Assembly: GCA_028714075.1 (NCBI GenBank)
Contig: JAQTMZ010000002.1
Span: 124,001 to 188,000 of the forward strand
Direction: 5' to 3'
DNA from: Gallionella sp.
Lineage (GTDB): Bacteria; Pseudomonadota; Gammaproteobacteria; Burkholderiales; Gallionellaceae
Length of the DNA: 64,000 bases
Part shown: positions 1 to 64,000 of the stretch, in pieces
Layout of the letters: every line of letters begins with the position of its first letter
How positions within the stretch are numbered: the stretch's first letter is position 1
Position numbers and translations under genes: made by a program
The notes under the pieces: generated by a model
Told to the model about the DNA's origin: nothing
Databases searched by the model: none
What the model saw: only the letters and a program-made list of their open reading frames with translations

Positions 1-156
1 TTCGCCCAGGGCAGGCTGGCTGAAGCGCAGCATCACATTGGCCGCCTTGACCTTGCTGCGCTTGCCGGACACGCTTTCAACCTGGAGCGAGGTAATATTG
101 TCGGTCATGATGCTGCCGACCTTGAAACTGCCATCTTCTTCGTAAAGGATATTCAT
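1..156 (-). CDS. RNB-family exoribonuclease, N-terminal part (partial)
   Basis: This is the first 52 codons of a gene that runs off the left edge of the window. The peptide begins MNILYEEDGSFKVGSIM and contains GKRSKVKAANVMLRF, the N-terminal signature of the RNase II/R-like ribonucleases found in Betaproteobacteria. These enzymes degrade RNA 3' to 5'. The ATG at 154-156 is preceded on the minus strand by a GGACTGC stretch and no strong ribosome site. The family call rests on the N-terminus alone because the catalytic RNB domain lies outside the window. Confidence 0.7.
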   Translation of the reverse strand, partial: MNILYEEDGSFKVGSIMTDNITSLQVESVSGKRSKVKAANVMLRFSQPALGE

Positions 157-290
157 GGAGGACTGCGGGAAAATTTGGCGCGGATTATAGCAGTTCGGCC
201 ATGCCTGAACGGCTGGTAGGGGCGAGATTTATCGCGCCCTTGTGCCCAGTACACGAATAGATCAGGACGCGAAGAATCGTGCCACCCACG

Positions 291-318
291 AAAGAAGCCG
301 GCTCACGCCGGCTTCTTT
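291..318 (-). terminator. Hairpin terminator after the cytochrome c gene
   Basis: A perfect 12-bp stem (AAAGAAGCCGGC and its complement) closes a TCAC loop 18 bp downstream of the cytochrome c stop codon. The 3' arm ends in a short T-rich run, so it could act as an intrinsic terminator in either direction. Confidence 0.75.
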
Positions 319-335
319 ATGCGATCGACAGAAGC

Positions 336-656
336 TTATTTCCGGCTCAGAACCCACGCCACCATAGTCTTGATGTCGCCATCGCTGACCGTACTTGCGG
401 TGGGCGGCATAGGCATGGCGCCGAACGAGCCCTTGCCGCCGCTGCGCACCTTGGCCTCCAGCGTGGCTTGCGCGCCCTTATCGCCCTTGTACTTGGCGGC
501 AATATCCGACAGGGCAGGCCCTACCGCCTTGCTGGCAGGGGTATGACACATGCCGCAGTTGTTTTTCTTGAACAGGGCTTCACCGTTATCTGCGGCAAAG
601 GCAGCGGTGGAAATGGACAGGGCGGCGGTCAGGGCAACAAGATTGCGAATTTTCAT
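336..656 (-). CDS. Small periplasmic class I cytochrome c (c551/c552-like)
   Basis: A 106-residue protein that probably shuttles electrons in the periplasm. It has a signal peptide (MKIRNLVALTAALSISTAAFA), one heme c site CGMCH near residue 35, a GPALSDIAAKYKG segment and a downstream methionine-rich stretch (GAMPMPP) that supplies the sixth heme ligand. The start at 656 is chosen because an AAGGAG ribosome site lies just upstream and the signal peptide begins there; a longer reading frame to 701 adds a non-signal extension. Before the Tn7-like insertion this gene lay directly downstream of lipA, in the same orientation. The electron donor and acceptor cannot be told from sequence. Confidence 0.9.
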   Translation of the reverse strand: MKIRNLVALTAALSISTAAFAADNGEALFKKNNCGMCHTPASKAVGPALSDIAAKYKGDKGAQATLEAKVRSGGKGSFGAMPMPPTASTVSDGDIKTMVAWVLSRK

Positions 657-786
657 AATGGTCTCCTTGGGCAAAAATATCGATGCGGGAACTCCACGCA
701 TTTTGATAATACATCAAATCGAAGCGGGTCAAACTGTCGAAAATGATCGACGTTGTTGACCTGCTCTGCAAATATTAGTTCATTAA

Positions 787-791
787 ATTAC
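787..791. repeat. 5-bp target-site duplication, left copy (ATTAC)
   Basis: The five bases ATTAC directly abut the left transposon terminus TGTGAGC at 792. The same five bases abut the right terminus at 24445-24449. A 5-bp duplication is what Tn7-like transposases generate. Confidence 0.93.
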
Positions 792-920
792 TGTGAGCCA
801 TCACAAGTGGTTAAGAAAACTCCGCTCAGATTTATAAAAATACTACATAAGTAAACAAGGGAAATTCTATGAGTTGATGAGAGTAATTTTACGTTTCTAT
901 AAGTTATTGATAATAGATAC
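792..920. repeat. Transposon left end with three spaced TnsB-binding-like sites
   Basis: Starting at TGTGAGC (792), three copies of a motif close to CAYAAGTAAATGAGAA can be seen: CACAAGTGGTTAAGAA at 803, ACATAAGTAAACAAGG at 845 and TATAAGTTATTGATAA at 898. The AAGT cores lie at 805, 849 and 901, so spacing is about 44 and 52 bp. This resembles the widely spaced left-end sites of Tn7. The binding role is inferred. Confidence 0.7.
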
Positions 921-963
921 AACTTGCCACTTGAAGTGCTATTTTGCTGTGCTAGCATGGGGT

Positions 964-1635
964 ATGCCTGTTAGAAAAATTCCAAAAAATTACATGTCCT
1001 CGACTGGAGTTTTTTCCAGCCAAAAGAACGGGCGGTCACTCGGCTGCGAGTCGCTGCTTGAGCGCGATTTGATGATACTACTTGAGTTTGACGATACAGT
1101 TGAGCGCTTTGAGGAACAGCCAGTCAAGATTTCATTCCGCATTAATGGAAAATCAAGACGATCCTACGTCCCCGATATTCTCATTCATTATCTTCCTTCG
1201 CCAACAGGCGAAACACCGCACCCAGTCCTAGGCGAAGTAAAGCATACCGATCACCTGAAAAAACATAGGGCCAAATACAAACCAAAGTTCGAGGCAGCCG
1301 CACGTTATGCTGAAGAACACGGTTGGGAGTGGCGCATTTTTACGCAAAAAGAGATTCGCACCCCCTACCTCGACAACCTCAAATTTCTGCGTGAATACCA
1401 CAGTTCAGACCCTGACATTGCCCTACAACATGAAGTCATCAGTTATTTGCAGAATGCCCGTAGCCCGGTAACGGTCGAATCGTTGCTAAATAAGCTGTGC
1501 TCCACCGATGATAGAACGCTACGGATATCCCCTGCCATCTGGCATCTGGTCGCCACCAAATGCATCGTCACCAATCTGCAAAAACCTTTGGGCATAAAAA
1601 ACAAGCTGTCACTATCGAAAGAGGTGATCTCATGA
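964..1635 (+). CDS. tnsA: TnsA-like transposon endonuclease
   Basis: A 223-residue protein of the TnsA family, the subunit that cuts the non-transferred strand so that the element moves by cut and paste. The restriction-like catalytic set is visible: E29 in GCESLLE, D71 in YVPDIL and E91-V-K93 in GEVKHTD, followed by a C-terminal winged-helix-like region. The start at 964 is chosen because homology begins at MPVRKIPKNY; upstream in-frame ATG codons at 874 would put coding sequence into the transposon end sites. The stop overlaps the tnsB start as ATGA, so translation is probably coupled. It forms the first gene of a four-gene transposition operon. Confidence 0.9.
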   Translation: MPVRKIPKNYMSSTGVFSSQKNGRSLGCESLLERDLMILLEFDDTVERFEEQPVKISFRINGKSRRSYVPDILIHYLPSPTGETPHPVLGEVKHTDHLKKHRAKYKPKFEAAARYAEEHGWEWRIFTQKEIRTPYLDNLKFLREYHSSDPDIALQHEVISYLQNARSPVTVESLLNKLCSTDDRTLRISPAIWHLVATKCIVTNLQKPLGIKNKLSLSKEVIS

Positions 1636-3545
1636 CACAACCATCCTCTCCGCTGTTAAACCTTTCCAAGGGTGAGTTGGTTAATTACAACGGGCAGGAA
1701 TACGTAGTATTGAAGCCCATCGATCTCACCAAGGTGTTAGCTAGAAACACCAGCTCAAAAAACACCGAGGTGCTGGAGATAAAACATCTATCTCAATGGT
1801 TCGTAACGCAGGATAAACATAAAAAAGATGAGCGGAAGGATATCGATCTTTTGGATGTTTCTGAAGAGGACTGGGAAGAAGCGAAGCTTAAATTAAAAGC
1901 TATTGTTCCGATGCTGGTTGTACAAGAGCGCGGATCCGGTCTGGTTGACCGTATTTCGCAAGAAACGGGTTATAGCGTGCCGACGCTATACCGGTTTCGC
2001 AATATCTATAAAAGCAGTGGATTACTGTCATCGCTACTTCCGACCAAACGCGGAGGTGGCAAAGGTAAGGGCAGAATCAGCAAGGAAGTTGAAGCAATCA
2101 TTGCTGACACACTGGAGAATTTTTATCTGACCGAGCAGAAGCCAAGTATCGAAGCGACGGTAGAAGAGATACGCCGGCTCTGTGTAAATGCCAATTTACC
2201 CAAGCCGCATTGGCAAACAGTCAAAAATAGAATCGATTGGAAATCTGCAAGAGAGCGCTTTGAAAGACGTGAAGGAAAACGCGCAGCGCGGCAACTATTC
2301 GATCCTAATGAGGGATCTGTGCCAAACGCCGGCTGGCCGCTTGCCTTGACGCAAATCGACCATACGCCGCTACCGCTGATGATTGTGCATGACGTGAGTC
2401 GGCGCTCGATAGGTCGCCCATGGGTGACATTCAACATTGATGTCTACAGCCGCATGATCACGGGTATGCATCTGTCGCTGGAAGCACCTTCTGCTATGTC
2501 AGCCGGAATGTGCCTGTCTCACTCCATCCTTCCGAAAGAAAAGTGGCTCACCGAAGATATAGGGCTACCCGATGTGGAATGGCCGTGCTGGGGGGTGATG
2601 GGCATATTGCACATGGATAATGCTCGTGAGTTCCGTGGCAACATGATTAAGGACGCATGTCTGGAGTACAACATCGATCCTCAGTTCAGGCCCGTCAAGA
2701 CGCCAAACTATGGCGGTCATATCGAACGTTACATGGGCACTGCATCCGAAAAGCTGAAAAGGCTCGAAGGCGCAACATTTTCCAATCCAAAAAAACGTGG
2801 TGAATACGATTCAGAAGATCGTGCAACGATGACGTTGCATGAGCTGGAGAGGTGGTTGGTCTTATTCATCGCCAAGTATCACCGTTCGCCACATGAAGGC
2901 ATCAATGGGGAATCGCCGATAGATCGTTACCGCAAGGGGTTGTTAGGCGGGGATGGCAGGTTGCCACGTGGGCTGCCGGCCCGTCGTTTGGATGAAGAAA
3001 AAGTCAGAATCGACTTCATGCCTTTCATCGAGCGCACGGTGCAGAGTTATGGTGTTGTCATCGACGATGTGTATTATTTTGCCGATGTTCTGCGGCCTTG
3101 GGTAAATGCTCCTGATTCAAAGAATCCAAAGCTGAAAAGGTTGTTTAAGTTCCGGCGCGACCCGCACGACATCAGTCGGCTGTATTTTTTTGACCCCAAC
3201 TCAAAACGTTATTTTGTTATCCCATATCGTAATAGAAGCCTGCCACCGATCAGCCTATGGGAATTTAGGGACGCACACAAAAGGGCTATGGATGCAGGAG
3301 TGAAGGATATTAATGAGCGAGTCATCTTCGAATATGCAAATAAGCAACAAGCTTTACAGAGCGATTCGGCGCTAAAAACCAAGGTTGCCCGCCGCAATGA
3401 TCAGCGTAAGCGGGAACATGCCAAGGTACGCCAAAAACGTGAGAAAGATTTGCCAAAGGTAACTAAAACCGAGGCCCCTGCCATGCCGCCAGTAATTCCA
3501 GGATACGACCCCAACAGAACTTCGTATTTCGAGGATGAGGAATAA
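1632..3545 (+). CDS. tnsB: TnsB-like DDE transposase
   Basis: A 637-residue Mu/TniA/TnsB-type transposase that binds the repeats at the element ends and joins them to target DNA. An N-terminal helix-turn-helix region (residues about 95-215) precedes the integrase core with the DDE triad D243 (TQIDHT), D329 (HMDNAREF) and E365 (GGHIERYMGT). A basic, helical C-terminal tail (residues about 560-637) probably contacts TnsC. The ATG at 1632 has an AGAGGTG ribosome site and overlaps the tnsA stop by four bases; a longer frame from 1560 lies wholly inside tnsA. The gene ends two bases before the tnsC start. Confidence 0.95.
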   Translation: MTQPSSPLLNLSKGELVNYNGQEYVVLKPIDLTKVLARNTSSKNTEVLEIKHLSQWFVTQDKHKKDERKDIDLLDVSEEDWEEAKLKLKAIVPMLVVQERGSGLVDRISQETGYSVPTLYRFRNIYKSSGLLSSLLPTKRGGGKGKGRISKEVEAIIADTLENFYLTEQKPSIEATVEEIRRLCVNANLPKPHWQTVKNRIDWKSARERFERREGKRAARQLFDPNEGSVPNAGWPLALTQIDHTPLPLMIVHDVSRRSIGRPWVTFNIDVYSRMITGMHLSLEAPSAMSAGMCLSHSILPKEKWLTEDIGLPDVEWPCWGVMGILHMDNAREFRGNMIKDACLEYNIDPQFRPVKTPNYGGHIERYMGTASEKLKRLEGATFSNPKKRGEYDSEDRATMTLHELERWLVLFIAKYHRSPHEGINGESPIDRYRKGLLGGDGRLPRGLPARRLDEEKVRIDFMPFIERTVQSYGVVIDDVYYFADVLRPWVNAPDSKNPKLKRLFKFRRDPHDISRLYFFDPNSKRYFVIPYRNRSLPPISLWEFRDAHKRAMDAGVKDINERVIFEYANKQQALQSDSALKTKVARRNDQRKREHAKVRQKREKDLPKVTKTEAPAMPPVIPGYDPNRTSYFEDEE

Positions 3546-3546
3546 T

Positions 3547-4446
3547 ATGGACAGTTCTTATCCGCATCTAGGCAAGGAAGCGCTCAAGCAAATCGATCTG
3601 CCTGACAAAGACCGTATCTACGCAATTCAGGCCGGTACTTGGATTCTATATCCGCGCGCCAAGCAGATATTAGCGCGGCTGGAGGAGTTGCTTGCATATC
3701 CGCGCATTCACCGGATGCCTAACATGTTGATCGTGGGGGCAAGCAACAATGGCAAGACAAATATCCTGCACCATTTTGCGGAAAAGCATCCGCATAACCC
3801 TAATCCAGAGGGTGATTACTCCATCATCCCGGTTTTGTTTGTTCAGGCACCAAAGAAGCCGGACATAAATCATTTTTACGACCTGATTCTGCGGGCTATC
3901 GGGCAACCTTACGCTATTCGTGCACGTGATGCGGATAAAGAGCGTGAGGTAGAGGATGTACTAAAAAATATCCAGCTAAAAGTGCTCTTGGTGGATGAAA
4001 TTCAACAAATCATGGCAGGTGGACAGGTCAAGCAGCAGGAATTTCGCAACGGATTAAAAGGGCTTGGGAATGATCTGAAGATTAGTATCGTGTGCGCCGG
4101 TGTTGAAGAGGCATTCAACACATTCAATACCGATCCGCAGTTATCCAACCGCTTTGAGCCAGAATTTTTGCCGAAATGGGAGCTAGTTGATGAATATGGG
4201 GATTTACTCAACAGTTTTGAGCGAAAGCTTCCGTTGAAAAAACCTTCAGGTCTGCGCAGTACGGTGATCATTGCACAGAAGGTGCTATGGATGAGCGAGG
4301 GTATCTTAGGCGAAATACATGAAGTGTTGAAGCGAGCAGCCGTATTGGCGATCAAGAAGCGAACAGAGCAGATAACGATAGAGATTTTGGAGGGCATCAA
4401 ATGGACGATGCCATCCAAGCGTAAGGTGGCACCACCATCAGCCTGA
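3547..4446 (+). CDS. tnsC: TnsC/TniB-like AAA+ transposition regulator
   Basis: A 299-residue AAA+ ATPase of the TniB/TnsC group, which links the target selector (TniQ/TnsD) to the transposase and gives target immunity. Walker A is GASNNGKT (residues 64-71) and Walker B is VLLVDE (146-151), with the usual downstream arginine-rich helical lid. The ATG at 3547 is preferred because the GAGGA sequence upstream is a good ribosome site; an ATG at 3535 inside tnsB would add four residues. The next gene starts after one base, so the three downstream units are tightly coupled. Confidence 0.93.
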   Translation: MDSSYPHLGKEALKQIDLPDKDRIYAIQAGTWILYPRAKQILARLEELLAYPRIHRMPNMLIVGASNNGKTNILHHFAEKHPHNPNPEGDYSIIPVLFVQAPKKPDINHFYDLILRAIGQPYAIRARDADKEREVEDVLKNIQLKVLLVDEIQQIMAGGQVKQQEFRNGLKGLGNDLKISIVCAGVEEAFNTFNTDPQLSNRFEPEFLPKWELVDEYGDLLNSFERKLPLKKPSGLRSTVIIAQKVLWMSEGILGEIHEVLKRAAVLAIKKRTEQITIEILEGIKWTMPSKRKVAPPSA

Positions 4447-4447
4447 C

Positions 4448-5458
4448 ATGACCAACGCTTCACAGCTTTGGTTGTATCACCCCAAACTGCTCCCTGATGA
4501 GCTGCTATCCAGTTGGCTTGTGCGCATTGCTCATGGCCATGACATGAAGCTGCAAACGTTCTGCCGCCTTTCTCTGGGGAAAGGCCAAGAAATGTGGTTC
4601 AGGGACATTGATCGTCAAGCGCCGGATTGGTTGGTGCATGCGCTGTCGGAGCATACTGGCGTTGGTGCTCGTGAGATAAAACGCTCCAGCCTACTAGCAT
4701 ACAAAGGTGTGTTATATCGTCGCTACCACTGGAGTGGTCACCAGTATTGGTTGCTGCCACTCAATATGGCGGATGCACGTTATCAGCATCATGGGATGCA
4801 ATTCTGTCCGCTATGTTTGGTTGAGGATAAACAGCCGTATTTCAGGAAACGCTGGCGGGTGGCGTTCTATACGATGTGTACCAAACATCATTGCATGGTG
4901 CATGACCGGTGCCCTTCGTGCGGTGCAACGGTGGCCTTTCATCGGCGCGAGATGGGTAAATTTAGCCAGGTTGATGCAGGATCAATCACCCAGTGTCATG
5001 CGTGCGACTTCGATTTGCGCAAATCGCCAGTAACTGCGCCAGTGATCTATGATAATTCGGCCTACCAGACATGGCTGCCGGCACTCCGCATACTTGAAGG
5101 TTGCAGTGAGGTTGAAGCGCGCTACGGCTTGGGGTTCTTTGCGGTGCTGCACCAGTTATGCAAGATTATGCTGATGCATTATTCGCATGTTCATTTGCGG
5201 CAATACGTGTCAGGCAAGATTGGTACGCCGGAAATCCAGTTGCACCCAAAACATAAGTCGTTTGAGCACTATTCATTGAAAGAACGGCATGTAGTGATTC
5301 AATTGGGGATGTGGCTGCTGACGGATCCAGAGGCCAGAATCATTGACGCCTGGCGTAATAAGGCAGTGCGTTATAACGTGCTAAAGAAGGATTTTCAGTT
5401 GAGGCCGCGGTGGTATCGGGAAATTATGGAAAAGTGTACTGATTGGCAAGAAACGTAA
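4448..5458 (+). CDS. tniQ: TniQ-family target-selection protein (short, operon copy)
   Basis: A 336-residue TniQ-family protein. The N-terminus has the family signature (YHPKLLPDELLSSWLVRIA). Zinc-ribbon cysteines follow at FCPLCL (about residue 118), CPSCG (about 155) and CHACDF (about 178), with a conserved HHCMVHDRCP stretch. TniQ proteins bind DNA or a partner and pick the insertion site. This copy is encoded with tnsABC, whereas a second, longer TniQ lies at the far end of the element. In two-TniQ elements of this family one copy usually serves the fixed attachment site and the other an alternative route; which does which here is not shown by sequence. Confidence 0.92.
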   Translation: MTNASQLWLYHPKLLPDELLSSWLVRIAHGHDMKLQTFCRLSLGKGQEMWFRDIDRQAPDWLVHALSEHTGVGAREIKRSSLLAYKGVLYRRYHWSGHQYWLLPLNMADARYQHHGMQFCPLCLVEDKQPYFRKRWRVAFYTMCTKHHCMVHDRCPSCGATVAFHRREMGKFSQVDAGSITQCHACDFDLRKSPVTAPVIYDNSAYQTWLPALRILEGCSEVEARYGLGFFAVLHQLCKIMLMHYSHVHLRQYVSGKIGTPEIQLHPKHKSFEHYSLKERHVVIQLGMWLLTDPEARIIDAWRNKAVRYNVLKKDFQLRPRWYREIMEKCTDWQET

Positions 5459-5561
5459 TGTACTTGTTTGCAAGATGCCACAAAGCATCAATCACAGAAT
5501 AGATTTCAAGTTAAACTCCTTAACTGTGCGTGTTGAAAGCGTGTCGCATGGACGAGTTTTA

Positions 5562-5601
5562 AAACTGGGACACTACCAACAAGCCGGTAGTGCCTCAGTT
5601 T
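5562..5601. repeat. Head-to-head inverted repeat AAACTGGGACACTACC / GGTAGTGCCTCAGTTT
   Basis: Two 16-bp arms at 5562-5577 and 5586-5601 are inverted with 14 of 16 bases matching, separated by AACAAGCC. The right arm continues to match the inverted copy at 6996-7016 (GGTAGTGTCTCAGTTTGAA), so it is better read as the left end of a nested element, with 5562-5577 a leftover end of another copy. Confidence 0.7.
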
Positions 5602-5678
5602 GAAATCTTATTTTTGTAAGGTCCGCGCTTCTTCGATTCTGGTTCCTGCACAAGCGCGGAAGTTATAAAAAAATTAAA

Positions 5679-6311
5679 CTACTTCAACTTAAACTTCACC
5701 AACCCTACTGGAACCCGTAATAATTGAGCAATATGCAATACAGCATCATTTTCAGGAAACCGGATTGATAGATCGGTATGTATCTTTTTTAACATCGGTA
5801 TCCAACTATCTGGCACAAGTAGTTCAGCGGCTCCCCACCATGCCACTTGGTCGGCCATGGTTTGATTGTCTATTAAAACCCCAAGAGCCAAACTTTCAAG
5901 TAATTCGTTTACTTCAACCAAAGTTTTTGTTGATGACAATCCGTTATCGATAGTATGGCAATGCATCAATTCTTTTGCAGCTAAAAACCTCGCTTCACAA
6001 TAATTATCGCTAGCGGAAACTACGATTCTTGCTGACTGCTTTTCATCTTTAGAATACTTTTTAAAATATGCTGGTAAAAATGTAGCTTCAGTTTCTGGCC
6101 AATCAATTTCCGTATCAAGTATTTCTTTTGTGAATGTTAATAGGCTGTACTGATCTGGCTCAAAAATAGGAATAGGCCTTATCTCGCTTCCTTTAGTGGG
6201 ATTTATCTGCAAATTGTTTTCTTTTATCAATTTGGCCTGCAAATTTTTTGCCGTTTTTGTGATTTCTTGAATATGATATTCAATATGGTTTTGTTCTAAT
6301 TTTTTTGTCAT
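5679..6311 (-). CDS. ImmA/IrrE-like (DUF955) protein with altered metal motif
   Basis: A 210-residue protein. Residues about 110-185 resemble the ImmA/IrrE metallopeptidase fold: RFLAAKELMHC sits where the HExxH helix normally lies, and VAWWGAAELLVPDSW matches the family's second helix ending in ELLxP. The first zinc histidine is a lysine (KELMH), so peptidase activity is doubtful. Members of this family cleave or sense repressors and often act in toxin-antitoxin pairs or mobile-element control. The start codon follows a strong hairpin terminator by only 11 bases, so expression probably depends on read-through from the upstream small gene. The fold assignment is moderately sure; the function is not. 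Confidence 0.55.
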   Translation of the reverse strand: MTKKLEQNHIEYHIQEITKTAKNLQAKLIKENNLQINPTKGSEIRPIPIFEPDQYSLLTFTKEILDTEIDWPETEATFLPAYFKKYSKDEKQSARIVVSASDNYCEARFLAAKELMHCHTIDNGLSSTKTLVEVNELLESLALGVLIDNQTMADQVAWWGAAELLVPDSWIPMLKKIHTDLSIRFPENDAVLHIAQLLRVPVGLVKFKLK

Positions 6312-6321
6312 GGCAATAATA

Positions 6322-6348
6322 AAAAAGGTGCCATTTCAGCACCTTTTT
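6322..6348 (-). terminator. Hairpin terminator/attenuator between two cargo genes
   Basis: A perfect 10-bp stem, AAAAAGGTGC with its complement GCACCTTTTT, closes a 7-base loop. It lies between the stop of the small gene at 6375 and the start of the ImmA-like gene at 6311. A T-rich arm on each side makes it bidirectional. Its position allows termination of most transcripts before the downstream gene. Confidence 0.8.
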
Positions 6349-6374
6349 ACCTTTCAATCACAAAATTAATCGAT

Positions 6375-6599
6375 TTATAAATGGGCGGCTTCAATCACCT
6401 TCAAAACTTCTGTTGGAATAACAGAGGTTGGGTAGGGTGGTGTTTTTTTCACATAACCAGCACTAATCACAGCTTCGGCTGCCAACAGTTCGTTTTTAAT
6501 GGCCGTGCTAGTTACACCCTTTCCTGCCATTACGGCAAATTTAATATCAACAAGACCACTACCCTGCTGCGCCTCAAACCAAGTTTGAAAATTGTTCAT
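6375..6599 (-). CDS. Small uncharacterised protein, partner of the ImmA-like gene
   Basis: A 74-residue protein starting MNNFQTWFEAQQGSG. It has an AGGGG ribosome site seven bases before the ATG, and a terminator immediately after it. It has no signal peptide or membrane segment; the sequence (KNELLAAEAVISAGYVKKT) looks helical. It sits just upstream of the ImmA/IrrE-like gene inside the same inverted repeats, which suggests a two-gene module, possibly regulator plus effector. I do not recognise the family. Confidence 0.5.
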   Translation of the reverse strand: MNNFQTWFEAQQGSGLVDIKFAVMAGKGVTSTAIKNELLAAEAVISAGYVKKTPPYPTSVIPTEVLKVIEAAHL

Positions 6600-7033
6600 T
6601 TATATACCCCTAGCTAAAACTAAATTTTAGCCAATGCTCATTTATAATTATTATTAGCACAAGCTGCCCCCAAAACTTTGTGCAAATTTCTATGACTTTC
6701 TACTTTGCTACCTATTTCCCTATCACACAATTAATTGCGTGTCAACGGCAAGAATGGCTATATTAATGCCCTTATTCTTAACAGTCAACATAAAAAATTA
6801 GCAGTTACTTAACACTATTACTTATACAAGAGCTATTGCTTAAAAAAGATTATCGGCAAAGCTTTTAGTTCCTTTATAGCTACAGTATCAACCATGGGGT
6901 ACTCTTTTCATAGAACGTGGTTAGGGGAAAATTCCCAGCTATTCCCTGATTCGGCATTAATGCGCGCGCACTATGACGGGATACTCCGAGCGAATAATTC
7001 AAACTGAGACACTACCCACATGTTCCTGATACC

Positions 7034-7060
7034 ATAACCGTTCCGCTTCGGAACGCTTAT
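7034..7060. repeat. 12-bp hairpin with CTT loop
   Basis: ATAACCGTTCCG and CGGAACGCTTAT pair with one mismatch around a CTT loop. It lies 18 bp outside the right inverted repeat of the nested element, in a gene-free stretch. It is followed by no T-run, so a structural role or an old terminal repeat is more likely than termination. Confidence 0.5.
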
Positions 7061-7132
7061 GCTGCCTAGTCAGTATTCAACCTAGTTTCTGGTATATGTC
7101 TTTAAATACTGCCTGGAACTAGAAATTCGCGA

Positions 7133-7299
7133 CTATAGGCCAAGCCTGCTTGATACTTCTGCTATCGGGTAACGGTTCTCGGTGATTTGCTTCACCGCTC
7201 CAATCCTGAATTCTTCCGGGTAACGCTTGCTGCTCATAAACACCTCCTTGTAGCCCTAATTTTAGGCTGAAAGGTGTCTACTGATTCAGGGGCGATTCA
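7133..7299 (-). pseudogene. Fragment of an IS3-family insertion sequence (start of orfA)
   Basis: On the minus strand, an ATG at 7237 with a GGAGGTG ribosome site opens MSSKRYPEEFRIGAVKQITE and continues to a stop at 7133 after 34 residues. This is the N-terminus of the IS3-family OrfA helix-turn-helix protein, cut off before the helix-turn-helix is complete. The 62 bp upstream end in TGAATCGCCCC (7289-7299), a typical IS3-type terminus. The rest of the insertion sequence is missing, so this is a dead left end. Confidence 0.8.
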
Positions 7300-7480
7300 C
7301 CCACAATACGTTGGTAACTGGGAACCCCCAAAGCTATAGGTGGTTCATCAGCTAATTAGAGATGGTATAGCTAACCTGTCCATCGCCAGCTGGCCAAAAG
7401 AAAATGCAAGCAGAATGTAATAGCAGGCGCTTTTCTAACACCTCAATTGCTTTAGCGATTGTATCAAAGGCATTATTTAG
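7300..7480. other. Gene-free stretch
   Basis: Between the IS3 remnant and the patatin-like gene no reading frame, repeat or hairpin stands out. It is AT-rich and probably decayed insertion-sequence DNA plus the 3' flank of the patatin gene. Confidence 0.4.
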
Positions 7481-9556
7481 TTAATTTGGAATTAAATATT
7501 TACCAACTTTGATGCCAATCCCATTCTCTCTGGTCATTTCATTATTAAGCTGTCTATCTATTTCTTCACGGGCGCTTATTGAAAGCATCCAGCCTAATGG
7601 GAGAGGTACGTTTCCATTTTCTAGTCCGACAAAAATATATTGGCCATTTGGAATTTCAACTTCCTTATTTATTGCCATTTGAGAATAACTGCCTCGTGCA
7701 TCTCTGGTGTTAAGCAAGGTACGCAAAGGGGACAGAGCTTCGTTCATGAATGTGGCAACGGAAGGCTTTTCAATTTCATAATGATGATCCGCTTTCTTCG
7801 GATCGTTGCTAATCATTATTACGATTGGAATAATCTTATTTCTGATATCAGCAAATTCTTGTTCATTTAGTACACCTAGCGCTGCTGACAAAATTTCGCT
7901 TGCAGTTGCAGCCCCAGAGTTTTCAAAATATCCTCCATCAACAATGTGCCCCCATACTTTATTGGATTTCCCATCTTGAATTGTTCCTGCAGGACTAACA
8001 TATGTGAACCTTGCGCTCCCGTGGATGGCAGTACTAAACGGAATCTCATTTTTTATAATACTCTGAGCATCAAACGCATCTACAAATTCTGGCTTCCCTT
8101 CAACTTTACTAATAACCGAAAGATTGCTAAATATAAACCGTTTACCAGTTTCAACAGATGTGCTATTAAAAAATAATGCAGGCAGTTCAGCTTTCGTATC
8201 CGACTCCCATAACTTATTGAATGAGTCTGACATCCGGTTATTTTCAATACTCTTTTTCCAACTAGCTTCCCATGCGCCTTCGAGGGATTTTGCTCTATCG
8301 AATGAATTAATGCCTATGGGTAAAAATCGTTGAATAAGATCGGGATAAAGCATGGTTGCGATGGTTGGTGATAGGAAGTCTCTAGACAAAATGTTACTTG
8401 AGCAACTAAATAATGCTGCCTTATTAGCTTCATCACGACACATTTTGAAACTATTTCCCTCCTTTTGTTCTTTTACCAATAAGTTAAAAATACCTGCCCC
8501 GAGGCTTCCGCCAGATATACCGCTTATTGCAAAGACATGAGTGGCGAAATTAGGATATTTATCTTGCAATGAGGTTAGAACAGCAGCAGTCCAATATGCC
8601 GCCCTAATACCACCACCTTCTGCGGCAACAATAAAAACCGGATATTTATTTTGACTAGCAGAAATTTCAGCCTGGCGAGTTGTGAGCCAATGCTTGGTGT
8701 GATCACTTACAGAGGCTTTTTTGGCTAAAGGAGTATTACTATTTATTGTTCTGATCTCATGGTTATCGTTGTAATAGCTAAATGCAATAGCAAATACAAG
8801 GAGGAGCGTCAGAATGGGGAAATTGTAACGGCTTCCCCAGTAAACAAATAAACTGCCAACAGGTACCCAGGCAATAGCAGCAAGCAATATGATCGTTGCT
8901 GCCCCTATGTGCGGTGCAGCCCGTATTGGTGCGAGAGTGAATACCACAAAGCAAACAAAGGCCAATAATGCAAGAAACCAAATCTGAGTCTTTATGTCCT
9001 TATCAAAATCTCTAAAATGCTTGACAGTATTTTGTTCTTCGATAGGCATAATTTTTAAGATGCTACGACGCTTCCAGACAAATATAAAAAAGAAAATACA
9101 TAAGGCTAGTTGGATTAAAGCTAGAATTTGTAAGATAGAAGCCGCGTGATTGTTAGTATGATCATAAGCAGACTTAGCTAATAACAACGCAGCAATAACA
9201 GAGAGGAACACAAGTAGCCCAAGTAATCTTGGTATCCATCTCTTCAAGGAAATGATTCTTGAGCTGTCTTTTGATGTTGTATCCGTAAAATTAAACCTAA
9301 GCATCTGGCGAGCTACGCCCCAAGTGGCATAGGCTAATATTGGTACTGCAAATGTAAATAAGAGTAGTTCAATAATATTTTTTTGGAAATCTTTAGTTTC
9401 ACCTAACCCTCGCAAGGCTTCTTGTCCTTGCTGAACAAGTACCAAAAAGCATGCAACTACTATTACGGTTATTGCGCTAAAGCGACATGGCTTAAGCACA
9501 CTAAACAAGTCCTTTAACCAGCTCCACATAGTGCACAAAACAGAAAATAATCGCAT
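7481..9556 (-). CDS. Membrane-anchored patatin-like phospholipase
   Basis: A 691-residue protein with a multi-pass N-terminal membrane region (about six hydrophobic segments within residues 25-265) and a C-terminal patatin lipase domain. The catalytic elements are clear: oxyanion loop EGGGIRAAYW (about residue 316), nucleophile elbow GISGGS with the serine near 348, and the catalytic aspartate in VDGGYFENSGA (about 540). Patatins hydrolyse acyl chains of phospholipids. The ATG at 9556 has a GAGG ribosome site; a GTG two codons earlier is possible. It stands alone, upstream of an LpxR-like gene in the same direction, with an 80-bp gap. In bacteria such enzymes occur in defence, lipid turnover and virulence. 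Confidence 0.88.
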   Translation of the reverse strand: MRLFSVLCTMWSWLKDLFSVLKPCRFSAITVIVVACFLVLVQQGQEALRGLGETKDFQKNIIELLLFTFAVPILAYATWGVARQMLRFNFTDTTSKDSSRIISLKRWIPRLLGLLVFLSVIAALLLAKSAYDHTNNHAASILQILALIQLALCIFFFIFVWKRRSILKIMPIEEQNTVKHFRDFDKDIKTQIWFLALLAFVCFVVFTLAPIRAAPHIGAATIILLAAIAWVPVGSLFVYWGSRYNFPILTLLLVFAIAFSYYNDNHEIRTINSNTPLAKKASVSDHTKHWLTTRQAEISASQNKYPVFIVAAEGGGIRAAYWTAAVLTSLQDKYPNFATHVFAISGISGGSLGAGIFNLLVKEQKEGNSFKMCRDEANKAALFSCSSNILSRDFLSPTIATMLYPDLIQRFLPIGINSFDRAKSLEGAWEASWKKSIENNRMSDSFNKLWESDTKAELPALFFNSTSVETGKRFIFSNLSVISKVEGKPEFVDAFDAQSIIKNEIPFSTAIHGSARFTYVSPAGTIQDGKSNKVWGHIVDGGYFENSGAATASEILSAALGVLNEQEFADIRNKIIPIVIMISNDPKKADHHYEIEKPSVATFMNEALSPLRTLLNTRDARGSYSQMAINKEVEIPNGQYIFVGLENGNVPLPLGWMLSISAREEIDRQLNNEMTRENGIGIKVGKYLIPN

Positions 9557-9640
9557 ACCCACGCCTCTTTGATATTAAGAACCTAATTGAGCTTAAATTT
9601 TAGAATCGCTTTATCATGCCTCTGGATACTTAGAGCTCTA

Positions 9641-10759
9641 TCAGAGATCCCATTCAAAATTCAGTGTGGCAAAGTTGAAAATTGCCGCTGACCCGGCAGG
9701 AGAGCGGAATTCCGATCCGCGTCGATGGATCAGTAAACTCAGCCTGGCACCATCCTTTTTTAAATCATCGTTATATTTCAGCCCTAGTACACCACCAAAG
9801 GTAAGCTGGGGAACAATTTGCTTGCTGCTCAAATAGGATACATGTGGATCTCTCCGCAACAGGCTGCCATCAATGAAGGTATTGTGAAGCACGCCCTTTA
9901 TATCCAATCGTGCTAGTAAGTACGCTGCATTGTCGGTTTCTTTGAACTGACCGATAGACGGGCTCTCGATTGCATTGGGTGCTTCGTCGGTTAATTTGCT
10001 ACCAAAACGAACCGTAAATCCGCCGTTGACATAGTCAAACAGCGTTCCTACTGCACCACCATAATGGCCAGAAAAATCAAGATGTGACTGACCGTCGTTG
10101 CTTGGGTATTTCCATCGCTTGATGTGTGAGTAGCTGAGCTGAACCCCAGGTTCTGCCTTGATCTGATTGCCCCAGCCAGACGGCATGGTCGAATTACTGG
10201 CTGCATGGATCACTCTCTGCAACTGTTCGGCACCAGAAATGGGGCCAGTCACGCCCACATCCAGTTCTAGCGTTTCCAGTTCATCCTTGTTTCTTTGTTT
10301 TGCCGATTGCTGCCGTTTGTCATACGGCTGTCTTTGCGCCACGATGCCGGCATACAACCAACCACCCCAGAAGCGATCCATCGGCTGCGGCGTGGCCACG
10401 GTGAGATTTTTCGGAGTGAACATCAACTGGCCGATGACATTCCCCGTCTGTATGGTGTAAGTGTCCTCCCCGTTGGGTTGAATGTCGCGTAGCCTCTCTA
10501 TTTGACCACTCAGAAAATTTGGTAGGTATTTGGGAACACAATCTTTTTGGTAGCTGTTGTAATACTTAAAGCCGTTCGTATACCACTTGTCAGAGCGGCC
10601 AAATAACTTCCCGGTGAGTACATCGTTTTCCCACAATAAATGCTTGCCGCTCTCTGCTGCGCATTCGTCAGAAGGTTTCGGTGTGCCATCTGCCCATACC
10701 GTTCCGCAACACATCCACAATAAAACCAGCAACTGGCCACTTACTTTCCAGAATTTCAT
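9641..10759 (-). CDS. LpxR-like outer-membrane lipid A deacylase (DUF2219)
   Basis: A 372-residue exported beta-barrel protein. It has a signal peptide (MKFWKVSGQLLVLLWMCCGTVWA) followed by LLWENDVLTGKLFGRSDKWY and TNGFKYY, which match the LpxR/DUF2219 family start, and it ends in a strand with terminal aromatic/Leu residues (FNFATLNFEWDL) typical of barrels. LpxR removes the 3' acyloxyacyl chains of lipid A in the outer membrane. The start at 10759 is chosen for the signal peptide; a longer frame adds 51 residues with no signal. It lies between the patatin gene and a small secreted protein gene, so three cargo genes in a row share orientation. Confidence 0.8.
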   Translation of the reverse strand: MKFWKVSGQLLVLLWMCCGTVWADGTPKPSDECAAESGKHLLWENDVLTGKLFGRSDKWYTNGFKYYNSYQKDCVPKYLPNFLSGQIERLRDIQPNGEDTYTIQTGNVIGQLMFTPKNLTVATPQPMDRFWGGWLYAGIVAQRQPYDKRQQSAKQRNKDELETLELDVGVTGPISGAEQLQRVIHAASNSTMPSGWGNQIKAEPGVQLSYSHIKRWKYPSNDGQSHLDFSGHYGGAVGTLFDYVNGGFTVRFGSKLTDEAPNAIESPSIGQFKETDNAAYLLARLDIKGVLHNTFIDGSLLRRDPHVSYLSSKQIVPQLTFGGVLGLKYNDDLKKDGARLSLLIHRRGSEFRSPAGSAAIFNFATLNFEWDL

Positions 10760-10908
10760 ATACCCCCCCATTGGCAGCAACCTCTCTTTGGAGATGCTGC
10801 TGCGCGCAAATTGTGATAAAAAACACCCGTATGCCATTCTTGATGCTTTAGCTGTACCTCTCACCAATTTTATAGTTGCCATGAGCCATTTCGTTGCTCT
10901 ATCCAATG

Positions 10909-11322
10909 TCAAAGAAGAGGATGCTGGCGGGTTTTTATGGCATTACTCCTTGTAGCATGCTCAATGCAAACCCTTAGTTTTGATGGGATGATCTTTGCAT
11001 TACTGAGAATAAATTTTTTGATTTCCGACTCTTCATTTGTGACACTGCCATCCCAAACCGTGAGGTAGATGTTTTGCATGGGATTATCGTAAAAATACAG
11101 AAAGCCTTTGTCGTTGCCGTGATTGTTGATATAGATGACATGCCAGTGAAGATACTGGTACGACTGAAGAATTTCAGTAGATTCAATATTGAACTTTTTT
11201 GGGATAACAGAAGCCAGTTGATTTTTGCGGCTTTCGCTAAGAGAAGTATCTACACCATCGCAAGGCGATGCTAATGCAGTACATGTAACTAATGAAGTAA
11301 GGCTTAAAAACAAGAATTTCAT
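10909..11322 (-). CDS. Small exported protein of unknown function
   Basis: A 137-residue protein with a signal peptide (MKFLFLSLTSLVTCTALAS) and a mature part with two cysteines (SPCDGVD and RVCIEHA). The middle, HWHVIYINNHGNDKGFLYFYD, looks like a beta-rich domain. It lies 150 bp upstream of the LpxR-like gene in the same direction and may be co-transcribed. I do not recognise the family. The ribosome site is weak, which lowers confidence slightly. Confidence 0.6.
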   Translation of the reverse strand: MKFLFLSLTSLVTCTALASPCDGVDTSLSESRKNQLASVIPKKFNIESTEILQSYQYLHWHVIYINNHGNDKGFLYFYDNPMQNIYLTVWDGSVTNEESEIKKFILSNAKIIPSKLRVCIEHATRSNAIKTRQHPLL

Positions 11323-11423
11323 GACAAATAGTAAATGAACAAAATTACCTAATTAATGCTATTTGTTGAATAGATAATATCTAAAGCCTAGTAACAAATT
11401 GAACCACGCCATTTACAATCTGC

Positions 11424-11473
11424 ATATATGCCGAAATATCTATATATTTCTATATAGATATTTCGGCATATAT
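11424..11473. repeat. Perfect 23-bp-stem palindrome in a divergent intergenic region
   Basis: ATATATGCCGAAATATCT... at 11424-11446 is exactly complementary to 11451-11473, with only TTTC between the arms. It lies in the 445-bp gap between two diverging cargo genes (starts at 11322 and 11768). A palindrome this long could be an operator, a recombination or resolution site, or the fold of a small RNA. No T-run follows on either side, so it is not a simple terminator. The rest of the gap shows no gene. Confidence 0.85.
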
Positions 11474-11767
11474 CAATAAAGGGTTTTTGCTGCTATGTTG
11501 CGCGCTATGTATTTTAAGCTCCCATTGTTACTTGGGTGGAGTAGTAAAAATGCATAACACTCGCCAATAGTATTGAAATACAGGCCATGGCATCGACAGT
11601 TGTTTACACGATAACACGTATTTAATACGTACTTAACGTCAAACAGTGTCTATGCGCTTGGCTTACCAACAGAAATGGCGATATGGCGAAGTAGTCTAGT
11701 ACTTAAAAACGGGGATGATTTAATAGCCTTAGAGGCGAGCTTTCCATAATTCTAAAGGAGACACAAT

Positions 11768-12064
11768 ATGGCAGCGCATGATGATTTACAGTTACATCCG
11801 ACTTTTTCATTGCATATCTTGCCTTGCTTCCAAGAAAAAGTGAATGCAATTGGTAGCGAAAATTCCATTAGTTGCATGAAGAAGGCTATAAAAGATGGAA
11901 ACCCAATTGGATTTGATCTTGGTGATATAAATCAAGTCAAAGCAAAATCACAAAAAATCTTGCTTGAGGTTGCAGCAGGAAATATGCCTCAGGGAGGGCC
12001 TGCGTGGGGCATAAATAGAGTACGTAACTTTGCACGTTGGATGGATCAGGGGTATGCCCCGTGA
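11768..12064 (+). CDS. Hypothetical 98-residue cytoplasmic protein
   Basis: The ATG has a strong AAAGGAGA ribosome site, so this is very likely a real gene. The protein has no signal peptide or membrane segment. Its C-terminus (GNMPQGGPAWGINRVRNFARWM) resembles the short MPxGGPxW...F.RWM motif found at the end of assorted exported or heme-associated proteins, which is not enough to assign a function. It stands alone before a 312-bp gap. Confidence 0.65.
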   Translation: MAAHDDLQLHPTFSLHILPCFQEKVNAIGSENSISCMKKAIKDGNPIGFDLGDINQVKAKSQKILLEVAAGNMPQGGPAWGINRVRNFARWMDQGYAP

Positions 12065-12376
12065 ATAAACTGTATATGTGGTAGTTCTGATTTGATCTAA
12101 TAGAAGATGTCTGATTTTCGGCCAAAACTGCCATTATTAATCAGTCTGAATTACTTCCGGTAAGCGTACTATAGTCGCCGTTAATTTGGTACTGAAAATG
12201 GCAGTTAGGTCAGCCAATACCCCTTGCGACACAATCACTGGTGACCGCCCCAGTAATATGGTTAAACTCTCACAACATTCGGTATAGACTTCCTCGGATG
12301 GCCAGCCAGCAGGGGCTGCATACCTCGCATATGACAAAGGCGTTTGTTCCGTGGCGCTGTGACAGGAGAAGAATAA
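12065..12376. other. Gap with a possible minus-strand gene remnant
   Basis: No gene with a credible start is seen. A minus-strand frame ending at 12137 reads PSEEVYTECCESLTILLGRS and looks protein-like for about 55 residues before running into a region antisense to the DUF6765 gene. It may be the tail of a decayed gene. The plus strand holds the AGGAG ribosome site of the next gene at its right edge. Confidence 0.35.
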
Positions 12377-13465
12377 ATGCAGATCGATTTTCATCATGCT
12401 GTTACTTACGTCGTCGCCCGTATGGCTGGATTTACGCATGCCAATGCGAACATCGTTGCATACTCTGCCCAATACGTCGACGATTCGATAACGGACGGCT
12501 TCATCGAGTTTGGCAATGGAATGCGTTATCGCAGGTTTGCCACAGCGCACCCTACGAAGGACATACAGAATGTCACGAACAACAACGAAAACGCGCAAAG
12601 CTGGCAGCCGTTCCACTTTCTTCCCGGCAATGCCGGGCAGGCGGCTGATGCCGATACGACAGGTATTTCCTATGAAGACCGGTTGATCTGCCTACCGGAT
12701 AGTCCTGTGGCAAAGGCGATGATGGCTTCCGTGATCGCTACGCGGAATGCTCCTTGGGGCCTCCATCGCCTAGGCCTCGCTTCGCATGTCTTTGCCGACA
12801 CCTTTGCCCACCAAGAGTTCGTAGGCCTGAACCATTCACTCAATGACGTCAACGATGATATCCAAACTTTTTCCGGGGAGCCGTTGAAGCGACTGCCGCT
12901 GCCTCCCGTCGGTCACGCCAAAGTCGATACCTACCCGGATCGACCGTATCTGGCATGGACCTACACGAAAGGCAACGGCAAGTCTGTCAAACGCGACAAC
13001 ACCGAAATTTTCACGACTGCAGCCACGCGGATGTTCGAGGAGTTTAAGCGCTTCCAGGCCGGTGAGGCTACGGCTGTCGTTCCGCAGATTCCGGAGCCAG
13101 ACCAGAAGGCATTAGCAGAGATGTTCAGCTCACTGGTAACCGACAAGGAGAAGGATCGGCACGACAAGTGGCTTGAAGCTATCGAGGCGGGTCACTTCAG
13201 CTTTGGCAAGGCACCGCTCAAGTATGACGGCAGCGGCACAGATAGTTGGAAAAGCTGTGCATTGGGGCAGAGCTATATCGAAGGGCTGGCTAACCGTATC
13301 AAGGAAGCAACGCATGATGAGGTCGGGATCAGCGTAAACATCAAAGCCGATAATGCAGGCGTTTTCTTGGAAAGCGACTACAAGCGCTTCCACGATGCGG
13401 TCCGAATGCATCGTCACCAGATGCTTACAGAGGTGTTCCCGTCATTCGGATTACACATTGGGTGA
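12377..13465 (+). CDS. DUF6765 protein, zinc-phospholipase-C-like
   Basis: A 362-residue protein starting MQIDFHHAVTYVVARMAGF, the hallmark N-terminus of the DUF6765 family. It contains several histidine and aspartate clusters spaced like the zinc ligands of phospholipase C/S1-P1 nuclease folds, notably HRLGLASHVFADTFAHQEFVG (residues about 130-150) and DFHH at the start. The family has no settled function; a metal-dependent hydrolase acting on lipids or nucleic acid is a reasonable inference. No signal peptide is seen. The ATG has a good AGGAG site. It lies upstream of the exported CHAT gene, separated by 690 bp of decayed sequence. Confidence 0.7.
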   Translation: MQIDFHHAVTYVVARMAGFTHANANIVAYSAQYVDDSITDGFIEFGNGMRYRRFATAHPTKDIQNVTNNNENAQSWQPFHFLPGNAGQAADADTTGISYEDRLICLPDSPVAKAMMASVIATRNAPWGLHRLGLASHVFADTFAHQEFVGLNHSLNDVNDDIQTFSGEPLKRLPLPPVGHAKVDTYPDRPYLAWTYTKGNGKSVKRDNTEIFTTAATRMFEEFKRFQAGEATAVVPQIPEPDQKALAEMFSSLVTDKEKDRHDKWLEAIEAGHFSFGKAPLKYDGSGTDSWKSCALGQSYIEGLANRIKEATHDEVGISVNIKADNAGVFLESDYKRFHDAVRMHRHQMLTEVFPSFGLHIG

Positions 13466-13566
13466 TCAAGGAGGTTTGCTAGCATTATCAAGTTAAGCTT
13501 TATGTGTAGTAATTTCGACTTGATCTGCAGTCATTTTCGTCTGGGCTGGAGAGTCAGCCACAACGC

Positions 13567-13662
13567 GAGCGTAGTGTACGCAATATATCGTTGGACAATA
13601 TCGAGAAAATTGCAAAAGCCTTCGACGTGCCGATAGCAAAGTTGTTCAGGCCGAATACGTAA
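13567..13662 (+). pseudogene. C-terminal remnant of an XRE-type repressor
   Basis: The plus strand reads ERSVRNISLDNIEKIAKAFD then VPIAKLF and a stop, which is the end of an Xre/Cro-family helix-turn-helix domain. No start or first helices are present upstream in frame. The intact paralogue at 20289-20543 has the related ending SNIEKIADALNV. This fragment is therefore a broken regulator gene. Confidence 0.75.
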
Positions 13663-13675
13663 GGTATCGGCTTTC

Positions 13676-14110
13676 CTAACTAGCGAGAACGGCGATTATT
13701 ACTGGTTGACCACTTTTCTGCCAGCTTATGACGTACTTCACAGCGACCGATCCTCGGCCTTTGCTGACTTTGAAGGTGTACCAAGGATATGGCTGTAATG
13801 GGACGGTTACCTGTCGCTGAAAAAACTGTTTGTCATAACCTCTCAGTCCGAATGACATTGTAAAACTGGAAAATTTAGCTGTAGAAGTTTAGCGGTTCCC
13901 TGAATCGAAGCACGGCCATTTCCATCTTTACTTGTCGTGAGCGCTAAGCTCGGGTTACGGTCACGCGCTGAAGCAGATAACGGATGCCGTGTCACGCGTG
14001 TGCCCCCTGAGCTTCATCAATTCTGCCACAGGTGCATCCGATACTTTTAGTACGAATTCCATCAGTGAGTTGGCTGGTTGCGCACACACGCATATAATTC
14101 CCAAGCTGAC
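13676..14110 (-). pseudogene. Probable frameshifted gene remnant
   Basis: Read on the minus strand, three consecutive pieces in different frames look like protein: MEFVLKVSDAPVAELMKLRG, then ARDRNPSLALTTSKDGNGRA and SIQGTAKLLQLNFPVLQ, then SFGLRGYDKQFFQRQVTVPL and on to a stop at 13676. They fit one gene broken by at least two frameshifts. I do not recognise the family, and the reconstruction is by eye, so confidence is low. Confidence 0.35.
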
Positions 14111-14154
14111 GGAAGGTATATGATTGAAGCATAATCGAAATATAGGGGGGTGAC

Positions 14155-17100
14155 ATGCAACGCTACTTTACTTTCCTGGTGTTTTCCTGCGCTTGCCTGC
14201 TGGCCTCGATCTTGCCAGTCACCCACGCGGCGGCATCACTGACGCCAGAACCGACGGATCGCTCTGTGGGCCTGAAGTCGTTGGCTAGGGATATCTCGAA
14301 ACTAACGAAAACACAATCACAAGTGCTGCAAGACGCGGGGGACGACCTTCACGTCCTAGCCTTTTATTTGCAAGGAGATTTCGAGACGATTGCCAACAAA
14401 CCGGACCCCAACAAAGATGATTTCGCTTCCATCGGTCACATGTTTTGGGAACTTGCAATCGTGGCTCCGGGCATCTATCGATCGCTGCTGGCCGATCCTT
14501 CGATCCGAGGAAGGCTGTTTGAATCCGAAAAGTCCTTCCAAACCTCCATCTTTGCCGACAGCAGGTCCAATACCCACGCTAAAGCCCTGTTAGAACAAAT
14601 ACGACTGCTAGCTGAGAATATGGTTGCTGAAAGGCCTGACAAGAAAGCCGAGCGTATTGATAATGATTTTCATCTGAGCCGCAAGCTCAGCAAGATCAGC
14701 AGCCAGCAAGAATTGGACGCAGCACTTCAGAACCTAGGTGAAGCCCTCGGCAGCGCCAATGAGCTGCCGGTTTCGAGAAACCATGCAGCGGTCGTTTTAG
14801 TACTGGCAGCCAAGTTCCTGCATGGCCATTTGATCGCCGAAGCGAAAATAAAGGAGCTCGAATTCGGGAAATATCTGATGCGTTATCTGGGCGACGGGCA
14901 CAGGTGGCAGGCCTATGACCTGTTCAGGCATTTTGCCACCTTGGAGCCCGACGATGCCGCCATGGCTGCTAAGCTGGGAGAAGTCTTTTTGCAGACGCAT
15001 TGCAAGTCAGCCTCGAGCGCAGACTATGTTTGCCTTAACACGCTGTCGCTACTCCAGTTTCAGTATCAGATATTGCACGACCCCAGCCATCTCAGGAAGA
15101 CACGGGCCAGGCTTGATGAAGCGCTCAAGCAAAATCTGAAACTGAAACGTGTACTTTCCCAAGCGGACGTTCCGGGCAAGAAAGATTCTGTCGTCGAACT
15201 GCAGTCGTTGATCCCCCGGCTTGGCAACCTAGGAGGCGAGTACTGGTTCGAAGACAACTTACGCATATCGAACGAGCTTAATGCCGTTTCTTATTGGCTC
15301 ATCAAGGCGGCGGGGAAGAATCCGCAGCAGTTGGTGCGGATGCTGTCAAGCCAGCAAGACTCGTTCTTCTCTCCCAAAATCGAAAGCGAACTTTTGATGA
15401 TTATGACGATGGCCTATAGGCGGGCCATCGAACTGGAAGATGGCAAGGTCGCGCAGTTGGCCGCCAGTATGATGCGTAGCGAATTTGAAAAGAAGGCCGA
15501 GGGCATGTCTAGCAACAACCCGAAACTGCTACAAGTGCGAGTCTCGTTCGACATTATGGAACTGCTGGCTTTGCAGATTAGCAACAACCTGCCGCAGAGC
15601 CGACGGATTGTCCAGCGAATAAAATCCAATATCGCGCCCTTCCTGATGCAGCGGCGTGCGGTTGATGATGGCATCATGACTACCTGTCCACCGCCCGCCG
15701 AAGAGGATGGCTTCTTGGGGGACAGTGCGCAACCAGACTTCTTCGAGAGCGTGCATAACCTGATCACGCAACTGGAGATTCAGTGGGATATCAAAGAAGG
15801 AAAGCAGATATCGCTTCAGACCATCAATACCGCCCTGTCGCTGGATATTCGCGATCTGTTCAGACCTCAGCCGAGCGGTGCCTCTCGACAACTTAACAAC
15901 AATCAGGAAGAGCCACCCGAGCCCTTGTCGCCCGCACAGTTCATCATCCAATGGGAAAAGGTCTATCGGCCCGCATTTGTCGGTAATACTGATAAGCTTA
16001 GACAGGCTGCAACCACTATCAAGTGCCTATTGGGTCAGCCGAGCCTCGAAATGAAGCTATCTGCTGACTTAATCAATAAGCGCAGTACCGAAAAGGCCGA
16101 ACTTGGTAAAGCAATCTTCCACTTGATTGAGGACAGTGGCACGCTAGCCCAAGGGCGGGTTCGGGTCGCGGATGACGATTTCCGCCTGCTGCAGCTGGTC
16201 TCCGTCCTTCAAGCGCATACGGGCATCAGCGCGGCCGCCGCACGTTCGGTTTTCCCCAGCGAGGTGCGTGAACAGGTGCGGCAGGTGGAGGCCGACCTCG
16301 GTAATCTGAAGCGCAATATCGATTCCATCCAGAGCATGGTGAACTTTGTTAAGCAGGGGGGGGGCCCGCAAGGCGGCATGCTCTCCACACTGATGCAGGT
16401 GGCCATTGCCTATCCCGATGCCTATGCAAAGTATTCGAACCTAAGGCAACAAAGCATTACGACACTTGACGGCATCACCAAGGTGCTGGGAAGCGATGAG
16501 GCTGCCGTGCTGTTCTCATCCGCTGGCGAAAAATTGCTGGCGGTGGTGGTCAGGAAAAGCGGCGGAACTATCATTCCGATCAAGGTGTCGGTGTCGACCC
16601 TGCAAGCCACCGTGTCCCAGTTGCTCGCAAGCCTTCGCTTGCCGAGCGACCGCATCCACTCCCTGCCGTCCAAGTTTCGCGCGGACGCGGCCTGGAAGGT
16701 GTATCAACAGGTATTCCAACCCTTTGAAGACTCGCTGGCCGGGGCGTCAACGGTGTACCTGGTGGGCGGAGAAGTGCTGGCGGACCTTCCGTTCCAGACA
16801 TTGCTGACTGCGCAGCCGCCGCCACAGGATAAGGTTGATTTCTCCACGTATCGCCGATTGAGCTGGCTAGGCGACAGATTTGCATTTGTCTCCCTGCCTT
16901 CGATGCACAGCCTGCGGCGGCTGTCAGAACGGCACAGGCAGGACACCGCGGCTAAGTTGTGGGGCGTCGGCGAGCCAGCCATATCGGCCACCGCTCTCCA
17001 AGCGATGAAGCTCGTGGGGATTCCTGATACGGCACACCTTCTTGTCAGGGCCGGCAAACCCGACGACCCGCAGCCCTTGCTGGGTGCCCGTGCCACCTAT

Positions 17101-17640
17101 GCCAACTTCGCCAGCCAGAGCCGCAACGGCATTCTTTCCAAAGCAGATATCGTCTTGATCAACTCGCATACGCTAGCGGCAGGCCAGGGGGAACGCTACG
17201 GCACCAAGGACGCCGCCATCGTGCTTGCGCCTTCGTCTTTGGAAGATCGCGTGGGGGCCGATCTGCTGCCCCCCTCCAAGGTGGTCGAGCAGAACCTGCC
17301 GGTACGGCTGACCATGCTCCTGGCCTGTAAGACTGCAGGTGGAATATCTGCAGGCCATGAGCAGCCATTTGCAGGTTTGGTAAACGCCTTCTTCTTTTCT
17401 GGTGCTGACTCAGTCCTGGCGACGGTACGGCTCGTGAATTCGGAGGCGAGCGAAGATCTGGCGGTCAATTTTCTGCGCCATGTGAGGGATGACCGCATGT
17501 CCAGCGCCGAGGCGCTGCAGCGCGCCAGCACCGAGGTCCGTTGCCCGGACGACAAGAGTCCATGTGCGGCTGGCAAAAAGTTTGTGTGGGCACATCCTGC
17601 CTATTGGGCTCAATTCATGCTGGTCGGCTCAGGCCGTTAG
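14155..17640 (+). CDS. Exported CHAT-domain caspase-like protease with helical repeat region
   Basis: A 1161-residue protein. It begins with a signal peptide (MQRYFTFLVFSCACLLASIL plus PVTHAAA), continues with a long alpha-helical repeat-rich region (residues about 30-700, TPR-like in places), and ends in a CHAT domain (about 780-1161). The catalytic pair is visible: histidine in IVLINSHTLAAG and cysteine in LLACKTAGG, the latter followed by FAGLVNAFFFSGADSVLAT. CHAT proteases are relatives of caspases and separase; most studied ones are cytosolic. Here the signal peptide predicts export to the periplasm or beyond. The next gene begins 10 bp after the stop, so the two are probably one operon. 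A GGGGGG-rich ribosome site precedes the ATG. Confidence 0.9.
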   Translation: MQRYFTFLVFSCACLLASILPVTHAAASLTPEPTDRSVGLKSLARDISKLTKTQSQVLQDAGDDLHVLAFYLQGDFETIANKPDPNKDDFASIGHMFWELAIVAPGIYRSLLADPSIRGRLFESEKSFQTSIFADSRSNTHAKALLEQIRLLAENMVAERPDKKAERIDNDFHLSRKLSKISSQQELDAALQNLGEALGSANELPVSRNHAAVVLVLAAKFLHGHLIAEAKIKELEFGKYLMRYLGDGHRWQAYDLFRHFATLEPDDAAMAAKLGEVFLQTHCKSASSADYVCLNTLSLLQFQYQILHDPSHLRKTRARLDEALKQNLKLKRVLSQADVPGKKDSVVELQSLIPRLGNLGGEYWFEDNLRISNELNAVSYWLIKAAGKNPQQLVRMLSSQQDSFFSPKIESELLMIMTMAYRRAIELEDGKVAQLAASMMRSEFEKKAEGMSSNNPKLLQVRVSFDIMELLALQISNNLPQSRRIVQRIKSNIAPFLMQRRAVDDGIMTTCPPPAEEDGFLGDSAQPDFFESVHNLITQLEIQWDIKEGKQISLQTINTALSLDIRDLFRPQPSGASRQLNNNQEEPPEPLSPAQFIIQWEKVYRPAFVGNTDKLRQAATTIKCLLGQPSLEMKLSADLINKRSTEKAELGKAIFHLIEDSGTLAQGRVRVADDDFRLLQLVSVLQAHTGISAAAARSVFPSEVREQVRQVEADLGNLKRNIDSIQSMVNFVKQGGGPQGGMLSTLMQVAIAYPDAYAKYSNLRQQSITTLDGITKVLGSDEAAVLFSSAGEKLLAVVVRKSGGTIIPIKVSVSTLQATVSQLLASLRLPSDRIHSLPSKFRADAAWKVYQQVFQPFEDSLAGASTVYLVGGEVLADLPFQTLLTAQPPPQDKVDFSTYRRLSWLGDRFAFVSLPSMHSLRRLSERHRQDTAAKLWGVGEPAISATALQAMKLVGIPDTAHLLVRAGKPDDPQPLLGARATYANFASQSRNGILSKADIVLINSHTLAAGQGERYGTKDAAIVLAPSSLEDRVGADLLPPSKVVEQNLPVRLTMLLACKTAGGISAGHEQPFAGLVNAFFFSGADSVLATVRLVNSEASEDLAVNFLRHVRDDRMSSAEALQRASTEVRCPDDKSPCAAGKKFVWAHPAYWAQFMLVGSGR

Positions 17641-17650
17641 AGGGGGTATC

Positions 17651-19423
17651 TTGATCAAGATCGCCGGATTTCGTCGCATCGCTGTACATGCCGTTTGCAT
17701 TGTACTGTTCTGTTGTGGATGGCAGACGCCTTGCAACAGTGCCGTCAATGAAAAGCCCTCATTAACTGGGGCTTCAGCTCAGTCGATGTCTACGGCCGAT
17801 ATGTTGGCATCGATCACGGCCATACGTCCCAAATCGAATGCCGAATCGATATTGCTGCTCAAGGCGAAGACCGAGGCGATGGAGCGGCTCGCGACCGATA
17901 CGGAAGAGATGGATGAGAAGGTGGCGCTGGCGTTTTGCATATCGGCCATTAACGACGCCAAGAAGCTATTCGGCGACCAAACACCCAAACTCGTTCCTGT
18001 GCTGCGGGTGGCCGCGCAGGTGGCGCTGCGATTCAACCAGGCCTCGCGTGCCGTGGAACTTCTGCTGAAGGCCGAAAAGATTTCAGAAATGGCGATCGGT
18101 ACTGACGATCCCGCTGGCAGATTCATCCAGGCGGAACTAGCCCAGGCGTACGCACAAGCCGGCCAAGCGAGCAAGGCCAAGGCAGCGAAGGATAGGGCCG
18201 ACTATCTAGAGAAGATTTCAGTGGCCGCAATCGAAGGCGGAGATACGCTGGGCAGCAACGAGGTCTCAGATTCCAATGCCTTGTACCAAATCATCCCGGT
18301 GTTCTTTAAGACCACTCGCGTAATGACGAGCCATCGTGACTCGCACGTGTCCTTTGGAACGAGCCGCGACGACCAGAATGATCACTACGGTGTTTCGTAT
18401 GTGAGTGTGCCCAAGAAGCGAGATATCGGCACGATCCCGCACCCATCGGTCTTCCGATTAGACTTGCGTACTGATCCCAGCCGTCATGTTATCCTGAAGG
18501 AAATTGTCGAGATCAGCGACCAGAATGATTTCTGGAAAACGATCAAGCGCCGACTTACATCGACGGTTCGCAAGGAGGCGCTGATCTATATCCATGGATT
18601 CAATCAGTCGTTCCAGGATGGAGTGGAAACGGCTGCCACACTGTCGGCTGATCTCGAAATCGACGGCGGGGTCGTGTCCTTCAGTTGGCCATCGCGAAAC
18701 AACTTGCTGCTCTATTCGGCGGATATTGATGAGGCTACAGCCGACCGCAATCGCGATGCCCTTTGTGATCTCCTGTCCCATCTCGCCGCCGAAACTGGCG
18801 CCCAACATGTTTATGTGATCGCGCATTCGATGGGAAACCGCTTGCTGCTGGAGGCATTGAGACTGATGGGCAACACGGAGAGCCAGCCTCCGATCGACAA
18901 ACTGATCTTCGCTTCACCCGACATGGAGAGCGCAGATTTTACCCGTGCAGTCGGCAAAATCGGAGCGCTTTCTAAGCGAATGACCCTTTACACTGCCAAC
19001 GGTGACTTGGCGCTGAACCTGTCTAACAAACTCAGAGGTGTTTGGTCGCAAGCGTCGCGTGCGGGCGATCGCGATGGTGGAGTTAAGCCGACGGAGTTGC
19101 TGGATGTGGTGGATGCGTCGAAGGCCAAGGCCGACCTCTTGGGGCATTCCAATTTCATGCACCTTGCCAAGGATGATCTGCGAGCCCTGGTCTGGTTCGG
19201 ACTGCCCGCCGAAAGACGATGTATCCTCATGGGCAAGCGATCAGAAGGCTGGCGCTATAATCCGGCCTCTCCTTGCACATCCGAAGCATTCACTCTGGCG
19301 TCATTATACTTCCGGCGCTATGCCGATGGCGTTCAAGCGCTGTCTCAACTCAGTTCTCTTGGCGACTCCCGGTCACGCTCTGCGAGCATCATCCTACGAG
19401 CCATGTTGGTGGCGAAGAAGTAG
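17651..19423 (+). CDS. Exported alpha/beta hydrolase (DUF900 type) paired with CHAT protein
   Basis: A 590-residue protein with a hydrophobic N-terminal export signal (HAVCIVLFCCGWQTPC, possibly lipid-modified), a helical TPR-like stretch (residues about 80-180) and a C-terminal DUF900 alpha/beta hydrolase domain. It has the strand-loop ALIYIHGFNQSF, the nucleophile elbow AHSMGNR and downstream acid/His regions. The start is taken as TTG at 17651 because an AGGGGG ribosome site lies seven bases upstream and the export signal begins there; the open frame continues upstream inside the CHAT gene. Substrate unknown. Tight spacing with the CHAT gene suggests they act together in the envelope. Confidence 0.83.
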   Translation: MIKIAGFRRIAVHAVCIVLFCCGWQTPCNSAVNEKPSLTGASAQSMSTADMLASITAIRPKSNAESILLLKAKTEAMERLATDTEEMDEKVALAFCISAINDAKKLFGDQTPKLVPVLRVAAQVALRFNQASRAVELLLKAEKISEMAIGTDDPAGRFIQAELAQAYAQAGQASKAKAAKDRADYLEKISVAAIEGGDTLGSNEVSDSNALYQIIPVFFKTTRVMTSHRDSHVSFGTSRDDQNDHYGVSYVSVPKKRDIGTIPHPSVFRLDLRTDPSRHVILKEIVEISDQNDFWKTIKRRLTSTVRKEALIYIHGFNQSFQDGVETAATLSADLEIDGGVVSFSWPSRNNLLLYSADIDEATADRNRDALCDLLSHLAAETGAQHVYVIAHSMGNRLLLEALRLMGNTESQPPIDKLIFASPDMESADFTRAVGKIGALSKRMTLYTANGDLALNLSNKLRGVWSQASRAGDRDGGVKPTELLDVVDASKAKADLLGHSNFMHLAKDDLRALVWFGLPAERRCILMGKRSEGWRYNPASPCTSEAFTLASLYFRRYADGVQALSQLSSLGDSRSRSASIILRAMLVAKK

Positions 19424-19868
19424 CAGCGAACTGAAATGTTGGGGGAATAGAGAACACCCGTTAGACGTTTCGTATGCCACGCAAGAATACCCCACAGCGG
19501 TGCGAACTGACGTACTGCATAGTTGGCACTTAACGAAGGAAATAAGCTAGGCATGTGGACAGCATGCTCCGCAGAGGATCGGGAGCACGTAACCGCCGAT
19601 GGGGAGGCAGTCGTTCGGCCAGCAATCAAAGCCAACGGCAGCTTGAGGATTCATTGCTGCCCCACCCAACCTGAAGGAGAATGACAGCTAAGGCCGAGAA
19701 ACGGCCTTTCGTGGCTACATCATTGACCGTCTGCTTCATGGCGCTAAGATATGGGGGCTTGGCTTGTGTAATAGGTAACGTTGTGCAAGGTTTTGAATAA
19801 CAAGTTGGCAAAGTGCTAGACTTCTAACCACTGCATGGGGCAGTAGCTAATTACAGGGAGACAACAAC
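19424..19868. other. Gene-free stretch with one terminator-like hairpin
   Basis: No credible gene is seen in this 445-bp gap. A 7-bp hairpin (AAGGCCG / CGGCCTT, loop AGAAA, at 19690-19708) followed by TTC may end transcription from the CHAT operon. The last 60 bp hold TTGGCA and a GGGAGA ribosome site for the HU gene. Confidence 0.5.
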
Positions 19869-20153
19869 ATGAACCGCAAAGAATTGATTGATGCACTGGC
19901 TGGTAAAACAGGCTGCACCAAGGCTTGTGCTGATCGTAGCATCGGGTCACTAATTGAAATCATCACTGCCACTCTGAAGAAGGGTGACAACGTGGCCTTA
20001 GTCGGCTTCGGTACTTTTGAAGTTCGTAAACGTGCCGCACGCAATGGACGCAACCCGGCAACAGGTGCAGCATTAAAAATCAAGGCTTCCAAGGCTCCAG
20101 CATTCAAGGCCAGTGCTACTCTCAAAGCTGCTGTGAATGGTAGCAAGAAGTAA
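19869..20153 (+). CDS. HU-family DNA-binding protein
   Basis: A 94-residue histone-like HU/IHF protein starting MNRKELIDALAGKTGCTK. The DNA-bending arm is present (GFGTFEVRKRAARNGRNP, then GAALKIKASKAPAFKAS). It probably dimerises and bends DNA. The gene lies inside the transposon, has its own ribosome site (GGGAGA) and is followed by a hairpin at 20166. A plasmid- or transposon-borne HU may help assemble the transposition complex or silence cargo; that is inference. Confidence 0.93.
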   Translation: MNRKELIDALAGKTGCTKACADRSIGSLIEIITATLKKGDNVALVGFGTFEVRKRAARNGRNPATGAALKIKASKAPAFKASATLKAAVNGSKK

Positions 20154-20165
20154 TTGATTCGATAG

Positions 20166-20196
20166 CAACCATCGGGGTGCCTTGGTGGTTGTTTTT
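20166..20196 (+). terminator. Terminator after the HU gene
   Basis: CAACCA and TGGTTG pair around a 14-base loop and are followed by TTTTT, 13 bp after the HU stop codon. The stem is short, so strength is uncertain. Confidence 0.55.
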
Positions 20197-20288
20197 GAAG
20201 GGCAGCTTACGGGCGGAGTGACCTACAGAAAAGCTGTACGCTACCTAGAGCCACGTAGGGGTGGTCACCCATCCTTGTTCTTTGCCTA

Positions 20289-20543
20289 TTACCTTGGCGG
20301 CACCAGCAATCGCCATGGCTCTACATTTAGCGCATCAGCAATTTTCTCGATATTGCTCAGTGCAACATTCCATATGCAACGCTCCACCGCTGAGATGTAG
20401 GTTCTGTCTAGATTGCAGCGAAATGCAAGCTCTTCTTGTGATATTCCATTTTTGAAGCGAAGCAAGCGGATATTGTAGGCGAGCGCACCCCTTAAAGTTT
20501 TTTCAAACTGACTCGGTATTGGTTTGGCAACGCGCTTTGGCAT
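20289..20543 (-). CDS. Small XRE-family helix-turn-helix regulator
   Basis: An 84-residue protein that is essentially one Cro/C1-type helix-turn-helix domain: RLLRFKNGISQEELAFRCNL, DRTYISAVERCIW and SNIEKIADALNVEPWRLL. It probably represses promoters within the element. The ribosome site is weak. It faces the HU gene, converging on it. A broken relative lies at 13567-13662. Confidence 0.85.
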   Translation of the reverse strand: MPKRVAKPIPSQFEKTLRGALAYNIRLLRFKNGISQEELAFRCNLDRTYISAVERCIWNVALSNIEKIADALNVEPWRLLVPPR

Positions 20544-20660
20544 GGCGCGTAGAATCCACTTATGCGGCGTTTATTACCACGGCGTTTGCTTCTCTAATAA
20601 TATTTAGTTAAAGTGCCGGTAGCGTGGCAATTTCGTTCATTCTAAAAAGGGAAAAACATC

Positions 20661-20855
20661 GTGCGTTTAATTCTTGCAATTGTCTTACCTTGGCTGCAAT
20701 TTTTCACTATTGGGCGACCAATTGCGGGGATTATTTGCTTGGTTTTACAACTCACCCTAGTCGGATGGATTCCCGCAGCAATCTGGTCGGTGTATGCCTT
20801 GAGCCAGTACAAAACAGATAAGAAAATTGAAGATGCCCTTTCCAGCCGCCGATAA
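20661..20855 (+). CDS. YqaE/Pmp3-family small membrane protein
   Basis: A 64-residue protein with two membrane segments (LILAIVLPWLQFFTIG and GIICLVLQLTLVGWIPAAIW) linked by a short loop, the layout of the YqaE/Pmp3 (UPF0057) family. These proteins are linked to membrane potential and stress tolerance. The start codon is GTG with AAAGGGA upstream. It ends 32 bp before a zinc-ribbon protein gene and may share its transcript. Confidence 0.8.
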   Translation: MRLILAIVLPWLQFFTIGRPIAGIICLVLQLTLVGWIPAAIWSVYALSQYKTDKKIEDALSSRR

Positions 20856-20887
20856 TTCTTCACCGTTCAGGAGTTAAGGAGCCCGCC

Positions 20888-21310
20888 ATGTCATACAAAT
20901 GCCCAGTTTGCAAAGATGAAGGAACACAGAAAGTTTCAATAGCCTATGAATCTGGAATTTCTGTTGTCGAATCAACAACAGTAGGCCTGGCAGCAAGTAT
21001 TGGGAGTGGCCCCACTATGTTGGGAGTTGCCAAAACGCGGGGAACTTCGCAAACCGTGGCGGCTATGCGGCTTTCCCCACCAGAAAAAATATCTTACCGA
21101 AAATTATTTTATGCCTATGTGTTCCCAAGCAGCGTCACAGATTTCATGAAGCGGCTTGTTCCTGGCCTTCCGAAATCAAGCGTTGTCAGGCTATACCGTG
21201 ATCTTCGTGCAGCACAAACCTTCAATAATCACGAATATCCCAAACTAATTGAAGAGTGGCACAATCAATTTGTCTGCTTGAGGTGCGGAAGCAGATTCAT
21301 GCCTGATTAG
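20888..21310 (+). CDS. Zinc-ribbon protein of unknown function
   Basis: A 140-residue protein with one cysteine pair at the N-terminus (YKCPVCKDEGT) and one at the C-terminus (FVCLRCGSRF), which together could bind one zinc. The middle holds a low-complexity GLAASIGSGPT region and a helical segment. The ribosome site AAGGAG is strong. I do not recognise a family with a known job; the layout resembles small cargo proteins that sense or bind nucleic acid. Confidence 0.7.
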   Translation: MSYKCPVCKDEGTQKVSIAYESGISVVESTTVGLAASIGSGPTMLGVAKTRGTSQTVAAMRLSPPEKISYRKLFYAYVFPSSVTDFMKRLVPGLPKSSVVRLYRDLRAAQTFNNHEYPKLIEEWHNQFVCLRCGSRFMPD

Positions 21311-21479
21311 TGAATACTTGCCTTGAGGGCGAAGCTGTACCGATTAACCACCGCTTTTCTAGGTGGATTGGCGTGGTACGACTCACGCCAGCGGGCTAAA
21401 GGCATGGTCAGAAAGAAGGAAAAGGATAAAAAAAGGGGCAACCTTGCAAAGTCAACGCTGATAAGACCGGAGGTTTTCC

Positions 21480-21944
21480 ATGAGTGCCAATTTCGACAAT
21501 GCAGCCAGGCAAGGGCTGAAGGATGCGATCCCTTCTTCTCTGGATGACATTATTCGCGCCAATAGAGATATTTGTTCTCTGTATCTTTCAACACCGGCTG
21601 AGCTTGGTGAATTGCCAGCGATTGTTGAGTTGATGGGAGATCAGAAGCATGTAAGTGCTGTATTAGATGAATGGAGATTTATCTGTCTAAATAGGACAGG
21701 GTACGGCGGAAAATCACACTTTTTGACAGGCATTCACACAACTCAAAACTGTTATTGGGCAACGTCAGAAGTGGTTGCCGTTGATCTGGAGCGTGGATTT
21801 GTACTAACCCAAAGTGGAAGTATTTATCAATTAGGCACTAAAGGTGTCGGCGAACCAGAAGAAGGGATTCTGCTTCACATTTGCGCCCAATTCCATAATT
21901 GGGGTTTCGGAAAATTGTTAGGTGTACCGCATATATTCTACTAA
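21480..21944 (+). CDS. Hypothetical 154-residue protein, SMI1/KNR4-like flavour
   Basis: The ATG at 21480 has a CGGAGG ribosome site, so this is likely real. The sequence lacks a signal peptide or membrane segment. Segments such as TSEVVAVDLERGFVLTQSGS and LLHICAQFHNWGFGKLLG recall small immunity-type alpha/beta proteins, but no motif is decisive. It may be an orphan immunity or cargo protein. The family is not recognised. Confidence 0.55.
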   Translation: MSANFDNAARQGLKDAIPSSLDDIIRANRDICSLYLSTPAELGELPAIVELMGDQKHVSAVLDEWRFICLNRTGYGGKSHFLTGIHTTQNCYWATSEVVAVDLERGFVLTQSGSIYQLGTKGVGEPEEGILLHICAQFHNWGFGKLLGVPHIFY

Positions 21945-21947
21945 AGG

Positions 21948-22106
21948 TATGAAAGCCCAGCCCTTTCTGGTTAGACCAGAAGCACAATACCCATTATGAA
22001 CAAATTAAAAATGAATTTCTGCATGGATATCAGGAAGGGTGGTTTTTATTCTGGCTGCCCTTCGCTGGCTTTAAGCGCGCGTATTTTGCTTTATGGTGCT
22101 CACACA
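21948..22106 (+). pseudogene. C-terminal gene fragment without a start
   Basis: Between two genes the plus strand reads KPSPFWLDQKHNTHYEQIKN and continues to GFKRAYFALWCSHK and a stop, about 52 residues with the look of a real protein end. An in-frame stop lies immediately upstream and no start codon is suitable. It is probably the tail of a deleted gene. Confidence 0.35.
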
Positions 22107-22117
22107 AGTGAGGTTAT

Positions 22118-22627
22118 GTGCCAACAGTATTCTTTGACACTGAATTTACTACCGCCAGTGCGGATGGCATTCGTAAGCTAATCAGCATCGGCTGCATTGC
22201 CCAAGATGGCCGTGAGTTCTATGCGGAGCTTTCCGACACGTACCATGAAGGGTTGTGCTCGGATTGGGTCATACAGAACGTCCTGCCATTACTCCAAGGT
22301 GGCGAGTGCCGCATGACCGAGGCCGAGCTTGCGATTCGCCTCAAGGAATGGGTTGAGGGTCTGGGAGGCAAGGAGGTGATTTTCCGTAGCGACTGTCCAG
22401 GACTGGATTGGCCTTGGGTTGAGCAGCTTTTTCAATTCTATGATTGTTGGCCGAAAAATTTGCGTCAGAAGTGCGGGGAAATCGAATTTAACACCGGCCA
22501 GCAGCAGCGATTCAACACGGGGCTCAAGGACTACTGGAAAATCAACATCGCCAGACAGCACCATGCATTAGTAGATGCCCGGAGCCTGCTGTTCGCATGG
22601 AAGCTCGCCATTCGGAGAGGTGTGTAA
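22118..22627 (+). CDS. DEDDh 3'-5' exonuclease, Rv2179c-like
   Basis: A 169-residue exonuclease of the DnaQ/RNase T superfamily. The motifs are FFDTEFT (D and E of ExoI), the aspartate in RSDCPGLDW (ExoII) and HHALVDAR (ExoIII, DEDDh type). The compact size and motif spacing match the Rv2179c-like exoribonuclease group. It probably trims RNA or single-stranded DNA ends. The start is a GTG with GAGGT upstream. It sits in the cargo beside small unknown genes, so a role in defence or element upkeep is possible but unproven. Confidence 0.83.
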   Translation: MPTVFFDTEFTTASADGIRKLISIGCIAQDGREFYAELSDTYHEGLCSDWVIQNVLPLLQGGECRMTEAELAIRLKEWVEGLGGKEVIFRSDCPGLDWPWVEQLFQFYDCWPKNLRQKCGEIEFNTGQQQRFNTGLKDYWKINIARQHHALVDARSLLFAWKLAIRRGV

Positions 22628-22661
22628 TGCCCTGCAATTGTAAAATGTAGAGGGCAGAAGC

Positions 22662-22913
22662 ATGTGCGCTTCACTTCTCATCGTTGTCTTTCTCTCCGCC
22701 GCGTCGAGTGCAAACGCGGCGACTTGTACTTTCTCAAAGTGGAACACCTACCTCGGTTCGCCGCTGCTGCGACACGAGCAGACTTCGACCTATGTCTTTG
22801 CCACACTGCATGTGAAGGTAGATGCAGACGGAGCACCCAATGCTTATCACCCAGCCGATATCGGTCTCCACTGTACCAAGAGTACTGGATTTAAAGGCAT
22901 CGACTTCCCGTAA
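22662..22913 (+). CDS. Truncated exported chitosanase-like (GH75-like) protein
   Basis: An 83-residue product with a signal peptide (MCASLLIVVFLSAASSANA) and then CTFSKWNTYLG and DADGAPNAYHPADIGLHC. The last segment matches the N-terminal signature of secreted glycosidase-like proteins related to fungal-type GH75 chitosanases, whose full length is well over 200 residues. This copy stops right after that motif, so it is probably a truncated, inactive gene. It ends 40 bp from the convergent second tniQ. Confidence 0.55.
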   Translation: MCASLLIVVFLSAASSANAATCTFSKWNTYLGSPLLRHEQTSTYVFATLHVKVDADGAPNAYHPADIGLHCTKSTGFKGIDFP

Positions 22914-22953
22914 TCTGATGGTTTGTGTCAGATAAAGTCTGAACTACTATAAT

Positions 22954-24327
22954 TTATTCACTAATATCCGCTTGCGTCGGTTGCTGATCTTGCTTGTGTT
23001 TACTCTTTGTTTTTTCTTTATCGCTGTCTATTTTTGCCATGGGCTTTCTAGATTTTGACCAAGTGATTATCTTTGATAGCCGCTTGTTCTTTGCTGCCTG
23101 AAGGTCGCGCTCCCACTCCTGCACAAACTTTTGATGCCACTCCCGCGCTGACTTCTTTGCGGCAATTTGTTTCTGTATTTTGTTGTAGATGGTTCCCTCA
23201 GTCATAAACTCTTGGACTTCATATGTGCTGACGGCGCGCCCCATTAGCTTTCGCAATATCTGTGTTGCATTTATGATTTCTTCGTTCGAGTGTGTATCTA
23301 TTGCAGGCTGTCTACTGCTCACTGGCACCGGAACGGCTGAAAGCCAATATGACTCATCAATACTTTCAAACAACGTGCCATAGTTAAGCTTGGACTTCTC
23401 AGCATAAGCAACCAATCGTGTAGGCCACTCCCCCATCAGCCAATTTGCAAGACACAAGATGATTGCCCGATCTGCAGCTTGCCAATTTTCAATGTCTGCA
23501 TCTTTGGATGGTTTAAGCGGTTTTGCTTGGTATGGCGCAAACTCAATACCACTCATTTTCCCAACGCACTTCATGCGATCAGTGCTCTCTATCCATGCAA
23601 CAAGAGACCGGGCAACACTGTAAAAAACATCCAAATAGGCTCGTGAGTTCACGTATCCTTGATCTGGGATATCGAATGCACCGCGATTGATACCGGCCAG
23701 AATGTTTTCTTGAATGGATAACGCCATGTCGAGTAGATTGCCGCCCCATGAGGGAGATTGCTGCATGATGCTGACATCGCCACCGCATGACCAGCACGTT
23801 CTGATTGGATCAGTAATGTTGATGCTCTTCTGATTTACCGGTTGCATGTGGCTGTATGGGCGACTGCAATGCGGACAGATGCTGCGAAGCGGTATCCGGT
23901 GCTTAGTGCAGATTGCGTAATATGCGTAGCGCCAATTTTTTCGATAATACGGAGTTTTGTCAGTACGCAGACATTCTGGACAATAGGCCATGCCGGCGGT
24001 GTAATCGTTGATCTTGGTATTTACTGTAATGGCAGGAATAATCCAGCGGCTGATGCCTTTCCCACTTTGGCTGAAAACATAACCTTCCTCAGCCAAAAGT
24101 GATGTTTCTCGAATTCGTTCAACTGGAACCCCAGTTCCCTCGGAAAGCCCTTGAAGCAATAAATCATCAGGAGAGCGATCGGCTACTCTTAGGTTTGGTT
24201 TCTTGATATAGAGCACTTCGGAACAAAACTTTGTGGCGCTCATCCCACATTCTGAAGCAATCCGAATTAGCCAGGAAGACAATAATTCGTCTTCTTTTGG
24301 CTTTGGATGGGTCGCCCAGATTGGCAT
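22954..24327 (-). CDS. Second TniQ/TnsD-like target selector beside the attachment site
   Basis: A 457-residue TniQ-family protein, about 120 residues longer than the operon copy. It keeps the family start (THPKPKEDELLSSWLIRIAS) and zinc-binding pairs CPEC (about 116), CPHC (about 155) and CWSC (about 183). It then adds a long C-terminal part with a predicted helical DNA-binding region and a strongly basic tail (SKSRKPMAKIDSDKEKTKSK). TnsD is likewise a TniQ protein with a long C-terminal extension that reads the attachment gene. The gene lies 117 bp from the right end, next to lipA, far from tnsABC, and points inward. I infer that it recognises the lipA 3' region. Confidence 0.85.
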   Translation of the reverse strand: MPIWATHPKPKEDELLSSWLIRIASECGMSATKFCSEVLYIKKPNLRVADRSPDDLLLQGLSEGTGVPVERIRETSLLAEEGYVFSQSGKGISRWIIPAITVNTKINDYTAGMAYCPECLRTDKTPYYRKNWRYAYYAICTKHRIPLRSICPHCSRPYSHMQPVNQKSINITDPIRTCWSCGGDVSIMQQSPSWGGNLLDMALSIQENILAGINRGAFDIPDQGYVNSRAYLDVFYSVARSLVAWIESTDRMKCVGKMSGIEFAPYQAKPLKPSKDADIENWQAADRAIILCLANWLMGEWPTRLVAYAEKSKLNYGTLFESIDESYWLSAVPVPVSSRQPAIDTHSNEEIINATQILRKLMGRAVSTYEVQEFMTEGTIYNKIQKQIAAKKSAREWHQKFVQEWERDLQAAKNKRLSKIITWSKSRKPMAKIDSDKEKTKSKHKQDQQPTQADISE

Positions 24328-24384
24328 GAAAAATTAGCAGAAAACCGTTTGCTAGAGCACGAATGCACAGTTTATCAATGAAAA

Positions 24385-24444
24385 ACGACTTGTGTAAATT
24401 CTCATTTACTTGTGTAGTTTCTCATTTACTTATGGGTGCTCACA
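24385..24444. repeat. Transposon right end with three tandem 20-bp TnsB-binding-like sites
   Basis: Read inward from 24444, TGTGAGCACCCATAAGT is followed by two near-identical 20-bp units, AAATGAGAAACTACACAAGT and AAATGAGAATTTACACAAGT. The AAGT cores (plus strand ACTT) lie at 24428, 24408 and 24388, exactly 20 bp apart. The abutting arrangement contrasts with the spaced sites at the left end, as in Tn7. The outermost 19 bp are also lipA coding sequence. Confidence 0.88.
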
Positions 24445-25382
24445 ATTACACCTGCCCGCTGCGCCTGCTCATCGGCATAAAAACTGCTTCGTACCATCGG
24501 CCCGCAGGCGGCATGGCTGAACCCCATCTCCCTTGCGGCTTGTCCGAGCATGGCGAACGTCTCGGGAGGCGCGTAGCGCAGCACCGGCAGGTGCCCGTCC
24601 GAAGGTTGCAGGTACTGGCCGATGGTGAGCATATCCACATCATGCGCACGCAGGTCGCGCATCACTTGCAGCACCTCCTCATCGGTCTCGCCCAGGCCCA
24701 GCATCAGGCCGGATTTGGTTGCAATATGCGGGAAACGCGCCTTGAAATCCTTGAGCAGTCGCAGCGAGTGCGTGTATTCCGCACCGGGGCGCGCCAGGCT
24801 GTAAAGGCGCGGCACGGTTTCCAGATTGTGGTTCAGCACATCGGGCAAACTCGCGGCGAGCGCGTCCAGCGCCGCTTCCAGCCGCCCGCGAAAATCCGGC
24901 ACCAAAATTTCCAGACGTGTCGCGGGGGAGCTGGCGCGAATCGCGCTCAGGCAAGCGGCAAAATGCTGTGCGCCGCCGTCGCGCAAATCATCGCGGTCCA
25001 CGCTGGTGATGACCGCATACTTGAGTTTGAGCAGGCCGATGGAACACGCCAGATTGTCCGGCTCATTTGCGTCGGGCGGCTGCGGCTTGCCGTGCGCCAC
25101 ATCGCAGAACGGGCAGCGCCGCGTGCACACGTCGCCGAGAATCATGAAGGTCGCCGTGCCCTTGCCGAAACACTCGCCGATGTTCGGGCAGGAAGCCTCC
25201 TCGCACACCGTGTGCAGATTGTGCTCGCGCAGCACGCGCTTCATGTCGTTGTACCCCGCGCCGCTGCCGGGTTTCACGCGGATCCATTCCGGCTTGCGCA
25301 GCCGCTGCTGCAACGGCACGATCTTGATCGGGTTGCGCGCAGTCTTGTCTGCGCCGGTCTGCTTGTGTTCAGTACCGCTCAT
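24426..25382 (-). CDS. lipA: Lipoyl synthase LipA with transposon-derived C-terminus
   Basis: A 318-residue radical-SAM enzyme that inserts two sulfurs into octanoyl groups to make lipoate on pyruvate dehydrogenase and glycine cleavage proteins. The auxiliary cluster ligands are [12 protein letters not shown] and the radical-SAM motif is CTRRCPFC. The family's SSFYADEQ tail region is present. The last residues VSTHK and the stop lie inside the transposon right end (24426-24444); without the insertion the protein would end in GVI, giving 313 residues. The start overlaps lipB by 14 bp, and the two form one operon. Enzyme function is probably kept because only the extreme tail is changed. Confidence 0.97.
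24445..24449. repeat. 5-bp target-site duplication, right copy (ATTAC)
   Basis: ATTAC directly follows GCTCACA at the right transposon end and matches the left copy at 787-791 exactly. These bases encode part of the V-I pair near the lipA terminus. Confidence 0.93.
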
Positions 25383-26007
25383 GCTGTTTTATTTCCAGGT
25401 GTCGCTGCAAACCATGAATCAAATTCTGCGCCAACTGCGCTTGCAGTTCTCCGATACCGACGGTGATGCCAAGCTCACAGCATTGCGTGACGCGCAGCCC
25501 GGCATAGCCACACGGGTTGATGTTGGTGAACGGCGTCAGATCCATGTTCACATTAAATGCGAGGCCGTGATAGCAACAGCCGTGCTTTATTTTCAGCCCG
25601 AGCGAGGCGATTTTCGCATCAGCCACATACACGCCCGGCGCGTCCTTGCGCCCCTGTGCGGCCACGCCGAATGCGCCGAGCAGGTCGATCACCGCCTGCT
25701 CCATCAGACTCACCAGTTCGCGCACGTTGATTTTCCAGCGGCGCAGGTCGAGCAGCAGGTAAGCGATTATCTGGCCGGGGCCGTGGTAGGTGATTTGCCC
25801 GCCGCGATCGATTTTGACCAGCGGAATATTCGTGCTGCGCAGCAGGTGTTCCGGCTTCCCGGCCAGGCCTTGCGTATAAACGGGCGGGTGTTGCACCAGC
25901 CAGATTTCGTCGCGCGTACTGGATGTGCGCTCGACCGTGAATTGCTGCATTGCTTGCCAAGTAGGTGCATATTCAACAAGCCCCAGCGATTCGATGTGCG
26001 GGATCAT
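25369..26007 (-). CDS. lipB: Octanoyltransferase LipB
   Basis: A 212-residue enzyme that moves octanoyl groups from acyl carrier protein to lipoyl domains, the step before LipA. Key residues are visible: [12 protein letters not shown], the catalytic lysine in SLGLKIKHG and the catalytic cysteine in INPCGYAGL. The ATG at 26007 matches the usual N-terminus ([12 protein letters not shown]), although no strong ribosome site is seen. Its 3' end overlaps the lipA start. Confidence 0.95.
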
Positions 26008-26129
26008 GCCAGCTTCATTTCGAAGGTCAGACAAGGCGGCGACGAGTGAACGACGCTGGCAGTGCAAGTAGCACGACTAGGAGTGAACGAGGATGCCAAC
26101 GCAGTATCACCGATGAAATGGAGTTGGCA

Positions 26130-26414
26130 TCACAGCACCATCACGATCAGCGGGTGGTCGCACAAGTCCTGATACAGCGCGTCGAGCTGCTCGCGCGAGG
26201 TGGCGCGCACGGTGCAGGTCAGGCTGACATAGCGGGCGTTTTTGCTGGCGCGCATCTCCATGCCGGACGCGACATAGCCGGGGTCATGCTTGTTGACCAC
26301 CTCCAGTACGGCTTTTACGAACCCCTCCTGCTGCAGGCCGAATATCTTCAGCGGGAATTCGCAGGGGTATTCGATCAGGCTGTCGGTTAATTTGTCGACG
26401 GGTGATTCGCTCAT
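26130..26414 (-). CDS. ybeD: YbeD/DUF493 family protein
   Basis: A 94-residue ferredoxin-fold protein typically encoded beside lipB. The sequence LIEYPCEFPLKIFGLQQEGF and ARYVSLTCTVRATSREQLD matches the family closely. It is thought to be an ACT-like regulatory domain, with no firm biochemical role. It starts six bases after the aminotransferase stop, so the lip operon probably begins upstream of it. Confidence 0.9.
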   Translation of the reverse strand: MSESPVDKLTDSLIEYPCEFPLKIFGLQQEGFVKAVLEVVNKHDPGYVASGMEMRASKNARYVSLTCTVRATSREQLDALYQDLCDHPLIVMVL

Positions 26415-26420
26415 GGCTGT

Positions 26421-27278
26421 TTATGCGGCGCGCATCACGTCGCGTTTGAAATCCTGGTACAGCGCGTGCAGCCGGGCAAACAGCGCGCCCGGTTTGCCGG
26501 CGCCGACCGGCTTGCCGTCGAGCCGGGTGATCGCCAGCACCTCCTTGGTGGACGAGGTGAGCAGCAATTCGTCGGCGTCGAACACTTCCGCGACGGCGAT
26601 CCTGCGCACTTCATGCGGTATGCCGTTGGCGGCGGCGAGCTCCAGCACCACGTCGTAGGTGATGCCGGGCAGCATTAAATTATCTTTGGGCGGCGCGAGC
26701 AACTTGCCATTTTTGACCACGAAGATGTTGCTGGCCGCACCCTCGGTCATGAAACTATTGTCGCGGATCAGGATGGTCTCGGCGCAGCCCGCGTCGACCG
26801 CCATCTGGCGCAGCAGCACGTTGGGCAGCAGCGCGATGGCCTTGATGTCGCAGCGCAGCCAGCGGTTGTCCGGCGCGGTGACGCACGCGATGCCGCTGTG
26901 CAGCAGTTCGGCGGGCGGGGTGAGCAGCGGGCTGCTCATCATGAACACGGTGGGTGTTACCGGCGGGTTGGGAAACGCATGGTCGCGTTTGGCCACGCCG
27001 CGCGTGATGTGCAGGTACAGGTATTGGTCTTCTGCCGCATTGCGCGCGATGAGTTCGCCGATGAGTCCGGTCCATTCCGCATCGCTGTGCGGGTTGGCGA
27101 GCTTGATGCCGTCCAGGCTGTGTTGCAGGCGCTTCAAGTGTTCTGGCAGGCGGAACGCCTTGCGCGAATATACCGGGATCACCTCGTACACGCCGTCACC
27201 GAATATGAAACCGCGATCCAGCACGGAAATTTTCGCGTCTTCGATGGGCATGTAGTGCCCGTTCAGATAAATTGTCAT
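26421..27278 (-). CDS. Class IV aminotransferase (D-amino-acid/branched-chain type)
   Basis: A 285-residue pyridoxal-phosphate enzyme of fold type IV. The start MTIYLNGHYMPIEDAKISVL and RGFIFGDGVYEVIPVY are typical of D-alanine transaminases. The PLP lysine lies in CDIKAIALLPNVL and the C-terminal phosphate-binding loop is SSTKEVLAITRLDG. It probably makes D-alanine or D-glutamate for peptidoglycan, which fits the adjacent carboxypeptidase gene; a branched-chain role cannot be ruled out. The start at 27278 is chosen because homology begins there. Confidence 0.88.
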   Translation of the reverse strand: MTIYLNGHYMPIEDAKISVLDRGFIFGDGVYEVIPVYSRKAFRLPEHLKRLQHSLDGIKLANPHSDAEWTGLIGELIARNAAEDQYLYLHITRGVAKRDHAFPNPPVTPTVFMMSSPLLTPPAELLHSGIACVTAPDNRWLRCDIKAIALLPNVLLRQMAVDAGCAETILIRDNSFMTEGAASNIFVVKNGKLLAPPKDNLMLPGITYDVVLELAAANGIPHEVRRIAVAEVFDADELLLTSSTKEVLAITRLDGKPVGAGKPGALFARLHALYQDFKRDVMRAA

Positions 27279-27291
27279 AAGTGATTCACCG

Positions 27292-28428
27292 TTATTGAAA
27301 AAGCAGGCGGATGCTATCCCAGCCGCGCAAGAACACATTCGCCAGCGGCGCGTTGTCGAGGGCGACCAGCGGGAACTCCGCATAGGGTTTTCCCGCCAGC
27401 GTCAGCTTGAGCACGCCTAACGGTTGTCCGGAAATAATCGGTGCGATGATGGGTTGACGTGTTTCCATGGTCGCCTTGAGTTGGTCGAGTTTTCCTTTGG
27501 GGATAGTCAGGAATAAATCCTCCCGGAAGCCGACCTTGATGTGGCTTGCGGTGCCTTTCCAGACGCGCACCTGGGCGACCTGCTGGTTCTTCTGATACAA
27601 GCGTACCGCATCGAAATACTGGAAACCGAAATTCAGCAGCTTCTGGCTTTCGGCGGCGCGCAGGTTATCGGAACTCACGCCGAGCAACACCGAAAACAGG
27701 CGGCGCTTATCGCGCTTGGCCGACCCGACCAGGCAGAATCCGGCGGTTTCGGTGTGTCCGGTTTTCAGGCCGTCCGCGTAGGGATCGATCCACAACAGAC
27801 GATTGCGGTTGGACTGGGTAACGTTGTTGAAAGTGTATTCGCGCAGCCTGAACAGCGGATAGTGCTGCGGGTAGTCGCGCACGATGGCGGCGGCCAGCAA
27901 AGCCAGATCGGACGCGCTGCTGTAGTGTTGCGCATCCGGCAACCCGACCGGGTTGGTGAAGTTGGTATTGACCATGCCCAGCCGCTTTGCTTCCTTGTTC
28001 ATCAGGTCGACGAAGCCGGCTTCGCTGCCGGCGATATTGAGCGCCAGCGTGATGGCCGCATCGTTGCCGGATTGCACGATCAGCCCGCGCAACAGCTCAT
28101 CCACGGTCACGATCTGCCCTGCTCTGAGCAACATGCGCGATTCGCCGCCGGCAATGCGTACCGCAGATTGCGGGACGGTCAGGTTCTGTTTCAGCGACAG
28201 GGTGCCGTGCTTGAGCGCGTCAAAAGCCAGGTAAGCGGTCATCAGCTTGGTCAGCGAAGCGGGCTCCATGCGCGCATCGCCGTTCTGGTTCACCAGGACT
28301 TGATTGCTGGTGTAGTCGTACAGCAGGTATGACTTGGCTGCCAGAGACGGTGCCACCGGCATTTGCGGCGGCAGCGCAACGCACGGCACGGGCAGCAGGA
28401 AGCCAATCAGCAAGAGGATAAATTTCAT
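27292..28428 (-). CDS. D-alanyl-D-alanine carboxypeptidase (PBP5/6 family)
   Basis: A 378-residue exported penicillin-binding protein that trims the terminal D-alanine from peptidoglycan stems. It has a signal peptide (MKFILLLIGFLLPVPCVA), the active-site motifs SLTK (serine and lysine), SGND and KTGHT, and a C-terminal beta domain ending in an amphipathic anchor (LANVFLRGWDSIRLLFQ). It is 13 bp upstream of the aminotransferase and probably co-transcribed. Confidence 0.95.
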   Translation of the reverse strand: MKFILLLIGFLLPVPCVALPPQMPVAPSLAAKSYLLYDYTSNQVLVNQNGDARMEPASLTKLMTAYLAFDALKHGTLSLKQNLTVPQSAVRIAGGESRMLLRAGQIVTVDELLRGLIVQSGNDAAITLALNIAGSEAGFVDLMNKEAKRLGMVNTNFTNPVGLPDAQHYSSASDLALLAAAIVRDYPQHYPLFRLREYTFNNVTQSNRNRLLWIDPYADGLKTGHTETAGFCLVGSAKRDKRRLFSVLLGVSSDNLRAAESQKLLNFGFQYFDAVRLYQKNQQVAQVRVWKGTASHIKVGFREDLFLTIPKGKLDQLKATMETRQPIIAPIISGQPLGVLKLTLAGKPYAEFPLVALDNAPLANVFLRGWDSIRLLFQ

Positions 28429-28518
28429 GGTCGGAAAGCGGTTACGGTCGGCAATTATAATCTTTGCGCCGCAATTGATGATAGCAGGAGTTTTTCAACA
28501 TCCTGCCAGAGGCATCCT

Positions 28519-29067
28519 TTATTCGGAACGCATCGGCGGCTTGGCGAGTTTGCGTTGCAGCGTGCGGCGGTGCATGTTGAGCGCGCGGGCGGTGGCCGAC
28601 ACATTGCCTTTATGCTCGTGCAGCACGCGCTGGATGTGCTCCCATTCCAGATTTTCGAGGTGTGTCGTCTGCACCTTGACCGGCGCATCGCTGCCGGCGG
28701 CGCGCCCGAAAGCCGCGACGATCTCATCCGTATTGGCGGGCTTGGCAAGATATTGCGTCGCGCCCAGTTTGATCGCCTCGACGGCGGTGGCGATGCTGGC
28801 GTACCCGGTCAGCATCACGATGCGCGTATTCGGGTCGAGCTTGTGCAATACCTTGACCAGCGCCAATCCCGGCGCGCCACCCATCTTCAGATCCACTACC
28901 GCGAATTCCGGCGGGTTCGCCTCGGCCAGCGGGATGGCCTGCTCCACGCTGTGCGCCACCGAAACGCTGAAGCCGCGTTTTTCCAGGGCAGCGCCCAGCA
29001 CCCTGCAGAAGGTGATGTCGTCGTCCACCAGCAACAGCGTGGCAGATTCTTCCTGTGATTCGGTCAT
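28519..29067 (-). CDS. regA: RegA/PrrA-type redox response regulator
   Basis: A 182-residue two-domain regulator. The receiver domain has the acidic pair LLLVDDD, phospho-acceptor aspartate in FAVVDLKMGG and the lysine in YLAKPAN. The C-terminus is a Fis-type helix-turn-helix (NVSATARALNMHRRTLQRKL). RegA proteins control respiration, carbon fixation and related genes in response to the redox state of the quinone pool. The start overlaps the regB stop as ATGA. The respiratory cluster at 44-55 kb is a plausible target. Confidence 0.93.
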   Translation of the reverse strand: MTESQEESATLLLVDDDITFCRVLGAALEKRGFSVSVAHSVEQAIPLAEANPPEFAVVDLKMGGAPGLALVKVLHKLDPNTRIVMLTGYASIATAVEAIKLGATQYLAKPANTDEIVAAFGRAAGSDAPVKVQTTHLENLEWEHIQRVLHEHKGNVSATARALNMHRRTLQRKLAKPPMRSE

Positions 29068-30356
29068 GTGGCAGTTCTGGTTATTGGCAAGATGATTTCC
29101 GTGGTTGCGCCGCCCTGCTCGCGGTTGAACAGGCGCACCGAGCCGCCCATGCGCTCCAGGGTGGCGTTGGCCAGGAACAGGCCGAGCCCGTGCCCTTCTT
29201 CCTTGGTGGTGAAGAATGCCGACCCGGCCTTGAGTTCCGCTTCTTCGCTCAAGCCCTTGCCATGGTCGTGGATTTCCAGCGTGAAGTTATCGGCATCCCA
29301 GTGCGTGCGGATTTCAATCGCTTGCGGAGTGTCGCTTGGCGGTGCCGCGTCCGCCGCATTGTTGAGCAGGTTCATCAGCGCGGCGCGCAGCGTGGCGTCC
29401 ACGCTGATGAGCGGCACGGCAACCCCTCCCGGCCGCCCCTTGTCAGGGGAGGAGTACTGATATTGCACGGTGGGGCGCAACAATTGCCATTCATCCAGCA
29501 CTTCGGCCATCAGGCGGTCGGCCGGTTGCAGCGAGGCGGCCCCGCTGACTTGCGCGTTGGCCAGTATCTTGTCGAGGATGCGTTTGCAGCCGTGCACCTG
29601 CTCGTTGAGGATGCCCAAGGCATCGCGCCAGCCCGGTTGCGCCACGGCTTCATGCTGCAACTCGCCGATCACCACCGCCATGGTGGACAGCGGCGTACCC
29701 AGTTCATGCGCGGCGCCGGCGGCCTGCGTGCCGAGCGCCACGATCCGCTCGTTGCGCAGGATCTCCTCGCGCACGCGCACCAGCATCTCGTCGCGGTTGC
29801 GCACCGCCTGCGCCATCTGCACCACGAAATAGGCCACCACCACCGTGCTGAACACAAAACCGAGCCACATGCCCACCACATGCTCGTTGAACGCGCTGTC
29901 GCCGCCATGCTGATGGCTGTGCGGCAACGGAACGTAATAGAACATCAGCACGCTGTAACAGGCGGCGGTAAGCGCCGCCATGCTCCAGGTGTAGCGGCCC
30001 GGCAGCGTTGCGGCGGCGATCACCAGCGGCAACAGGTACAGCGAGACAAAAGGATTGGTCGAGCCGCCGCTGTAATAAAGCAGCACGCTGAGCGCCAGCA
30101 CATCCACGCACAACTGGGCGAACAGCTCCATGTTGGGAACCGGCTTGCCGCTGCGCAGGCGCAGCCAGGAGTACAAGTTGATCGCGGCCAGCGCGGCGAT
30201 GGTCAGCAACATCGGCTGCCAGTTCAACTCCAGCTCCATAACCTTCCAGACTGCCGCGAGCGTCAGGAGCTGCGCCGCGACAACCATGCTGCGCAATGCG
30301 ACCAGGCGGCGCAACTGGCTGTGGCCCGGAAGGGAGGAAAGTATCGTGCTGTTCAT
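29064..30356 (-). CDS. regB: RegB/PrrB-type redox sensor kinase
   Basis: A 430-residue membrane histidine kinase with about six membrane segments. The quinone-sensing motif GGSTNPF is present, as is the family H-box AAGAAHELGTPLSTM, the redox-type cysteine in QVHGCKRIL and ATP-binding G boxes (DHGKGLSEE, GHGLGLF). RegB phosphorylates RegA unless the quinone pool is oxidised. The ATG at 30356 is preferred; a longer frame to 30425 adds a non-conserved stretch. The adjacent plus-strand copper chaperone gene diverges from it. Confidence 0.94.
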   Translation of the reverse strand: MNSTILSSLPGHSQLRRLVALRSMVVAAQLLTLAAVWKVMELELNWQPMLLTIAALAAINLYSWLRLRSGKPVPNMELFAQLCVDVLALSVLLYYSGGSTNPFVSLYLLPLVIAAATLPGRYTWSMAALTAACYSVLMFYYVPLPHSHQHGGDSAFNEHVVGMWLGFVFSTVVVAYFVVQMAQAVRNRDEMLVRVREEILRNERIVALGTQAAGAAHELGTPLSTMAVVIGELQHEAVAQPGWRDALGILNEQVHGCKRILDKILANAQVSGAASLQPADRLMAEVLDEWQLLRPTVQYQYSSPDKGRPGGVAVPLISVDATLRAALMNLLNNAADAAPPSDTPQAIEIRTHWDADNFTLEIHDHGKGLSEEAELKAGSAFFTTKEEGHGLGLFLANATLERMGGSVRLFNREQGGATTEIILPITRTAT

Positions 30357-30491
30357 AATGACCATTGTAAGCGCAGAAATAAGCGGAGTGGTGCGGCATA
30401 TTGTCGCGGCGACATATTGCGGCATTCCCAGCCCGCCTCTTTTAACGGATAATCCACACTTCCAAATTCACTTCCAATGGGAAAACTCACC

Positions 30492-30944
30492 ATGACTAAA
30501 TTTTATCGGTTTGGCGGGCTGCTGGCAGCCCTGTTGCTGTGCACCGGCGTTTATGCCGACGACATCCAGGTTGAAGGCGCGAGAACGCGCGCTACCGTTC
30601 CCGGGCAGGAAACGGCAATGGTGTATTTTTCCATCACCAGCAAACAGCCCGCAACCTTGGTGGGCGCCTCCAGCGCGGCGTCCAAGACCGCGGAGCTGCA
30701 CCTGATGACGCATAAAAACGGCATGATGAGAATGCAGGAAATCAAGTCCATCGACTTGCCGGCCAATGAGCGCGTGGAAATGACCGAACATGGCTACCAC
30801 CTGGTGTTGTCCGGCTTGAAGACCCCGCTCAAGGCCGGCGCAACCGTGCCGCTGACACTGAATATCGAAATGGCCGATAAGCGCAGCGTCAAGGTTAATG
30901 TAAAAGCGGAAGTCAAGCCGCTGAAAAACGCGCCGCAGAAATAG
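30492..30944 (+). CDS. Periplasmic copper chaperone, PCu(A)C family
   Basis: A 150-residue exported protein with a signal peptide (MTKFYRFGGLLAALLLCTGVYA) and the PCu(A)C domain: MVYFSITSKQPATLVGASS, then AELHLMTHKNGMMRMQEIKS and EHGYHLVLSGLK. Its histidine/methionine set (H-x-M-x-H, then M-x-M and H) delivers copper to the CuA site of oxidases. This would suit the CuA-type subunit II in this window. An ATG five codons upstream at 30477 is an alternative start. Confidence 0.9.
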   Translation: MTKFYRFGGLLAALLLCTGVYADDIQVEGARTRATVPGQETAMVYFSITSKQPATLVGASSAASKTAELHLMTHKNGMMRMQEIKSIDLPANERVEMTEHGYHLVLSGLKTPLKAGATVPLTLNIEMADKRSVKVNVKAEVKPLKNAPQK

Positions 30945-31111
30945 CGTGCATTATCCCCATCGCCAGGCAAGCCTCGCCAAGATAACAACAGGCGGCGCCA
31001 GGCTGCCTGTTCTTTGTGCTCGAACCGAATTTCCCATAGGCGCGGACCGCGCTGCGGAGACTGCGCTAAATCTGATTTTCGGCCCGTGAATAGAATGACC
31101 ATGAAATGCAC

Positions 31112-32182
31112 ATGAATAACGCCGAAAAAAATACCCTGCTGGTGGTGGACGATACGCCGGAAAACATCGATGTGTTGCGCGGGATATTGGGTGCGGACTA
31201 CATAGTGAAAATCGCCAATGGCGGCCAACTGGCGCTGAAAATCACCGCTGCACAGCCCCCCGATTTGATCCTGCTCGATGTCATGATGCCCGGCATTGAC
31301 GGCTATGAAGTGTGCCGCCAGCTCAAGGAAAACGAGGCTACCCGGCATATCCCGATCATTTTTGTCACCGCGCGCGGGGAGGTGGCCGATGAAACGCTGG
31401 GCTTTGAACTGGGTGCGGCGGACTACATCACCAAACCCGTCAGCCCTCCCATCGTGCATGCCCGCGTCCGCGCGCACCTGGCCCTGTCCAACCAGCGCCG
31501 CTACCTGGAACAGCTGGTGGCGGAACGTACCGGCGAGCTGGAACGCAGCAACCAGCAACTGGCCAAGACCCATCTGGTCATGATCCAGCAACTGGGGCGC
31601 GCGGCCGATTACCGCGACAACGAGACGGGCATGCACGTCATGCGCGTGGGCAATTTCAGCAAGCTGCTGGGGCTGGCCTGCGACTTTATGGAGTCGCGCG
31701 CGGAATTGCTGATGTACGCTTCGATGATGCACGATATCGGCAAGATAGGCATCGAGGACAGCATCCTGCTCAAACCGGGCAAACTGACGGCGGAGGAATT
31801 CGAGGTCATGAAGCGCCATCCGGAAATCGGCGCCGGAATCATCGGTGACCACGACGCGGAAGTGCTGAAGATGGCAAAACAGATCGCGCTGACGCACCAC
31901 GAGAAATGGAACGGACAGGGCTATCCGCACGGCCTGAGCGGGGAAGCCATCCCGATTGCCGGACGCATCGCGGCGATAGCCGATGTGTTCGATGCGCTGA
32001 CCTGCGTGCGCCCCTATAAACAGGCGTGGTCGATAGAACGCGCACTGGAACTGATCGAAAAAGAGGCCGGGCAGCACTTCGATCCCCGGCTGGTGAAGTT
32101 GTTCATGGGTCTGGAAACGGAAGTGCGGCGGATTGCTACCGAATACAGCGATGCTGCCAATGCGCCGCAAGAAAACAAATGA
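31112..32182 (+). CDS. Response regulator with HD-GYP phosphodiesterase domain
   Basis: A 356-residue protein: receiver domain (LLVVDDTPENIDVLRGILGA, phosphorylated aspartate in LILLDVMMPG, lysine in YITKPVS), a coiled linker (residues about 130-155) and an HD-GYP domain with HDIGKIGI, HHEKWNGQGYP and ADVFDALT. HD-GYP enzymes break down cyclic di-GMP. The gene overlaps the next by ATGA. The neighbour's receiver domain is nearly the same, which points to tandem duplication. Confidence 0.93.
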   Translation: MNNAEKNTLLVVDDTPENIDVLRGILGADYIVKIANGGQLALKITAAQPPDLILLDVMMPGIDGYEVCRQLKENEATRHIPIIFVTARGEVADETLGFELGAADYITKPVSPPIVHARVRAHLALSNQRRYLEQLVAERTGELERSNQQLAKTHLVMIQQLGRAADYRDNETGMHVMRVGNFSKLLGLACDFMESRAELLMYASMMHDIGKIGIEDSILLKPGKLTAEEFEVMKRHPEIGAGIIGDHDAEVLKMAKQIALTHHEKWNGQGYPHGLSGEAIPIAGRIAAIADVFDALTCVRPYKQAWSIERALELIEKEAGQHFDPRLVKLFMGLETEVRRIATEYSDAANAPQENK

Positions 32183-33318
32183 ATAAGTTTACGAGCCAGC
32201 CAGTAAAACCAGCCATTCTGGTGGTGGATGACACGCCGGAGAACATCGACGTGCTGCGCGGAATACTGGGCGCGGACTACACGATAAAAATTGCCAACAG
32301 CGGCCAGTTGGCGCTGAAAGTAGCGACGACACAGCCTCCCGACCTGATTCTGCTCGATATCATGATGCCCGGCATAGACGGTTATGAAGTGTGCCGGCAA
32401 CTCAAGACCAATGCGCTCACCCAGGCCATCCCGGTCATTTTCATCACCGCCAAGGCGGAAACCGCAGACGAGGTGCAGGGGCTGGCGCTCGGCGCGGCGG
32501 ACTATCTGAACAAGCCGGTTATCCCGGCCATCGTGAAAGCGCGGGTGCAGACCCAGCTCGCCCTGCGCCAGGCGCGCCGCGAACTGGAAGAAAAAAACCT
32601 GATCCTCCGCGATGAAAAAGAATTGCTGGAGGACATCGTTACGAGAATGCGCTCGGCAAGCCCGTTCGACCCGCGCAAAGTGCGGCATATCCAGTCGTCG
32701 CTGGAAAGAACGGCGGGAGACATCGTTTTGTGCGCCTACCGCCCGGACGGCGCACAGCATGTGCTGGTCGGCGACTTCTCCGGCCACGGTTTGACGGCTG
32801 CATTCGGCGGCCCGCTGGTGTCGTATATCTTTTACCGCTTGAGCGCCGAAGGTTGCGCCATGCGCGACATCCTTGAGGAAATAAACCGTATCCTGTGCCG
32901 CCAACTTCCCACCCAGCTCTATATGGCAGCCGGCGCGCTGGAGCTGTCGCCCGACCGGAAGCAGGCAATGGCATGGAATTGCGGCTTGCCACCGGTGCTT
33001 TGTTTAAGTGCCGCGCACGGCGTAAACCGGATAAGCTCCAGCAGTCTGCCGCTGGGCATCAGTGAATCGATAGATACCTTTGAACCGCATACGCAGGCCG
33101 TGATGGAATCCGATATGCATATCTACCTGTACTCTGACGGCATCACCGAAGCGATGTCGGTCGGACAGGAACTGTATGGACAGGCACGGCTGGAAGCGCT
33201 GGTAGCGCGCATTCACCGCGAGCATCTGCCGCTGGAAGCAATCTGGCAGGAACTGGATGCGTTCTGCGGCGGGCAAGGCCTGTCAGACGATGCGGTGATG
33301 GTCGAAATTGCTCACTAG
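32179..33318 (+). CDS. Response regulator with PP2C (SpoIIE/RsbU) phosphatase domain
   Basis: A 379-residue protein: a receiver domain (VVDDTPENIDVLRGIL, LILLDIMMPG, YLNKPVI), a coiled linker and a PP2C serine phosphatase domain with GDIVLCAY, VGDFSGHG, YLYSDGITEA and LSDDAVMVEI, which hold the metal-binding aspartates. Such RsbU-like proteins dephosphorylate anti-sigma antagonists or similar partners. Its receiver matches the upstream HD-GYP protein almost word for word, so they may share an unidentified histidine kinase. No partner-switch kinase is visible nearby. Confidence 0.92.
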   Translation: MNKFTSQPVKPAILVVDDTPENIDVLRGILGADYTIKIANSGQLALKVATTQPPDLILLDIMMPGIDGYEVCRQLKTNALTQAIPVIFITAKAETADEVQGLALGAADYLNKPVIPAIVKARVQTQLALRQARRELEEKNLILRDEKELLEDIVTRMRSASPFDPRKVRHIQSSLERTAGDIVLCAYRPDGAQHVLVGDFSGHGLTAAFGGPLVSYIFYRLSAEGCAMRDILEEINRILCRQLPTQLYMAAGALELSPDRKQAMAWNCGLPPVLCLSAAHGVNRISSSSLPLGISESIDTFEPHTQAVMESDMHIYLYSDGITEAMSVGQELYGQARLEALVARIHREHLPLEAIWQELDAFCGGQGLSDDAVMVEIAH

Positions 33319-33467
33319 CAAGGCATAGAAATACCACCCGTCTGTTGGCTGCGCCGGGAATGTAACCGCTGGTTGATTTTTACGCCCACCTCACTTGAAA
33401 TCGAATTGCCGCACCCTTATGTCAGGCAGTACGGGGATGTTCCCGGATTGACGACGAGGAGAATAAG

Positions 33468-33890
33468 ATGGCTAACATTTTGCGCTACAACCCGGCGGAT
33501 GATGCGTTTGACGACTTGTTCCGCGGTTTTTTCATGCGCCCGGTGCGTTTTGAAGGGCAACCGGAAGTACAGATCAAGATAGATGTGAGCGAAGACGACA
33601 AGGCTTATACCGTGCATGCCGAGATTCCCGGCGTGAAGAAGGAAGATATCCATGTCACCATTGACGGCAACCAGGTTGCCATCAGCGCGGAAATCAAGCA
33701 TGAAAAAGAAGTGAAAGAAGGCGAAAAAATGCTGCGCAGCGAACGTTATTACGGCAAGGTATCGCGCGCTTTCACGCTGTGTCAGGATGTGGATGAGGCT
33801 GCCGCGCAGGCGAAATATAACAACGGCGTGCTGGAATTACGCCTGCCCAAACAGATTGCCGCCAAGGCCAAACGCCTCAACGTTGAGTAA
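33468..33890 (+). CDS. Small heat-shock protein (Hsp20/alpha-crystallin)
   Basis: A 140-residue chaperone with the alpha-crystallin domain: IKIDVSEDDKAYTVHAEIPG, VKKEDIHVTIDGNQVAISAE, then the AKYNNGVLELRLPK strand. It holds unfolding proteins during stress. The N-terminal arm is short. A GAGGAG ribosome site precedes the ATG, and a strong terminator follows. Confidence 0.95.
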   Translation: MANILRYNPADDAFDDLFRGFFMRPVRFEGQPEVQIKIDVSEDDKAYTVHAEIPGVKKEDIHVTIDGNQVAISAEIKHEKEVKEGEKMLRSERYYGKVSRAFTLCQDVDEAAAQAKYNNGVLELRLPKQIAAKAKRLNVE

Positions 33891-33907
33891 GTCTTAGCTT
33901 CGCCGCA

Positions 33908-33940
33908 AAATCAGGCGGCTTATGCCGCCTGATTTATTTT
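33908..33940 (+). terminator. Intrinsic terminator after the Hsp20 gene
   Basis: A perfect 12-bp stem (AAATCAGGCGGC and its complement) with a TTAT loop is followed by TATTTT. It lies 18 bp after the stop codon. Confidence 0.88.
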
Positions 33941-34019
33941 CGGCCATTCAAATAGTGTAGAATTCGCGGCAAATTTGCAAGCTTTCGCTTGGCGGTGAAT
34001 GCCTGCTACCCCACTTTAA

Positions 34020-34916
<897 letters not shown>

Positions 34917-34926
34917 AAAGCTTATA

Positions 34927-35065
34927 TCCGCAGATTACGCAGATTAAATAGATTAAGGAAAAGGCATCAGAACATTCGGCACTTCAACAGTACGTGATCG
35001 TTATTGCTTTAGCTGCTTGGATGAACTTGCGTTCTTGAATCTGTTTAATCTGTGTAATCTGCGGA
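34927..35065. repeat. Inverted repeat pair around the argB-phosphatase gap
   Basis: Arms at 34927-34954 and 35038-35065 (TCCGCAGATTACGCAGATTA and complement) match at 26 of 28 bases, around an 83-bp spacer. The internal CAGATTA repeat also occurs more than once in each arm. Repeats of this kind are widespread between genes in Proteobacteria and may be small mobile repeats or processed RNA structures. Confidence 0.75.
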
Positions 35066-35075
35066 CAAAATGCTT

Positions 35076-35717
35076 ATGACAAAGCTGCTGTGGATTTTTG
35101 ATTTGGACAATACGCTGCATAATGCGACGCCGCATATCTTTCCGCACATCAACCGCAGCATGACGGCCTATTTACAGCAGCATCTGCAACTGGACGAGGC
35201 GGCGGCAAATGCGTTGCGCATGCATTACTGGCAGCGCTATGGCGCAACGTTGAGCGGCCTGATGCGCCATCACGGCACCGACCCGGAACATTTTTTGTGG
35301 CACACCCACCAGTTCCCGGATCTGGAACGGATGGTGTTGCGCGAGCCGCGCCTGCGCCATGTGCTGAAGGCATTGCCGGGCCGGAAGGTGGTGTTCTCGA
35401 ATGCGCCGCAACGCTATGCGCAAGCGGTGCTGAAGCTGTTGCGCGTGGCGGATCTGTTCGACGATGTGGTGGCGGTGGAGCAGACGCGCTACCGCCCCAA
35501 GCCGGACAGTTTCGGCTTCATACGCCTGTTGCGGCGGCAGCGCATCAGGGCGGCGCAATGCGTGATGGTCGAGGACAGCCTGGAGAATCTGCAAACGGCA
35601 AAACGGCTGGGAATGCGCACGGTATGGGTGAATGCCGGAAACAAAAGCTCGCCGTGCGTGGATGTGAAGATTAGAGATGTGATGCAGTTGCCGGGCGCGC
35701 TGCATCGTTTAAATTAA
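35076..35717 (+). CDS. HAD-family pyrimidine 5'-nucleotidase
   Basis: A 213-residue haloacid-dehalogenase-type phosphatase. Motif I is IFDLDNTLHN, motif II lies in GRKVVFSNAP, and motifs III/IV fall in RYRPKPDSFG and CVMVEDSLENL. Its start matches the SDT1/YjjG-like pyrimidine 5'-nucleotidases that sit near argB in many Betaproteobacteria. It probably dephosphorylates UMP/CMP or modified nucleotides. The ATG at 35070 is an alternative start. It ends 10 bp before slmA. Confidence 0.88.
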   Translation: MTKLLWIFDLDNTLHNATPHIFPHINRSMTAYLQQHLQLDEAAANALRMHYWQRYGATLSGLMRHHGTDPEHFLWHTHQFPDLERMVLREPRLRHVLKALPGRKVVFSNAPQRYAQAVLKLLRVADLFDDVVAVEQTRYRPKPDSFGFIRLLRRQRIRAAQCVMVEDSLENLQTAKRLGMRTVWVNAGNKSSPCVDVKIRDVMQLPGALHRLN

Positions 35718-35727
35718 AGGGGTGAAT

Positions 35728-36306
35728 ATGGCAAGCAAACCGGGCGAGAGAAAATTCCAGATACTGCAAACCGTGGCGCAGATGCTGGAACAACCCAAGG
35801 GCGAGAAGATCACCACGGCGGCATTGGCGGCCAGGCTGGAGCTTTCCGAAGCGGCGCTGTACCGCCATTTCGCCAGCAAGGCGCAGATGTTCGAGGGGCT
35901 GATCGAATTCATCGAGCAGTCGGTGTTCGGCCTGATCAACAAGATCACCCAGGAAGAGAAAAGCGGCTTGCGCCAGGTCGAGGCGATTGTGTCGATGCTG
36001 CTCGGTTTCGCGCAGAAAAATCGCGGCATGTCGCGGGTATTGATCGGCGACGCGCTGGTGAACGAGGATGAGCGTTTGCAGCAGCGCATCAACCAGTTGC
36101 TGGACCGCATCGAGGCGACGCTGAAGCAATCGCTGCGCATGGCCGCCACACAGGGCGAGATGGGCGCGGCGGTGGATGTAGGCGCACACGCCAACCTGCT
36201 GGTGTGTTATGTGATCGGGCGCTGGCAGCAGTTTGCCAAGAGCGGCTTTACGCGCGACCCGCTGGCGCAATGGCCGGCACAGTCGGCGATATTGCTGGGC
36301 AAATAA
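35728..36306 (+). CDS. slmA: Nucleoid occlusion factor SlmA
   Basis: A 192-residue TetR-fold protein that binds DNA near the chromosome body and blocks FtsZ ring assembly there. The helix-turn-helix is KITTAALAARLELSEAALYR and HFASKAQMFEGL; the C-terminal dimer region includes GFTRDPLAQWPAQSAILLGK, a typical ending. The ATG at 35728 is preferred over a GTG six bases upstream because AGGGG lies at the right distance. Confidence 0.94.
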   Translation: MASKPGERKFQILQTVAQMLEQPKGEKITTAALAARLELSEAALYRHFASKAQMFEGLIEFIEQSVFGLINKITQEEKSGLRQVEAIVSMLLGFAQKNRGMSRVLIGDALVNEDERLQQRINQLLDRIEATLKQSLRMAATQGEMGAAVDVGAHANLLVCYVIGRWQQFAKSGFTRDPLAQWPAQSAILLGK

Positions 36307-36321
36307 TTTCAGGAATAAATC

Positions 36322-37434
36322 ATGATTCTGATTCTCACCTCCAACGTCAACGAACAGGCGCAGGAATACCGGCAACTGCTGGCACATCTGGCGACGCTGC
36401 AAGGCATCCAGACGCGCGTGCATATCGAGCGCGGCAGCGAGAAAACGCTTACGGAAATCTACCTGATCGGCAACACCAAGGCGCTGGATGTCGGCGACAT
36501 GCAGAATCTGCCGTGCGTCGAGCGCGTGGTGCGCGTTTCCGAGGAATACCGCATCCTGGGGCGGCACAAGGACGAGCAGCGCCCCACCCATTTCGACTAC
36601 AACGGCGTGCGCTTCGGGCAGGACACGCTGCATGTGTTTGCCGGATTGTGCGCGGTGGACAACCGCGAGCATGTCGAACTGATGATGAAAGCGGTAGCCG
36701 ACAACGGCCAGGTCTGCACGCGCATGGGCGCATACAAGCCGCGCACCAGCCCGTATGCGTTCCAGGGGCACGGCAAGAGCTGCCTGCCCTACGTGTTCGA
36801 ACTGGCGGGCAAATACGGCATCAGGGTTATTGCGATGGAAATCACCCACGAATCGCATCTCGATGAAATTCGCGAGGCGCTGCACCGGACCGGCAACCCG
36901 ACCGGCGTGATGCTGCAAATCGGCACGCGCAATACGCAGAATTTCGAGTTGCTGAAAATCGTCGGGCGGCAAACCGAAATGCCGATCCTGCTCAAACGCG
37001 GTTTCGGCATCACGCTGGACGAATCGCTGAACGCGGCGGAATACCTGGCTTCGGAAGGCAACCGCAACGTGGTGTTCGGCCTGCGCGGCATGAAGACCAA
37101 CATGGGCGACCCGCACCGCAACCTGGTGGATTTCGCGCATGTGCCGGTGGTGAAGCGGCTGACGCGCATGCCGGTGTGTGTCGACCCGTCGCACTCGGTC
37201 GGCTCGCGGCAGGCGTCGCCGGATGGCATACTCGACACGATGCATGTCACCGCACAGGGCGTGCTGGCCGGTGCCAACATGGTGCTGGTGGATTTCCACC
37301 CCGCCCCGCCCAAGGCGCTGGTGGACGGCCCGCAGGCCATGCTGCTTAAGGAACTGCCGTATTTTCTGGACGATGTGCAGATCGCGCGCGACGCGTATCT
37401 CAAGCGCGTGGCACTGCGGCAGCGCCAGGAGTAA
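36322..37434 (+). CDS. 3-deoxy-7-phosphoheptulonate synthase, class I beta
   Basis: A 370-residue enzyme for the first step of aromatic amino-acid synthesis, joining phosphoenolpyruvate and erythrose-4-phosphate. An N-terminal ferredoxin-like domain (residues 1-70) precedes the barrel. Signature segments are MGAYKPRTSPYAFQGHG, the metal-ligand region CVDPSHSVGSR and VDFHPAPPKALVDG. This I-beta type (AroF/AroA-beta) is common in Betaproteobacteria. It follows slmA by 15 bp and may be co-transcribed. Confidence 0.93.
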   Translation: MILILTSNVNEQAQEYRQLLAHLATLQGIQTRVHIERGSEKTLTEIYLIGNTKALDVGDMQNLPCVERVVRVSEEYRILGRHKDEQRPTHFDYNGVRFGQDTLHVFAGLCAVDNREHVELMMKAVADNGQVCTRMGAYKPRTSPYAFQGHGKSCLPYVFELAGKYGIRVIAMEITHESHLDEIREALHRTGNPTGVMLQIGTRNTQNFELLKIVGRQTEMPILLKRGFGITLDESLNAAEYLASEGNRNVVFGLRGMKTNMGDPHRNLVDFAHVPVVKRLTRMPVCVDPSHSVGSRQASPDGILDTMHVTAQGVLAGANMVLVDFHPAPPKALVDGPQAMLLKELPYFLDDVQIARDAYLKRVALRQRQE

Positions 37435-37688
37435 CTTGATTCAAGTGCCGAAACACATCGCCGAAATTCCAGCATAAGGGCTGATGCGGGATATGCCACA
37501 AAGGTGGCCGGGAACATTTGAGCGGCTGAAATATCAACGTCAATCGGGTTGACTGGTATAGACTAGACTAATATCATGCAAAGCAGCGCAGATATTTAAA
37601 CCGCTGAAAAGCCCAACGCGGAGTGTAGTGCGCAGTATGGCAAATTTGCTCGTAAGTATCTCAACCCAGAATCAGCGAGGTGACTAAC

Positions 37689-38057
37689 ATGGCAATGCAA
37701 AAAGCAAAACCGGCAGCAAAAAAAACAGTTGCAACCAAAACGACGGCAGCGGCAAAGAAAGTAGTGGCAAAGAAAACTGCGCCCGCAGTTGCAAAACCGA
37801 AAACCACTAAAACTCCGGCAGCAAAGAAATCAACTGTAGCAAAACCTCCGGCGAAAAAAGCTGTGCCCGCCAAGGCAGCAACGGCAAAGGCTGTCCCGGC
37901 CACAAAGAAAACGGCGATGAAACCAACTCCCGAAGAACGTTATCGCATGGTAGAAACAGCAGCTTATTTTATTGCCGAGCGCCACGGTTTCCAAGGCAAC
38001 TCTGCCGAACATTGGGCGGACGCCGAAAAAGAAATTGCAGAAAGATTGGGCGTATAG
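37689..38057 (+). CDS. Histone-H1-like basic protein with C-terminal DUF2934
   Basis: A 122-residue protein. Residues 1-80 are lysine-alanine-proline repeats (KPAAKKTVATKTTAAAKK style) like eukaryotic linker-histone tails and bacterial AlgP/HctB-type proteins, and probably bind DNA without sequence preference. Residues about 83-122 (EERYRMVETAAYFIAERHG then HWADAEKEIAERLG) match the small DUF2934 domain. The ATG at 37689 has a GAGGTG ribosome site. A terminator follows at once. Confidence 0.88.
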   Translation: MAMQKAKPAAKKTVATKTTAAAKKVVAKKTAPAVAKPKTTKTPAAKKSTVAKPPAKKAVPAKAATAKAVPATKKTAMKPTPEERYRMVETAAYFIAERHGFQGNSAEHWADAEKEIAERLGV

Positions 38058-38072
38058 ACCCGGCTCCCCGAA

Positions 38073-38106
38073 AAAACCGCACAGCGAAAGTTGTGTGGTT
38101 TTTTGT
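38073..38106 (+). terminator. Intrinsic terminator after the histone-like gene
   Basis: AAAAAACCGCACA pairs with TGTGTGGTTTTTT (one G-T pair) around a GCGAAAGT loop, 15 bp after the stop codon. The T-run is long, so it should be strong. Confidence 0.9.
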
Positions 38107-38417
38107 CGGCATCAGTAACCAACCACGGAGGCGCCCTTCCAGCAGGCAAGGTACCTCATGCGCAAGTCGTGCACCCACGTTTCAAGTTCGACCGGCGCGT
38201 GCAAACAAACCTAAAGTTTTCCCGGATTTTCCCGATAACTACAGTGGCTGCGTTTGGTAAGTCCGGAGTTTTGGTCTGACAAAGCAGTCGCATTGGATGT
38301 GTAGCAATCTTTTGATAACAATCTTGCTGCGGCAAGAAACTGATCATCAAAATGAATGTTGCACTTCAGTACGATACTCAACCGGGGTTGCGACCCCGAC
38401 ACACTGGGAGAATTAAA
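38107..38417. other. Gene-free stretch before the mini-pilin gene
   Basis: No supported gene is seen. The segment carries GGGGTTGCGACCCC (a short hairpin near 38384) just upstream of the mini-pilin ribosome site, and possible promoter sequences, but nothing decisive. Confidence 0.4.
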
Positions 38418-38516
38418 ATGAAATATCAATCAGGTTTTTCAATGGTTGGCTTTTCTTTGGTCGAGTTGGTCATGATGGTCGTGATTTTGTTCTCATTGAG
38501 CAAACTCTTCGCATAG
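38418..38516 (+). CDS. 32-residue type IV pilin-like leader peptide (mini-pilin)
   Basis: The product MKYQSGFSMVGFSLVELVMM continues as VVILFSLSKLFA and then stops. It carries the full prepilin signature: a short basic leader, G before FSLVEL with the glutamate at the correct place, and a hydrophobic helix. It lacks any globular domain. The ATG has a GGGAG ribosome site eight bases upstream and an intrinsic terminator follows 62 bp after the stop, so it has the marks of a deliberate gene rather than a fragment. It may be a minor pilin core, a membrane regulator or a competitor for prepilin peptidase; a degenerate pilin remnant is the alternative. Confidence 0.65.
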   Translation: MKYQSGFSMVGFSLVELVMMVVILFSLSKLFA

Positions 38517-38577
38517 ATTCAAAGGTAACAAAACAACCAGCGCGTTTTGCCGTTTCATAAAAGCGCTGGCCAACAAC

Positions 38578-38612
38578 AAAGGCCGCATGCTGTCATGGTT
38601 TGCGGCCTTTTT
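38578..38612 (+). terminator. Intrinsic terminator after the mini-pilin gene
   Basis: AAAGGCCGCA pairs with TGCGGCCTTT around a 12-base loop and is followed by TT. It would separate the mini-pilin gene from mfd. Confidence 0.85.
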
Positions 38613-38793
38613 ACGGGTGGGATCCCTCTACCCCAGTTCAAAATTTACGCTTAAATGCCATTCTGGCCGCATGAGAATAAAACACTGCAGGCGATTGCAC
38701 CGAAGAACGTCCGCATGCTCCTTTGCTAAAACGACAGCCCATCGTTTCACTTATAATCCGCTTCCCTATTAGCCCCGCCTCTGGCTGTTTTCC

Positions 38794-41700
38794 ATGCTGC
38801 TTTCGTCATCCCATTCCCGCCCGCGCTACTCGCAGTTGATCGGCTCGTCCGATGCCCTGGCGTTGGCGCAATACGCCGCATTGAAAGCTCCGCTGGCGGT
38901 GATCGCCGCCAGCGCGCTGGAAGCGCAGCGGCTGGTCGAAGAGATTCCGTTTTTCGCGCCCAAGCTGCGCGTGCATCTGCTGCCGGACTGGGAGACGCTG
39001 CCCTACGACCATTTCTCGCCGCACCAGGATCTGATTTCCGAACGGCTGGCTACGCTGCATCACATTCGCAGCGATTCGTGCGACGTGATCGTGGTGCCGG
39101 TGACCACCGCGCTGTATCCGCTGCCGCCGGTCGAATATCTCGCCGCATTCACTTTTTTCCTCAAGCGCGGCGAAAAACTCGACCTCGCCAAGCTGCGCGA
39201 GCAGATGACTTTCGCCGGATACAACCATGTGCAGCAGGTGCTGTCGCCCGGCGAATACTGCGTGCGCGGCGGCATCGTCGATCTGTTTGCGATGGGCAGC
39301 GTGCTGCCGTACCGCATCGACCTGTTCGACGACGAGATCGAAACCATTGCCACTTTTGACGTGGACACGCAGCGCACCCTGTTTCCGGTACCGGAAATCC
39401 GCCTGCTGCCCGCGCGCGAGTTCCCGCTCGACGAGGCCGGGCAGTCGCGCTTCCGCCAGAATTTTCGTGAGCGCTTCGAGGGCGACCCGTCCAGATCGCA
39501 CATCTACAAAAACGTGAGCAAGGGCAACGCCCCGGCGGGCATCGAATATTATCTGCCGTTATTTTTTGACAAAACTGCGACGCTGTTCGACTACCTGCCG
39601 AACAACACCACGCTGTGTCTGCACCATGAAGTGGACGAGGCCATCGCCACCTTCGGCAGGGATGCCGCATCGCGCTACAACCTGCTACGCGGCGACCCGC
39701 AGCGCCCGCTGCTGGAACCGAAAGAATTATTTCTGGATGCGGAGCAGTTCTTCATCCGCGTAAAGGATTTTGCACGGCTGGACATTGTCACTGGTGAAAG
39801 CGGTGCAACACTCACTCCCTGCGCCACCGCCCCCCTGCCGGACATCGCCGTCAACCGCCGCGCCGAAATTCCGACCCATGCCTTGGCGCAGTTTCTGCAA
39901 AGCTTCGACGGGCGTGTGCTGCTGCTCGCCGACAGCCTCGGGCGACGCGAGATCATGGCGGACTATCTGCGTGAATATGGCCTCGCGCCTGCCGTGTGCG
40001 AGGACTATGCATCCTTTCTTGCCAGCAAGGAAAAGTTCATGCTGTGCGTTGCACCCATGCAGAATGGTTTTATTCTGCTGGGAGCGCGGGCGTTTCGCCC
40101 GCCTGCGGGCGAGACGCCCGCGCTCCACGACAGCTTCGCCATCGTCACCGAAACCGAGCTCTACGCGGCACAACCGCGCAGCCGCGCAGCCCGTGCCGCG
40201 AAGAAGAGCAACGTGGAAGGCATGTTGCGCGATCTGTCTGAGCTCAAGATCGGTGACCCGGTGGTGCATGAGCAGCACGGCATCGCGCGCTACCAGGGGC
40301 TGATCAATCTCGACCTCGGCGAAGGCGAAAACGAATTCCTGCTGCTCGAGTATGCGGGTGAAGACAAGCTCTACGTGCCGGTGGCGCAACTGCATGTGAT
40401 CAGCCGCTACAGCGGCGGCGCGCCGGAAGCCGCACCGTTGCACAAGCTCGGCACGACCGCCTGGGACAAGGCCAAGCGCCGCGCGATGCAGCAGGTACGC
40501 GACACCGCCGCCGAACTGCTGAATCTTTATGCGCAGCGCGCCACGCGCAAGGGCCACGCGTTCAAACTGGCGCCGCGCGACTACGAGGAATTCGCCGCCG
40601 GTTTCGGTTTCGAAGAAACCCCCGATCAGGCCGCCGCGATCGCGGCGGTGATCAACGACCTGCAATCGGGCAAACCGATGGACCGGTTGATCTGCGGCGA
40701 TGTCGGCTTCGGCAAGACTGAGGTCGCGCTGCGCGCCGCGTTCGTCGCGGCGATGGACGGCAAGCAAGTCGCGGTGCTGGTGCCGACCACGCTGCTGGCC
40801 GAACAGCATTTCCAGAATTTCTCCGACCGCTTCGCCGATCTGCCGGTCAAAATCGCCGAACTGTCGCGTTTCCGCTCCGCCAAGGAGCAGACGCAGGCGC
40901 TGAAGGACATGGCCGACGGCAAGCTCGACATCATCATCGGCACGCACAAGCTGATCCAGAAAGGCGTGCAGTTCCACAACCTTGGGCTGGTCATCATCGA
41001 CGAGGAACACCGCTTCGGCGTGCAGCAGAAGGAGCGCTTCAAGGCGCTGCGCGCCGAGGTGGACGTTTTAACTTTAACCGCCACACCGATCCCACGCACG
41101 CTGGCGATGTCGCTGGAGGGGCTGCGCGAGTTCTCGATCATCGCCACCGCGCCGCAGCGGCGCCTGTCGATCAAGACCTTCGTCGCGCAGACCAGCAACG
41201 GCATCATCCGCGAGGCGGTGCTGCGCGAACTGAAGCGCGGCGGACAGGTGTATTTCCTGCACAACGAGGTGGATACCATCGCCAACATGGCGGAGAAGCT
41301 CGAAGCGCTGCTGCCGGAAGCGCGCATCCGCGTGGCGCACGGCCAGATGGGCGAGCGCGACCTGGAAGCGGTGATGCGCGATTTCTACCAGCAGCGTTTC
41401 AATGTGCTGCTGTGCACCACCATCATCGAGACCGGCATCGACATTCCGACCGCCAACACCATCATCATGAACCGCGCCGACCGCTTCGGTCTCGCGCAGC
41501 TGCACCAGTTAAGAGGGCGGGTCGGACGCTCGCACCATCAGGCCTACGCCTACCTGCTGGTGGAGACCGAAGCATTGACCGCACAGGCGAAGAAGCGCCT
41601 CGAAGCGATCCAGTCGATGGAACAGCTCGGCAGCGGTTTCTATCTCGCGATGCACGATCTGGAGATACGCGGCGCGGGCGAAGTGCTCGGCGAATCGCAG

Positions 41701-42240
41701 AGCGGCGAGATGCAGGAGATCGGCTTTTCACTTTATGCCGACATGCTCAACGCCGCGGTGGCCTCGCTGCGCCAGGGCAAAGAACCGGACATGGCGCACC
41801 CGCTGGGCGTCACCACCGAGATCAACCTGCACACCCCCGCGCTGCTGCCCGACGACTACTGCGGCGACATCCACCAGCGGCTGGTGATCTACAAGCGCCT
41901 CGCCAACTGCAACACGCCGGAAGAGCTCGACGAGATGCACCAGGAACTGATCGACCGCTTCGGCCTGCTCCCTGCGCCCACACAGGCGCTGCTCGACTGC
42001 CACCGCCTGCGCATCCTCGCCAAGGCACTCGGCATCGTCAAAGTGGACGCATCGAGCGAGGCGATCCAGATCCAGTTCGCACCCAACCCGCCGATCGACC
42101 CGATGCGCATCATCAACCTCATCCAGACCAAGCGCCATTACAAACTAAGCGGACCGGACAAGCTGCGCATTGAATTAAAATACGGTGACCTGAATCAAAG
42201 GGTGTTGGCGATCAAGAATTTTCTTGGCGAGTTGAAGTAA
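38794..42240 (+). CDS. mfd: Transcription-repair coupling factor Mfd
   Basis: An 1148-residue translocase that removes RNA polymerase stalled at DNA damage and recruits UvrA. Order: UvrB-like N-terminal domain (residues about 20-350), RNA-polymerase interacting domain (about 470-560, DPVVHEQHGIARYQGL), RecG/helicase core with Walker A GDVGFGKTEVAL, DEEHRFG box and the HQLRGRVGRS motif, then the C-terminal TRCF domain. Residues about 430-445 (GARAFRPPAGETPALHD) are an extra segment encoded by a 46-bp palindrome, placed between domains where an insert may be tolerated. Confidence 0.97.
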   Translation: MLLSSSHSRPRYSQLIGSSDALALAQYAALKAPLAVIAASALEAQRLVEEIPFFAPKLRVHLLPDWETLPYDHFSPHQDLISERLATLHHIRSDSCDVIVVPVTTALYPLPPVEYLAAFTFFLKRGEKLDLAKLREQMTFAGYNHVQQVLSPGEYCVRGGIVDLFAMGSVLPYRIDLFDDEIETIATFDVDTQRTLFPVPEIRLLPAREFPLDEAGQSRFRQNFRERFEGDPSRSHIYKNVSKGNAPAGIEYYLPLFFDKTATLFDYLPNNTTLCLHHEVDEAIATFGRDAASRYNLLRGDPQRPLLEPKELFLDAEQFFIRVKDFARLDIVTGESGATLTPCATAPLPDIAVNRRAEIPTHALAQFLQSFDGRVLLLADSLGRREIMADYLREYGLAPAVCEDYASFLASKEKFMLCVAPMQNGFILLGARAFRPPAGETPALHDSFAIVTETELYAAQPRSRAARAAKKSNVEGMLRDLSELKIGDPVVHEQHGIARYQGLINLDLGEGENEFLLLEYAGEDKLYVPVAQLHVISRYSGGAPEAAPLHKLGTTAWDKAKRRAMQQVRDTAAELLNLYAQRATRKGHAFKLAPRDYEEFAAGFGFEETPDQAAAIAAVINDLQSGKPMDRLICGDVGFGKTEVALRAAFVAAMDGKQVAVLVPTTLLAEQHFQNFSDRFADLPVKIAELSRFRSAKEQTQALKDMADGKLDIIIGTHKLIQKGVQFHNLGLVIIDEEHRFGVQQKERFKALRAEVDVLTLTATPIPRTLAMSLEGLREFSIIATAPQRRLSIKTFVAQTSNGIIREAVLRELKRGGQVYFLHNEVDTIANMAEKLEALLPEARIRVAHGQMGERDLEAVMRDFYQQRFNVLLCTTIIETGIDIPTANTIIMNRADRFGLAQLHQLRGRVGRSHHQAYAYLLVETEALTAQAKKRLEAIQSMEQLGSGFYLAMHDLEIRGAGEVLGESQSGEMQEIGFSLYADMLNAAVASLRQGKEPDMAHPLGVTTEINLHTPALLPDDYCGDIHQRLVIYKRLANCNTPEELDEMHQELIDRFGLLPAPTQALLDCHRLRILAKALGIVKVDASSEAIQIQFAPNPPIDPMRIINLIQTKRHYKLSGPDKLRIELKYGDLNQRVLAIKNFLGELK
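40081..40126. repeat. GC-rich palindrome embedded in the mfd coding sequence
   Basis: GGAGCGCGGGCGTTTCGCCCG and its near-complement (20 of 21 bases) flank a CCTG loop. It is in frame and encodes RAFRPPAGETPALHD-like residues absent from typical Mfd. Palindromes of this look are common as intergenic repeats in Proteobacteria; here one sits inside a gene. Confidence 0.88.
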
Positions 42241-42289
42241 GCGGTAGGGGTACGACTCATCGCGCCCGATCTATGCATCCGGAAACATA

Positions 42290-42322
42290 CGGCGCAATGC
42301 CTATTGGTTATTGCGTCCTATG
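42290..42322. repeat. 33-bp inverted repeat, left copy
   Basis: CGGCGCAATGCC followed by TATTGGTTATTGCG matches the inverted copy at 42930-42962 at 29 of 33 bases. Each copy can also fold into its own imperfect hairpin. The pair brackets one orphan gene. Confidence 0.85.
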
Positions 42323-42346
42323 CAAATTAAGTTTGTTAGGGAGAAT

Positions 42347-42916
42347 ATGTTGTTTTATATATTGCAATTGATTGCTCTTTGTTTCAGCATTCTTTTAACG
42401 ATTTATTTTTTGAATAATCGAGTTTTGAAGGAGAAGCCGAATTGGGGGTTGATCATACCGTCAATTATCGTAATTCTCGGCTGGTTGGTTGGATATCACA
42501 TGGAAACATCACGAGATTTGGAAAATAAACGTCGTGAACAACGTGTAGAGATGCTTACCAAAGCATTTCAAAGTCTCGCTAAAGCCTACAATCATGATCC
42601 TTCAGATGTAAAAGAAGATGTGCAATCCGCGCTGATAGCAGTTCAGTTGCTGGGGAGCCAGACGCAAGCTGAAAGAATTAAGTTTTTTGTTAAGCGCATA
42701 GAAAATAAGGAAGGTTGGTCTTGGAGTGACTACGACAAAATTGTTGAAGATTTACGTAATGATCTTCGTCATGAATTAGACTTGCCTGAAATCAAAGATA
42801 AGGTATGGTGGATTCGTATAGAAAAACCACAAGAAACACCCAACAAATTATCGCAGCCTAATGGCATGGGTGTGCCTGCCAATACGAACATCGCTCGCTC
42901 TCAGGCCAAGCAGTAA
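42347..42916 (+). CDS. Orphan inner-membrane protein with cytoplasmic helical domain
   Basis: A 189-residue protein with two membrane segments (LFYILQLIALCFSILLTIYF and WGLIIPSIIVILGWLVGYHM) and a charged helical C-terminal domain ending in a proline- and asparagine-rich tail. Base composition is clearly more AT-rich than mfd upstream. An ATG at 42320 and a TTG at 42311 are alternative starts; 42347 is chosen because AGGGAG precedes it, though the spacing is tight. It sits alone between 33-bp inverted repeats and looks acquired. Family unknown. Confidence 0.6.
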   Translation: MLFYILQLIALCFSILLTIYFLNNRVLKEKPNWGLIIPSIIVILGWLVGYHMETSRDLENKRREQRVEMLTKAFQSLAKAYNHDPSDVKEDVQSALIAVQLLGSQTQAERIKFFVKRIENKEGWSWSDYDKIVEDLRNDLRHELDLPEIKDKVWWIRIEKPQETPNKLSQPNGMGVPANTNIARSQAKQ

Positions 42917-42929
42917 GTAAAGCAATCCG

Positions 42930-42962
42930 CATAGGGCGCAATAACCAGTGGGCATTGTGCCG
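42930..42962. repeat. 33-bp inverted repeat, right copy
   Basis: CATAGGGCGCAATAACCAGT leads the right copy, whose complement matches 42290-42322 with four mismatches. It lies 14 bp past the orphan gene stop. No transposase is present between the arms. Confidence 0.85.
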
Positions 42963-43128
42963 CATGTTCTGTTTTTAGAGGCATCTAAAAATTCAGAGTT
43001 CGCCCAAATGCAAGGCGCGGGAAAAATTCCGCCGCGCCGCATATGGGTTATATGCAAGCAAGAAATTTTTCCCGCAACGCAGCAGTTGGGATGAAATCTG
43101 GATTTTTATTTGAGCAAAGCAGGGAGGC

Positions 43129-43815
43129 TTACTTTGGAGCCGCCTTCACTTCAGGATTTTTTGGGGCGGGGCGAGTCAGCCTTACATTGAGCGCTTCGCT
43201 CTTTTCCACGACGTAATCACTGCCTTGGTCGAAGCGCCAGACCCAGGCGCCGGCACGACGGGTTTTGAATGTGGTATCAGTCCAGTATTTCCCGGCCACG
43301 GATTCCGGGAAAAATGCTTTTGCAATGGTAGGGCCGGGAGGGGATATGCTGGTATCCACGATGGAATTTAACTCAAAACGGCTTGGCAGATACCAATCGG
43401 TTAAACCGCAAAGTTTTTTTGCATTAATTGCTTTGATATAGGAATCGGTATCGCAATCGCTGCCGCTGCATACCCCGCCTTTGGCCTTGCCCGCAAAACC
43501 GCCGTTGGTGGTGTTATCCGGGTCATACCAGGTGTAAGTGTTGTTGATGTTCTGCAAACCCGGTTCGGCGGTTTTTACTTCCCACATCAAACCGGACTGG
43601 TTGTCTTTCACGCATGCCCATGGTTGTTTGGCGTAGTCCTTGCCGTCATTCACGCTGCCATCCTGGTTAATGCGTGTCATGTCGAATATAAACGGCTTGA
43701 GAGAGCTGGCATCGCCACAGCCTGCGATGACCAGAACACTCAGCAACATAGCCATGTTACGGCAGGAGGCAATGGGAGTTTTTGATGCCGCGCTTTTGTT
43801 GATCATTATTTTCAT
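43129..43815 (-). CDS. Lipoprotein with DUF1566 (Lcl-type) domain
   Basis: A 228-residue exported protein. The N-terminus ends in a lipobox (LLSVLVIAGCGD). Residues about 60-215 form a DUF1566 domain with WACVKDNQSGLMWEVKTAEP, CGLTDWYLPSRFELNSIVD and YWTDTTF motifs. Such domains occur in surface adhesins and bacterial collagen-like proteins; the role here is unknown. The start is one of several ATG codons (43815 or 43806); 43815 is chosen as the better fit to a signal. Confidence 0.78.
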   Translation of the reverse strand: MKIMINKSAASKTPIASCRNMAMLLSVLVIAGCGDASSLKPFIFDMTRINQDGSVNDGKDYAKQPWACVKDNQSGLMWEVKTAEPGLQNINNTYTWYDPDNTTNGGFAGKAKGGVCSGSDCDTDSYIKAINAKKLCGLTDWYLPSRFELNSIVDTSISPPGPTIAKAFFPESVAGKYWTDTTFKTRRAGAWVWRFDQGSDYVVEKSEALNVRLTRPAPKNPEVKAAPK

Positions 43816-44038
43816 TTGGTTTGGACGTAAACGAATGTAGGGGTTATTGTTCGGTAGAGGGCGGGCATTATCGTGGAATTGCGTGCGTTGTTCAAGCATT
43901 CATCTGTCCGCCATTGGCTCAATTCTGCCCGTTGCGCTTAATTGAGAATTGTTATCCCCGGCTTAATACGAAACAAATTTTGGCACTTGACGCATTGCTT
44001 GACCCGTTTCCGTTTTGCCAGTTTTTCATGGCGCATTC

Positions 44039-45589
44039 TTACTCGGCCTGATCACGCAGAGTGGCGCGGAACGATTCCAGCTCCTGGGTTAGCCCCCTGA
44101 AGTCGGCGGAAGATGCCCAGAATTGCCTGATTCGTCCGTGCTCGGTGCGGCCGCGCAGGCGCGGCTCCCGCTTCGCAGCCAGGCGCTGTTCCGTCCACAG
44201 CCCACCCATGCGGTGGTAGCAGTCGCTTTCGCGGCAACCGGTGATAAACACGCCATCGACCTGATGCTCGCGCAACGCATACTCGATGAAGGATGGCGGC
44301 AACATGGCGGTACAGGGCAGGCTCATTACAGCCACGCCGGCACTGCGCAATTTGCCAATATCCGCCGCGTTATCGCAGCCGAACACCATGACCCGCGCAT
44401 CTCCTGTGAGTTTGGCCAGATCGTTCATCATTGCAGCGCGAAGCCCGGATATCGGCAAGGATGGCATTTCTATTCCGCTTACATAGTTGGCTTCGCTCCT
44501 GAAAGGAGTCGATGACGGGCAAGATCCGGCGCAAATGCCGCAACTGACACAGCGGTCCGGCACGACCACCGCCTCTTCCGTAAAGTGCATGCCGTCGCTG
44601 CGCGGTTTCATCACCACAGCTTCATATGGACAATCGGCGACACAAAACCCGCATCCGCTGCAGTATTTCAGGTTTACTTCGGCAACCGGTATTTGCTTGA
44701 ATCTGGATGGCAGCCACGGCAGCACGCCGAGCAGCAGGCTGATCCCGATCACCAGTGCCCATACCTGCCCGGCCGACCAGACATCCAACAGCGGATAAAT
44801 AAATAAATAGAACCAGTCGATACCGATATTGCGCGGCTCAATCCCCATGTCTGCCGGGCCTTGGCTCAGCGCCGGTTTCACCAAGGCGAGAACCAGCATC
44901 GCCAGCAGCACCCCAACCACCAGCTTGCGCCTCGGGTTGACCACCGGGTAGCTGATGCGCAGAATATGTATCCACAGGAAAAACAGCACAAACAACGGAA
45001 TGGTCGCGTGGGAAAACGATATCAGCGAAAAGAACCGGTCATTGAGGACTTCCTGTGAAATAAAACTTTGCGACAGCGGCCCGCTAAATATCGGCAGCCA
45101 GTCGAGCCATTCCATGGTAGCCACGGTGGCATACTGGGCCAGTTTGTCCCACGGCATCCAGTAACCATTGATGCCGGAGGTATAAATCAGCCAGATCAGC
45201 GGGATCCCGGTAACCCAAGAAAACCAGCGCGCCCCGCGATAGCGGCCGAGAATGAATTCGCGCAACAGATGCAGCACCATCACCACCACCAATGCATCGG
45301 CAGCATAGCGGTGCAGGCTGCGCATGACGCCACCGAGGTACCATTGTTCGTTGGTGATATATTCAACTGACGGATAGGATAGTTCTATGCCCGTCCGGTA
45401 GAAACCATAAAGATAGACGCCGCTGACAACAAGCACCCAGAAGAAACAGAAGCCCAGTGCGCCCAGATAGTAAAGCGGGTTGAGGTCATTGCCGAAGATT
45501 TTATTCAGGATGCCTTCAAGGCGGAGCAGCGCCTTGCGCGCGGATGATTCGGTGAGATCGGGAGCGGTCAATTCAAGGAACCTTTGCAA
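44039..45589 (-). CDS. Cytochrome b fused to two 4Fe-4S clusters and an MvhD-like domain
   Basis: A 516-residue membrane protein. Residues about 40-290 are a cytochrome b/b6-like domain with paired heme ligands H93/H107 and H194/H208, each pair 14 apart, and NGYWMPWDKLAQY. Then come two ferredoxin clusters, C310-C313-C316-C320 and C347-C350-C353-C357, and a C-terminal hydrogenase-delta/MvhD-like domain with C405, C426, C452 and C457 (VFGCDNAADIGK, GVFITGCRESDCYHRMGGLW). MvhD links hydrogenases to electron-bifurcating heterodisulfide reductase in methanogens. The fusion predicts electron flow between quinol and a low-potential cytoplasmic carrier. It has its own upstream region, separate from the rest of the cluster by a plus-strand gene. 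Confidence 0.9.
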   Translation of the reverse strand: MQRFLELTAPDLTESSARKALLRLEGILNKIFGNDLNPLYYLGALGFCFFWVLVVSGVYLYGFYRTGIELSYPSVEYITNEQWYLGGVMRSLHRYAADALVVVMVLHLLREFILGRYRGARWFSWVTGIPLIWLIYTSGINGYWMPWDKLAQYATVATMEWLDWLPIFSGPLSQSFISQEVLNDRFFSLISFSHATIPLFVLFFLWIHILRISYPVVNPRRKLVVGVLLAMLVLALVKPALSQGPADMGIEPRNIGIDWFYLFIYPLLDVWSAGQVWALVIGISLLLGVLPWLPSRFKQIPVAEVNLKYCSGCGFCVADCPYEAVVMKPRSDGMHFTEEAVVVPDRCVSCGICAGSCPSSTPFRSEANYVSGIEMPSLPISGLRAAMMNDLAKLTGDARVMVFGCDNAADIGKLRSAGVAVMSLPCTAMLPPSFIEYALREHQVDGVFITGCRESDCYHRMGGLWTEQRLAAKREPRLRGRTEHGRIRQFWASSADFRGLTQELESFRATLRDQAE

Positions 45590-45829
45590 ACTGTCTACGG
45601 CGGCGCATTGCGGTATTGTGCAATGCCTCGTCAGTTACTTGATATGCCCCGGCCGCTATGTGCCGTGCACCCTGTACTGCACCACCTTACCGGGCTTTGC
45701 GAAGTTTCCCAAAACCCTTGAATTAATCTTGCCTGCGATGCAGATGAAAATAACTGGCTTAAACTCTCTGCTAAAAGTCTAACGTCATAATATAATGTTT
45801 AGGTTTAGCATATCAAATGGAGAATAGAC

Positions 45830-46018
45830 TTGGAAATTATTTACTACACCATGGTGGCCGCTGGCCTCTACCTCGTGTCCGACTGGATACTTGACCGCCT
45901 TGAGGTTTCACGCGGAGCACGTTTCAAGAATCGCAGCATCGTTTTCTTTCTTATCATTCTGGTGCTGGCATTCATCTCTTTCGGCCTCATCAATTTTCTG
46001 ATACTTGATTCCAAATAA
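45830..46018 (+). CDS. Small two-helix membrane protein
   Basis: A 62-residue protein with two hydrophobic segments (YYTMVAAGLYLVSDWIL and IVFFLIILVLAFISFGLINF) around a basic loop. The start is TTG with a GGAG ribosome site eight bases away. It interrupts the minus-strand respiratory cluster on the opposite strand. The family is not recognised; a membrane-complex accessory role is possible. Confidence 0.6.
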   Translation: MEIIYYTMVAAGLYLVSDWILDRLEVSRGARFKNRSIVFFLIILVLAFISFGLINFLILDSK

Positions 46019-46083
46019 GAGGGAAACCGCCCCGCAGTCTCACAACGCCGGTTGTCTCCGCCAGCCGGAATTTGGAAACATGC

Positions 46084-47472
46084 TTATGCCGGCCGTCGCA
46101 TGGCTTTGAAAACCACCACCAGGAACATGATGCCGCCAACAACGGCTATCAGCCCGCCCAATCCCATCAGACCCATGCCGGCCGTCTGCGCAAAACCATG
46201 CAGCCCTTGCGCCGCCCCCGCCACCTTGCGCTGCACGCCATATCCGCCGGACCAAAGCAACCCGAGAATATGGAACAGCTGCCCTGCAGCGTATACATAG
46301 GGCATCAAGGTGGCCCACTTCAAATCCGGTTCACGATAGCCGAGACGCGGCAGCAGATGGAAGGTCAGCCCCATGAAGGCCAGGCTGATTGCACCTCCGG
46401 TTCCATGGTAGTGCGCGGTGATAATCGTATTGCTGTCACCGATCATCAGGCTTATCCCTCCGCCGATGGCGAACAATATGATCGACGAGAGCAGCGCGGC
46501 ACGCTGCGGTTTTGTCGCCGCAGTGCCTTTCCCCGCCCCGATTCCATAAAGTACCGCCAGACCGAGCGGGACCGGCGCGAAGGAGCCGCCGACTTTCATC
46601 AATTGGGTGAACTGCGCCAGATAATCACCTTCGCTAAAAGACAAGTAAATAACCGGGGCATAGAATACTGGCAACAACCCCAGTATCAGCAAAGCCGATG
46701 CTACCCGCGGCGTCAGCGGCAGTTTCGCGCCACAGGCATCGGCCAGCCACAGCCAGCCGGTCAACATTAACAGCGAATAGGTAAACTGGAGCACATGGCC
46801 GCCGCCCCAAAACAGCATATCGTAGTATTGCGTGCTATCGGAAATGCTCGGGACAACCGCATACGACCAGCCAAAAGAAATCAGTGCAAATACCGTGGCA
46901 ATGGAAGCCGCATAAAAACCGATGCGTATCGAGCCTTCCCCGCCGCGCCACAGTTCGCCAGATGGCGCCGCTATCAGGCTACGCAACACCAGTACTGCTA
47001 TACCCACACCAAAAATAATCAAACCCGCAAAAAAGAAGGTGCTTTGAATCACCGGCACGTAGTTGCTCATCAGCGGTTTGCCCGCACCAACAAAGGGAGA
47101 CAAGACGATCGCAACAGCTCCCACAGCAGCCAGCACCAAAGCCAGCCAGCCAATGCCGATAAGCCTGGATGATGAATTCACGCTCCACAACACCCCGGCA
47201 AATGCCATGAACCACAACAGCACCGACAAATCCACATGCACCACCAGTGCGCTGTGGAAAAAATCAACCCAGGGGAAAATATCCTGAATATAAGGAGTGC
47301 GCGAAAGTACCAGAAGAATGGCGAACAGGCCGGCTCCCACCAGCGATGCAATACCGAGCCACAACCAGCCGGAGGCTAGCTTACGGCAGGCTTCCGATGG
47401 TACGGTAAGCGAAAATTCAAGCCCTCCCCTGTCTTCCGTTTTGACGCCTGTTTGCTGATATGCCGAATTCAT
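46084..47472 (-). CDS. Heme-copper-oxidase-like subunit lacking CuB ligands
   Basis: A 462-residue protein with about 12 membrane segments. The helix II low-spin heme ligand region is FFHSALVVHVDLSV (H73/H79), helix VI is FWGGGHVLQF (H226), and helix X is TAHYHGTGG (H354 and H356), so both hemes could bind. The double histidine of helix VII is absent: there is no histidine between residues 226 and 354. CuB would therefore keep only one of its three ligands. It starts right at the stop of the gene before it, in a tight run with the cytochrome b-reductase. It may be a heme-b/o electron relay or a catalytic site with a different metal. Confidence 0.85.
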   Translation of the reverse strand: MNSAYQQTGVKTEDRGGLEFSLTVPSEACRKLASGWLWLGIASLVGAGLFAILLVLSRTPYIQDIFPWVDFFHSALVVHVDLSVLLWFMAFAGVLWSVNSSSRLIGIGWLALVLAAVGAVAIVLSPFVGAGKPLMSNYVPVIQSTFFFAGLIIFGVGIAVLVLRSLIAAPSGELWRGGEGSIRIGFYAASIATVFALISFGWSYAVVPSISDSTQYYDMLFWGGGHVLQFTYSLLMLTGWLWLADACGAKLPLTPRVASALLILGLLPVFYAPVIYLSFSEGDYLAQFTQLMKVGGSFAPVPLGLAVLYGIGAGKGTAATKPQRAALLSSIILFAIGGGISLMIGDSNTIITAHYHGTGGAISLAFMGLTFHLLPRLGYREPDLKWATLMPYVYAAGQLFHILGLLWSGGYGVQRKVAGAAQGLHGFAQTAGMGLMGLGGLIAVVGGIMFLVVVFKAMRRPA

Positions 47473-48003
47473 TTATTGCCCTAACGTTACGTTCTTGTTT
47501 CTGAAAATAAATCCGCCGGTCGCCGCCTTGAAATCGATCACCATGATGCGCCCGGCAGCAAGGGTTATCGTCTCTTCATGCGTGTAGTTGAAAACACCGT
47601 CCGAACGATCGCTCAGGCGCCCCTTCAGGGTATGGACACCCGCTTTCACCGGGATGCGCCGGTAAATGTTGGAATTGCTGCTGTGCGCCAACCCGGTCGG
47701 CCTCAGGATTTCATGATAGAGCTGCTTCCCATCCAGTTCCAGTTCGACGATTACGTCTGACCGTCCGCGCGGGCATACCTTGGTTCCACCTTTGCGCTGG
47801 TATACGGGCAACTTGGCCATTTCTTCGGGGGTACGCTCCCGGCACGCTCCAGCGATCTCGCCTGCATGCCTGAAACTCAGCTTGATCAATGTTTCATCCG
47901 GCTGCAGGTGCGTGTATGGGGGGAGGGTCGAAAAATAGCCGATCACCCCCATGAACAAGGCATAAAACAGCCCTTGGCTGATGTATTGCAATGGCTTAAC
48001 CAT
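47473..48003 (-). CDS. Membrane-anchored exported protein of the respiratory cluster
   Basis: A 176-residue protein with one N-terminal membrane segment (SQGLFYALFMGVIGYFSTLP) and a periplasmic beta-rich domain. Two cysteines (GACRERTPEE and KVCPRGRSD) could form a disulfide or a metal site. Its start overlaps the previous gene by eight bases and its stop touches the next start (TAAATG), so it is surely co-translated with the subunits. I do not recognise the family; it may be a structural or assembly subunit. Confidence 0.72.
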   Translation of the reverse strand: MVKPLQYISQGLFYALFMGVIGYFSTLPPYTHLQPDETLIKLSFRHAGEIAGACRERTPEEMAKLPVYQRKGGTKVCPRGRSDVIVELELDGKQLYHEILRPTGLAHSSNSNIYRRIPVKAGVHTLKGRLSDRSDGVFNYTHEETITLAAGRIMVIDFKAATGGFIFRNKNVTLGQ

Positions 48004-49930
48004 GTTTCACCCCCTCGGAGGATATTGGCGCTTCCACAGCCGGAGCTTTGTGGCAAACAAAAAATGCATCGGAGAAATATTGATCTTCCGGTAATCCCCT
48101 AGCCATAAATGGCGCGCGGCCGGCCTCGACCATTTCGGGTGAGCCGCAGGCATATACCTGGCAGTCGCCAAGATTTTGATAGTCCTGCAAAATAGCCTCA
48201 TGAACAAAGCCGGTTCGACCCTGCCAGCCATCTTCCGGCTTGGGTTCAGACAAGACTGGTATGAATTTGAAATTGGTATGCTCCTGCTGCCATTTTTCCG
48301 GCAAATCCGAATACAGGCCTTCCGGTGTCCTGGCACCCCAATACAACACGATGTTGCGGTTAAGCCCGATATTAAAGGCATACTCCACCATGCCCTTGAT
48401 GGAGCCGAAGCCGCACCCCCCAGACATGAAGATAATAGGTTTATCGCCTTCTTCATGCAGGAAGAAACTGCCCAGCGGGCCTTCCACCTGCAATATGTCA
48501 CCCTCTTTCATTTCATTGAAAACATGCCCGGTGAATTTTCCGCCCGGCACCAGGCGGATATGCAGTTGCAAGAGATCCGCTTCCTGCGGTGCATTGGCAA
48601 TGGAATAACTACGCTTGGTACCATCGCCCAGCAGTACTGCGATATATTGCCCGGCGATAAATTTCATCTGCTCGCCGCCTTCCGGACGTAAGTCAAGCAG
48701 CATGACATCTGACGCAGCCCGCTCCATTTTTTGCACCCTGAAACTCATGGTCTTTATCGGAAACCGCCCCAGTTCATCGATCTCGTGGCACTCTATGTCC
48801 AAATCGGATAGCGGCCTGGCGCGGCAGAACAGCGCCTTGCCCTCCGCTTTTTCCGCGTCGGTGAGCACATTGCTCTGATAAGTGCCGTAATCGACCGTGC
48901 CTCTCAATATTTTGCCCTTACAGCTTCCGCAAACACCTTCCCGGCAAACATAGGGCAAATTCAATCCATGGTGCAATGCAGCTTCGAGCACGGTCTCGCC
49001 ATTCCTGGCAGTCACCGTATGCCCACATGGAATCGTGGTGATTTCATATTCGCCCTTGGCGCGCTTCGTCCGTCCGAGAAACGGCAGCAACAATAAAAAG
49101 CCGGTAACCCCTCCTACCACTACCCAAACCTTGCTTGGGTTCCAGATATAAAGCAATGGATACATCCACAAATAAAACCAGTCCACCTTCAATACATCCG
49201 CCACATTGTCCAGATTCGTATGGCCTTGGCTTATGGCAGGCTTGATCAGCGCAAGCACTACCATGAACAGAATCAATCCGATGGTAACGTCTTTAGGGGG
49301 AGATGTTTTGGCATTGGGAACGCGCTGGGTGTGAATCCAAATAACAGCAAAAGCACCCAGCGGAACACCCATGTGAATTAACGAAAGCAACGAGAAGAAA
49401 CGGTCATTTACGCTGCCATGCTCGAGAAAGTTGCGCACCAGGGGGGCACTGAAAATCGGCAGCGCATCCAGCCATTCTGCGGTAGCCACTGCAACAAACT
49501 GCGCCAATTTATCCCAGGGCAACCAGTAGCCACTTATGCCCGCCATGACAGTCAGCCACAGCACCAGAATGCCCGTGTACCATGAAAACCAGCGGAAGTT
49601 CCGGTAGCGGTCAAAAGCAAAGTTGCGCAACAAGTGAAAAACGGCAAACAATATCATACCGTCGGATGCATAACGGTGCAGGCTGCGCATTACGCCGCCC
49701 AGATACCATTGCTTATTGGTTATCTGCTCCACCGAATTGAAGGCTTTTTCCACACCGGTATCGTAAAACGCAAAAATGTAAAACCCGCTGACTACAATGA
49801 TCCAGAACATCAAATAGGTAACCCCGCCCAGATAATAAAACGGGTTCGACGCTGTCCCAAAAACGCCATTGAGCATACTCTCCAGACGCAAAAAAATGCT
49901 CTGACCGATTCGATGTATGAGTTTAATCAT
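47996..49930 (-). CDS. Cytochrome b fused to 2Fe-2S/FAD/NAD(P) reductase
   Basis: A 644-residue fusion. The cytochrome b part (residues about 30-285) has ligands H85/H99 and H186/H200 and is clearly related to that of the other fusion in this cluster. A plant-type 2Fe-2S domain follows (C329, C334, C337, C369). Then comes an FNR-like module with FAD motif R440-SYS, the nucleotide motif GGCGFGS (about 504-510) and YACGSPEMVEAG near the end. This architecture would pass electrons between NAD(P)H and quinol across the membrane. The ATG at 49930 has a GAGGA ribosome site. It heads a three-gene unit (with 47473 and 46084). Confidence 0.92.
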   Translation of the reverse strand: MIKLIHRIGQSIFLRLESMLNGVFGTASNPFYYLGGVTYLMFWIIVVSGFYIFAFYDTGVEKAFNSVEQITNKQWYLGGVMRSLHRYASDGMILFAVFHLLRNFAFDRYRNFRWFSWYTGILVLWLTVMAGISGYWLPWDKLAQFVAVATAEWLDALPIFSAPLVRNFLEHGSVNDRFFSLLSLIHMGVPLGAFAVIWIHTQRVPNAKTSPPKDVTIGLILFMVVLALIKPAISQGHTNLDNVADVLKVDWFYLWMYPLLYIWNPSKVWVVVGGVTGFLLLLPFLGRTKRAKGEYEITTIPCGHTVTARNGETVLEAALHHGLNLPYVCREGVCGSCKGKILRGTVDYGTYQSNVLTDAEKAEGKALFCRARPLSDLDIECHEIDELGRFPIKTMSFRVQKMERAASDVMLLDLRPEGGEQMKFIAGQYIAVLLGDGTKRSYSIANAPQEADLLQLHIRLVPGGKFTGHVFNEMKEGDILQVEGPLGSFFLHEEGDKPIIFMSGGCGFGSIKGMVEYAFNIGLNRNIVLYWGARTPEGLYSDLPEKWQQEHTNFKFIPVLSEPKPEDGWQGRTGFVHEAILQDYQNLGDCQVYACGSPEMVEAGRAPFMARGLPEDQYFSDAFFVCHKAPAVEAPISSEGVKHG

Positions 49931-50121
49931 TTAAAATCCTCGGAAAATAATCTTAAATTAAAGAAAAATGCACATAGTCAAATGATGCATTATTTTGATT
50001 TGAAAGCGCTCTACAAAAATTCAAAATACAGTCCGATACATTATCCGCCCGGCCTGATACCCAGCAACCTGGCCGCCATTCTTTGGCAACACTAACGGGA
50101 TTTATGCAAAGGCTCCTTAAG

Positions 50122-51045
50122 TCAAACATCGCCCGTGTGATCCCGTTTTGGGCTGCGGCGATGCTCGTACACTATCCACCAGATAATAAAAAAAGACACC
50201 ACAAAGCCTAATCCAATCCCGTAGAAAAAACTGTAGTCTCTAACGTATCTCCCCGTTTTTCGTTCATAAACCGTGCATAAGAGCCGCACACTCTTAGCAA
50301 TACCGGCTAAACCCGGTTCTGCTGTCTCGTGGTTGTATATCGGATCCGAAGCCTTGATGTTGTAAATTAAATTCTTTAAGGGTTCGAGCAGTGTTTTGTT
50401 ATCAAACTCATCCCCGTAAATATGCAGATTAACCTTACCCTGCCGATCAACCAGGGTTGTCTGTGCTATATGATTGAAACCGCCCTCATCCGCCGGAAAA
50501 AAGACAAATCCCAAATCCTTGCTCAATTTTTTAATCGTGTCCCGGTCAGCGCTGACGAACTCCCAGTTAGGCAGATTTACATCCATCCGTTTGGCAAAAT
50601 CGCCCATTACCTCGGGAGTATCGTTTTCCGTGTCAAAACCGACGGTCAGCACACCGAAGCTATCGGCACCCAGCCCCTCCTGAGAGAGCTTGAGGATATT
50701 TAAATTGCGTGTTGTGGTTAAACAAATTGTCGGGCAATGGGTGTAAATCATGCTGATCACCAGTGGTTTACCCCGGTAATCGGATATACGCACCGTGCGC
50801 CCGCTGCGATCTTTAAAAGTATAGTCGCCGAGCTGGTTACCTATTGCACCCCGGCTAATTTTCAGGGCTTCTGCCTCATCAAAACTTCGGGTGGTGGTGC
50901 TCCCCCCTTGCTGCCCCTGCTGCTTTGCCGCCGAAACAGCGGCCTTATACAGCGTTACACCACTGATATCGCGATCCTGCGCCAAGGAAGGGAAGGCTGC
51001 TGACAGAAATACCGCCAAGCTTAACGGCAACAAGTAATGATGCAT
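50122..51045 (-). CDS. SCO1/SenC-family copper assembly protein
   Basis: A 307-residue exported thioredoxin-fold protein. A signal peptide (LPLSLAVFLSAAFPSLAQ) is followed by the copper motif CPTIC, the conserved GGFNHIAQTTLVD histidine and a C-terminal membrane segment (FFYGIGLGFVVSFFIIWWIV), an uncommon addition. SCO proteins mature CuA in subunit II, which fits the CuA gene upstream. A terminator at 51311-51348 separates it from ctaB, so it probably starts a new transcript. Confidence 0.93.
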   Translation of the reverse strand: MHHYLLPLSLAVFLSAAFPSLAQDRDISGVTLYKAAVSAAKQQGQQGGSTTTRSFDEAEALKISRGAIGNQLGDYTFKDRSGRTVRISDYRGKPLVISMIYTHCPTICLTTTRNLNILKLSQEGLGADSFGVLTVGFDTENDTPEVMGDFAKRMDVNLPNWEFVSADRDTIKKLSKDLGFVFFPADEGGFNHIAQTTLVDRQGKVNLHIYGDEFDNKTLLEPLKNLIYNIKASDPIYNHETAEPGLAGIAKSVRLLCTVYERKTGRYVRDYSFFYGIGLGFVVSFFIIWWIVYEHRRSPKRDHTGDV

Positions 51046-51310
51046 TAATTTACACTTTCATGAAATTTCGGTTCGTCGAAATAAAACCTCTAAAACCCAT
51101 TTTTGAATCAACCAATAATACTTGACTATTTTAATAAGATATACCGAAAAAGCAAGCCCTATCTTGGATACCTACTTCAATAGAACGCACTTGGCAACAC
51201 ACCCAGCGGACGTTAAGGGGAACGCACCTACTGAACGTGTTTTTAATGTCACTTTGGCGTAGAAGCGAAAAAGAAGACTAGGCTGGACACAGCAAAGCCT
51301 CTCGGAAGCC

Positions 51311-51348
51311 AAAAAACAAAACCCGCCTGCGTAAGTGCCAGACGGGTT
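51311..51348 (-). terminator. Intrinsic terminator after ctaB
   Basis: On the minus strand AACCCGTCTG pairs with CAGGCGGGTT (one mismatch) and is followed by TTGTTTTTT. It lies about 24 bp after the ctaB stop and divides the respiratory cluster into two transcripts. Confidence 0.8.
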
Positions 51349-51371
51349 AAATTATTTTCAATAAATGAAAA

Positions 51372-52235
51372 TCAGGAAGCGAAATTCACTTCCAGCATTA
51401 ACGCTATCATCAATATGCTAAATTGTACCAGCGATGCAACAAAGTTAGCCATGGCAGTTTCCTTCGTCGGATCACGCACCAATTGCACGCTTTTAATTAT
51501 GAAATATATCCCTCCTGCCAATGCTCCAGTTAGATAAACCCAGCCTAAGCCGTACAATACCGGCAAAAGTGAAACCGCCACCAGAAGTAGGGTATGCCCC
51601 AGAATAATACGTGCCGCTTTCTTGTCACCCTTCACTACCGGCAGCATCGGAACGCCTGCTGCAGCATATTGATCACGGATAACTATTGCCAAGCTCCAGA
51701 AATGTGGTGGCGTCCACAGAAACAACACCAATGCCAGCAATCCGGGAAGCGGGCCAAACGACGGGTCGACTGCTGCAGCGCCCGCAAGCACCGCAAAGCT
51801 CCCCGCCAATCCGCCAAACACAATATTCAGCCAAGTACGCCGTTTCAACCAGGCCGTATAAACAATTGCGTAGGTGAATGCACCGAGAAAAATGTTCAGT
51901 GCTGTCATCGCATTAAACGCCAAGGCGGCGGATGTCACCGCAACCGCCAGCATTAGCCCGATTATCACCAACCACTTGCGGCTATGCTGAAAATAACCAT
52001 TTAAAAACGGACGATTTTTGGTGCGCGTCATTTTTGCATCAATATCGCGCTCAAAGTATTGGTTGAAGGCTCCTGCAGCTGCAGAGGCCATCATGACCGT
52101 CAGTGACAAAATCAGAACTTGCCAACTTGACAGCGCTTGCCCCGGAGTAATTGCCATGCCCCCCATGGCAGCCAGAGTAATTACTACGCCAATACGTAAT
52201 TTGAAGAGATTGATGTACTGTTTAATTGCGATCAT
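51372..52235 (-). CDS. ctaB: Protoheme IX farnesyltransferase (heme O synthase)
   Basis: A 287-residue UbiA-family membrane enzyme that adds a farnesyl group to heme b to make heme O. The first prenyl-binding motif is FNQYFERDIDAKMTRTKNRP and the second region is KRRTWLNIVFGGLAGSF, with GDKKAARIILGHT later. The start at 52235 matches the usual N-terminus (IAIKQYINLFKLRIGVV). Its place after subunit I suggests that the oxidase or NO reductase carries heme O or A. Confidence 0.93.
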   Translation of the reverse strand: MIAIKQYINLFKLRIGVVITLAAMGGMAITPGQALSSWQVLILSLTVMMASAAAGAFNQYFERDIDAKMTRTKNRPFLNGYFQHSRKWLVIIGLMLAVAVTSAALAFNAMTALNIFLGAFTYAIVYTAWLKRRTWLNIVFGGLAGSFAVLAGAAAVDPSFGPLPGLLALVLFLWTPPHFWSLAIVIRDQYAAAGVPMLPVVKGDKKAARIILGHTLLLVAVSLLPVLYGLGWVYLTGALAGGIYFIIKSVQLVRDPTKETAMANFVASLVQFSILMIALMLEVNFAS

Positions 52236-52315
52236 TATTAATGTCCGTATCTTTCCTCTCTCCGCCATCTGGAGAAAGTCTTGGTTGATTTTTCGGATTT
52301 TTACTTCTGAATACT

Positions 52316-52415
52316 TCTAACCTAAGCCGTATTTGCGGTACTGCCATTTACCGAAGACCCAGCACTCGCTCCGGATTACACATACCGAAATTGCTCACAT
52401 TCAGCTTAGGTTAGA
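52316..52415. repeat. Perfect 12-bp inverted repeat between subunit I and ctaB
   Basis: TCTAACCTAAGC at 52316-52327 and GCTTAGGTTAGA at 52404-52415 are exact complements, 76 bp apart. A second hairpin (GGGAAAGATGC / GCATCCTTCCC, loop CGAA) lies near 52457. Neither has a T-run on the coding strand; mRNA processing or stabilisation is a likely role. Confidence 0.65.
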
Positions 52416-52497
52416 GGTCTCCCCCTAACTGAATCTCTACTTTTCTTGCAGGAATCAGGGAAAGATGCCGAAGCATCCTTCCCGTCACCTTACTTTT

Positions 52498-54207
52498 TTA
52501 GGATAATGTCCACAAAGAAGACAAGTACTTAAAGTTGATAAAGTAGTACAGCACGATGGTTACAAACAAGGTCAGTGCCAAGACGAAAGTACCAGGCGCT
52601 TCGAAGCCACCCATACCGATGTGCTTCTTACCGGATTTTTCGAATATTGCATCGGCATCTTGCACTTTTGGCCATGGAGCAGAATCTTCCGGAATGCGCT
52701 CACCCGTAAAGATAGAGGCCAGCACGACTACGATAAACATGATCGCACCGACTGCCATGACCATACCAAAGAGTTCGCCCAAATCCATCAAACCCTTGGC
52801 GATTTCCGGATATTCATAAGCCAATGGTTGGCCGGCAAATGTAATATCCGCATGACGACGTTGCACGCCCAAAGTACCCGCACCCATCAACGCGATACCG
52901 AATACAGCGGCACCGAGAGCGAAGACGTACGGCTGCAATTTTGCCACTCCTGCCAAAGCAAGCTTGCGCTGGAACACTACCGGGATCAGGTAATAAGTAA
53001 CCGCCATAAATGCCATGGTGGTACCGCTTACGATGGTGCCATGGAAATGGCCCGGCAGGTACATGGTGTTGTGGATGACCATGTTGATCTGTTCCACGCT
53101 CATCACCACGCCAGTGACGCCGCCAATAAAGCCGAAGCCGATCAACGACAGGAACATACCGGAAAAGACCGGATTACCCCAAGGCGCCTTACGAAGCCAG
53201 GTAAACATACCCGTATCCAAACCCCTCCTGCGTTGCGCAACTTCAATAGCGCCAGGAACAGTCAAACCGTGAATCATACTGGCCAGCACTGCAAGGTAGA
53301 CCATGTAGCTGGTGTTGAACACCTTCCAAGCGGAAGTCAATCCCGGGTCGGACAGCAAGTGGTGAACAGAACCCAGCTGCAGGAACAAGATATACAGCAG
53401 GAACGCGCCGCGGCTAACCTTCTCGGACATCGGCTTGGCGCCGAATACCAATCCTGCGATGAGATACCAGATGGAGATATGAGCCGTCACGTTGATCTGC
53501 TGCGAGGAGTGACCGAACGCCCACCAAACAACCCGGTATGCCATGGGATCAATATGACTGATCAGACCTATCGACCAGAAAAAGGTAGGGATCAGAATCG
53601 CCGCACCGGAAAGAATGGTGAAAATGGCAATAGCTACGGCTATCAATGCACCATATACCACCAGCGGAAGCGACCCCTGATAGGTATTTTCTCTCTTGGC
53701 AACTGTCAGCGTGCCCAAGAACACGAAGCAGCCGATCAATGCACCCACGGCAAATAGAATCAACCCCAGATAGAAATGCGGCTCTGCCTGAAGCGGCGGA
53801 TAGGAAGTCATCATCACGCTTGACTTGCCTCCCAACACCGCCACAGCAACCAGGGCTGAACCAACGAGCATAAGCCAGTACTGCACCCACGCCCAAGCTG
53901 GTGTCGCAATCCGGTTACCCAACAGATGTGCACCGCAAAAATATATCAGGGCCATTTCAAAGAAAATGATCCACACCGCCAAGCCAACCAGGCCATGCGC
54001 CGTCAGTGCCATATAAAACAGCTCCGGCGGAAGCAACTGCACGCTCGGCATGCGGGTAAGCGCTACTAAAACACCGAACAGCCCAGCCACCAGCAAAAAT
54101 ACCACCGCGGTAAATGCATTCCACTGAACCAGCTTGTTGGCCACCCTGTGAACCTTGAGGCCGGACACCGGGTCAACCCGGAAATCAGACATTGTTGTCG
54201 TCGCCAT
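52498..54207 (-). CDS. Heme-copper subunit I, NO-reductase-like (sNOR-type)
   Basis: A 569-residue protein with about 14 membrane segments and all six metal-binding histidines: H71, H233 (WWAFGHSSQQ), H282/H283 (GSVHHLL) and H387/H389 (LPGHFHG). The residue four after H233 is Gln237 instead of the usual Tyr, so the His-Tyr cofactor of oxygen reductases is absent at that spot. In the literature this loss marks the sNOR NO reductases of ammonia oxidisers, which pair with a CuA subunit and SenC. It could also be an unusual B-type oxidase. It follows subunit II by six bases. Confidence 0.9.
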   Translation of the reverse strand: MATTTMSDFRVDPVSGLKVHRVANKLVQWNAFTAVVFLLVAGLFGVLVALTRMPSVQLLPPELFYMALTAHGLVGLAVWIIFFEMALIYFCGAHLLGNRIATPAWAWVQYWLMLVGSALVAVAVLGGKSSVMMTSYPPLQAEPHFYLGLILFAVGALIGCFVFLGTLTVAKRENTYQGSLPLVVYGALIAVAIAIFTILSGAAILIPTFFWSIGLISHIDPMAYRVVWWAFGHSSQQINVTAHISIWYLIAGLVFGAKPMSEKVSRGAFLLYILFLQLGSVHHLLSDPGLTSAWKVFNTSYMVYLAVLASMIHGLTVPGAIEVAQRRRGLDTGMFTWLRKAPWGNPVFSGMFLSLIGFGFIGGVTGVVMSVEQINMVIHNTMYLPGHFHGTIVSGTTMAFMAVTYYLIPVVFQRKLALAGVAKLQPYVFALGAAVFGIALMGAGTLGVQRRHADITFAGQPLAYEYPEIAKGLMDLGELFGMVMAVGAIMFIVVVLASIFTGERIPEDSAPWPKVQDADAIFEKSGKKHIGMGGFEAPGTFVLALTLFVTIVLYYFINFKYLSSLWTLS

Positions 54208-54213
54208 TATTTT

Positions 54214-54774
54214 CTACTCCTTTACGTAAATTCTGCCCAGCATCGTATGATGCCCCATGGCGTTAACACCGCCACAGTATTCGCCGCACGCTATGCTGAA
54301 AGTGCCGGATTTATTCGGGGTCATGTTAACAACCTGCTCATAACCGGGATAAACTTGAAAGTTGATATTCTCGGGCTGCAATGAAAATCCATGGCCCACA
54401 TCGAGAGAAGATATGTGGATACGGTATGTTTGCCCTTTTTGCAACTCAAGAATAGGCCGCCATTGCCACTGCATTCCTGCCAGATAAACATCACTACCAG
54501 GAGGAGGTGCTATTACATCCTCAGTTGGCATGGATGCATCCTTGCGCACGGCATACTTCGCCGCCTGATCTTCCAATTTCTTGGAGTATTTCTCGGGCGT
54601 GGTTGTATATGCCTCATTTCTCATATTCTGGTTACCGATCCAGTGCCAGGCGATCATCCAGCCGAACATGAACAGACACCATGAAAAAGCGAGCGTAATC
54701 CAGATAATTTCGGTGCGCTCGATCGGTTCACGCCACCAATGTGGATTTGTTGGGGTGGTATAAGACGTTCCCAT
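54214..54774 (-). CDS. Heme-copper subunit II with CuA centre
   Basis: A 186-residue subunit with one membrane helix (ITLAFSWCLFMFGWMIAW) and a cupredoxin domain. CuA ligands visible are H128 (DVGHGFSLQ), C163, E165 and C167 in CGEYCG, H175/H176 and M178. The second cysteine is eight or nine residues from the histidine rather than four, because of the insertion GGVNAMG, so the site is spaced unusually. It takes electrons from a soluble donor such as cytochrome c. Two tiny membrane protein genes lie upstream. Confidence 0.92.
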   Translation of the reverse strand: MGTSYTTPTNPHWWREPIERTEIIWITLAFSWCLFMFGWMIAWHWIGNQNMRNEAYTTTPEKYSKKLEDQAAKYAVRKDASMPTEDVIAPPPGSDVYLAGMQWQWRPILELQKGQTYRIHISSLDVGHGFSLQPENINFQVYPGYEQVVNMTPNKSGTFSIACGEYCGGVNAMGHHTMLGRIYVKE

Positions 54775-54820
54775 AGTTGCATTTCTCCTTGTAACTTTTA
54801 ATTAAACAAGCGCGGCATTC

Positions 54821-54976
54821 TTATTGGCCTGCTGGTATATTCATAACGTCATAAAGACCCCACAGTATATAAATCACCGTAGGGACCACCGTGCATAGAA
54901 TGCACATATACCACTGGTTATCCAAAAATGTTTGCATGCCATGAATGCTTGTGCCGCTTGAAGTTGGCTCTGACAT
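54821..54976 (-). CDS. 51-residue single-helix membrane subunit
   Basis: The product starts MSEPTSSGTSIHGMQTFLDN and has one membrane helix (WYMCILCTVVPTVIYILWGL) with a short tail. GGGAGGAG precedes the ATG at an ideal distance. It lies 46 bp upstream of subunit II. Small single-helix subunits are common in heme-copper complexes, so it is probably one. It is too short for usual gene finders. Confidence 0.75.
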   Translation of the reverse strand: MSEPTSSGTSIHGMQTFLDNQWYMCILCTVVPTVIYILWGLYDVMNIPAGQ

Positions 54977-55134
54977 TATTTACTCCTCCCTTAAATTAAT
55001 CGGCTGACGCCATTGACGGTTAATACAAGACAACTTAAAAACTGCTTTCAACCTTCTTTTTGCTTCCATTATTGCAATTACTATTTACGATTTTTCAACA
55101 GCTACATCCAATATCAAAATCCAGACTGGAATAT

Positions 55135-55278
55135 TTAGTGCCTGAGCAACATATAAAGCGCTATACCAAAATAAGCCGCACCACCGACGGCCAAAAATAC
55201 GGTTAGCATCATGAACTTGTTGTGCAGCAACTGATACAAGAAGGGTTCTGGCGCGCTGCCAGCTTCGGATGATTCCAT
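55135..55278 (-). CDS. 47-residue single-helix membrane subunit
   Basis: The product MESSEAGSAPEPFLYQLLHN continues with one helix (MMLTVFLAVGGAAYFGIALY) and ends MLLRH. The start has a GGGAGG ribosome site. It is the first gene of the respiratory cluster and lies 158 bp upstream of the 51-residue protein. It probably adds a helix to the complex; no family is recognised. Confidence 0.7.
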   Translation of the reverse strand: MESSEAGSAPEPFLYQLLHNKFMMLTVFLAVGGAAYFGIALYMLLRH

Positions 55279-55638
55279 TTGAATAGCCTCCCGTTTGATT
55301 TTCATTTACATATTTTTCGCTCAATTGTTCTTGCGACAATTTGACGCGCTTTTGGATTCTGTCTCAAACCGTAAGGGTGTGTCAAGTATTAATTAGCATG
55401 TAATTTAGTCAAGTATTTTTACGGTTCTGTTTCACCGCAAAAAGGCAGGCTACTGCTGCCTTCCAGCCAAATTAAATCCACTAAGCCTAAGAGGGTAATC
55501 TTTAGTTACAGGCTGCAAAAAGAGTCACCCCGCTATCCTCATTCACCGTCCGAAAATTGGTAGCTACCCTGACAAATCGGCGGCTTGGCAAAACCTCCGA
55601 CAATTCCCGCCAAAGGGGTTAAATAAACCGGTATTTTC
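55279..55638. promoter_or_regulatory. Promoter region of the respiratory cluster, with a repeated 10-mer
   Basis: No gene is seen in this gap. On the minus strand AATACTTGAC occurs twice 27 bp apart (plus-strand GTCAAGTATT at 55381-55390 and 55408-55417). The downstream copy forms TTGACA with CAGAAT 18 bp further on, a plausible promoter. The doubling could be a regulator site or two overlapping promoters. Confidence 0.45.
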
Positions 55639-55911
55639 TCAAGCCTTCCACAACGTCCAAAGGCCGATAATGACAAAACCCGCCCCGGCGGCGTAATGCA
55701 GGTATTTTTCGTCAACATATTGGGATAGCGCGCTGCCAACCAGCACACCGATACCGGAAGCCGCAACCAGAGCCAGCGATGCGCCGAGGAAGATCGTCCA
55801 CTTGCTGACCTCCTTATCGGACGCGAACAGCATGGTAGCGAGTTGCGTCTTGTCGCCCATTTCGGCGATAAACACAGAGATAAAAACGGTTGCGAGTATT
55901 TTCCAGTCCAT
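55639..55911 (-). CDS. Half-length GDT1/UPF0016 (Mn/Ca transporter family) protein
   Basis: A 90-residue protein with one copy of the signature EMGDKTQLATMLFA (about residues 15-28) and three membrane helices. Full-length relatives have two such repeats and export manganese. Half-size members work as dimers or pairs; only one copy is seen here. The ATG at 55911 opens the conserved start MDWKILATVFISVF; a longer frame adds 17 unrelated residues. No yybP-type riboswitch is evident upstream. Confidence 0.85.
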   Translation of the reverse strand: MDWKILATVFISVFIAEMGDKTQLATMLFASDKEVSKWTIFLGASLALVAASGIGVLVGSALSQYVDEKYLHYAAGAGFVIIGLWTLWKA

Positions 55912-56023
55912 AAATGTAAAGTATTCCAGGATTTTTGCTGTAAGTTTTTCAGCGCACGTCAATGGCAGCCTTGAACCCTTCCCCTCCTCCCACGATTAAA
56001 GGAGAGGCTGGATGAGCCACCTC

Positions 56024-56848
<825 letters not shown>

Positions 56849-58036
56849 TTATTTGGCGGCCTGTTCGGCAACGATGAACCATACATCCCCGGTTTTCTCA
56901 AGCAGCAGCGTCTTGCGTGCGCTGTCCTTGTATGAATCGGAACGATAATCCTGCATAAAAGTCGCGCTGGCATGGCTGCCGTCGTGCAGCTTGATTTGCA
57001 ACTCGCTGACTTTCACCGCAATGGAATGCGCCTTGCCGATGCGCTCCTTGCGCTGTGCTTCCCACGCGGCCTTGCTCATTTCTTTCGGCTTGAATGCCGC
57101 ACCGTAGCTGGCGAGGTATTTATCGGTATCGCGCGCCGACCACGCATCTGCCCAGCGCTTAACCGCATCCTGCACGGCCTGCTGGCTGGCGTTTAGCGGC
57201 TGCGCGCTGGCCCCTGCCGGCTCATTTGCTTGAGCTTTCGCCTTCGCCTTGACTGCCTTGCCGACATGCTCTCCGGCAATCAGCCAACGGCCGGACTGGT
57301 TGACCAGCTGTAGCGTCTTTTCAACCCGGTCGCGGTAGTTATCGGAGCGGTAGCCCTGCGTAAACGAGACCGTCGCATGATCGTCGTCTTCCATGCTAAC
57401 GTTAATATCGCTCAACGCGACCTCGATAACTTTTGGCTTGCCGATACGATCAAGGCGCTGTTTTTCCCAGGCAGCGCGGCTCATGCCGTCCGGCTTGAAT
57501 TCCGCAGCGTAAGCGGCCAGGTAACCGCGCGCATTCTTGGCCGACCATGCTGCCGCCCATCCTTGCACACTCTTCAACACATCCGCCTCCGGGTCAGCCT
57601 TGGCTACTGGCTTGTGCTCCGGCGGCTTGGGCGCCTCAGGCTCGACAGCCTGTTTTGCAACCACCGGCGGCACAATCGTCGGCGGCGCAACTACCGGCGC
57701 AGTTTCCACCGTCTTGCCATCGTCGATTTTTACCAGGTTATCGCCGTCAAAATACAGCGTCAGATGCTGCTTCTCGACGATTTCGCCGTGATGCTCCAGG
57801 CTGTACACATAATCCCAGCGGTTGCCGTGAAACGCGTCGCTGATCATCGGCGTGCCCAGCACATAATGCACCTGCGACCTTGGCATCCCCAGCTTCAATT
57901 TTTCGCGCATCTCCGGCGTGATGTAGTTGCCTTGGCGGATGTCCATTTTGTATGGCGCCAGCAAGGTGCCGGACGGCATGGAAAAGTCGCTGCATGAAGC
58001 CAGCAGCACGGAAAGCAAAATCAGTTTGGTGCGCAT
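56849..58036 (-). CDS. bamE: BamE lipoprotein fused to two NTF2-like (Cds6) repeats
   Basis: A 395-residue protein. A lipobox (LLSVLLASCSD) anchors it to the outer membrane. Residues about 25-110 are BamE (PYKMDIRQGNYITPEMREKL, MPRSQVHYVLGTPM), part of the barrel-assembly machine. A proline-rich linker leads to two related domains (about 160-270 and 290-395) with the pattern WAAAWSAKNARGYLAAYAAE and FTQGYRSDNYRD, like the Cds6/NTF2 domains of some L,D-transpeptidases. BamE alone is about 110 residues, so the extra domains are an addition, perhaps touching peptidoglycan or other envelope proteins. Confidence 0.9.
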   Translation of the reverse strand: MRTKLILLSVLLASCSDFSMPSGTLLAPYKMDIRQGNYITPEMREKLKLGMPRSQVHYVLGTPMISDAFHGNRWDYVYSLEHHGEIVEKQHLTLYFDGDNLVKIDDGKTVETAPVVAPPTIVPPVVAKQAVEPEAPKPPEHKPVAKADPEADVLKSVQGWAAAWSAKNARGYLAAYAAEFKPDGMSRAAWEKQRLDRIGKPKVIEVALSDINVSMEDDDHATVSFTQGYRSDNYRDRVEKTLQLVNQSGRWLIAGEHVGKAVKAKAKAQANEPAGASAQPLNASQQAVQDAVKRWADAWSARDTDKYLASYGAAFKPKEMSKAAWEAQRKERIGKAHSIAVKVSELQIKLHDGSHASATFMQDYRSDSYKDSARKTLLLEKTGDVWFIVAEQAAK

Positions 58037-58146
58037 AGTCGTATTCTCGTAATATCCGTGCCGGACAAGCCGGAACAAAAATGGGAAGCAGCCTTCCCGT
58101 AAGTTTCAACTGCATTTATTCTGGATCAAAACCGCCGCATGATACC

Positions 58147-59808
58147 TCAAGCGGCCACGCCCAACATCTCCGCCGCATGTTTGCGCGTCGTCTCGGTGAT
58201 CTTCACGCCGCCCAGCATGCGCGCGATCTCCTCGACGCGCTGTTCGCCGTCCAGCACGGCGATATGGCTCAGCGTGACACCGTTTTGCGCCGCCTTGCTC
58301 ACTTGCCACTGATGATCGGCGGCAGCGGCGACCTGCGGCAAATGCGTCACGCACAACACCTGATAATTTTTGCCCAGTTTCTTGAGCAAATGCCCGACGA
58401 TTTCCGCGACGCGCCCGCCGATGCCGCTGTCCACCTCGTCGAAGATCAGCGTCGGCACGCTGGCGACCTGGCTCGCGGCAACCTGGATCGCCAGACTGAT
58501 ACGCGATAATTCACCGCCCGATGCGACCTTGGCCAGGCTGCGCGCCGGCACACCGGGATTGGCGGCGACCTGGAACTCTATCGTCTCCAGGCCATATGCA
58601 TTACCTTCGGCCAGCGGCAGCAGCGCCACGGCGAAACTGCCGCCCTGCATCGCCAGCGTCTGCATCGCCTCTGTGATCTCGCGCGCCAGTTTGTCGGCGG
58701 CTTTGTTGCGCGCCGCCGTCAATTTTTGCGCCGCTGCCAGATAGCCTTGCTGCGCGGCGTTTTCCTGTTGTTCCAGCGCGGCCAGATCGGCATCGCCGCC
58801 CAGTTCCGTCAAGCGCGCCACGATGCGCTGCAAGGCTTCATCCAGTTGCTCCGGTGCGACGCGGTGTTTGCGCGCGGCATCCATCACATTCTGGATGCGC
58901 TGCTCCTGTTCATGCAGACGTTGCGGGTCGGTATCCAGGCGCTGCTGGTAATGGCGCAACGCATACACCGCCTCCTGCAACTCGGCCTGCGCGCTTTCCA
59001 GCATGCGCAATGTTTCGCCGAGACTGGCATCGTGCACCATGCCATCGCGCAAGCGCGCCACCAGCGCGTTGAGTTGTGCCAGACAGGCTCCGTCCGCCTC
59101 GCTCAGGGTTTCGATGCCGAATGCGGCGGTCTCCAGCAGGCTCGCGGCATGGGCAAGACGCGCGTGATCCGCTTGCAGTTCCTGCCACTCCGCCACATTG
59201 AAACCCAGCCCTTCCAGCTCGTCGCGCTGAAAGCGCAACAGCTCGCGCTCGGCGGCCACCGCCTCGGCATTCTCGCTGAGGCTGATGCGGCGGCGGCGCA
59301 GGGTTTGCCAATCGCGGTACAGGGCTGCGACTTTCTCCGCATCGGCGGCCACGCCCGCATAACCGTCCAGCAGCATACGTTGCGCGTCGGGCCGCACCAA
59401 TGATTGGTGCGCGTGCTGGCCGTGGATATCGAGCAACTGCTCACCCGCTTCGCGCATCTGCTGCAACGTGGCGTTGCGCCCGTTGATGAAACCGCGCGAA
59501 CGGCCACTGGCATCCAGCACGCGGCGCAACAGGCACACATCCTCATCGCCGTCCAACCCCTGCTCAAGCAGCCATACCTGCAAATGCGGCAGCGCGCCGA
59601 TGTCGAATTCGGCGGCGATCTCGGCGCGCTCGCAGCCGTTGCGCACCATGGCCGCGTCGCCGCGTTCGCCGAGCGCCAGCGACAATGCGTCGATCAGTAT
59701 GGATTTGCCCGCGCCGGTCTCGCCGGTCAGCGCGGTGAAACCGGCAGAAAAATCCAGCTCCAGCGAGGAGACGATAACGAAATCGCGGATAGCCAAAAAC
59801 TTCAGCAT
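58147..59808 (-). CDS. recN: DNA repair ATPase RecN
   Basis: A 553-residue SMC-like protein for double-strand break repair. The N-terminus MLKFLAIRDFVIVSSLELDF holds Walker A GETGAGKSILIDALSLALGE; the centre is coiled coil; the C-terminus has the ABC signature VASGGELSRISLAIQ, Walker B PTLIFDEVDSGIGG and CVTHLPQVAAAADHQW. The start codon is duplicated upstream by a 20-bp tandem repeat that overlaps the end of nadK. Confidence 0.96.
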   Translation of the reverse strand: MLKFLAIRDFVIVSSLELDFSAGFTALTGETGAGKSILIDALSLALGERGDAAMVRNGCERAEIAAEFDIGALPHLQVWLLEQGLDGDEDVCLLRRVLDASGRSRGFINGRNATLQQMREAGEQLLDIHGQHAHQSLVRPDAQRMLLDGYAGVAADAEKVAALYRDWQTLRRRRISLSENAEAVAAERELLRFQRDELEGLGFNVAEWQELQADHARLAHAASLLETAAFGIETLSEADGACLAQLNALVARLRDGMVHDASLGETLRMLESAQAELQEAVYALRHYQQRLDTDPQRLHEQEQRIQNVMDAARKHRVAPEQLDEALQRIVARLTELGGDADLAALEQQENAAQQGYLAAAQKLTAARNKAADKLAREITEAMQTLAMQGGSFAVALLPLAEGNAYGLETIEFQVAANPGVPARSLAKVASGGELSRISLAIQVAASQVASVPTLIFDEVDSGIGGRVAEIVGHLLKKLGKNYQVLCVTHLPQVAAAADHQWQVSKAAQNGVTLSHIAVLDGEQRVEEIARMLGGVKITETTRKHAAEMLGVAA

Positions 59809-59832
59809 TTACCTGGGAACTTCAGCATTTAC
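59798..59832. repeat. Tandem 15-bp repeat at the nadK-recN junction
   Basis: AACTTCAGCATTTAC occurs at 59798 and 59818, period 20 bp. On the coding strand this doubles the segment GTAAATGCTGAAGTT, which holds the nadK stop and a recN start. The upstream ATG opens only a short out-of-frame peptide. Confidence 0.8.
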
Positions 59833-60701
59833 AGGGTCTGGTTCCAGAGCAGCTTCTCGCGCAGCGTGTGGTAGTAGCTATGCCCCACCGGATGCAGCAG
59901 GCAGGCAGGCTCGGGATGGCGCGTGACGATGATCTTGTCGTGCAGTTGCAAATCGTAGTTGGTGTGGCTGTCGAAACGCACGCGGATATCGCCGGTGCGG
60001 TGCATCAGAATTTCCAGCACCGATGAACCTTTCACCACGATGGGGCGGTTGCTCAATGTATGCGGGCATACCGGCACCAGCTCGATCACATCCAGGCTGG
60101 GGTGCAATATCGGGCCGCCGGCCGACAACGCATAGGCGGTCGAACCGGTGGGCGTCGAGACGATCAGCCCGTCGGCGCGCTGATTGTAGAGGTATTCGCC
60201 GTCGATGCGCACCTCGAACTCGACCATACTGCTGGCATGGTTGCGGTGCACCGCCACCTCGTTGAAGGCCAGCCCGCTGAACACCTCGACATCGCCGCGC
60301 AGCACGCGCGCCGACAGCAGCAGGCGCTGCTCGGTGACGAACTTGCCGTCCAGCATCGCCGCCATGCTGTCCTGCATGTTCTCCAGCGTGAGATCGGTGA
60401 GGAAACCCAGCCTGCCCTGGTTCACCCCGACCAGCGGCACCTGATACGGCGACAGGGTGCGCGCGATGTTCAGCATCGTGCCGTCGCCGCCGATCACGAC
60501 GGCCAGATCCACCGCATGCGCCATCTCGTTCAGATTCATCGCCGGGTAAGGGCTGGATTCGATCTGCTCGGCAGTCAGGCTATCCACCACCACATGCAGC
60601 CCCCGGGACGACAAAAACGCGGCCAGGCGCAACAACGGCCCGGCGATTTCCGGGGCCTTGTGTTTGCCGATCAGCGCGACATTCTGGAAGGGAAATTTCA
60701 T
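59829..60701 (-). CDS. nadK: NAD kinase
   Basis: A 290-residue kinase making NADP from NAD. It contains the GGDGTMLNIAR loop, NQGRLGFLTDLT, the NEVAVHRNHASSMVEFEV segment and STPTGSTAYALSAGGPI. The start at 60701 matches the usual N-terminus; a longer frame adds 12 residues. It ends at the repeated junction with recN. Confidence 0.95.
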   Translation of the reverse strand: MKFPFQNVALIGKHKAPEIAGPLLRLAAFLSSRGLHVVVDSLTAEQIESSPYPAMNLNEMAHAVDLAVVIGGDGTMLNIARTLSPYQVPLVGVNQGRLGFLTDLTLENMQDSMAAMLDGKFVTEQRLLLSARVLRGDVEVFSGLAFNEVAVHRNHASSMVEFEVRIDGEYLYNQRADGLIVSTPTGSTAYALSAGGPILHPSLDVIELVPVCPHTLSNRPIVVKGSSVLEILMHRTGDIRVRFDSHTNYDLQLHDKIIVTRHPEPACLLHPVGHSYYHTLREKLLWNQTL

Positions 60702-61035
60702 GGGCGCGATTAAACCACATTGCCCCTGTAATGACAAAACTGGCGGATTACGCTGTCGCGAGCTTTCGATCTGTCAGGTTTTGTAGCGCGCAACCTGTTC
60801 GATACCACTGTGATAGCGAAGGTGCGGGTTGCGGGGCTTATTGCAAGCGCCGTGACTTGAACGGCCAGATGTAGAAGCTAATCCTACTCCCTTGATAGCA
60901 GTCATTCGCCACAGGCAGCAATCGACACATAGCCGCCCTTGGCGAATGTCCGCAATCCGGCAAGCAATTTAGTGGGATAAATCACCCTGTCGGCACATTG
61001 CGGCAGTCGTACATACACAACCTTAAATGCCCTTG
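60702..61035. other. Gene-free stretch
   Basis: Between nadK and the caspase-like gene nothing supported is seen on either strand: no reading frame with a ribosome site and no clear hairpin. Confidence 0.4.
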
Positions 61036-62337
61036 CTATTGCACCTTGGTTGCTACCCATTGACATGAACTTGCGTTTATCGACTGAGCATAAGTACCAA
61101 CAATTTTCCCTGCTCCAGTCACTTTACCCACTATCTGCAACCTATTGTTAAGGCCAGCTATAACTCTGTGAGCTTGGATTGTTACCGTTTTACCTTCAAC
61201 CCTGCCGTCATCAATATTAAAAGTAGCCCATGTACCTGTTATTGATTCACCGTCGTCACTTTGAACAATTTCCATAACGCCAGTGCCAGAACCATAGTCG
61301 CACGTTTGCTTCAAGTTCCAGCTTCCACTCAGCGTTTCTGCCTGCACTTTCTTCTTTATCTGGCTAAGTTTAAGCATGGCAATATTGAGATAACGTCCTT
61401 CCGGGTAGGCGTTACGGTATTGCTCATAGCTGATCAAGTCACTACTGTTTTTGATTTCTTCCCAGTATTCATCTTCGATTTGTTCATTAGTTTTGATGCG
61501 CACTACTGGTTGTGCCGGAGCGGAGACAGGTTTCAAACTCGGTACCTGCGTGCCTTGGCCGGGCTTGAAGTAGAACTCTCCCACCATGGAGGAGCTATCC
61601 CAAGGCATCTGCGCATCGCCGCTCTTGGCTGCGACACTGGCGCGTACATGCATGAACAGTTTTCCCAGTTCCACGCCGGGTTCATTGATCTGCCTGAGCA
61701 GTTCCTGCGTGAACAGCCCATTCTTGCCATCACCATCATTAGCGGTCTTGCCGGGCGCGGTGGCATAGGCGATGAAGCTGCCCTTGGGTGCGTCCATCTG
61801 CGCCAGCCCTCCACCGCTCATTTTGCGGAAGCTGCGCTCGAACGGGTTGTTGCGGCAGGCATCAAGGATAATGATGCTGACGGGGCTGGCGTTGAGTTGT
61901 TCCAGTACTGTGTCCACGCTCACGCTTTCGGAGGCAACCGCCGATTCATTCTTTATCTGGGCGTCCACGGGAATAATGTAGTTTTTTCCTTTGACCTGCA
62001 TTCCATGACCCGCATAGAAAAACAGGGCTGAGGTTTCAGTATTGAGCTTTTCACCGAAAGCGGTAATGGCACGAAGCATTTCCTTCTGGGTGGCATCGGT
62101 AACCTCAATGACCTCGAAACCCAGCCCATTGAGGACGTTTGACATGGCACGGGCATCGTTGACCGGGTTGCGTAAGTGAGGCGCGCCCTGATATGCGGCA
62201 TTACCGATAACGAGGGCGACGCGCTTCTGCGTCTGCACAGTGCCGGTAGTGATCTTCAAGTTGCGTTGCGCGGCATTGGCTGATGCAGCCAATAACAGGC
62301 TGCATAGCACGAACGCGAAGATTTTCAGGAGCTTCAT
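61036..62337 (-). CDS. Exported caspase-like (peptidase C14) protein
   Basis: A 433-residue exported protein with a signal peptide (LKIFAFVLCSLLLAASANA). Residues about 40-265 are a caspase p20-like fold with the catalytic histidine in FFYAGHGMQ and the cysteine in IILDACRNNPF. A linker leads to a C-terminal beta-rich domain (about 330-433) around SGSWNLKQTCDYGSGTG. Bacterial caspase relatives (orthocaspases) usually cut after basic residues. Because of the signal peptide it acts in the periplasm or outside. It is not on the transposon. Its targets are unknown. Confidence 0.9.
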   Translation of the reverse strand: MKLLKIFAFVLCSLLLAASANAAQRNLKITTGTVQTQKRVALVIGNAAYQGAPHLRNPVNDARAMSNVLNGLGFEVIEVTDATQKEMLRAITAFGEKLNTETSALFFYAGHGMQVKGKNYIIPVDAQIKNESAVASESVSVDTVLEQLNASPVSIIILDACRNNPFERSFRKMSGGGLAQMDAPKGSFIAYATAPGKTANDGDGKNGLFTQELLRQINEPGVELGKLFMHVRASVAAKSGDAQMPWDSSSMVGEFYFKPGQGTQVPSLKPVSAPAQPVVRIKTNEQIEDEYWEEIKNSSDLISYEQYRNAYPEGRYLNIAMLKLSQIKKKVQAETLSGSWNLKQTCDYGSGTGVMEIVQSDDGESITGTWATFNIDDGRVEGKTVTIQAHRVIAGLNNRLQIVGKVTGAGKIVGTYAQSINASSCQWVATKVQ

Positions 62338-62509
62338 TTCTGTGTGGACAAATCGGCTTCTAATGAATAATTTTCATGCTATCAGATTTTCTACTTATTG
62401 AGTGATGAGCTAGCCATTCAGGGGGTGATGCTGAGTATATGCAACTGGCACATTCCAGCCCCTCACCAATATCCGATTTGGTTGTTCTCAAACTATCTGA
62501 CAGGCAGTG

Positions 62510-63304
62510 TCAGGTTAAATCACGGCTGCTGTCGCTCAAGTAATTCGCTATTTTTGTGAACTCCGCCACACCGAGATTCTCCGCGCGCAGTTGGGCATTT
62601 ATGCCGAGCTGCGCGAAGTCTGTTTCGTTCAGGTAGTTGCGCAGGGTGTTGCGCAGGGTCTTGCGGCGTTGGCCGAACGCCGCGCCGACGATTGCGGAAA
62701 ACAGTTTTTCGTCGCGCACCTGGATTTCGCCGGCTGGCAGCGGGACCATGCGCACGATGGCGGAGTTGACCTTGGGCGCGGGGCGGAAAGATTCAGGCGG
62801 CACGTCGAGCAGTTTTTCCATGTTGAAGCGGTATTGCAGCATCACCGACAGCCGCCCGTATTCGGGCGTGGAGTGTGCGGCGACCATGCGTTCGACCACT
62901 TCGTTTTGCAGCATGAAATGCATGTCGCGGATGCGCCCAGCATAGGTGGCGAAGTGGAACAGCAGCGGCGAGGAGATGTTGTAGGGCAGGTTGCCGACGA
63001 TGCGCAGCGGGGCGGGCAGCGTCGCGATATCAAACTCCAGCGCATCACCGGCATGGATGGTCAGCTTGGATTCCGGATTGTCCTGCGGGTAGTCGTGCTC
63101 CAGCCGCGCGATGATGTCGCGATCAATCTCCACCACGTGCAGGTGGTTCAGGCGCTTCAGCAGCGGGCGCGTCAGCGCGCCCAGGCCGGGGCCGATTTCG
63201 ACCATGTGGTCTTCCGCTTCGGGACGGATCGCGCCGATGATGTCGGCGACGACTTGTTCATCGACGAGGAAATTCTGGCCGAATTTTTTCTTGGCTTTAT
63301 GCAC
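62510..63304 (-). CDS. rsmA: 16S rRNA dimethyladenosine transferase RsmA (KsgA)
   Basis: A 264-residue methyltransferase that dimethylates two adenines near the 3' end of 16S rRNA. It has KKFGQNFLVDEQVVADI, the SAM-binding EIGPGLGALTRPLL, the catalytic NLPYNISSPLLF and the C-terminal helical domain. The start is GTG at 63304; the open frame continues upstream into pdxA but that part is not RsmA-like. It follows pdxA with a 62-bp gap, a common order. Confidence 0.95.
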   Translation of the reverse strand: MHKAKKKFGQNFLVDEQVVADIIGAIRPEAEDHMVEIGPGLGALTRPLLKRLNHLHVVEIDRDIIARLEHDYPQDNPESKLTIHAGDALEFDIATLPAPLRIVGNLPYNISSPLLFHFATYAGRIRDMHFMLQNEVVERMVAAHSTPEYGRLSVMLQYRFNMEKLLDVPPESFRPAPKVNSAIVRMVPLPAGEIQVRDEKLFSAIVGAAFGQRRKTLRNTLRNYLNETDFAQLGINAQLRAENLGVAEFTKIANYLSDSSRDLT

Positions 63305-63366
63305 GATTTGTTCCGTGGAGTTTGCGGTGTTGGAATAAGCAACCAAGGGCGCGATAAATCGTGCCC

Positions 63367-64000
63367 CTACACATTTGCATCCCGCTCGTTGCGCGCCATC
63401 TGTGCCGCGAGGTTGATGGCTTCCAGCAGGCTGCCGCTGTCGGCTTTGCCGGTGCCCGCCAAATCCAGTGCCGTGCCGTGATCCACCGAGGTGCGGATGA
63501 TCGGCAGGCCGAGCGTGACATTCACGCCGTGGCCGAAGCTGGCATGTTTCAGTACCGGCAGGCCCTGGTCGTGGTACATCGCGAGCACGCAGTCGCACTG
63601 CGCCAGCTGGTGCGGGGTGAACAGCGTGTCGGCGGGCAGCGGCGCGCTGACCTTCATGCCTTCGGCGCGCAGTTTGTCGAGTACCGGGATCATCACTTCG
63701 ATTTCCTCGCGCCCCAGATAACCGCCTTCGCCCGCATGGGGGTTCAAACCGGCCACCAGAATGCGCGGTTGCGCGATGCCGAAACGGCGTTGCAGATCGC
63801 GCTGGATGATGCGCAGCACCTTTTCCAGCAACGGCGCGGTGATCGCACCAGGCACGTCCTTCAGGGCAAGATGGGTGGTGGCGAGCGCCACGCGCATCCC
63901 GCCGCCGACCAGCATCATCACTACCAACGCGGTGCCGGTCTGTTCGGCGAGAAACTCGGTGTGCCCGGTGAACGGGATGCCGGCATCGTTGATGATGCCC
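63367..64000 (-). CDS. pdxA: 4-hydroxythreonine-4-phosphate dehydrogenase PdxA (partial)
   Basis: The C-terminal 210 residues of PdxA, an enzyme of pyridoxal-phosphate synthesis. The frame stays open to the window edge, reading [20 protein letters not shown] at the cut. Metal ligands and signatures are visible: [36 protein letters not shown] and [16 protein letters not shown]. The N-terminal third lies outside the window. Confidence 0.95.

Follow-up and report, generated by a model that had tools for sequence, protein, structure and literature searches.

A Tn7-like transposon ends inside the last codons of lipA

In the window (the whole 64,000-nucleotide stretch of Gallionella sp. DNA analyzed here), a transposon abuts the 3' end of lipA, the gene for lipoyl synthase. 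This raises the question of whether lipA is a genuine attachment site for Tn7-like elements and, if so, which of the two TniQ-family proteins encoded by the element finds it. Comparison of the locus with its relatives suggests that this is probably a cut-and-paste Tn7-like transposon with the 3' end of lipA as its attachment site and TniQ1 as its selector.

An earlier note on this DNA had placed the element between TGTGAGC at position 792 and GCTCACA ending at 24444, with a perfect ATTAC duplication outside both ends, and had claimed that excision restores lipA with its own TAA stop. All of this holds base for base: the element comprises 23,653 bp (792-24444), ATTAC is present at both outer borders (Table 1), and when the flanks are joined by script, LipA ends in ..EQAQRAGVI followed by TAA. 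The gapless similarity claimed for the first ~27 bp of the ends needs qualification: the ends are indeed alike, but their identity over this stretch is about 70%, with 7/7, 19/27, and 21/40 positions identical when compared inward. A chance origin of the duplication is excluded, because 10 of 11 related insertions also have identical 5-bp duplications (see below). The insertion point lies within the last codons of lipA, and with the element in place the last five LipA residues and the stop are supplied by the transposon end. The lipA-side end contains two 20-bp repeats (24388-24407 and 24408-24427), which are likely TnsB sites; the tns-side end is the “right” end by the convention quoted in the accessible text of PMC11406308. 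Beyond this far end lies a small cytochrome-c-like open reading frame (ORF) (336-701, minus strand), named by the earlier note and by eye.

Pfam matches to TnsA, TnsB, TnsC, and two TniQ proteins bear out the Tn7-like identity, together with the joint presence of tnsA, tnsB, tnsC, and tniQ, the TGT/ACA ends, and the 5-bp duplication. The genes tnsA, tnsB, tnsC, and tniQ1 lie at the end remote from lipA and point into the element, and tniQ2 lies at the lipA end. In ten cargo proteins between them, PADLOC found no defense system; its hits were limited to a weak DEDDh match and small matches of the regulator type. The element is not a CRISPR-associated transposon, having neither Cas effector genes nor a CRISPR array: no Cas family was among the Pfam matches of the 20 proteins scanned, and no pair of direct repeats at least 22 nt long lies within 200 bp in positions 5460-22950. 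Rfam gave no match at 700-24600.

Table 1. Features of the lipA-associated transposon and its surroundings (positions in the window)
Feature	Position	Strand	Evidence or remark
Target-site duplication ATTAC, side away from lipA	787..791	.	
tns-side transposon end, TGTGAGC...	792..850	+	Extent past the first ~30 bp is an estimate
tnsA	964..1635	+	PF08722 (4.5e-17), PF08721 (3.8e-08); start by relatives, mechanical ORF from 874
tnsB, transposase	1632..3545	+	PF09299 Mu-transpos_C (4.6e-07); start by relatives, mechanical ORF from 1560
tnsC, AAA+ regulator	3535..4446	+	PF05621 TniB (5.6e-68)
tniQ1, 336 aa, proposed lipA target selector	4448..5458	+	PF06527 (3.5e-32)
Cargo region including small ORFs	5679..22913	.	
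Cargo: 210-aa ORF	5679-6311		No Pfam match
Cargo: patatin-like	7481-9562		
Cargo: LpxR	9641-10912		
Cargo: DUF6765	12377-13465		
Cargo: CHAT-domain protein	14155-17640		
Cargo: DUF900 hydrolase	17489-19423		
Cargo: HU	19869-20153		
Cargo: HTH regulator	20289-20543		
Cargo: DEDDh-like	22118-22627		
tniQ2, 457 aa, proposed second-pathway selector	22954..24327	-	PF06527 (5.8e-25)
lipA-side transposon end, terminal GCTCACA	24388..24444	-	Gives the present lipA its last five codons and stop
lipA (lipoyl synthase) with transposon-encoded tail VSTHK	24426..25382	-	PF04055, PF16881 LIAS_N
Target-site duplication ATTAC inside lipA	24445..24449	.	
Predicted recognition segment in lipA	24445..24512	-	Base conservation and spacing
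Native coding part of lipA	24445-25382	-	

The same lipA site is occupied in 13 genomes of one order

Replicate insertions were found by TniQ and LipA searches of same-family and same-order genomes, followed by reading of the junctions. Tn7-like insertions or remnants at lipA occur in 13 genomes from 8 families of a single order: G000 (the window genome), G243, G727, G786, G776, G710, G817, G235, G013, G189, G835, G899, and G872. Both ends were found in 11 of them, and the duplications are identical in all but G243, where they agree at 3/5 bases. The distal ends of several relatives were found via the duplication behind CA, which makes duplication identity there partly a matter of construction; separate support for those ends comes from an end-to-end similarity of 16 to 26 of 30 bases (weakest in G013 and G835, 16/30, and G817, 17/30). 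Some relatives' ends begin with TGA (G235, G013, G835, and G899), and each of the G710, G235, and G727 elements has its ends on separate contigs. The G786 remnant consists of a lipA-side end and a TniQ2 fragment only, and the G776 insertion reaches the contig end.

Empty sites were found as well: the sister genome G014 has an uninterrupted lipA with the same downstream gene, and in G115, G190, G251, and G281, which belong to the same genus, lipA reaches its own stop with no transposon end recognizable by eye behind it. The earlier note had called for exactly such empty sites, and for other insertions sharing the lipA junction with different cargo. Both were found; among the latter is G243, whose TnsA, TnsB, TnsC, and TniQ1 are 73 to 77% identical to those of the window element (TnsB, 73%) and whose TniQ2 is 36% identical, HU being the sole match (35%) for the other proteins of the window element. 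As contrary outcomes, that note had named the same 23.6 kb lying without duplication at random sites in close relatives, or empty sites whose lipA does not end in GVI plus TAA; nothing of this kind appeared against the site, and the second demand proved too strict, as LipA tails past ..AG vary between genomes.

The constant feature across genomes is not the LipA tail but the spacing from the codons for an RSS(Y/F) motif. From the end of these codons to the insertion point, the distance is 35 bp in 8 of the 13 loci and 34, 36, 37, 38, and 29 bp in one locus each. The shortest spacing, in G727, was first read as an eroded end; this is ruled out, and the 29 bp are real, because an identical duplication, GCTGG, flanks the element. 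Insertion occurred behind the native lipA stop in G013 and before the stop in the window; the distance is therefore kept from the recognized coding sequence, not from the stop codon. The segment that we predict to be recognized comprises these 35 bp in the window plus the conserved block around the RSSF codons. In every element whose tns genes could be linked to lipA, either on one contig or through a matching duplication, tnsA lies at the end away from lipA. The picture at the 13 loci is that of site-specific, orientation-controlled insertion, presumably through the action of a TniQ protein. To judge from these junctions, lipA is a real, repeatedly used attachment site at which elements can evidently stack, since in G013 a second lipA-side end directly follows the first element.

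The insertion site follows TniQ1 rather than the transposase

TniQ and TnsB proteins of lipA and comM elements were compared in trees. In the TniQ tree, a branch separates the 11 lipA rows from the 15 comM rows (support, 96/100); an earlier tree of 8 lipA and 14 comM rows placed the lipA rows on a branch with support of 100/99, and quick trees of 22 rows from residues 1-150 and 151-336 gave 98 and 99, respectively. These trees were built without the long-branch comM rows G737, G028, and G228 and never included G180 or G419; in a first tree, which included those three rows and TniQ2 and labeled G013 and G189 as unknown, the lipA rows were not one group. In the TnsB tree (10 lipA versus 15 comM rows, without G737, G028, G228, G180, G419, and, due to broken frames, G899), the site label needs three changes, and a single lipA clade is rejected (AU test, p = 9.17e-08). 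Several backbone lineages thus appear to use the lipA site. Separation among the remaining TnsB groups of lipA elements is not firm, and the TnsB result rests mainly on the G710 element.

This element is the one case in which the coupling of site and TniQ1 to the backbone is broken cleanly. Its tnsABC DNA shares 70.6% identity with the G735 comM element, and its TnsB is sister to the TnsB of that element (100/99); by eye, its ends also look like those of comM relatives. Starting immediately after tnsC and continuing through tniQ, however, the DNA matches the window and G727 lipA elements at 76 to 79%, and the encoded TniQ1, its only TniQ match, is 81% identical to that of the window; no TniQ2 was found. 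G710 is inserted at lipA, with the duplication GTTGC on both sides. Its sequence reads as a comM-type backbone that acquired a lipA-type tniQ, swapped as one gene, and with it a lipA insertion. The best-supported interpretation of trees and swap together is that the insertion site follows the TniQ encoded beside tnsC, not the transposase.

A gap in TniQ profile scores offered a separate check: lipA rows, all of them part of the profile, scored 543 bits or more and comM rows 313 or less. Three further TniQ proteins, those of G835, G872, and G899, fell between the groups, with scores of 469, 390, and 386 bits. The expectation set beforehand, that each would lie within 60 kb of lipA with the 3' end of lipA facing tniQ, was borne out in all three cases, at 7.7, 31, and 6.6 kb, with lipA on the plus and tniQ on the minus strand, and all three have lipA junctions with identical duplications.

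Alternatively, TniQ1 may be an adaptor, and a selector not recognized here or a host protein may read lipA. Small TniQ proteins do act with partners, both in Tn6022, where the partner is TnsF, and in CRISPR-associated transposons (accessible text of PMC10293859 and PMC11406308), and a small TniQ without C-terminal extension, as TniQ1 is, has been described as a hub that needs another selector (same part of PMC10293859). Against this, no further gene recurs: in an all-against-all comparison of six lipA elements, three of them incomplete, only TnsA, TnsB, TnsC, and TniQ1 are present throughout. TnsF was not found at the lipA loci, which is weak evidence, since the same query detected it in just 1 of 10 comM loci. 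On balance, we consider an adaptor role unlikely, though worth keeping in view. Single-sequence AlphaFold models were too poor for fold use (mean pLDDT of 33.1 for TniQ1 and 35.7 for TniQ2), and a search of solved structures returned TniQ chains only, as partial matches.

TniQ2 lies where relatives have a TnsE-like gene

TniQ2 lies immediately beside lipA, adjoining it in all five loci in which it was found, two of them remnants, and was our first candidate for the lipA selector; it dropped to second place in view of lipA insertions without TniQ2, although at those five loci it may contribute to the choice of lipA. Its gene starts 118 bp inside the lipA-side end in the window, 117 to 118 bp inside in G727, G786, and G776, and 477 bp inside in G243. 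A TnsE-like gene, named for mutual similarity and its place in comM elements (it has no Pfam match), occurs at 9 of the 13 lipA loci; it starts 80 to 204 bp inside the lipA-side end in G710, G235, G013, G189, G835, G872, and G899 and further inside in G817 and G243. The window gave no TnsE-like match at E-value thresholds of 1e-3 and 1e-2. Nine of the 11 lipA elements with TniQ1 in hand lack a full TniQ2, and eight of these nine have at the lipA-side end either a TnsE-like gene or (G727) a 32-residue TniQ2 start. TnsE is almost universal in comM elements according to the accessible text of PMC11406308. From its position, we infer that TniQ2 is a selector for a second pathway located where TnsE would be. 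A general replacement of TnsE by TniQ2 is ruled out by G243, which has both; replacement therefore holds only for the position and for the window.

That TniQ2 is instead the TnsD-like lipA selector of the window element, with TniQ1 as a hub or serving another pathway, would fit its length of 457 aa, which is in the size range linked to direct target choice in the accessible part of PMC10293859, as well as its constant place next to lipA and the absence of a detectable TnsE-like gene from the window. We nevertheless regard this as improbable, because in eight lipA insertions (G710, G817, G235, G013, G189, G835, G872, and G899) the sequence read contains a TnsE-like gene but no TniQ2; for G899, G013, and G189, the comparison covered the element only in part. 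G710 has TniQ1, not TniQ2, in common with the window, and TniQ2 is far less similar between the window and G243, both at lipA, than are TnsABC and TniQ1.

The weight given to TniQ1 could be questioned in another way: if G710 were a recombinant of two elements already at lipA, its TniQ1 would be uninformative on site choice. The stacking seen in G013 makes such a meeting conceivable, but recombination would require the comM-type backbone to have reached lipA earlier via another lipA selector, and the three correct site predictions (G835, G899, and G872) are independent of G710; we doubt that this explains the swap. Loose insertion that lipA merely tolerates, for which the 29- to 38-bp spread of spacings is the only point, is refuted beyond reasonable doubt by the replicate insertions at lipA, with 13 loci of constant orientation, 35-bp spacing in 8 of them, and identical duplications in 10 of 11.

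Proposed mechanism and relation to known elements

With TniQ1 as the selector, targeting might proceed as follows. TniQ1, alone or with a host factor, would bind the conserved lipA segment encoding the RSS(Y/F) motif and, by analogy with Tn7, recruit TnsC, which would bring in TnsA and TnsB bound to both ends. Insertion would take place ~35 bp downstream, the end opposite tnsA invariably facing lipA, and LipA would keep its conserved part and gain a short tail only, because the lipA-side end carries stop codons. Stops in all three frames occur within 30 bp of the end in 8 of 10 lipA-side ends, compared with 3 of 8 distal ends and 16% of shuffles, an enrichment that is suggestive only, several ends being close relatives. 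TniQ2 would serve a second pathway that has a different target, probably mobile DNA.

A more far-reaching version of this model, which we put forward tentatively, is that a TniQ of about 336 aa without a C-terminal extension or a transposon-encoded partner may read DNA itself, that swapping a single 1-kb gene may re-address an element from comM to lipA in nature, and that in the window's lineage TniQ2, unrelated by recent duplication, may have moved to the TnsE position and assumed the plasmid-type pathway. If true, this would reveal the address-setting protein and show that a small TniQ can do this in the absence of the large extension to which DNA reading is usually ascribed, and it would open a simple protein-guided, non-CRISPR route to the study of retargeting. 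One tniQ on a comM-type backbone accompanying a lipA insertion amounts to a natural swap experiment, and lipoyl synthase joins the conserved housekeeping genes that serve Tn7-like elements as attachment sites, its junctions being defined to the base in many hosts.

The closest relatives found are the Tn6022 family (AbaR-type, comM-targeting), which likewise combine TnsABC-TniQ with a TnsE-like gene located at the opposite end. The backbone of G710 is nested among comM elements. Whereas Tn6022 inserts in the middle of comM and splits the gene, the lipA elements sit at the 3' end of lipA and keep it intact, carry their tns genes at the end farther from the target gene, and have no recognized TnsF. 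The window element departs further from this family in lying at lipA instead of comM and in having TniQ2 in place of the TnsE-like gene.

The TnsD protein of Tn7 is larger than the 336-aa TniQ1, and Tn7 inserts behind the stop codon, whereas the window element lies inside the last codons. Tn7 (TnsABCDE) uses glmS, and the window element, at lipA, differs in this from Tn7 proper. The two resemble each other in TnsA/B/C, a TniQ-family selector, TGT/ACA ends, a 5-bp duplication, insertion at a set distance from conserved coding sequence at the 3' end of a gene, and a two-pathway layout (accessible text of PMC11406308), the selector and the second pathway being proposals for the window element. 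According to the same text, the recognized site of Tn7 lies outside the right (tns) end, and relatives vary; unlike in Tn7, the tnsA-side end of the window element faces away from the attachment gene. Two TniQ-family proteins of unequal length are also a feature of dual TniQ-TnsD elements and of Tn7017 (parE). About 1,000 dual TniQ-TnsD loci are reported in the accessible part of PMC10293859, which also describes TnsE and TnsF. The window element differs from them in having no CRISPR array and no Cas protein among the 20 scanned, and here it is the short TniQ that we favor as the selector.

The accessible text of PMC11406308, its table of examples included, names glmS, yhiN, comM, plasmid resolution sites, parE, tRNA genes, guaC, yciA, ffs, and rsmJ as attachment sites and does not mention lipA, lipoyl, or lipoate. 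“lipA” is likewise absent from the main text of PMC10293859 and from the accessible text of PMC8649781. The earlier note could not recall lipA as a described site, and the open-access full text indeed yielded no report of it, a supplementary-table entry being possible. Of the two, a lipA attachment site that we did not find in print and the evidence that a short TniQ may set the address, the latter seems to us the most interesting part.

Frequency of lipA and comM elements

In a sample of 399 genomes of the order, 16 had a TniQ match at an E value of 1e-60 or below. Eight of these hold a lipA element (G000, G243, G235, G013, G189, G835, G872, and G899); the remaining eight have just a comM element. 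The family to which the window belongs gave TniQ matches in 12 of 158 genomes, five at lipA and seven at comM only. Among 369 genomes of the class, only G000, G419, and G456 passed a threshold of 1e-40, and the elements of the latter two are located at comM. In these samples, use of lipA appears confined to one order. No relative was found with the TniQ1 profile in IMG/VR; a scan of GTDB contigs for the TniQ2 pair gave one locus, taken to be the same as G727, and a search of plasmids with TniQ2 gave 266 records, the best with 27% identity and none covering 80%. All other TniQ loci with a nameable site, G266 being outside the comparison, are at comM; in G297, neither lipA nor comM adjoins the TniQ locus. 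Three genomes hold both a lipA and a comM element: G235, G243, and the window genome itself, whose separate comM element lies at about 225-230 kb of G000:C2.

Transposon ends and remnants at lipA

In genome G013, another similar lipA-side end (the transposon end facing the gene) lies in direct orientation past the far end of the lipA element (locus L094, position ~11440; also locus L111). lipA thus appears to be a site where elements stack, with each newly arrived copy adjoining the gene. In G243 (contig C1, ~154.4 kb; locus L023), ~240 bp of end-like sequence separates the far end of the element from the native DNA downstream of lipA; this stretch is perhaps the relic of an earlier insertion.

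G786 retains, as a relic, a lipA-side transposon end together with a fragment of tniQ2, the gene for the second TniQ (locus L059, 6378-6700), and the 9 kb inspected contained no tns genes. In G727, an apparent insertion sequence breaks tniQ2 after residue 32 (locus L041, after position 10096), shortly before the end of the contig.

Stops in all three frames occur within 30 bp in 8 of the 10 lipA-side ends (that of the window, 24388-24444, and those of its relatives) versus 3 of the 8 distal ends. The lipA-side end may therefore be shaped for capping the target gene. The lipA stop of G786 is the TGA within the transposon's own TGTGAGC.

The window's own genome has a second Tn7-like element, located beyond the window and with its tnsA adjoining comM (G000, contig C2, ~225-230 kb; locus L065).

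Cargo

PADLOC returned zero matches for the patatin-like, LpxR, CHAT-domain, and DUF900 hydrolase cargo proteins. The cargo HU gene has counterparts in the elements of G727 (87% identical) and G243 (35%), while the remaining cargo differs.

Cargo genes of the transposon and their coordinates in the window
Feature	Position
Patatin-like, LpxR, CHAT-domain, DUF900 hydrolase genes	7481-19423
HU gene	19869-20153
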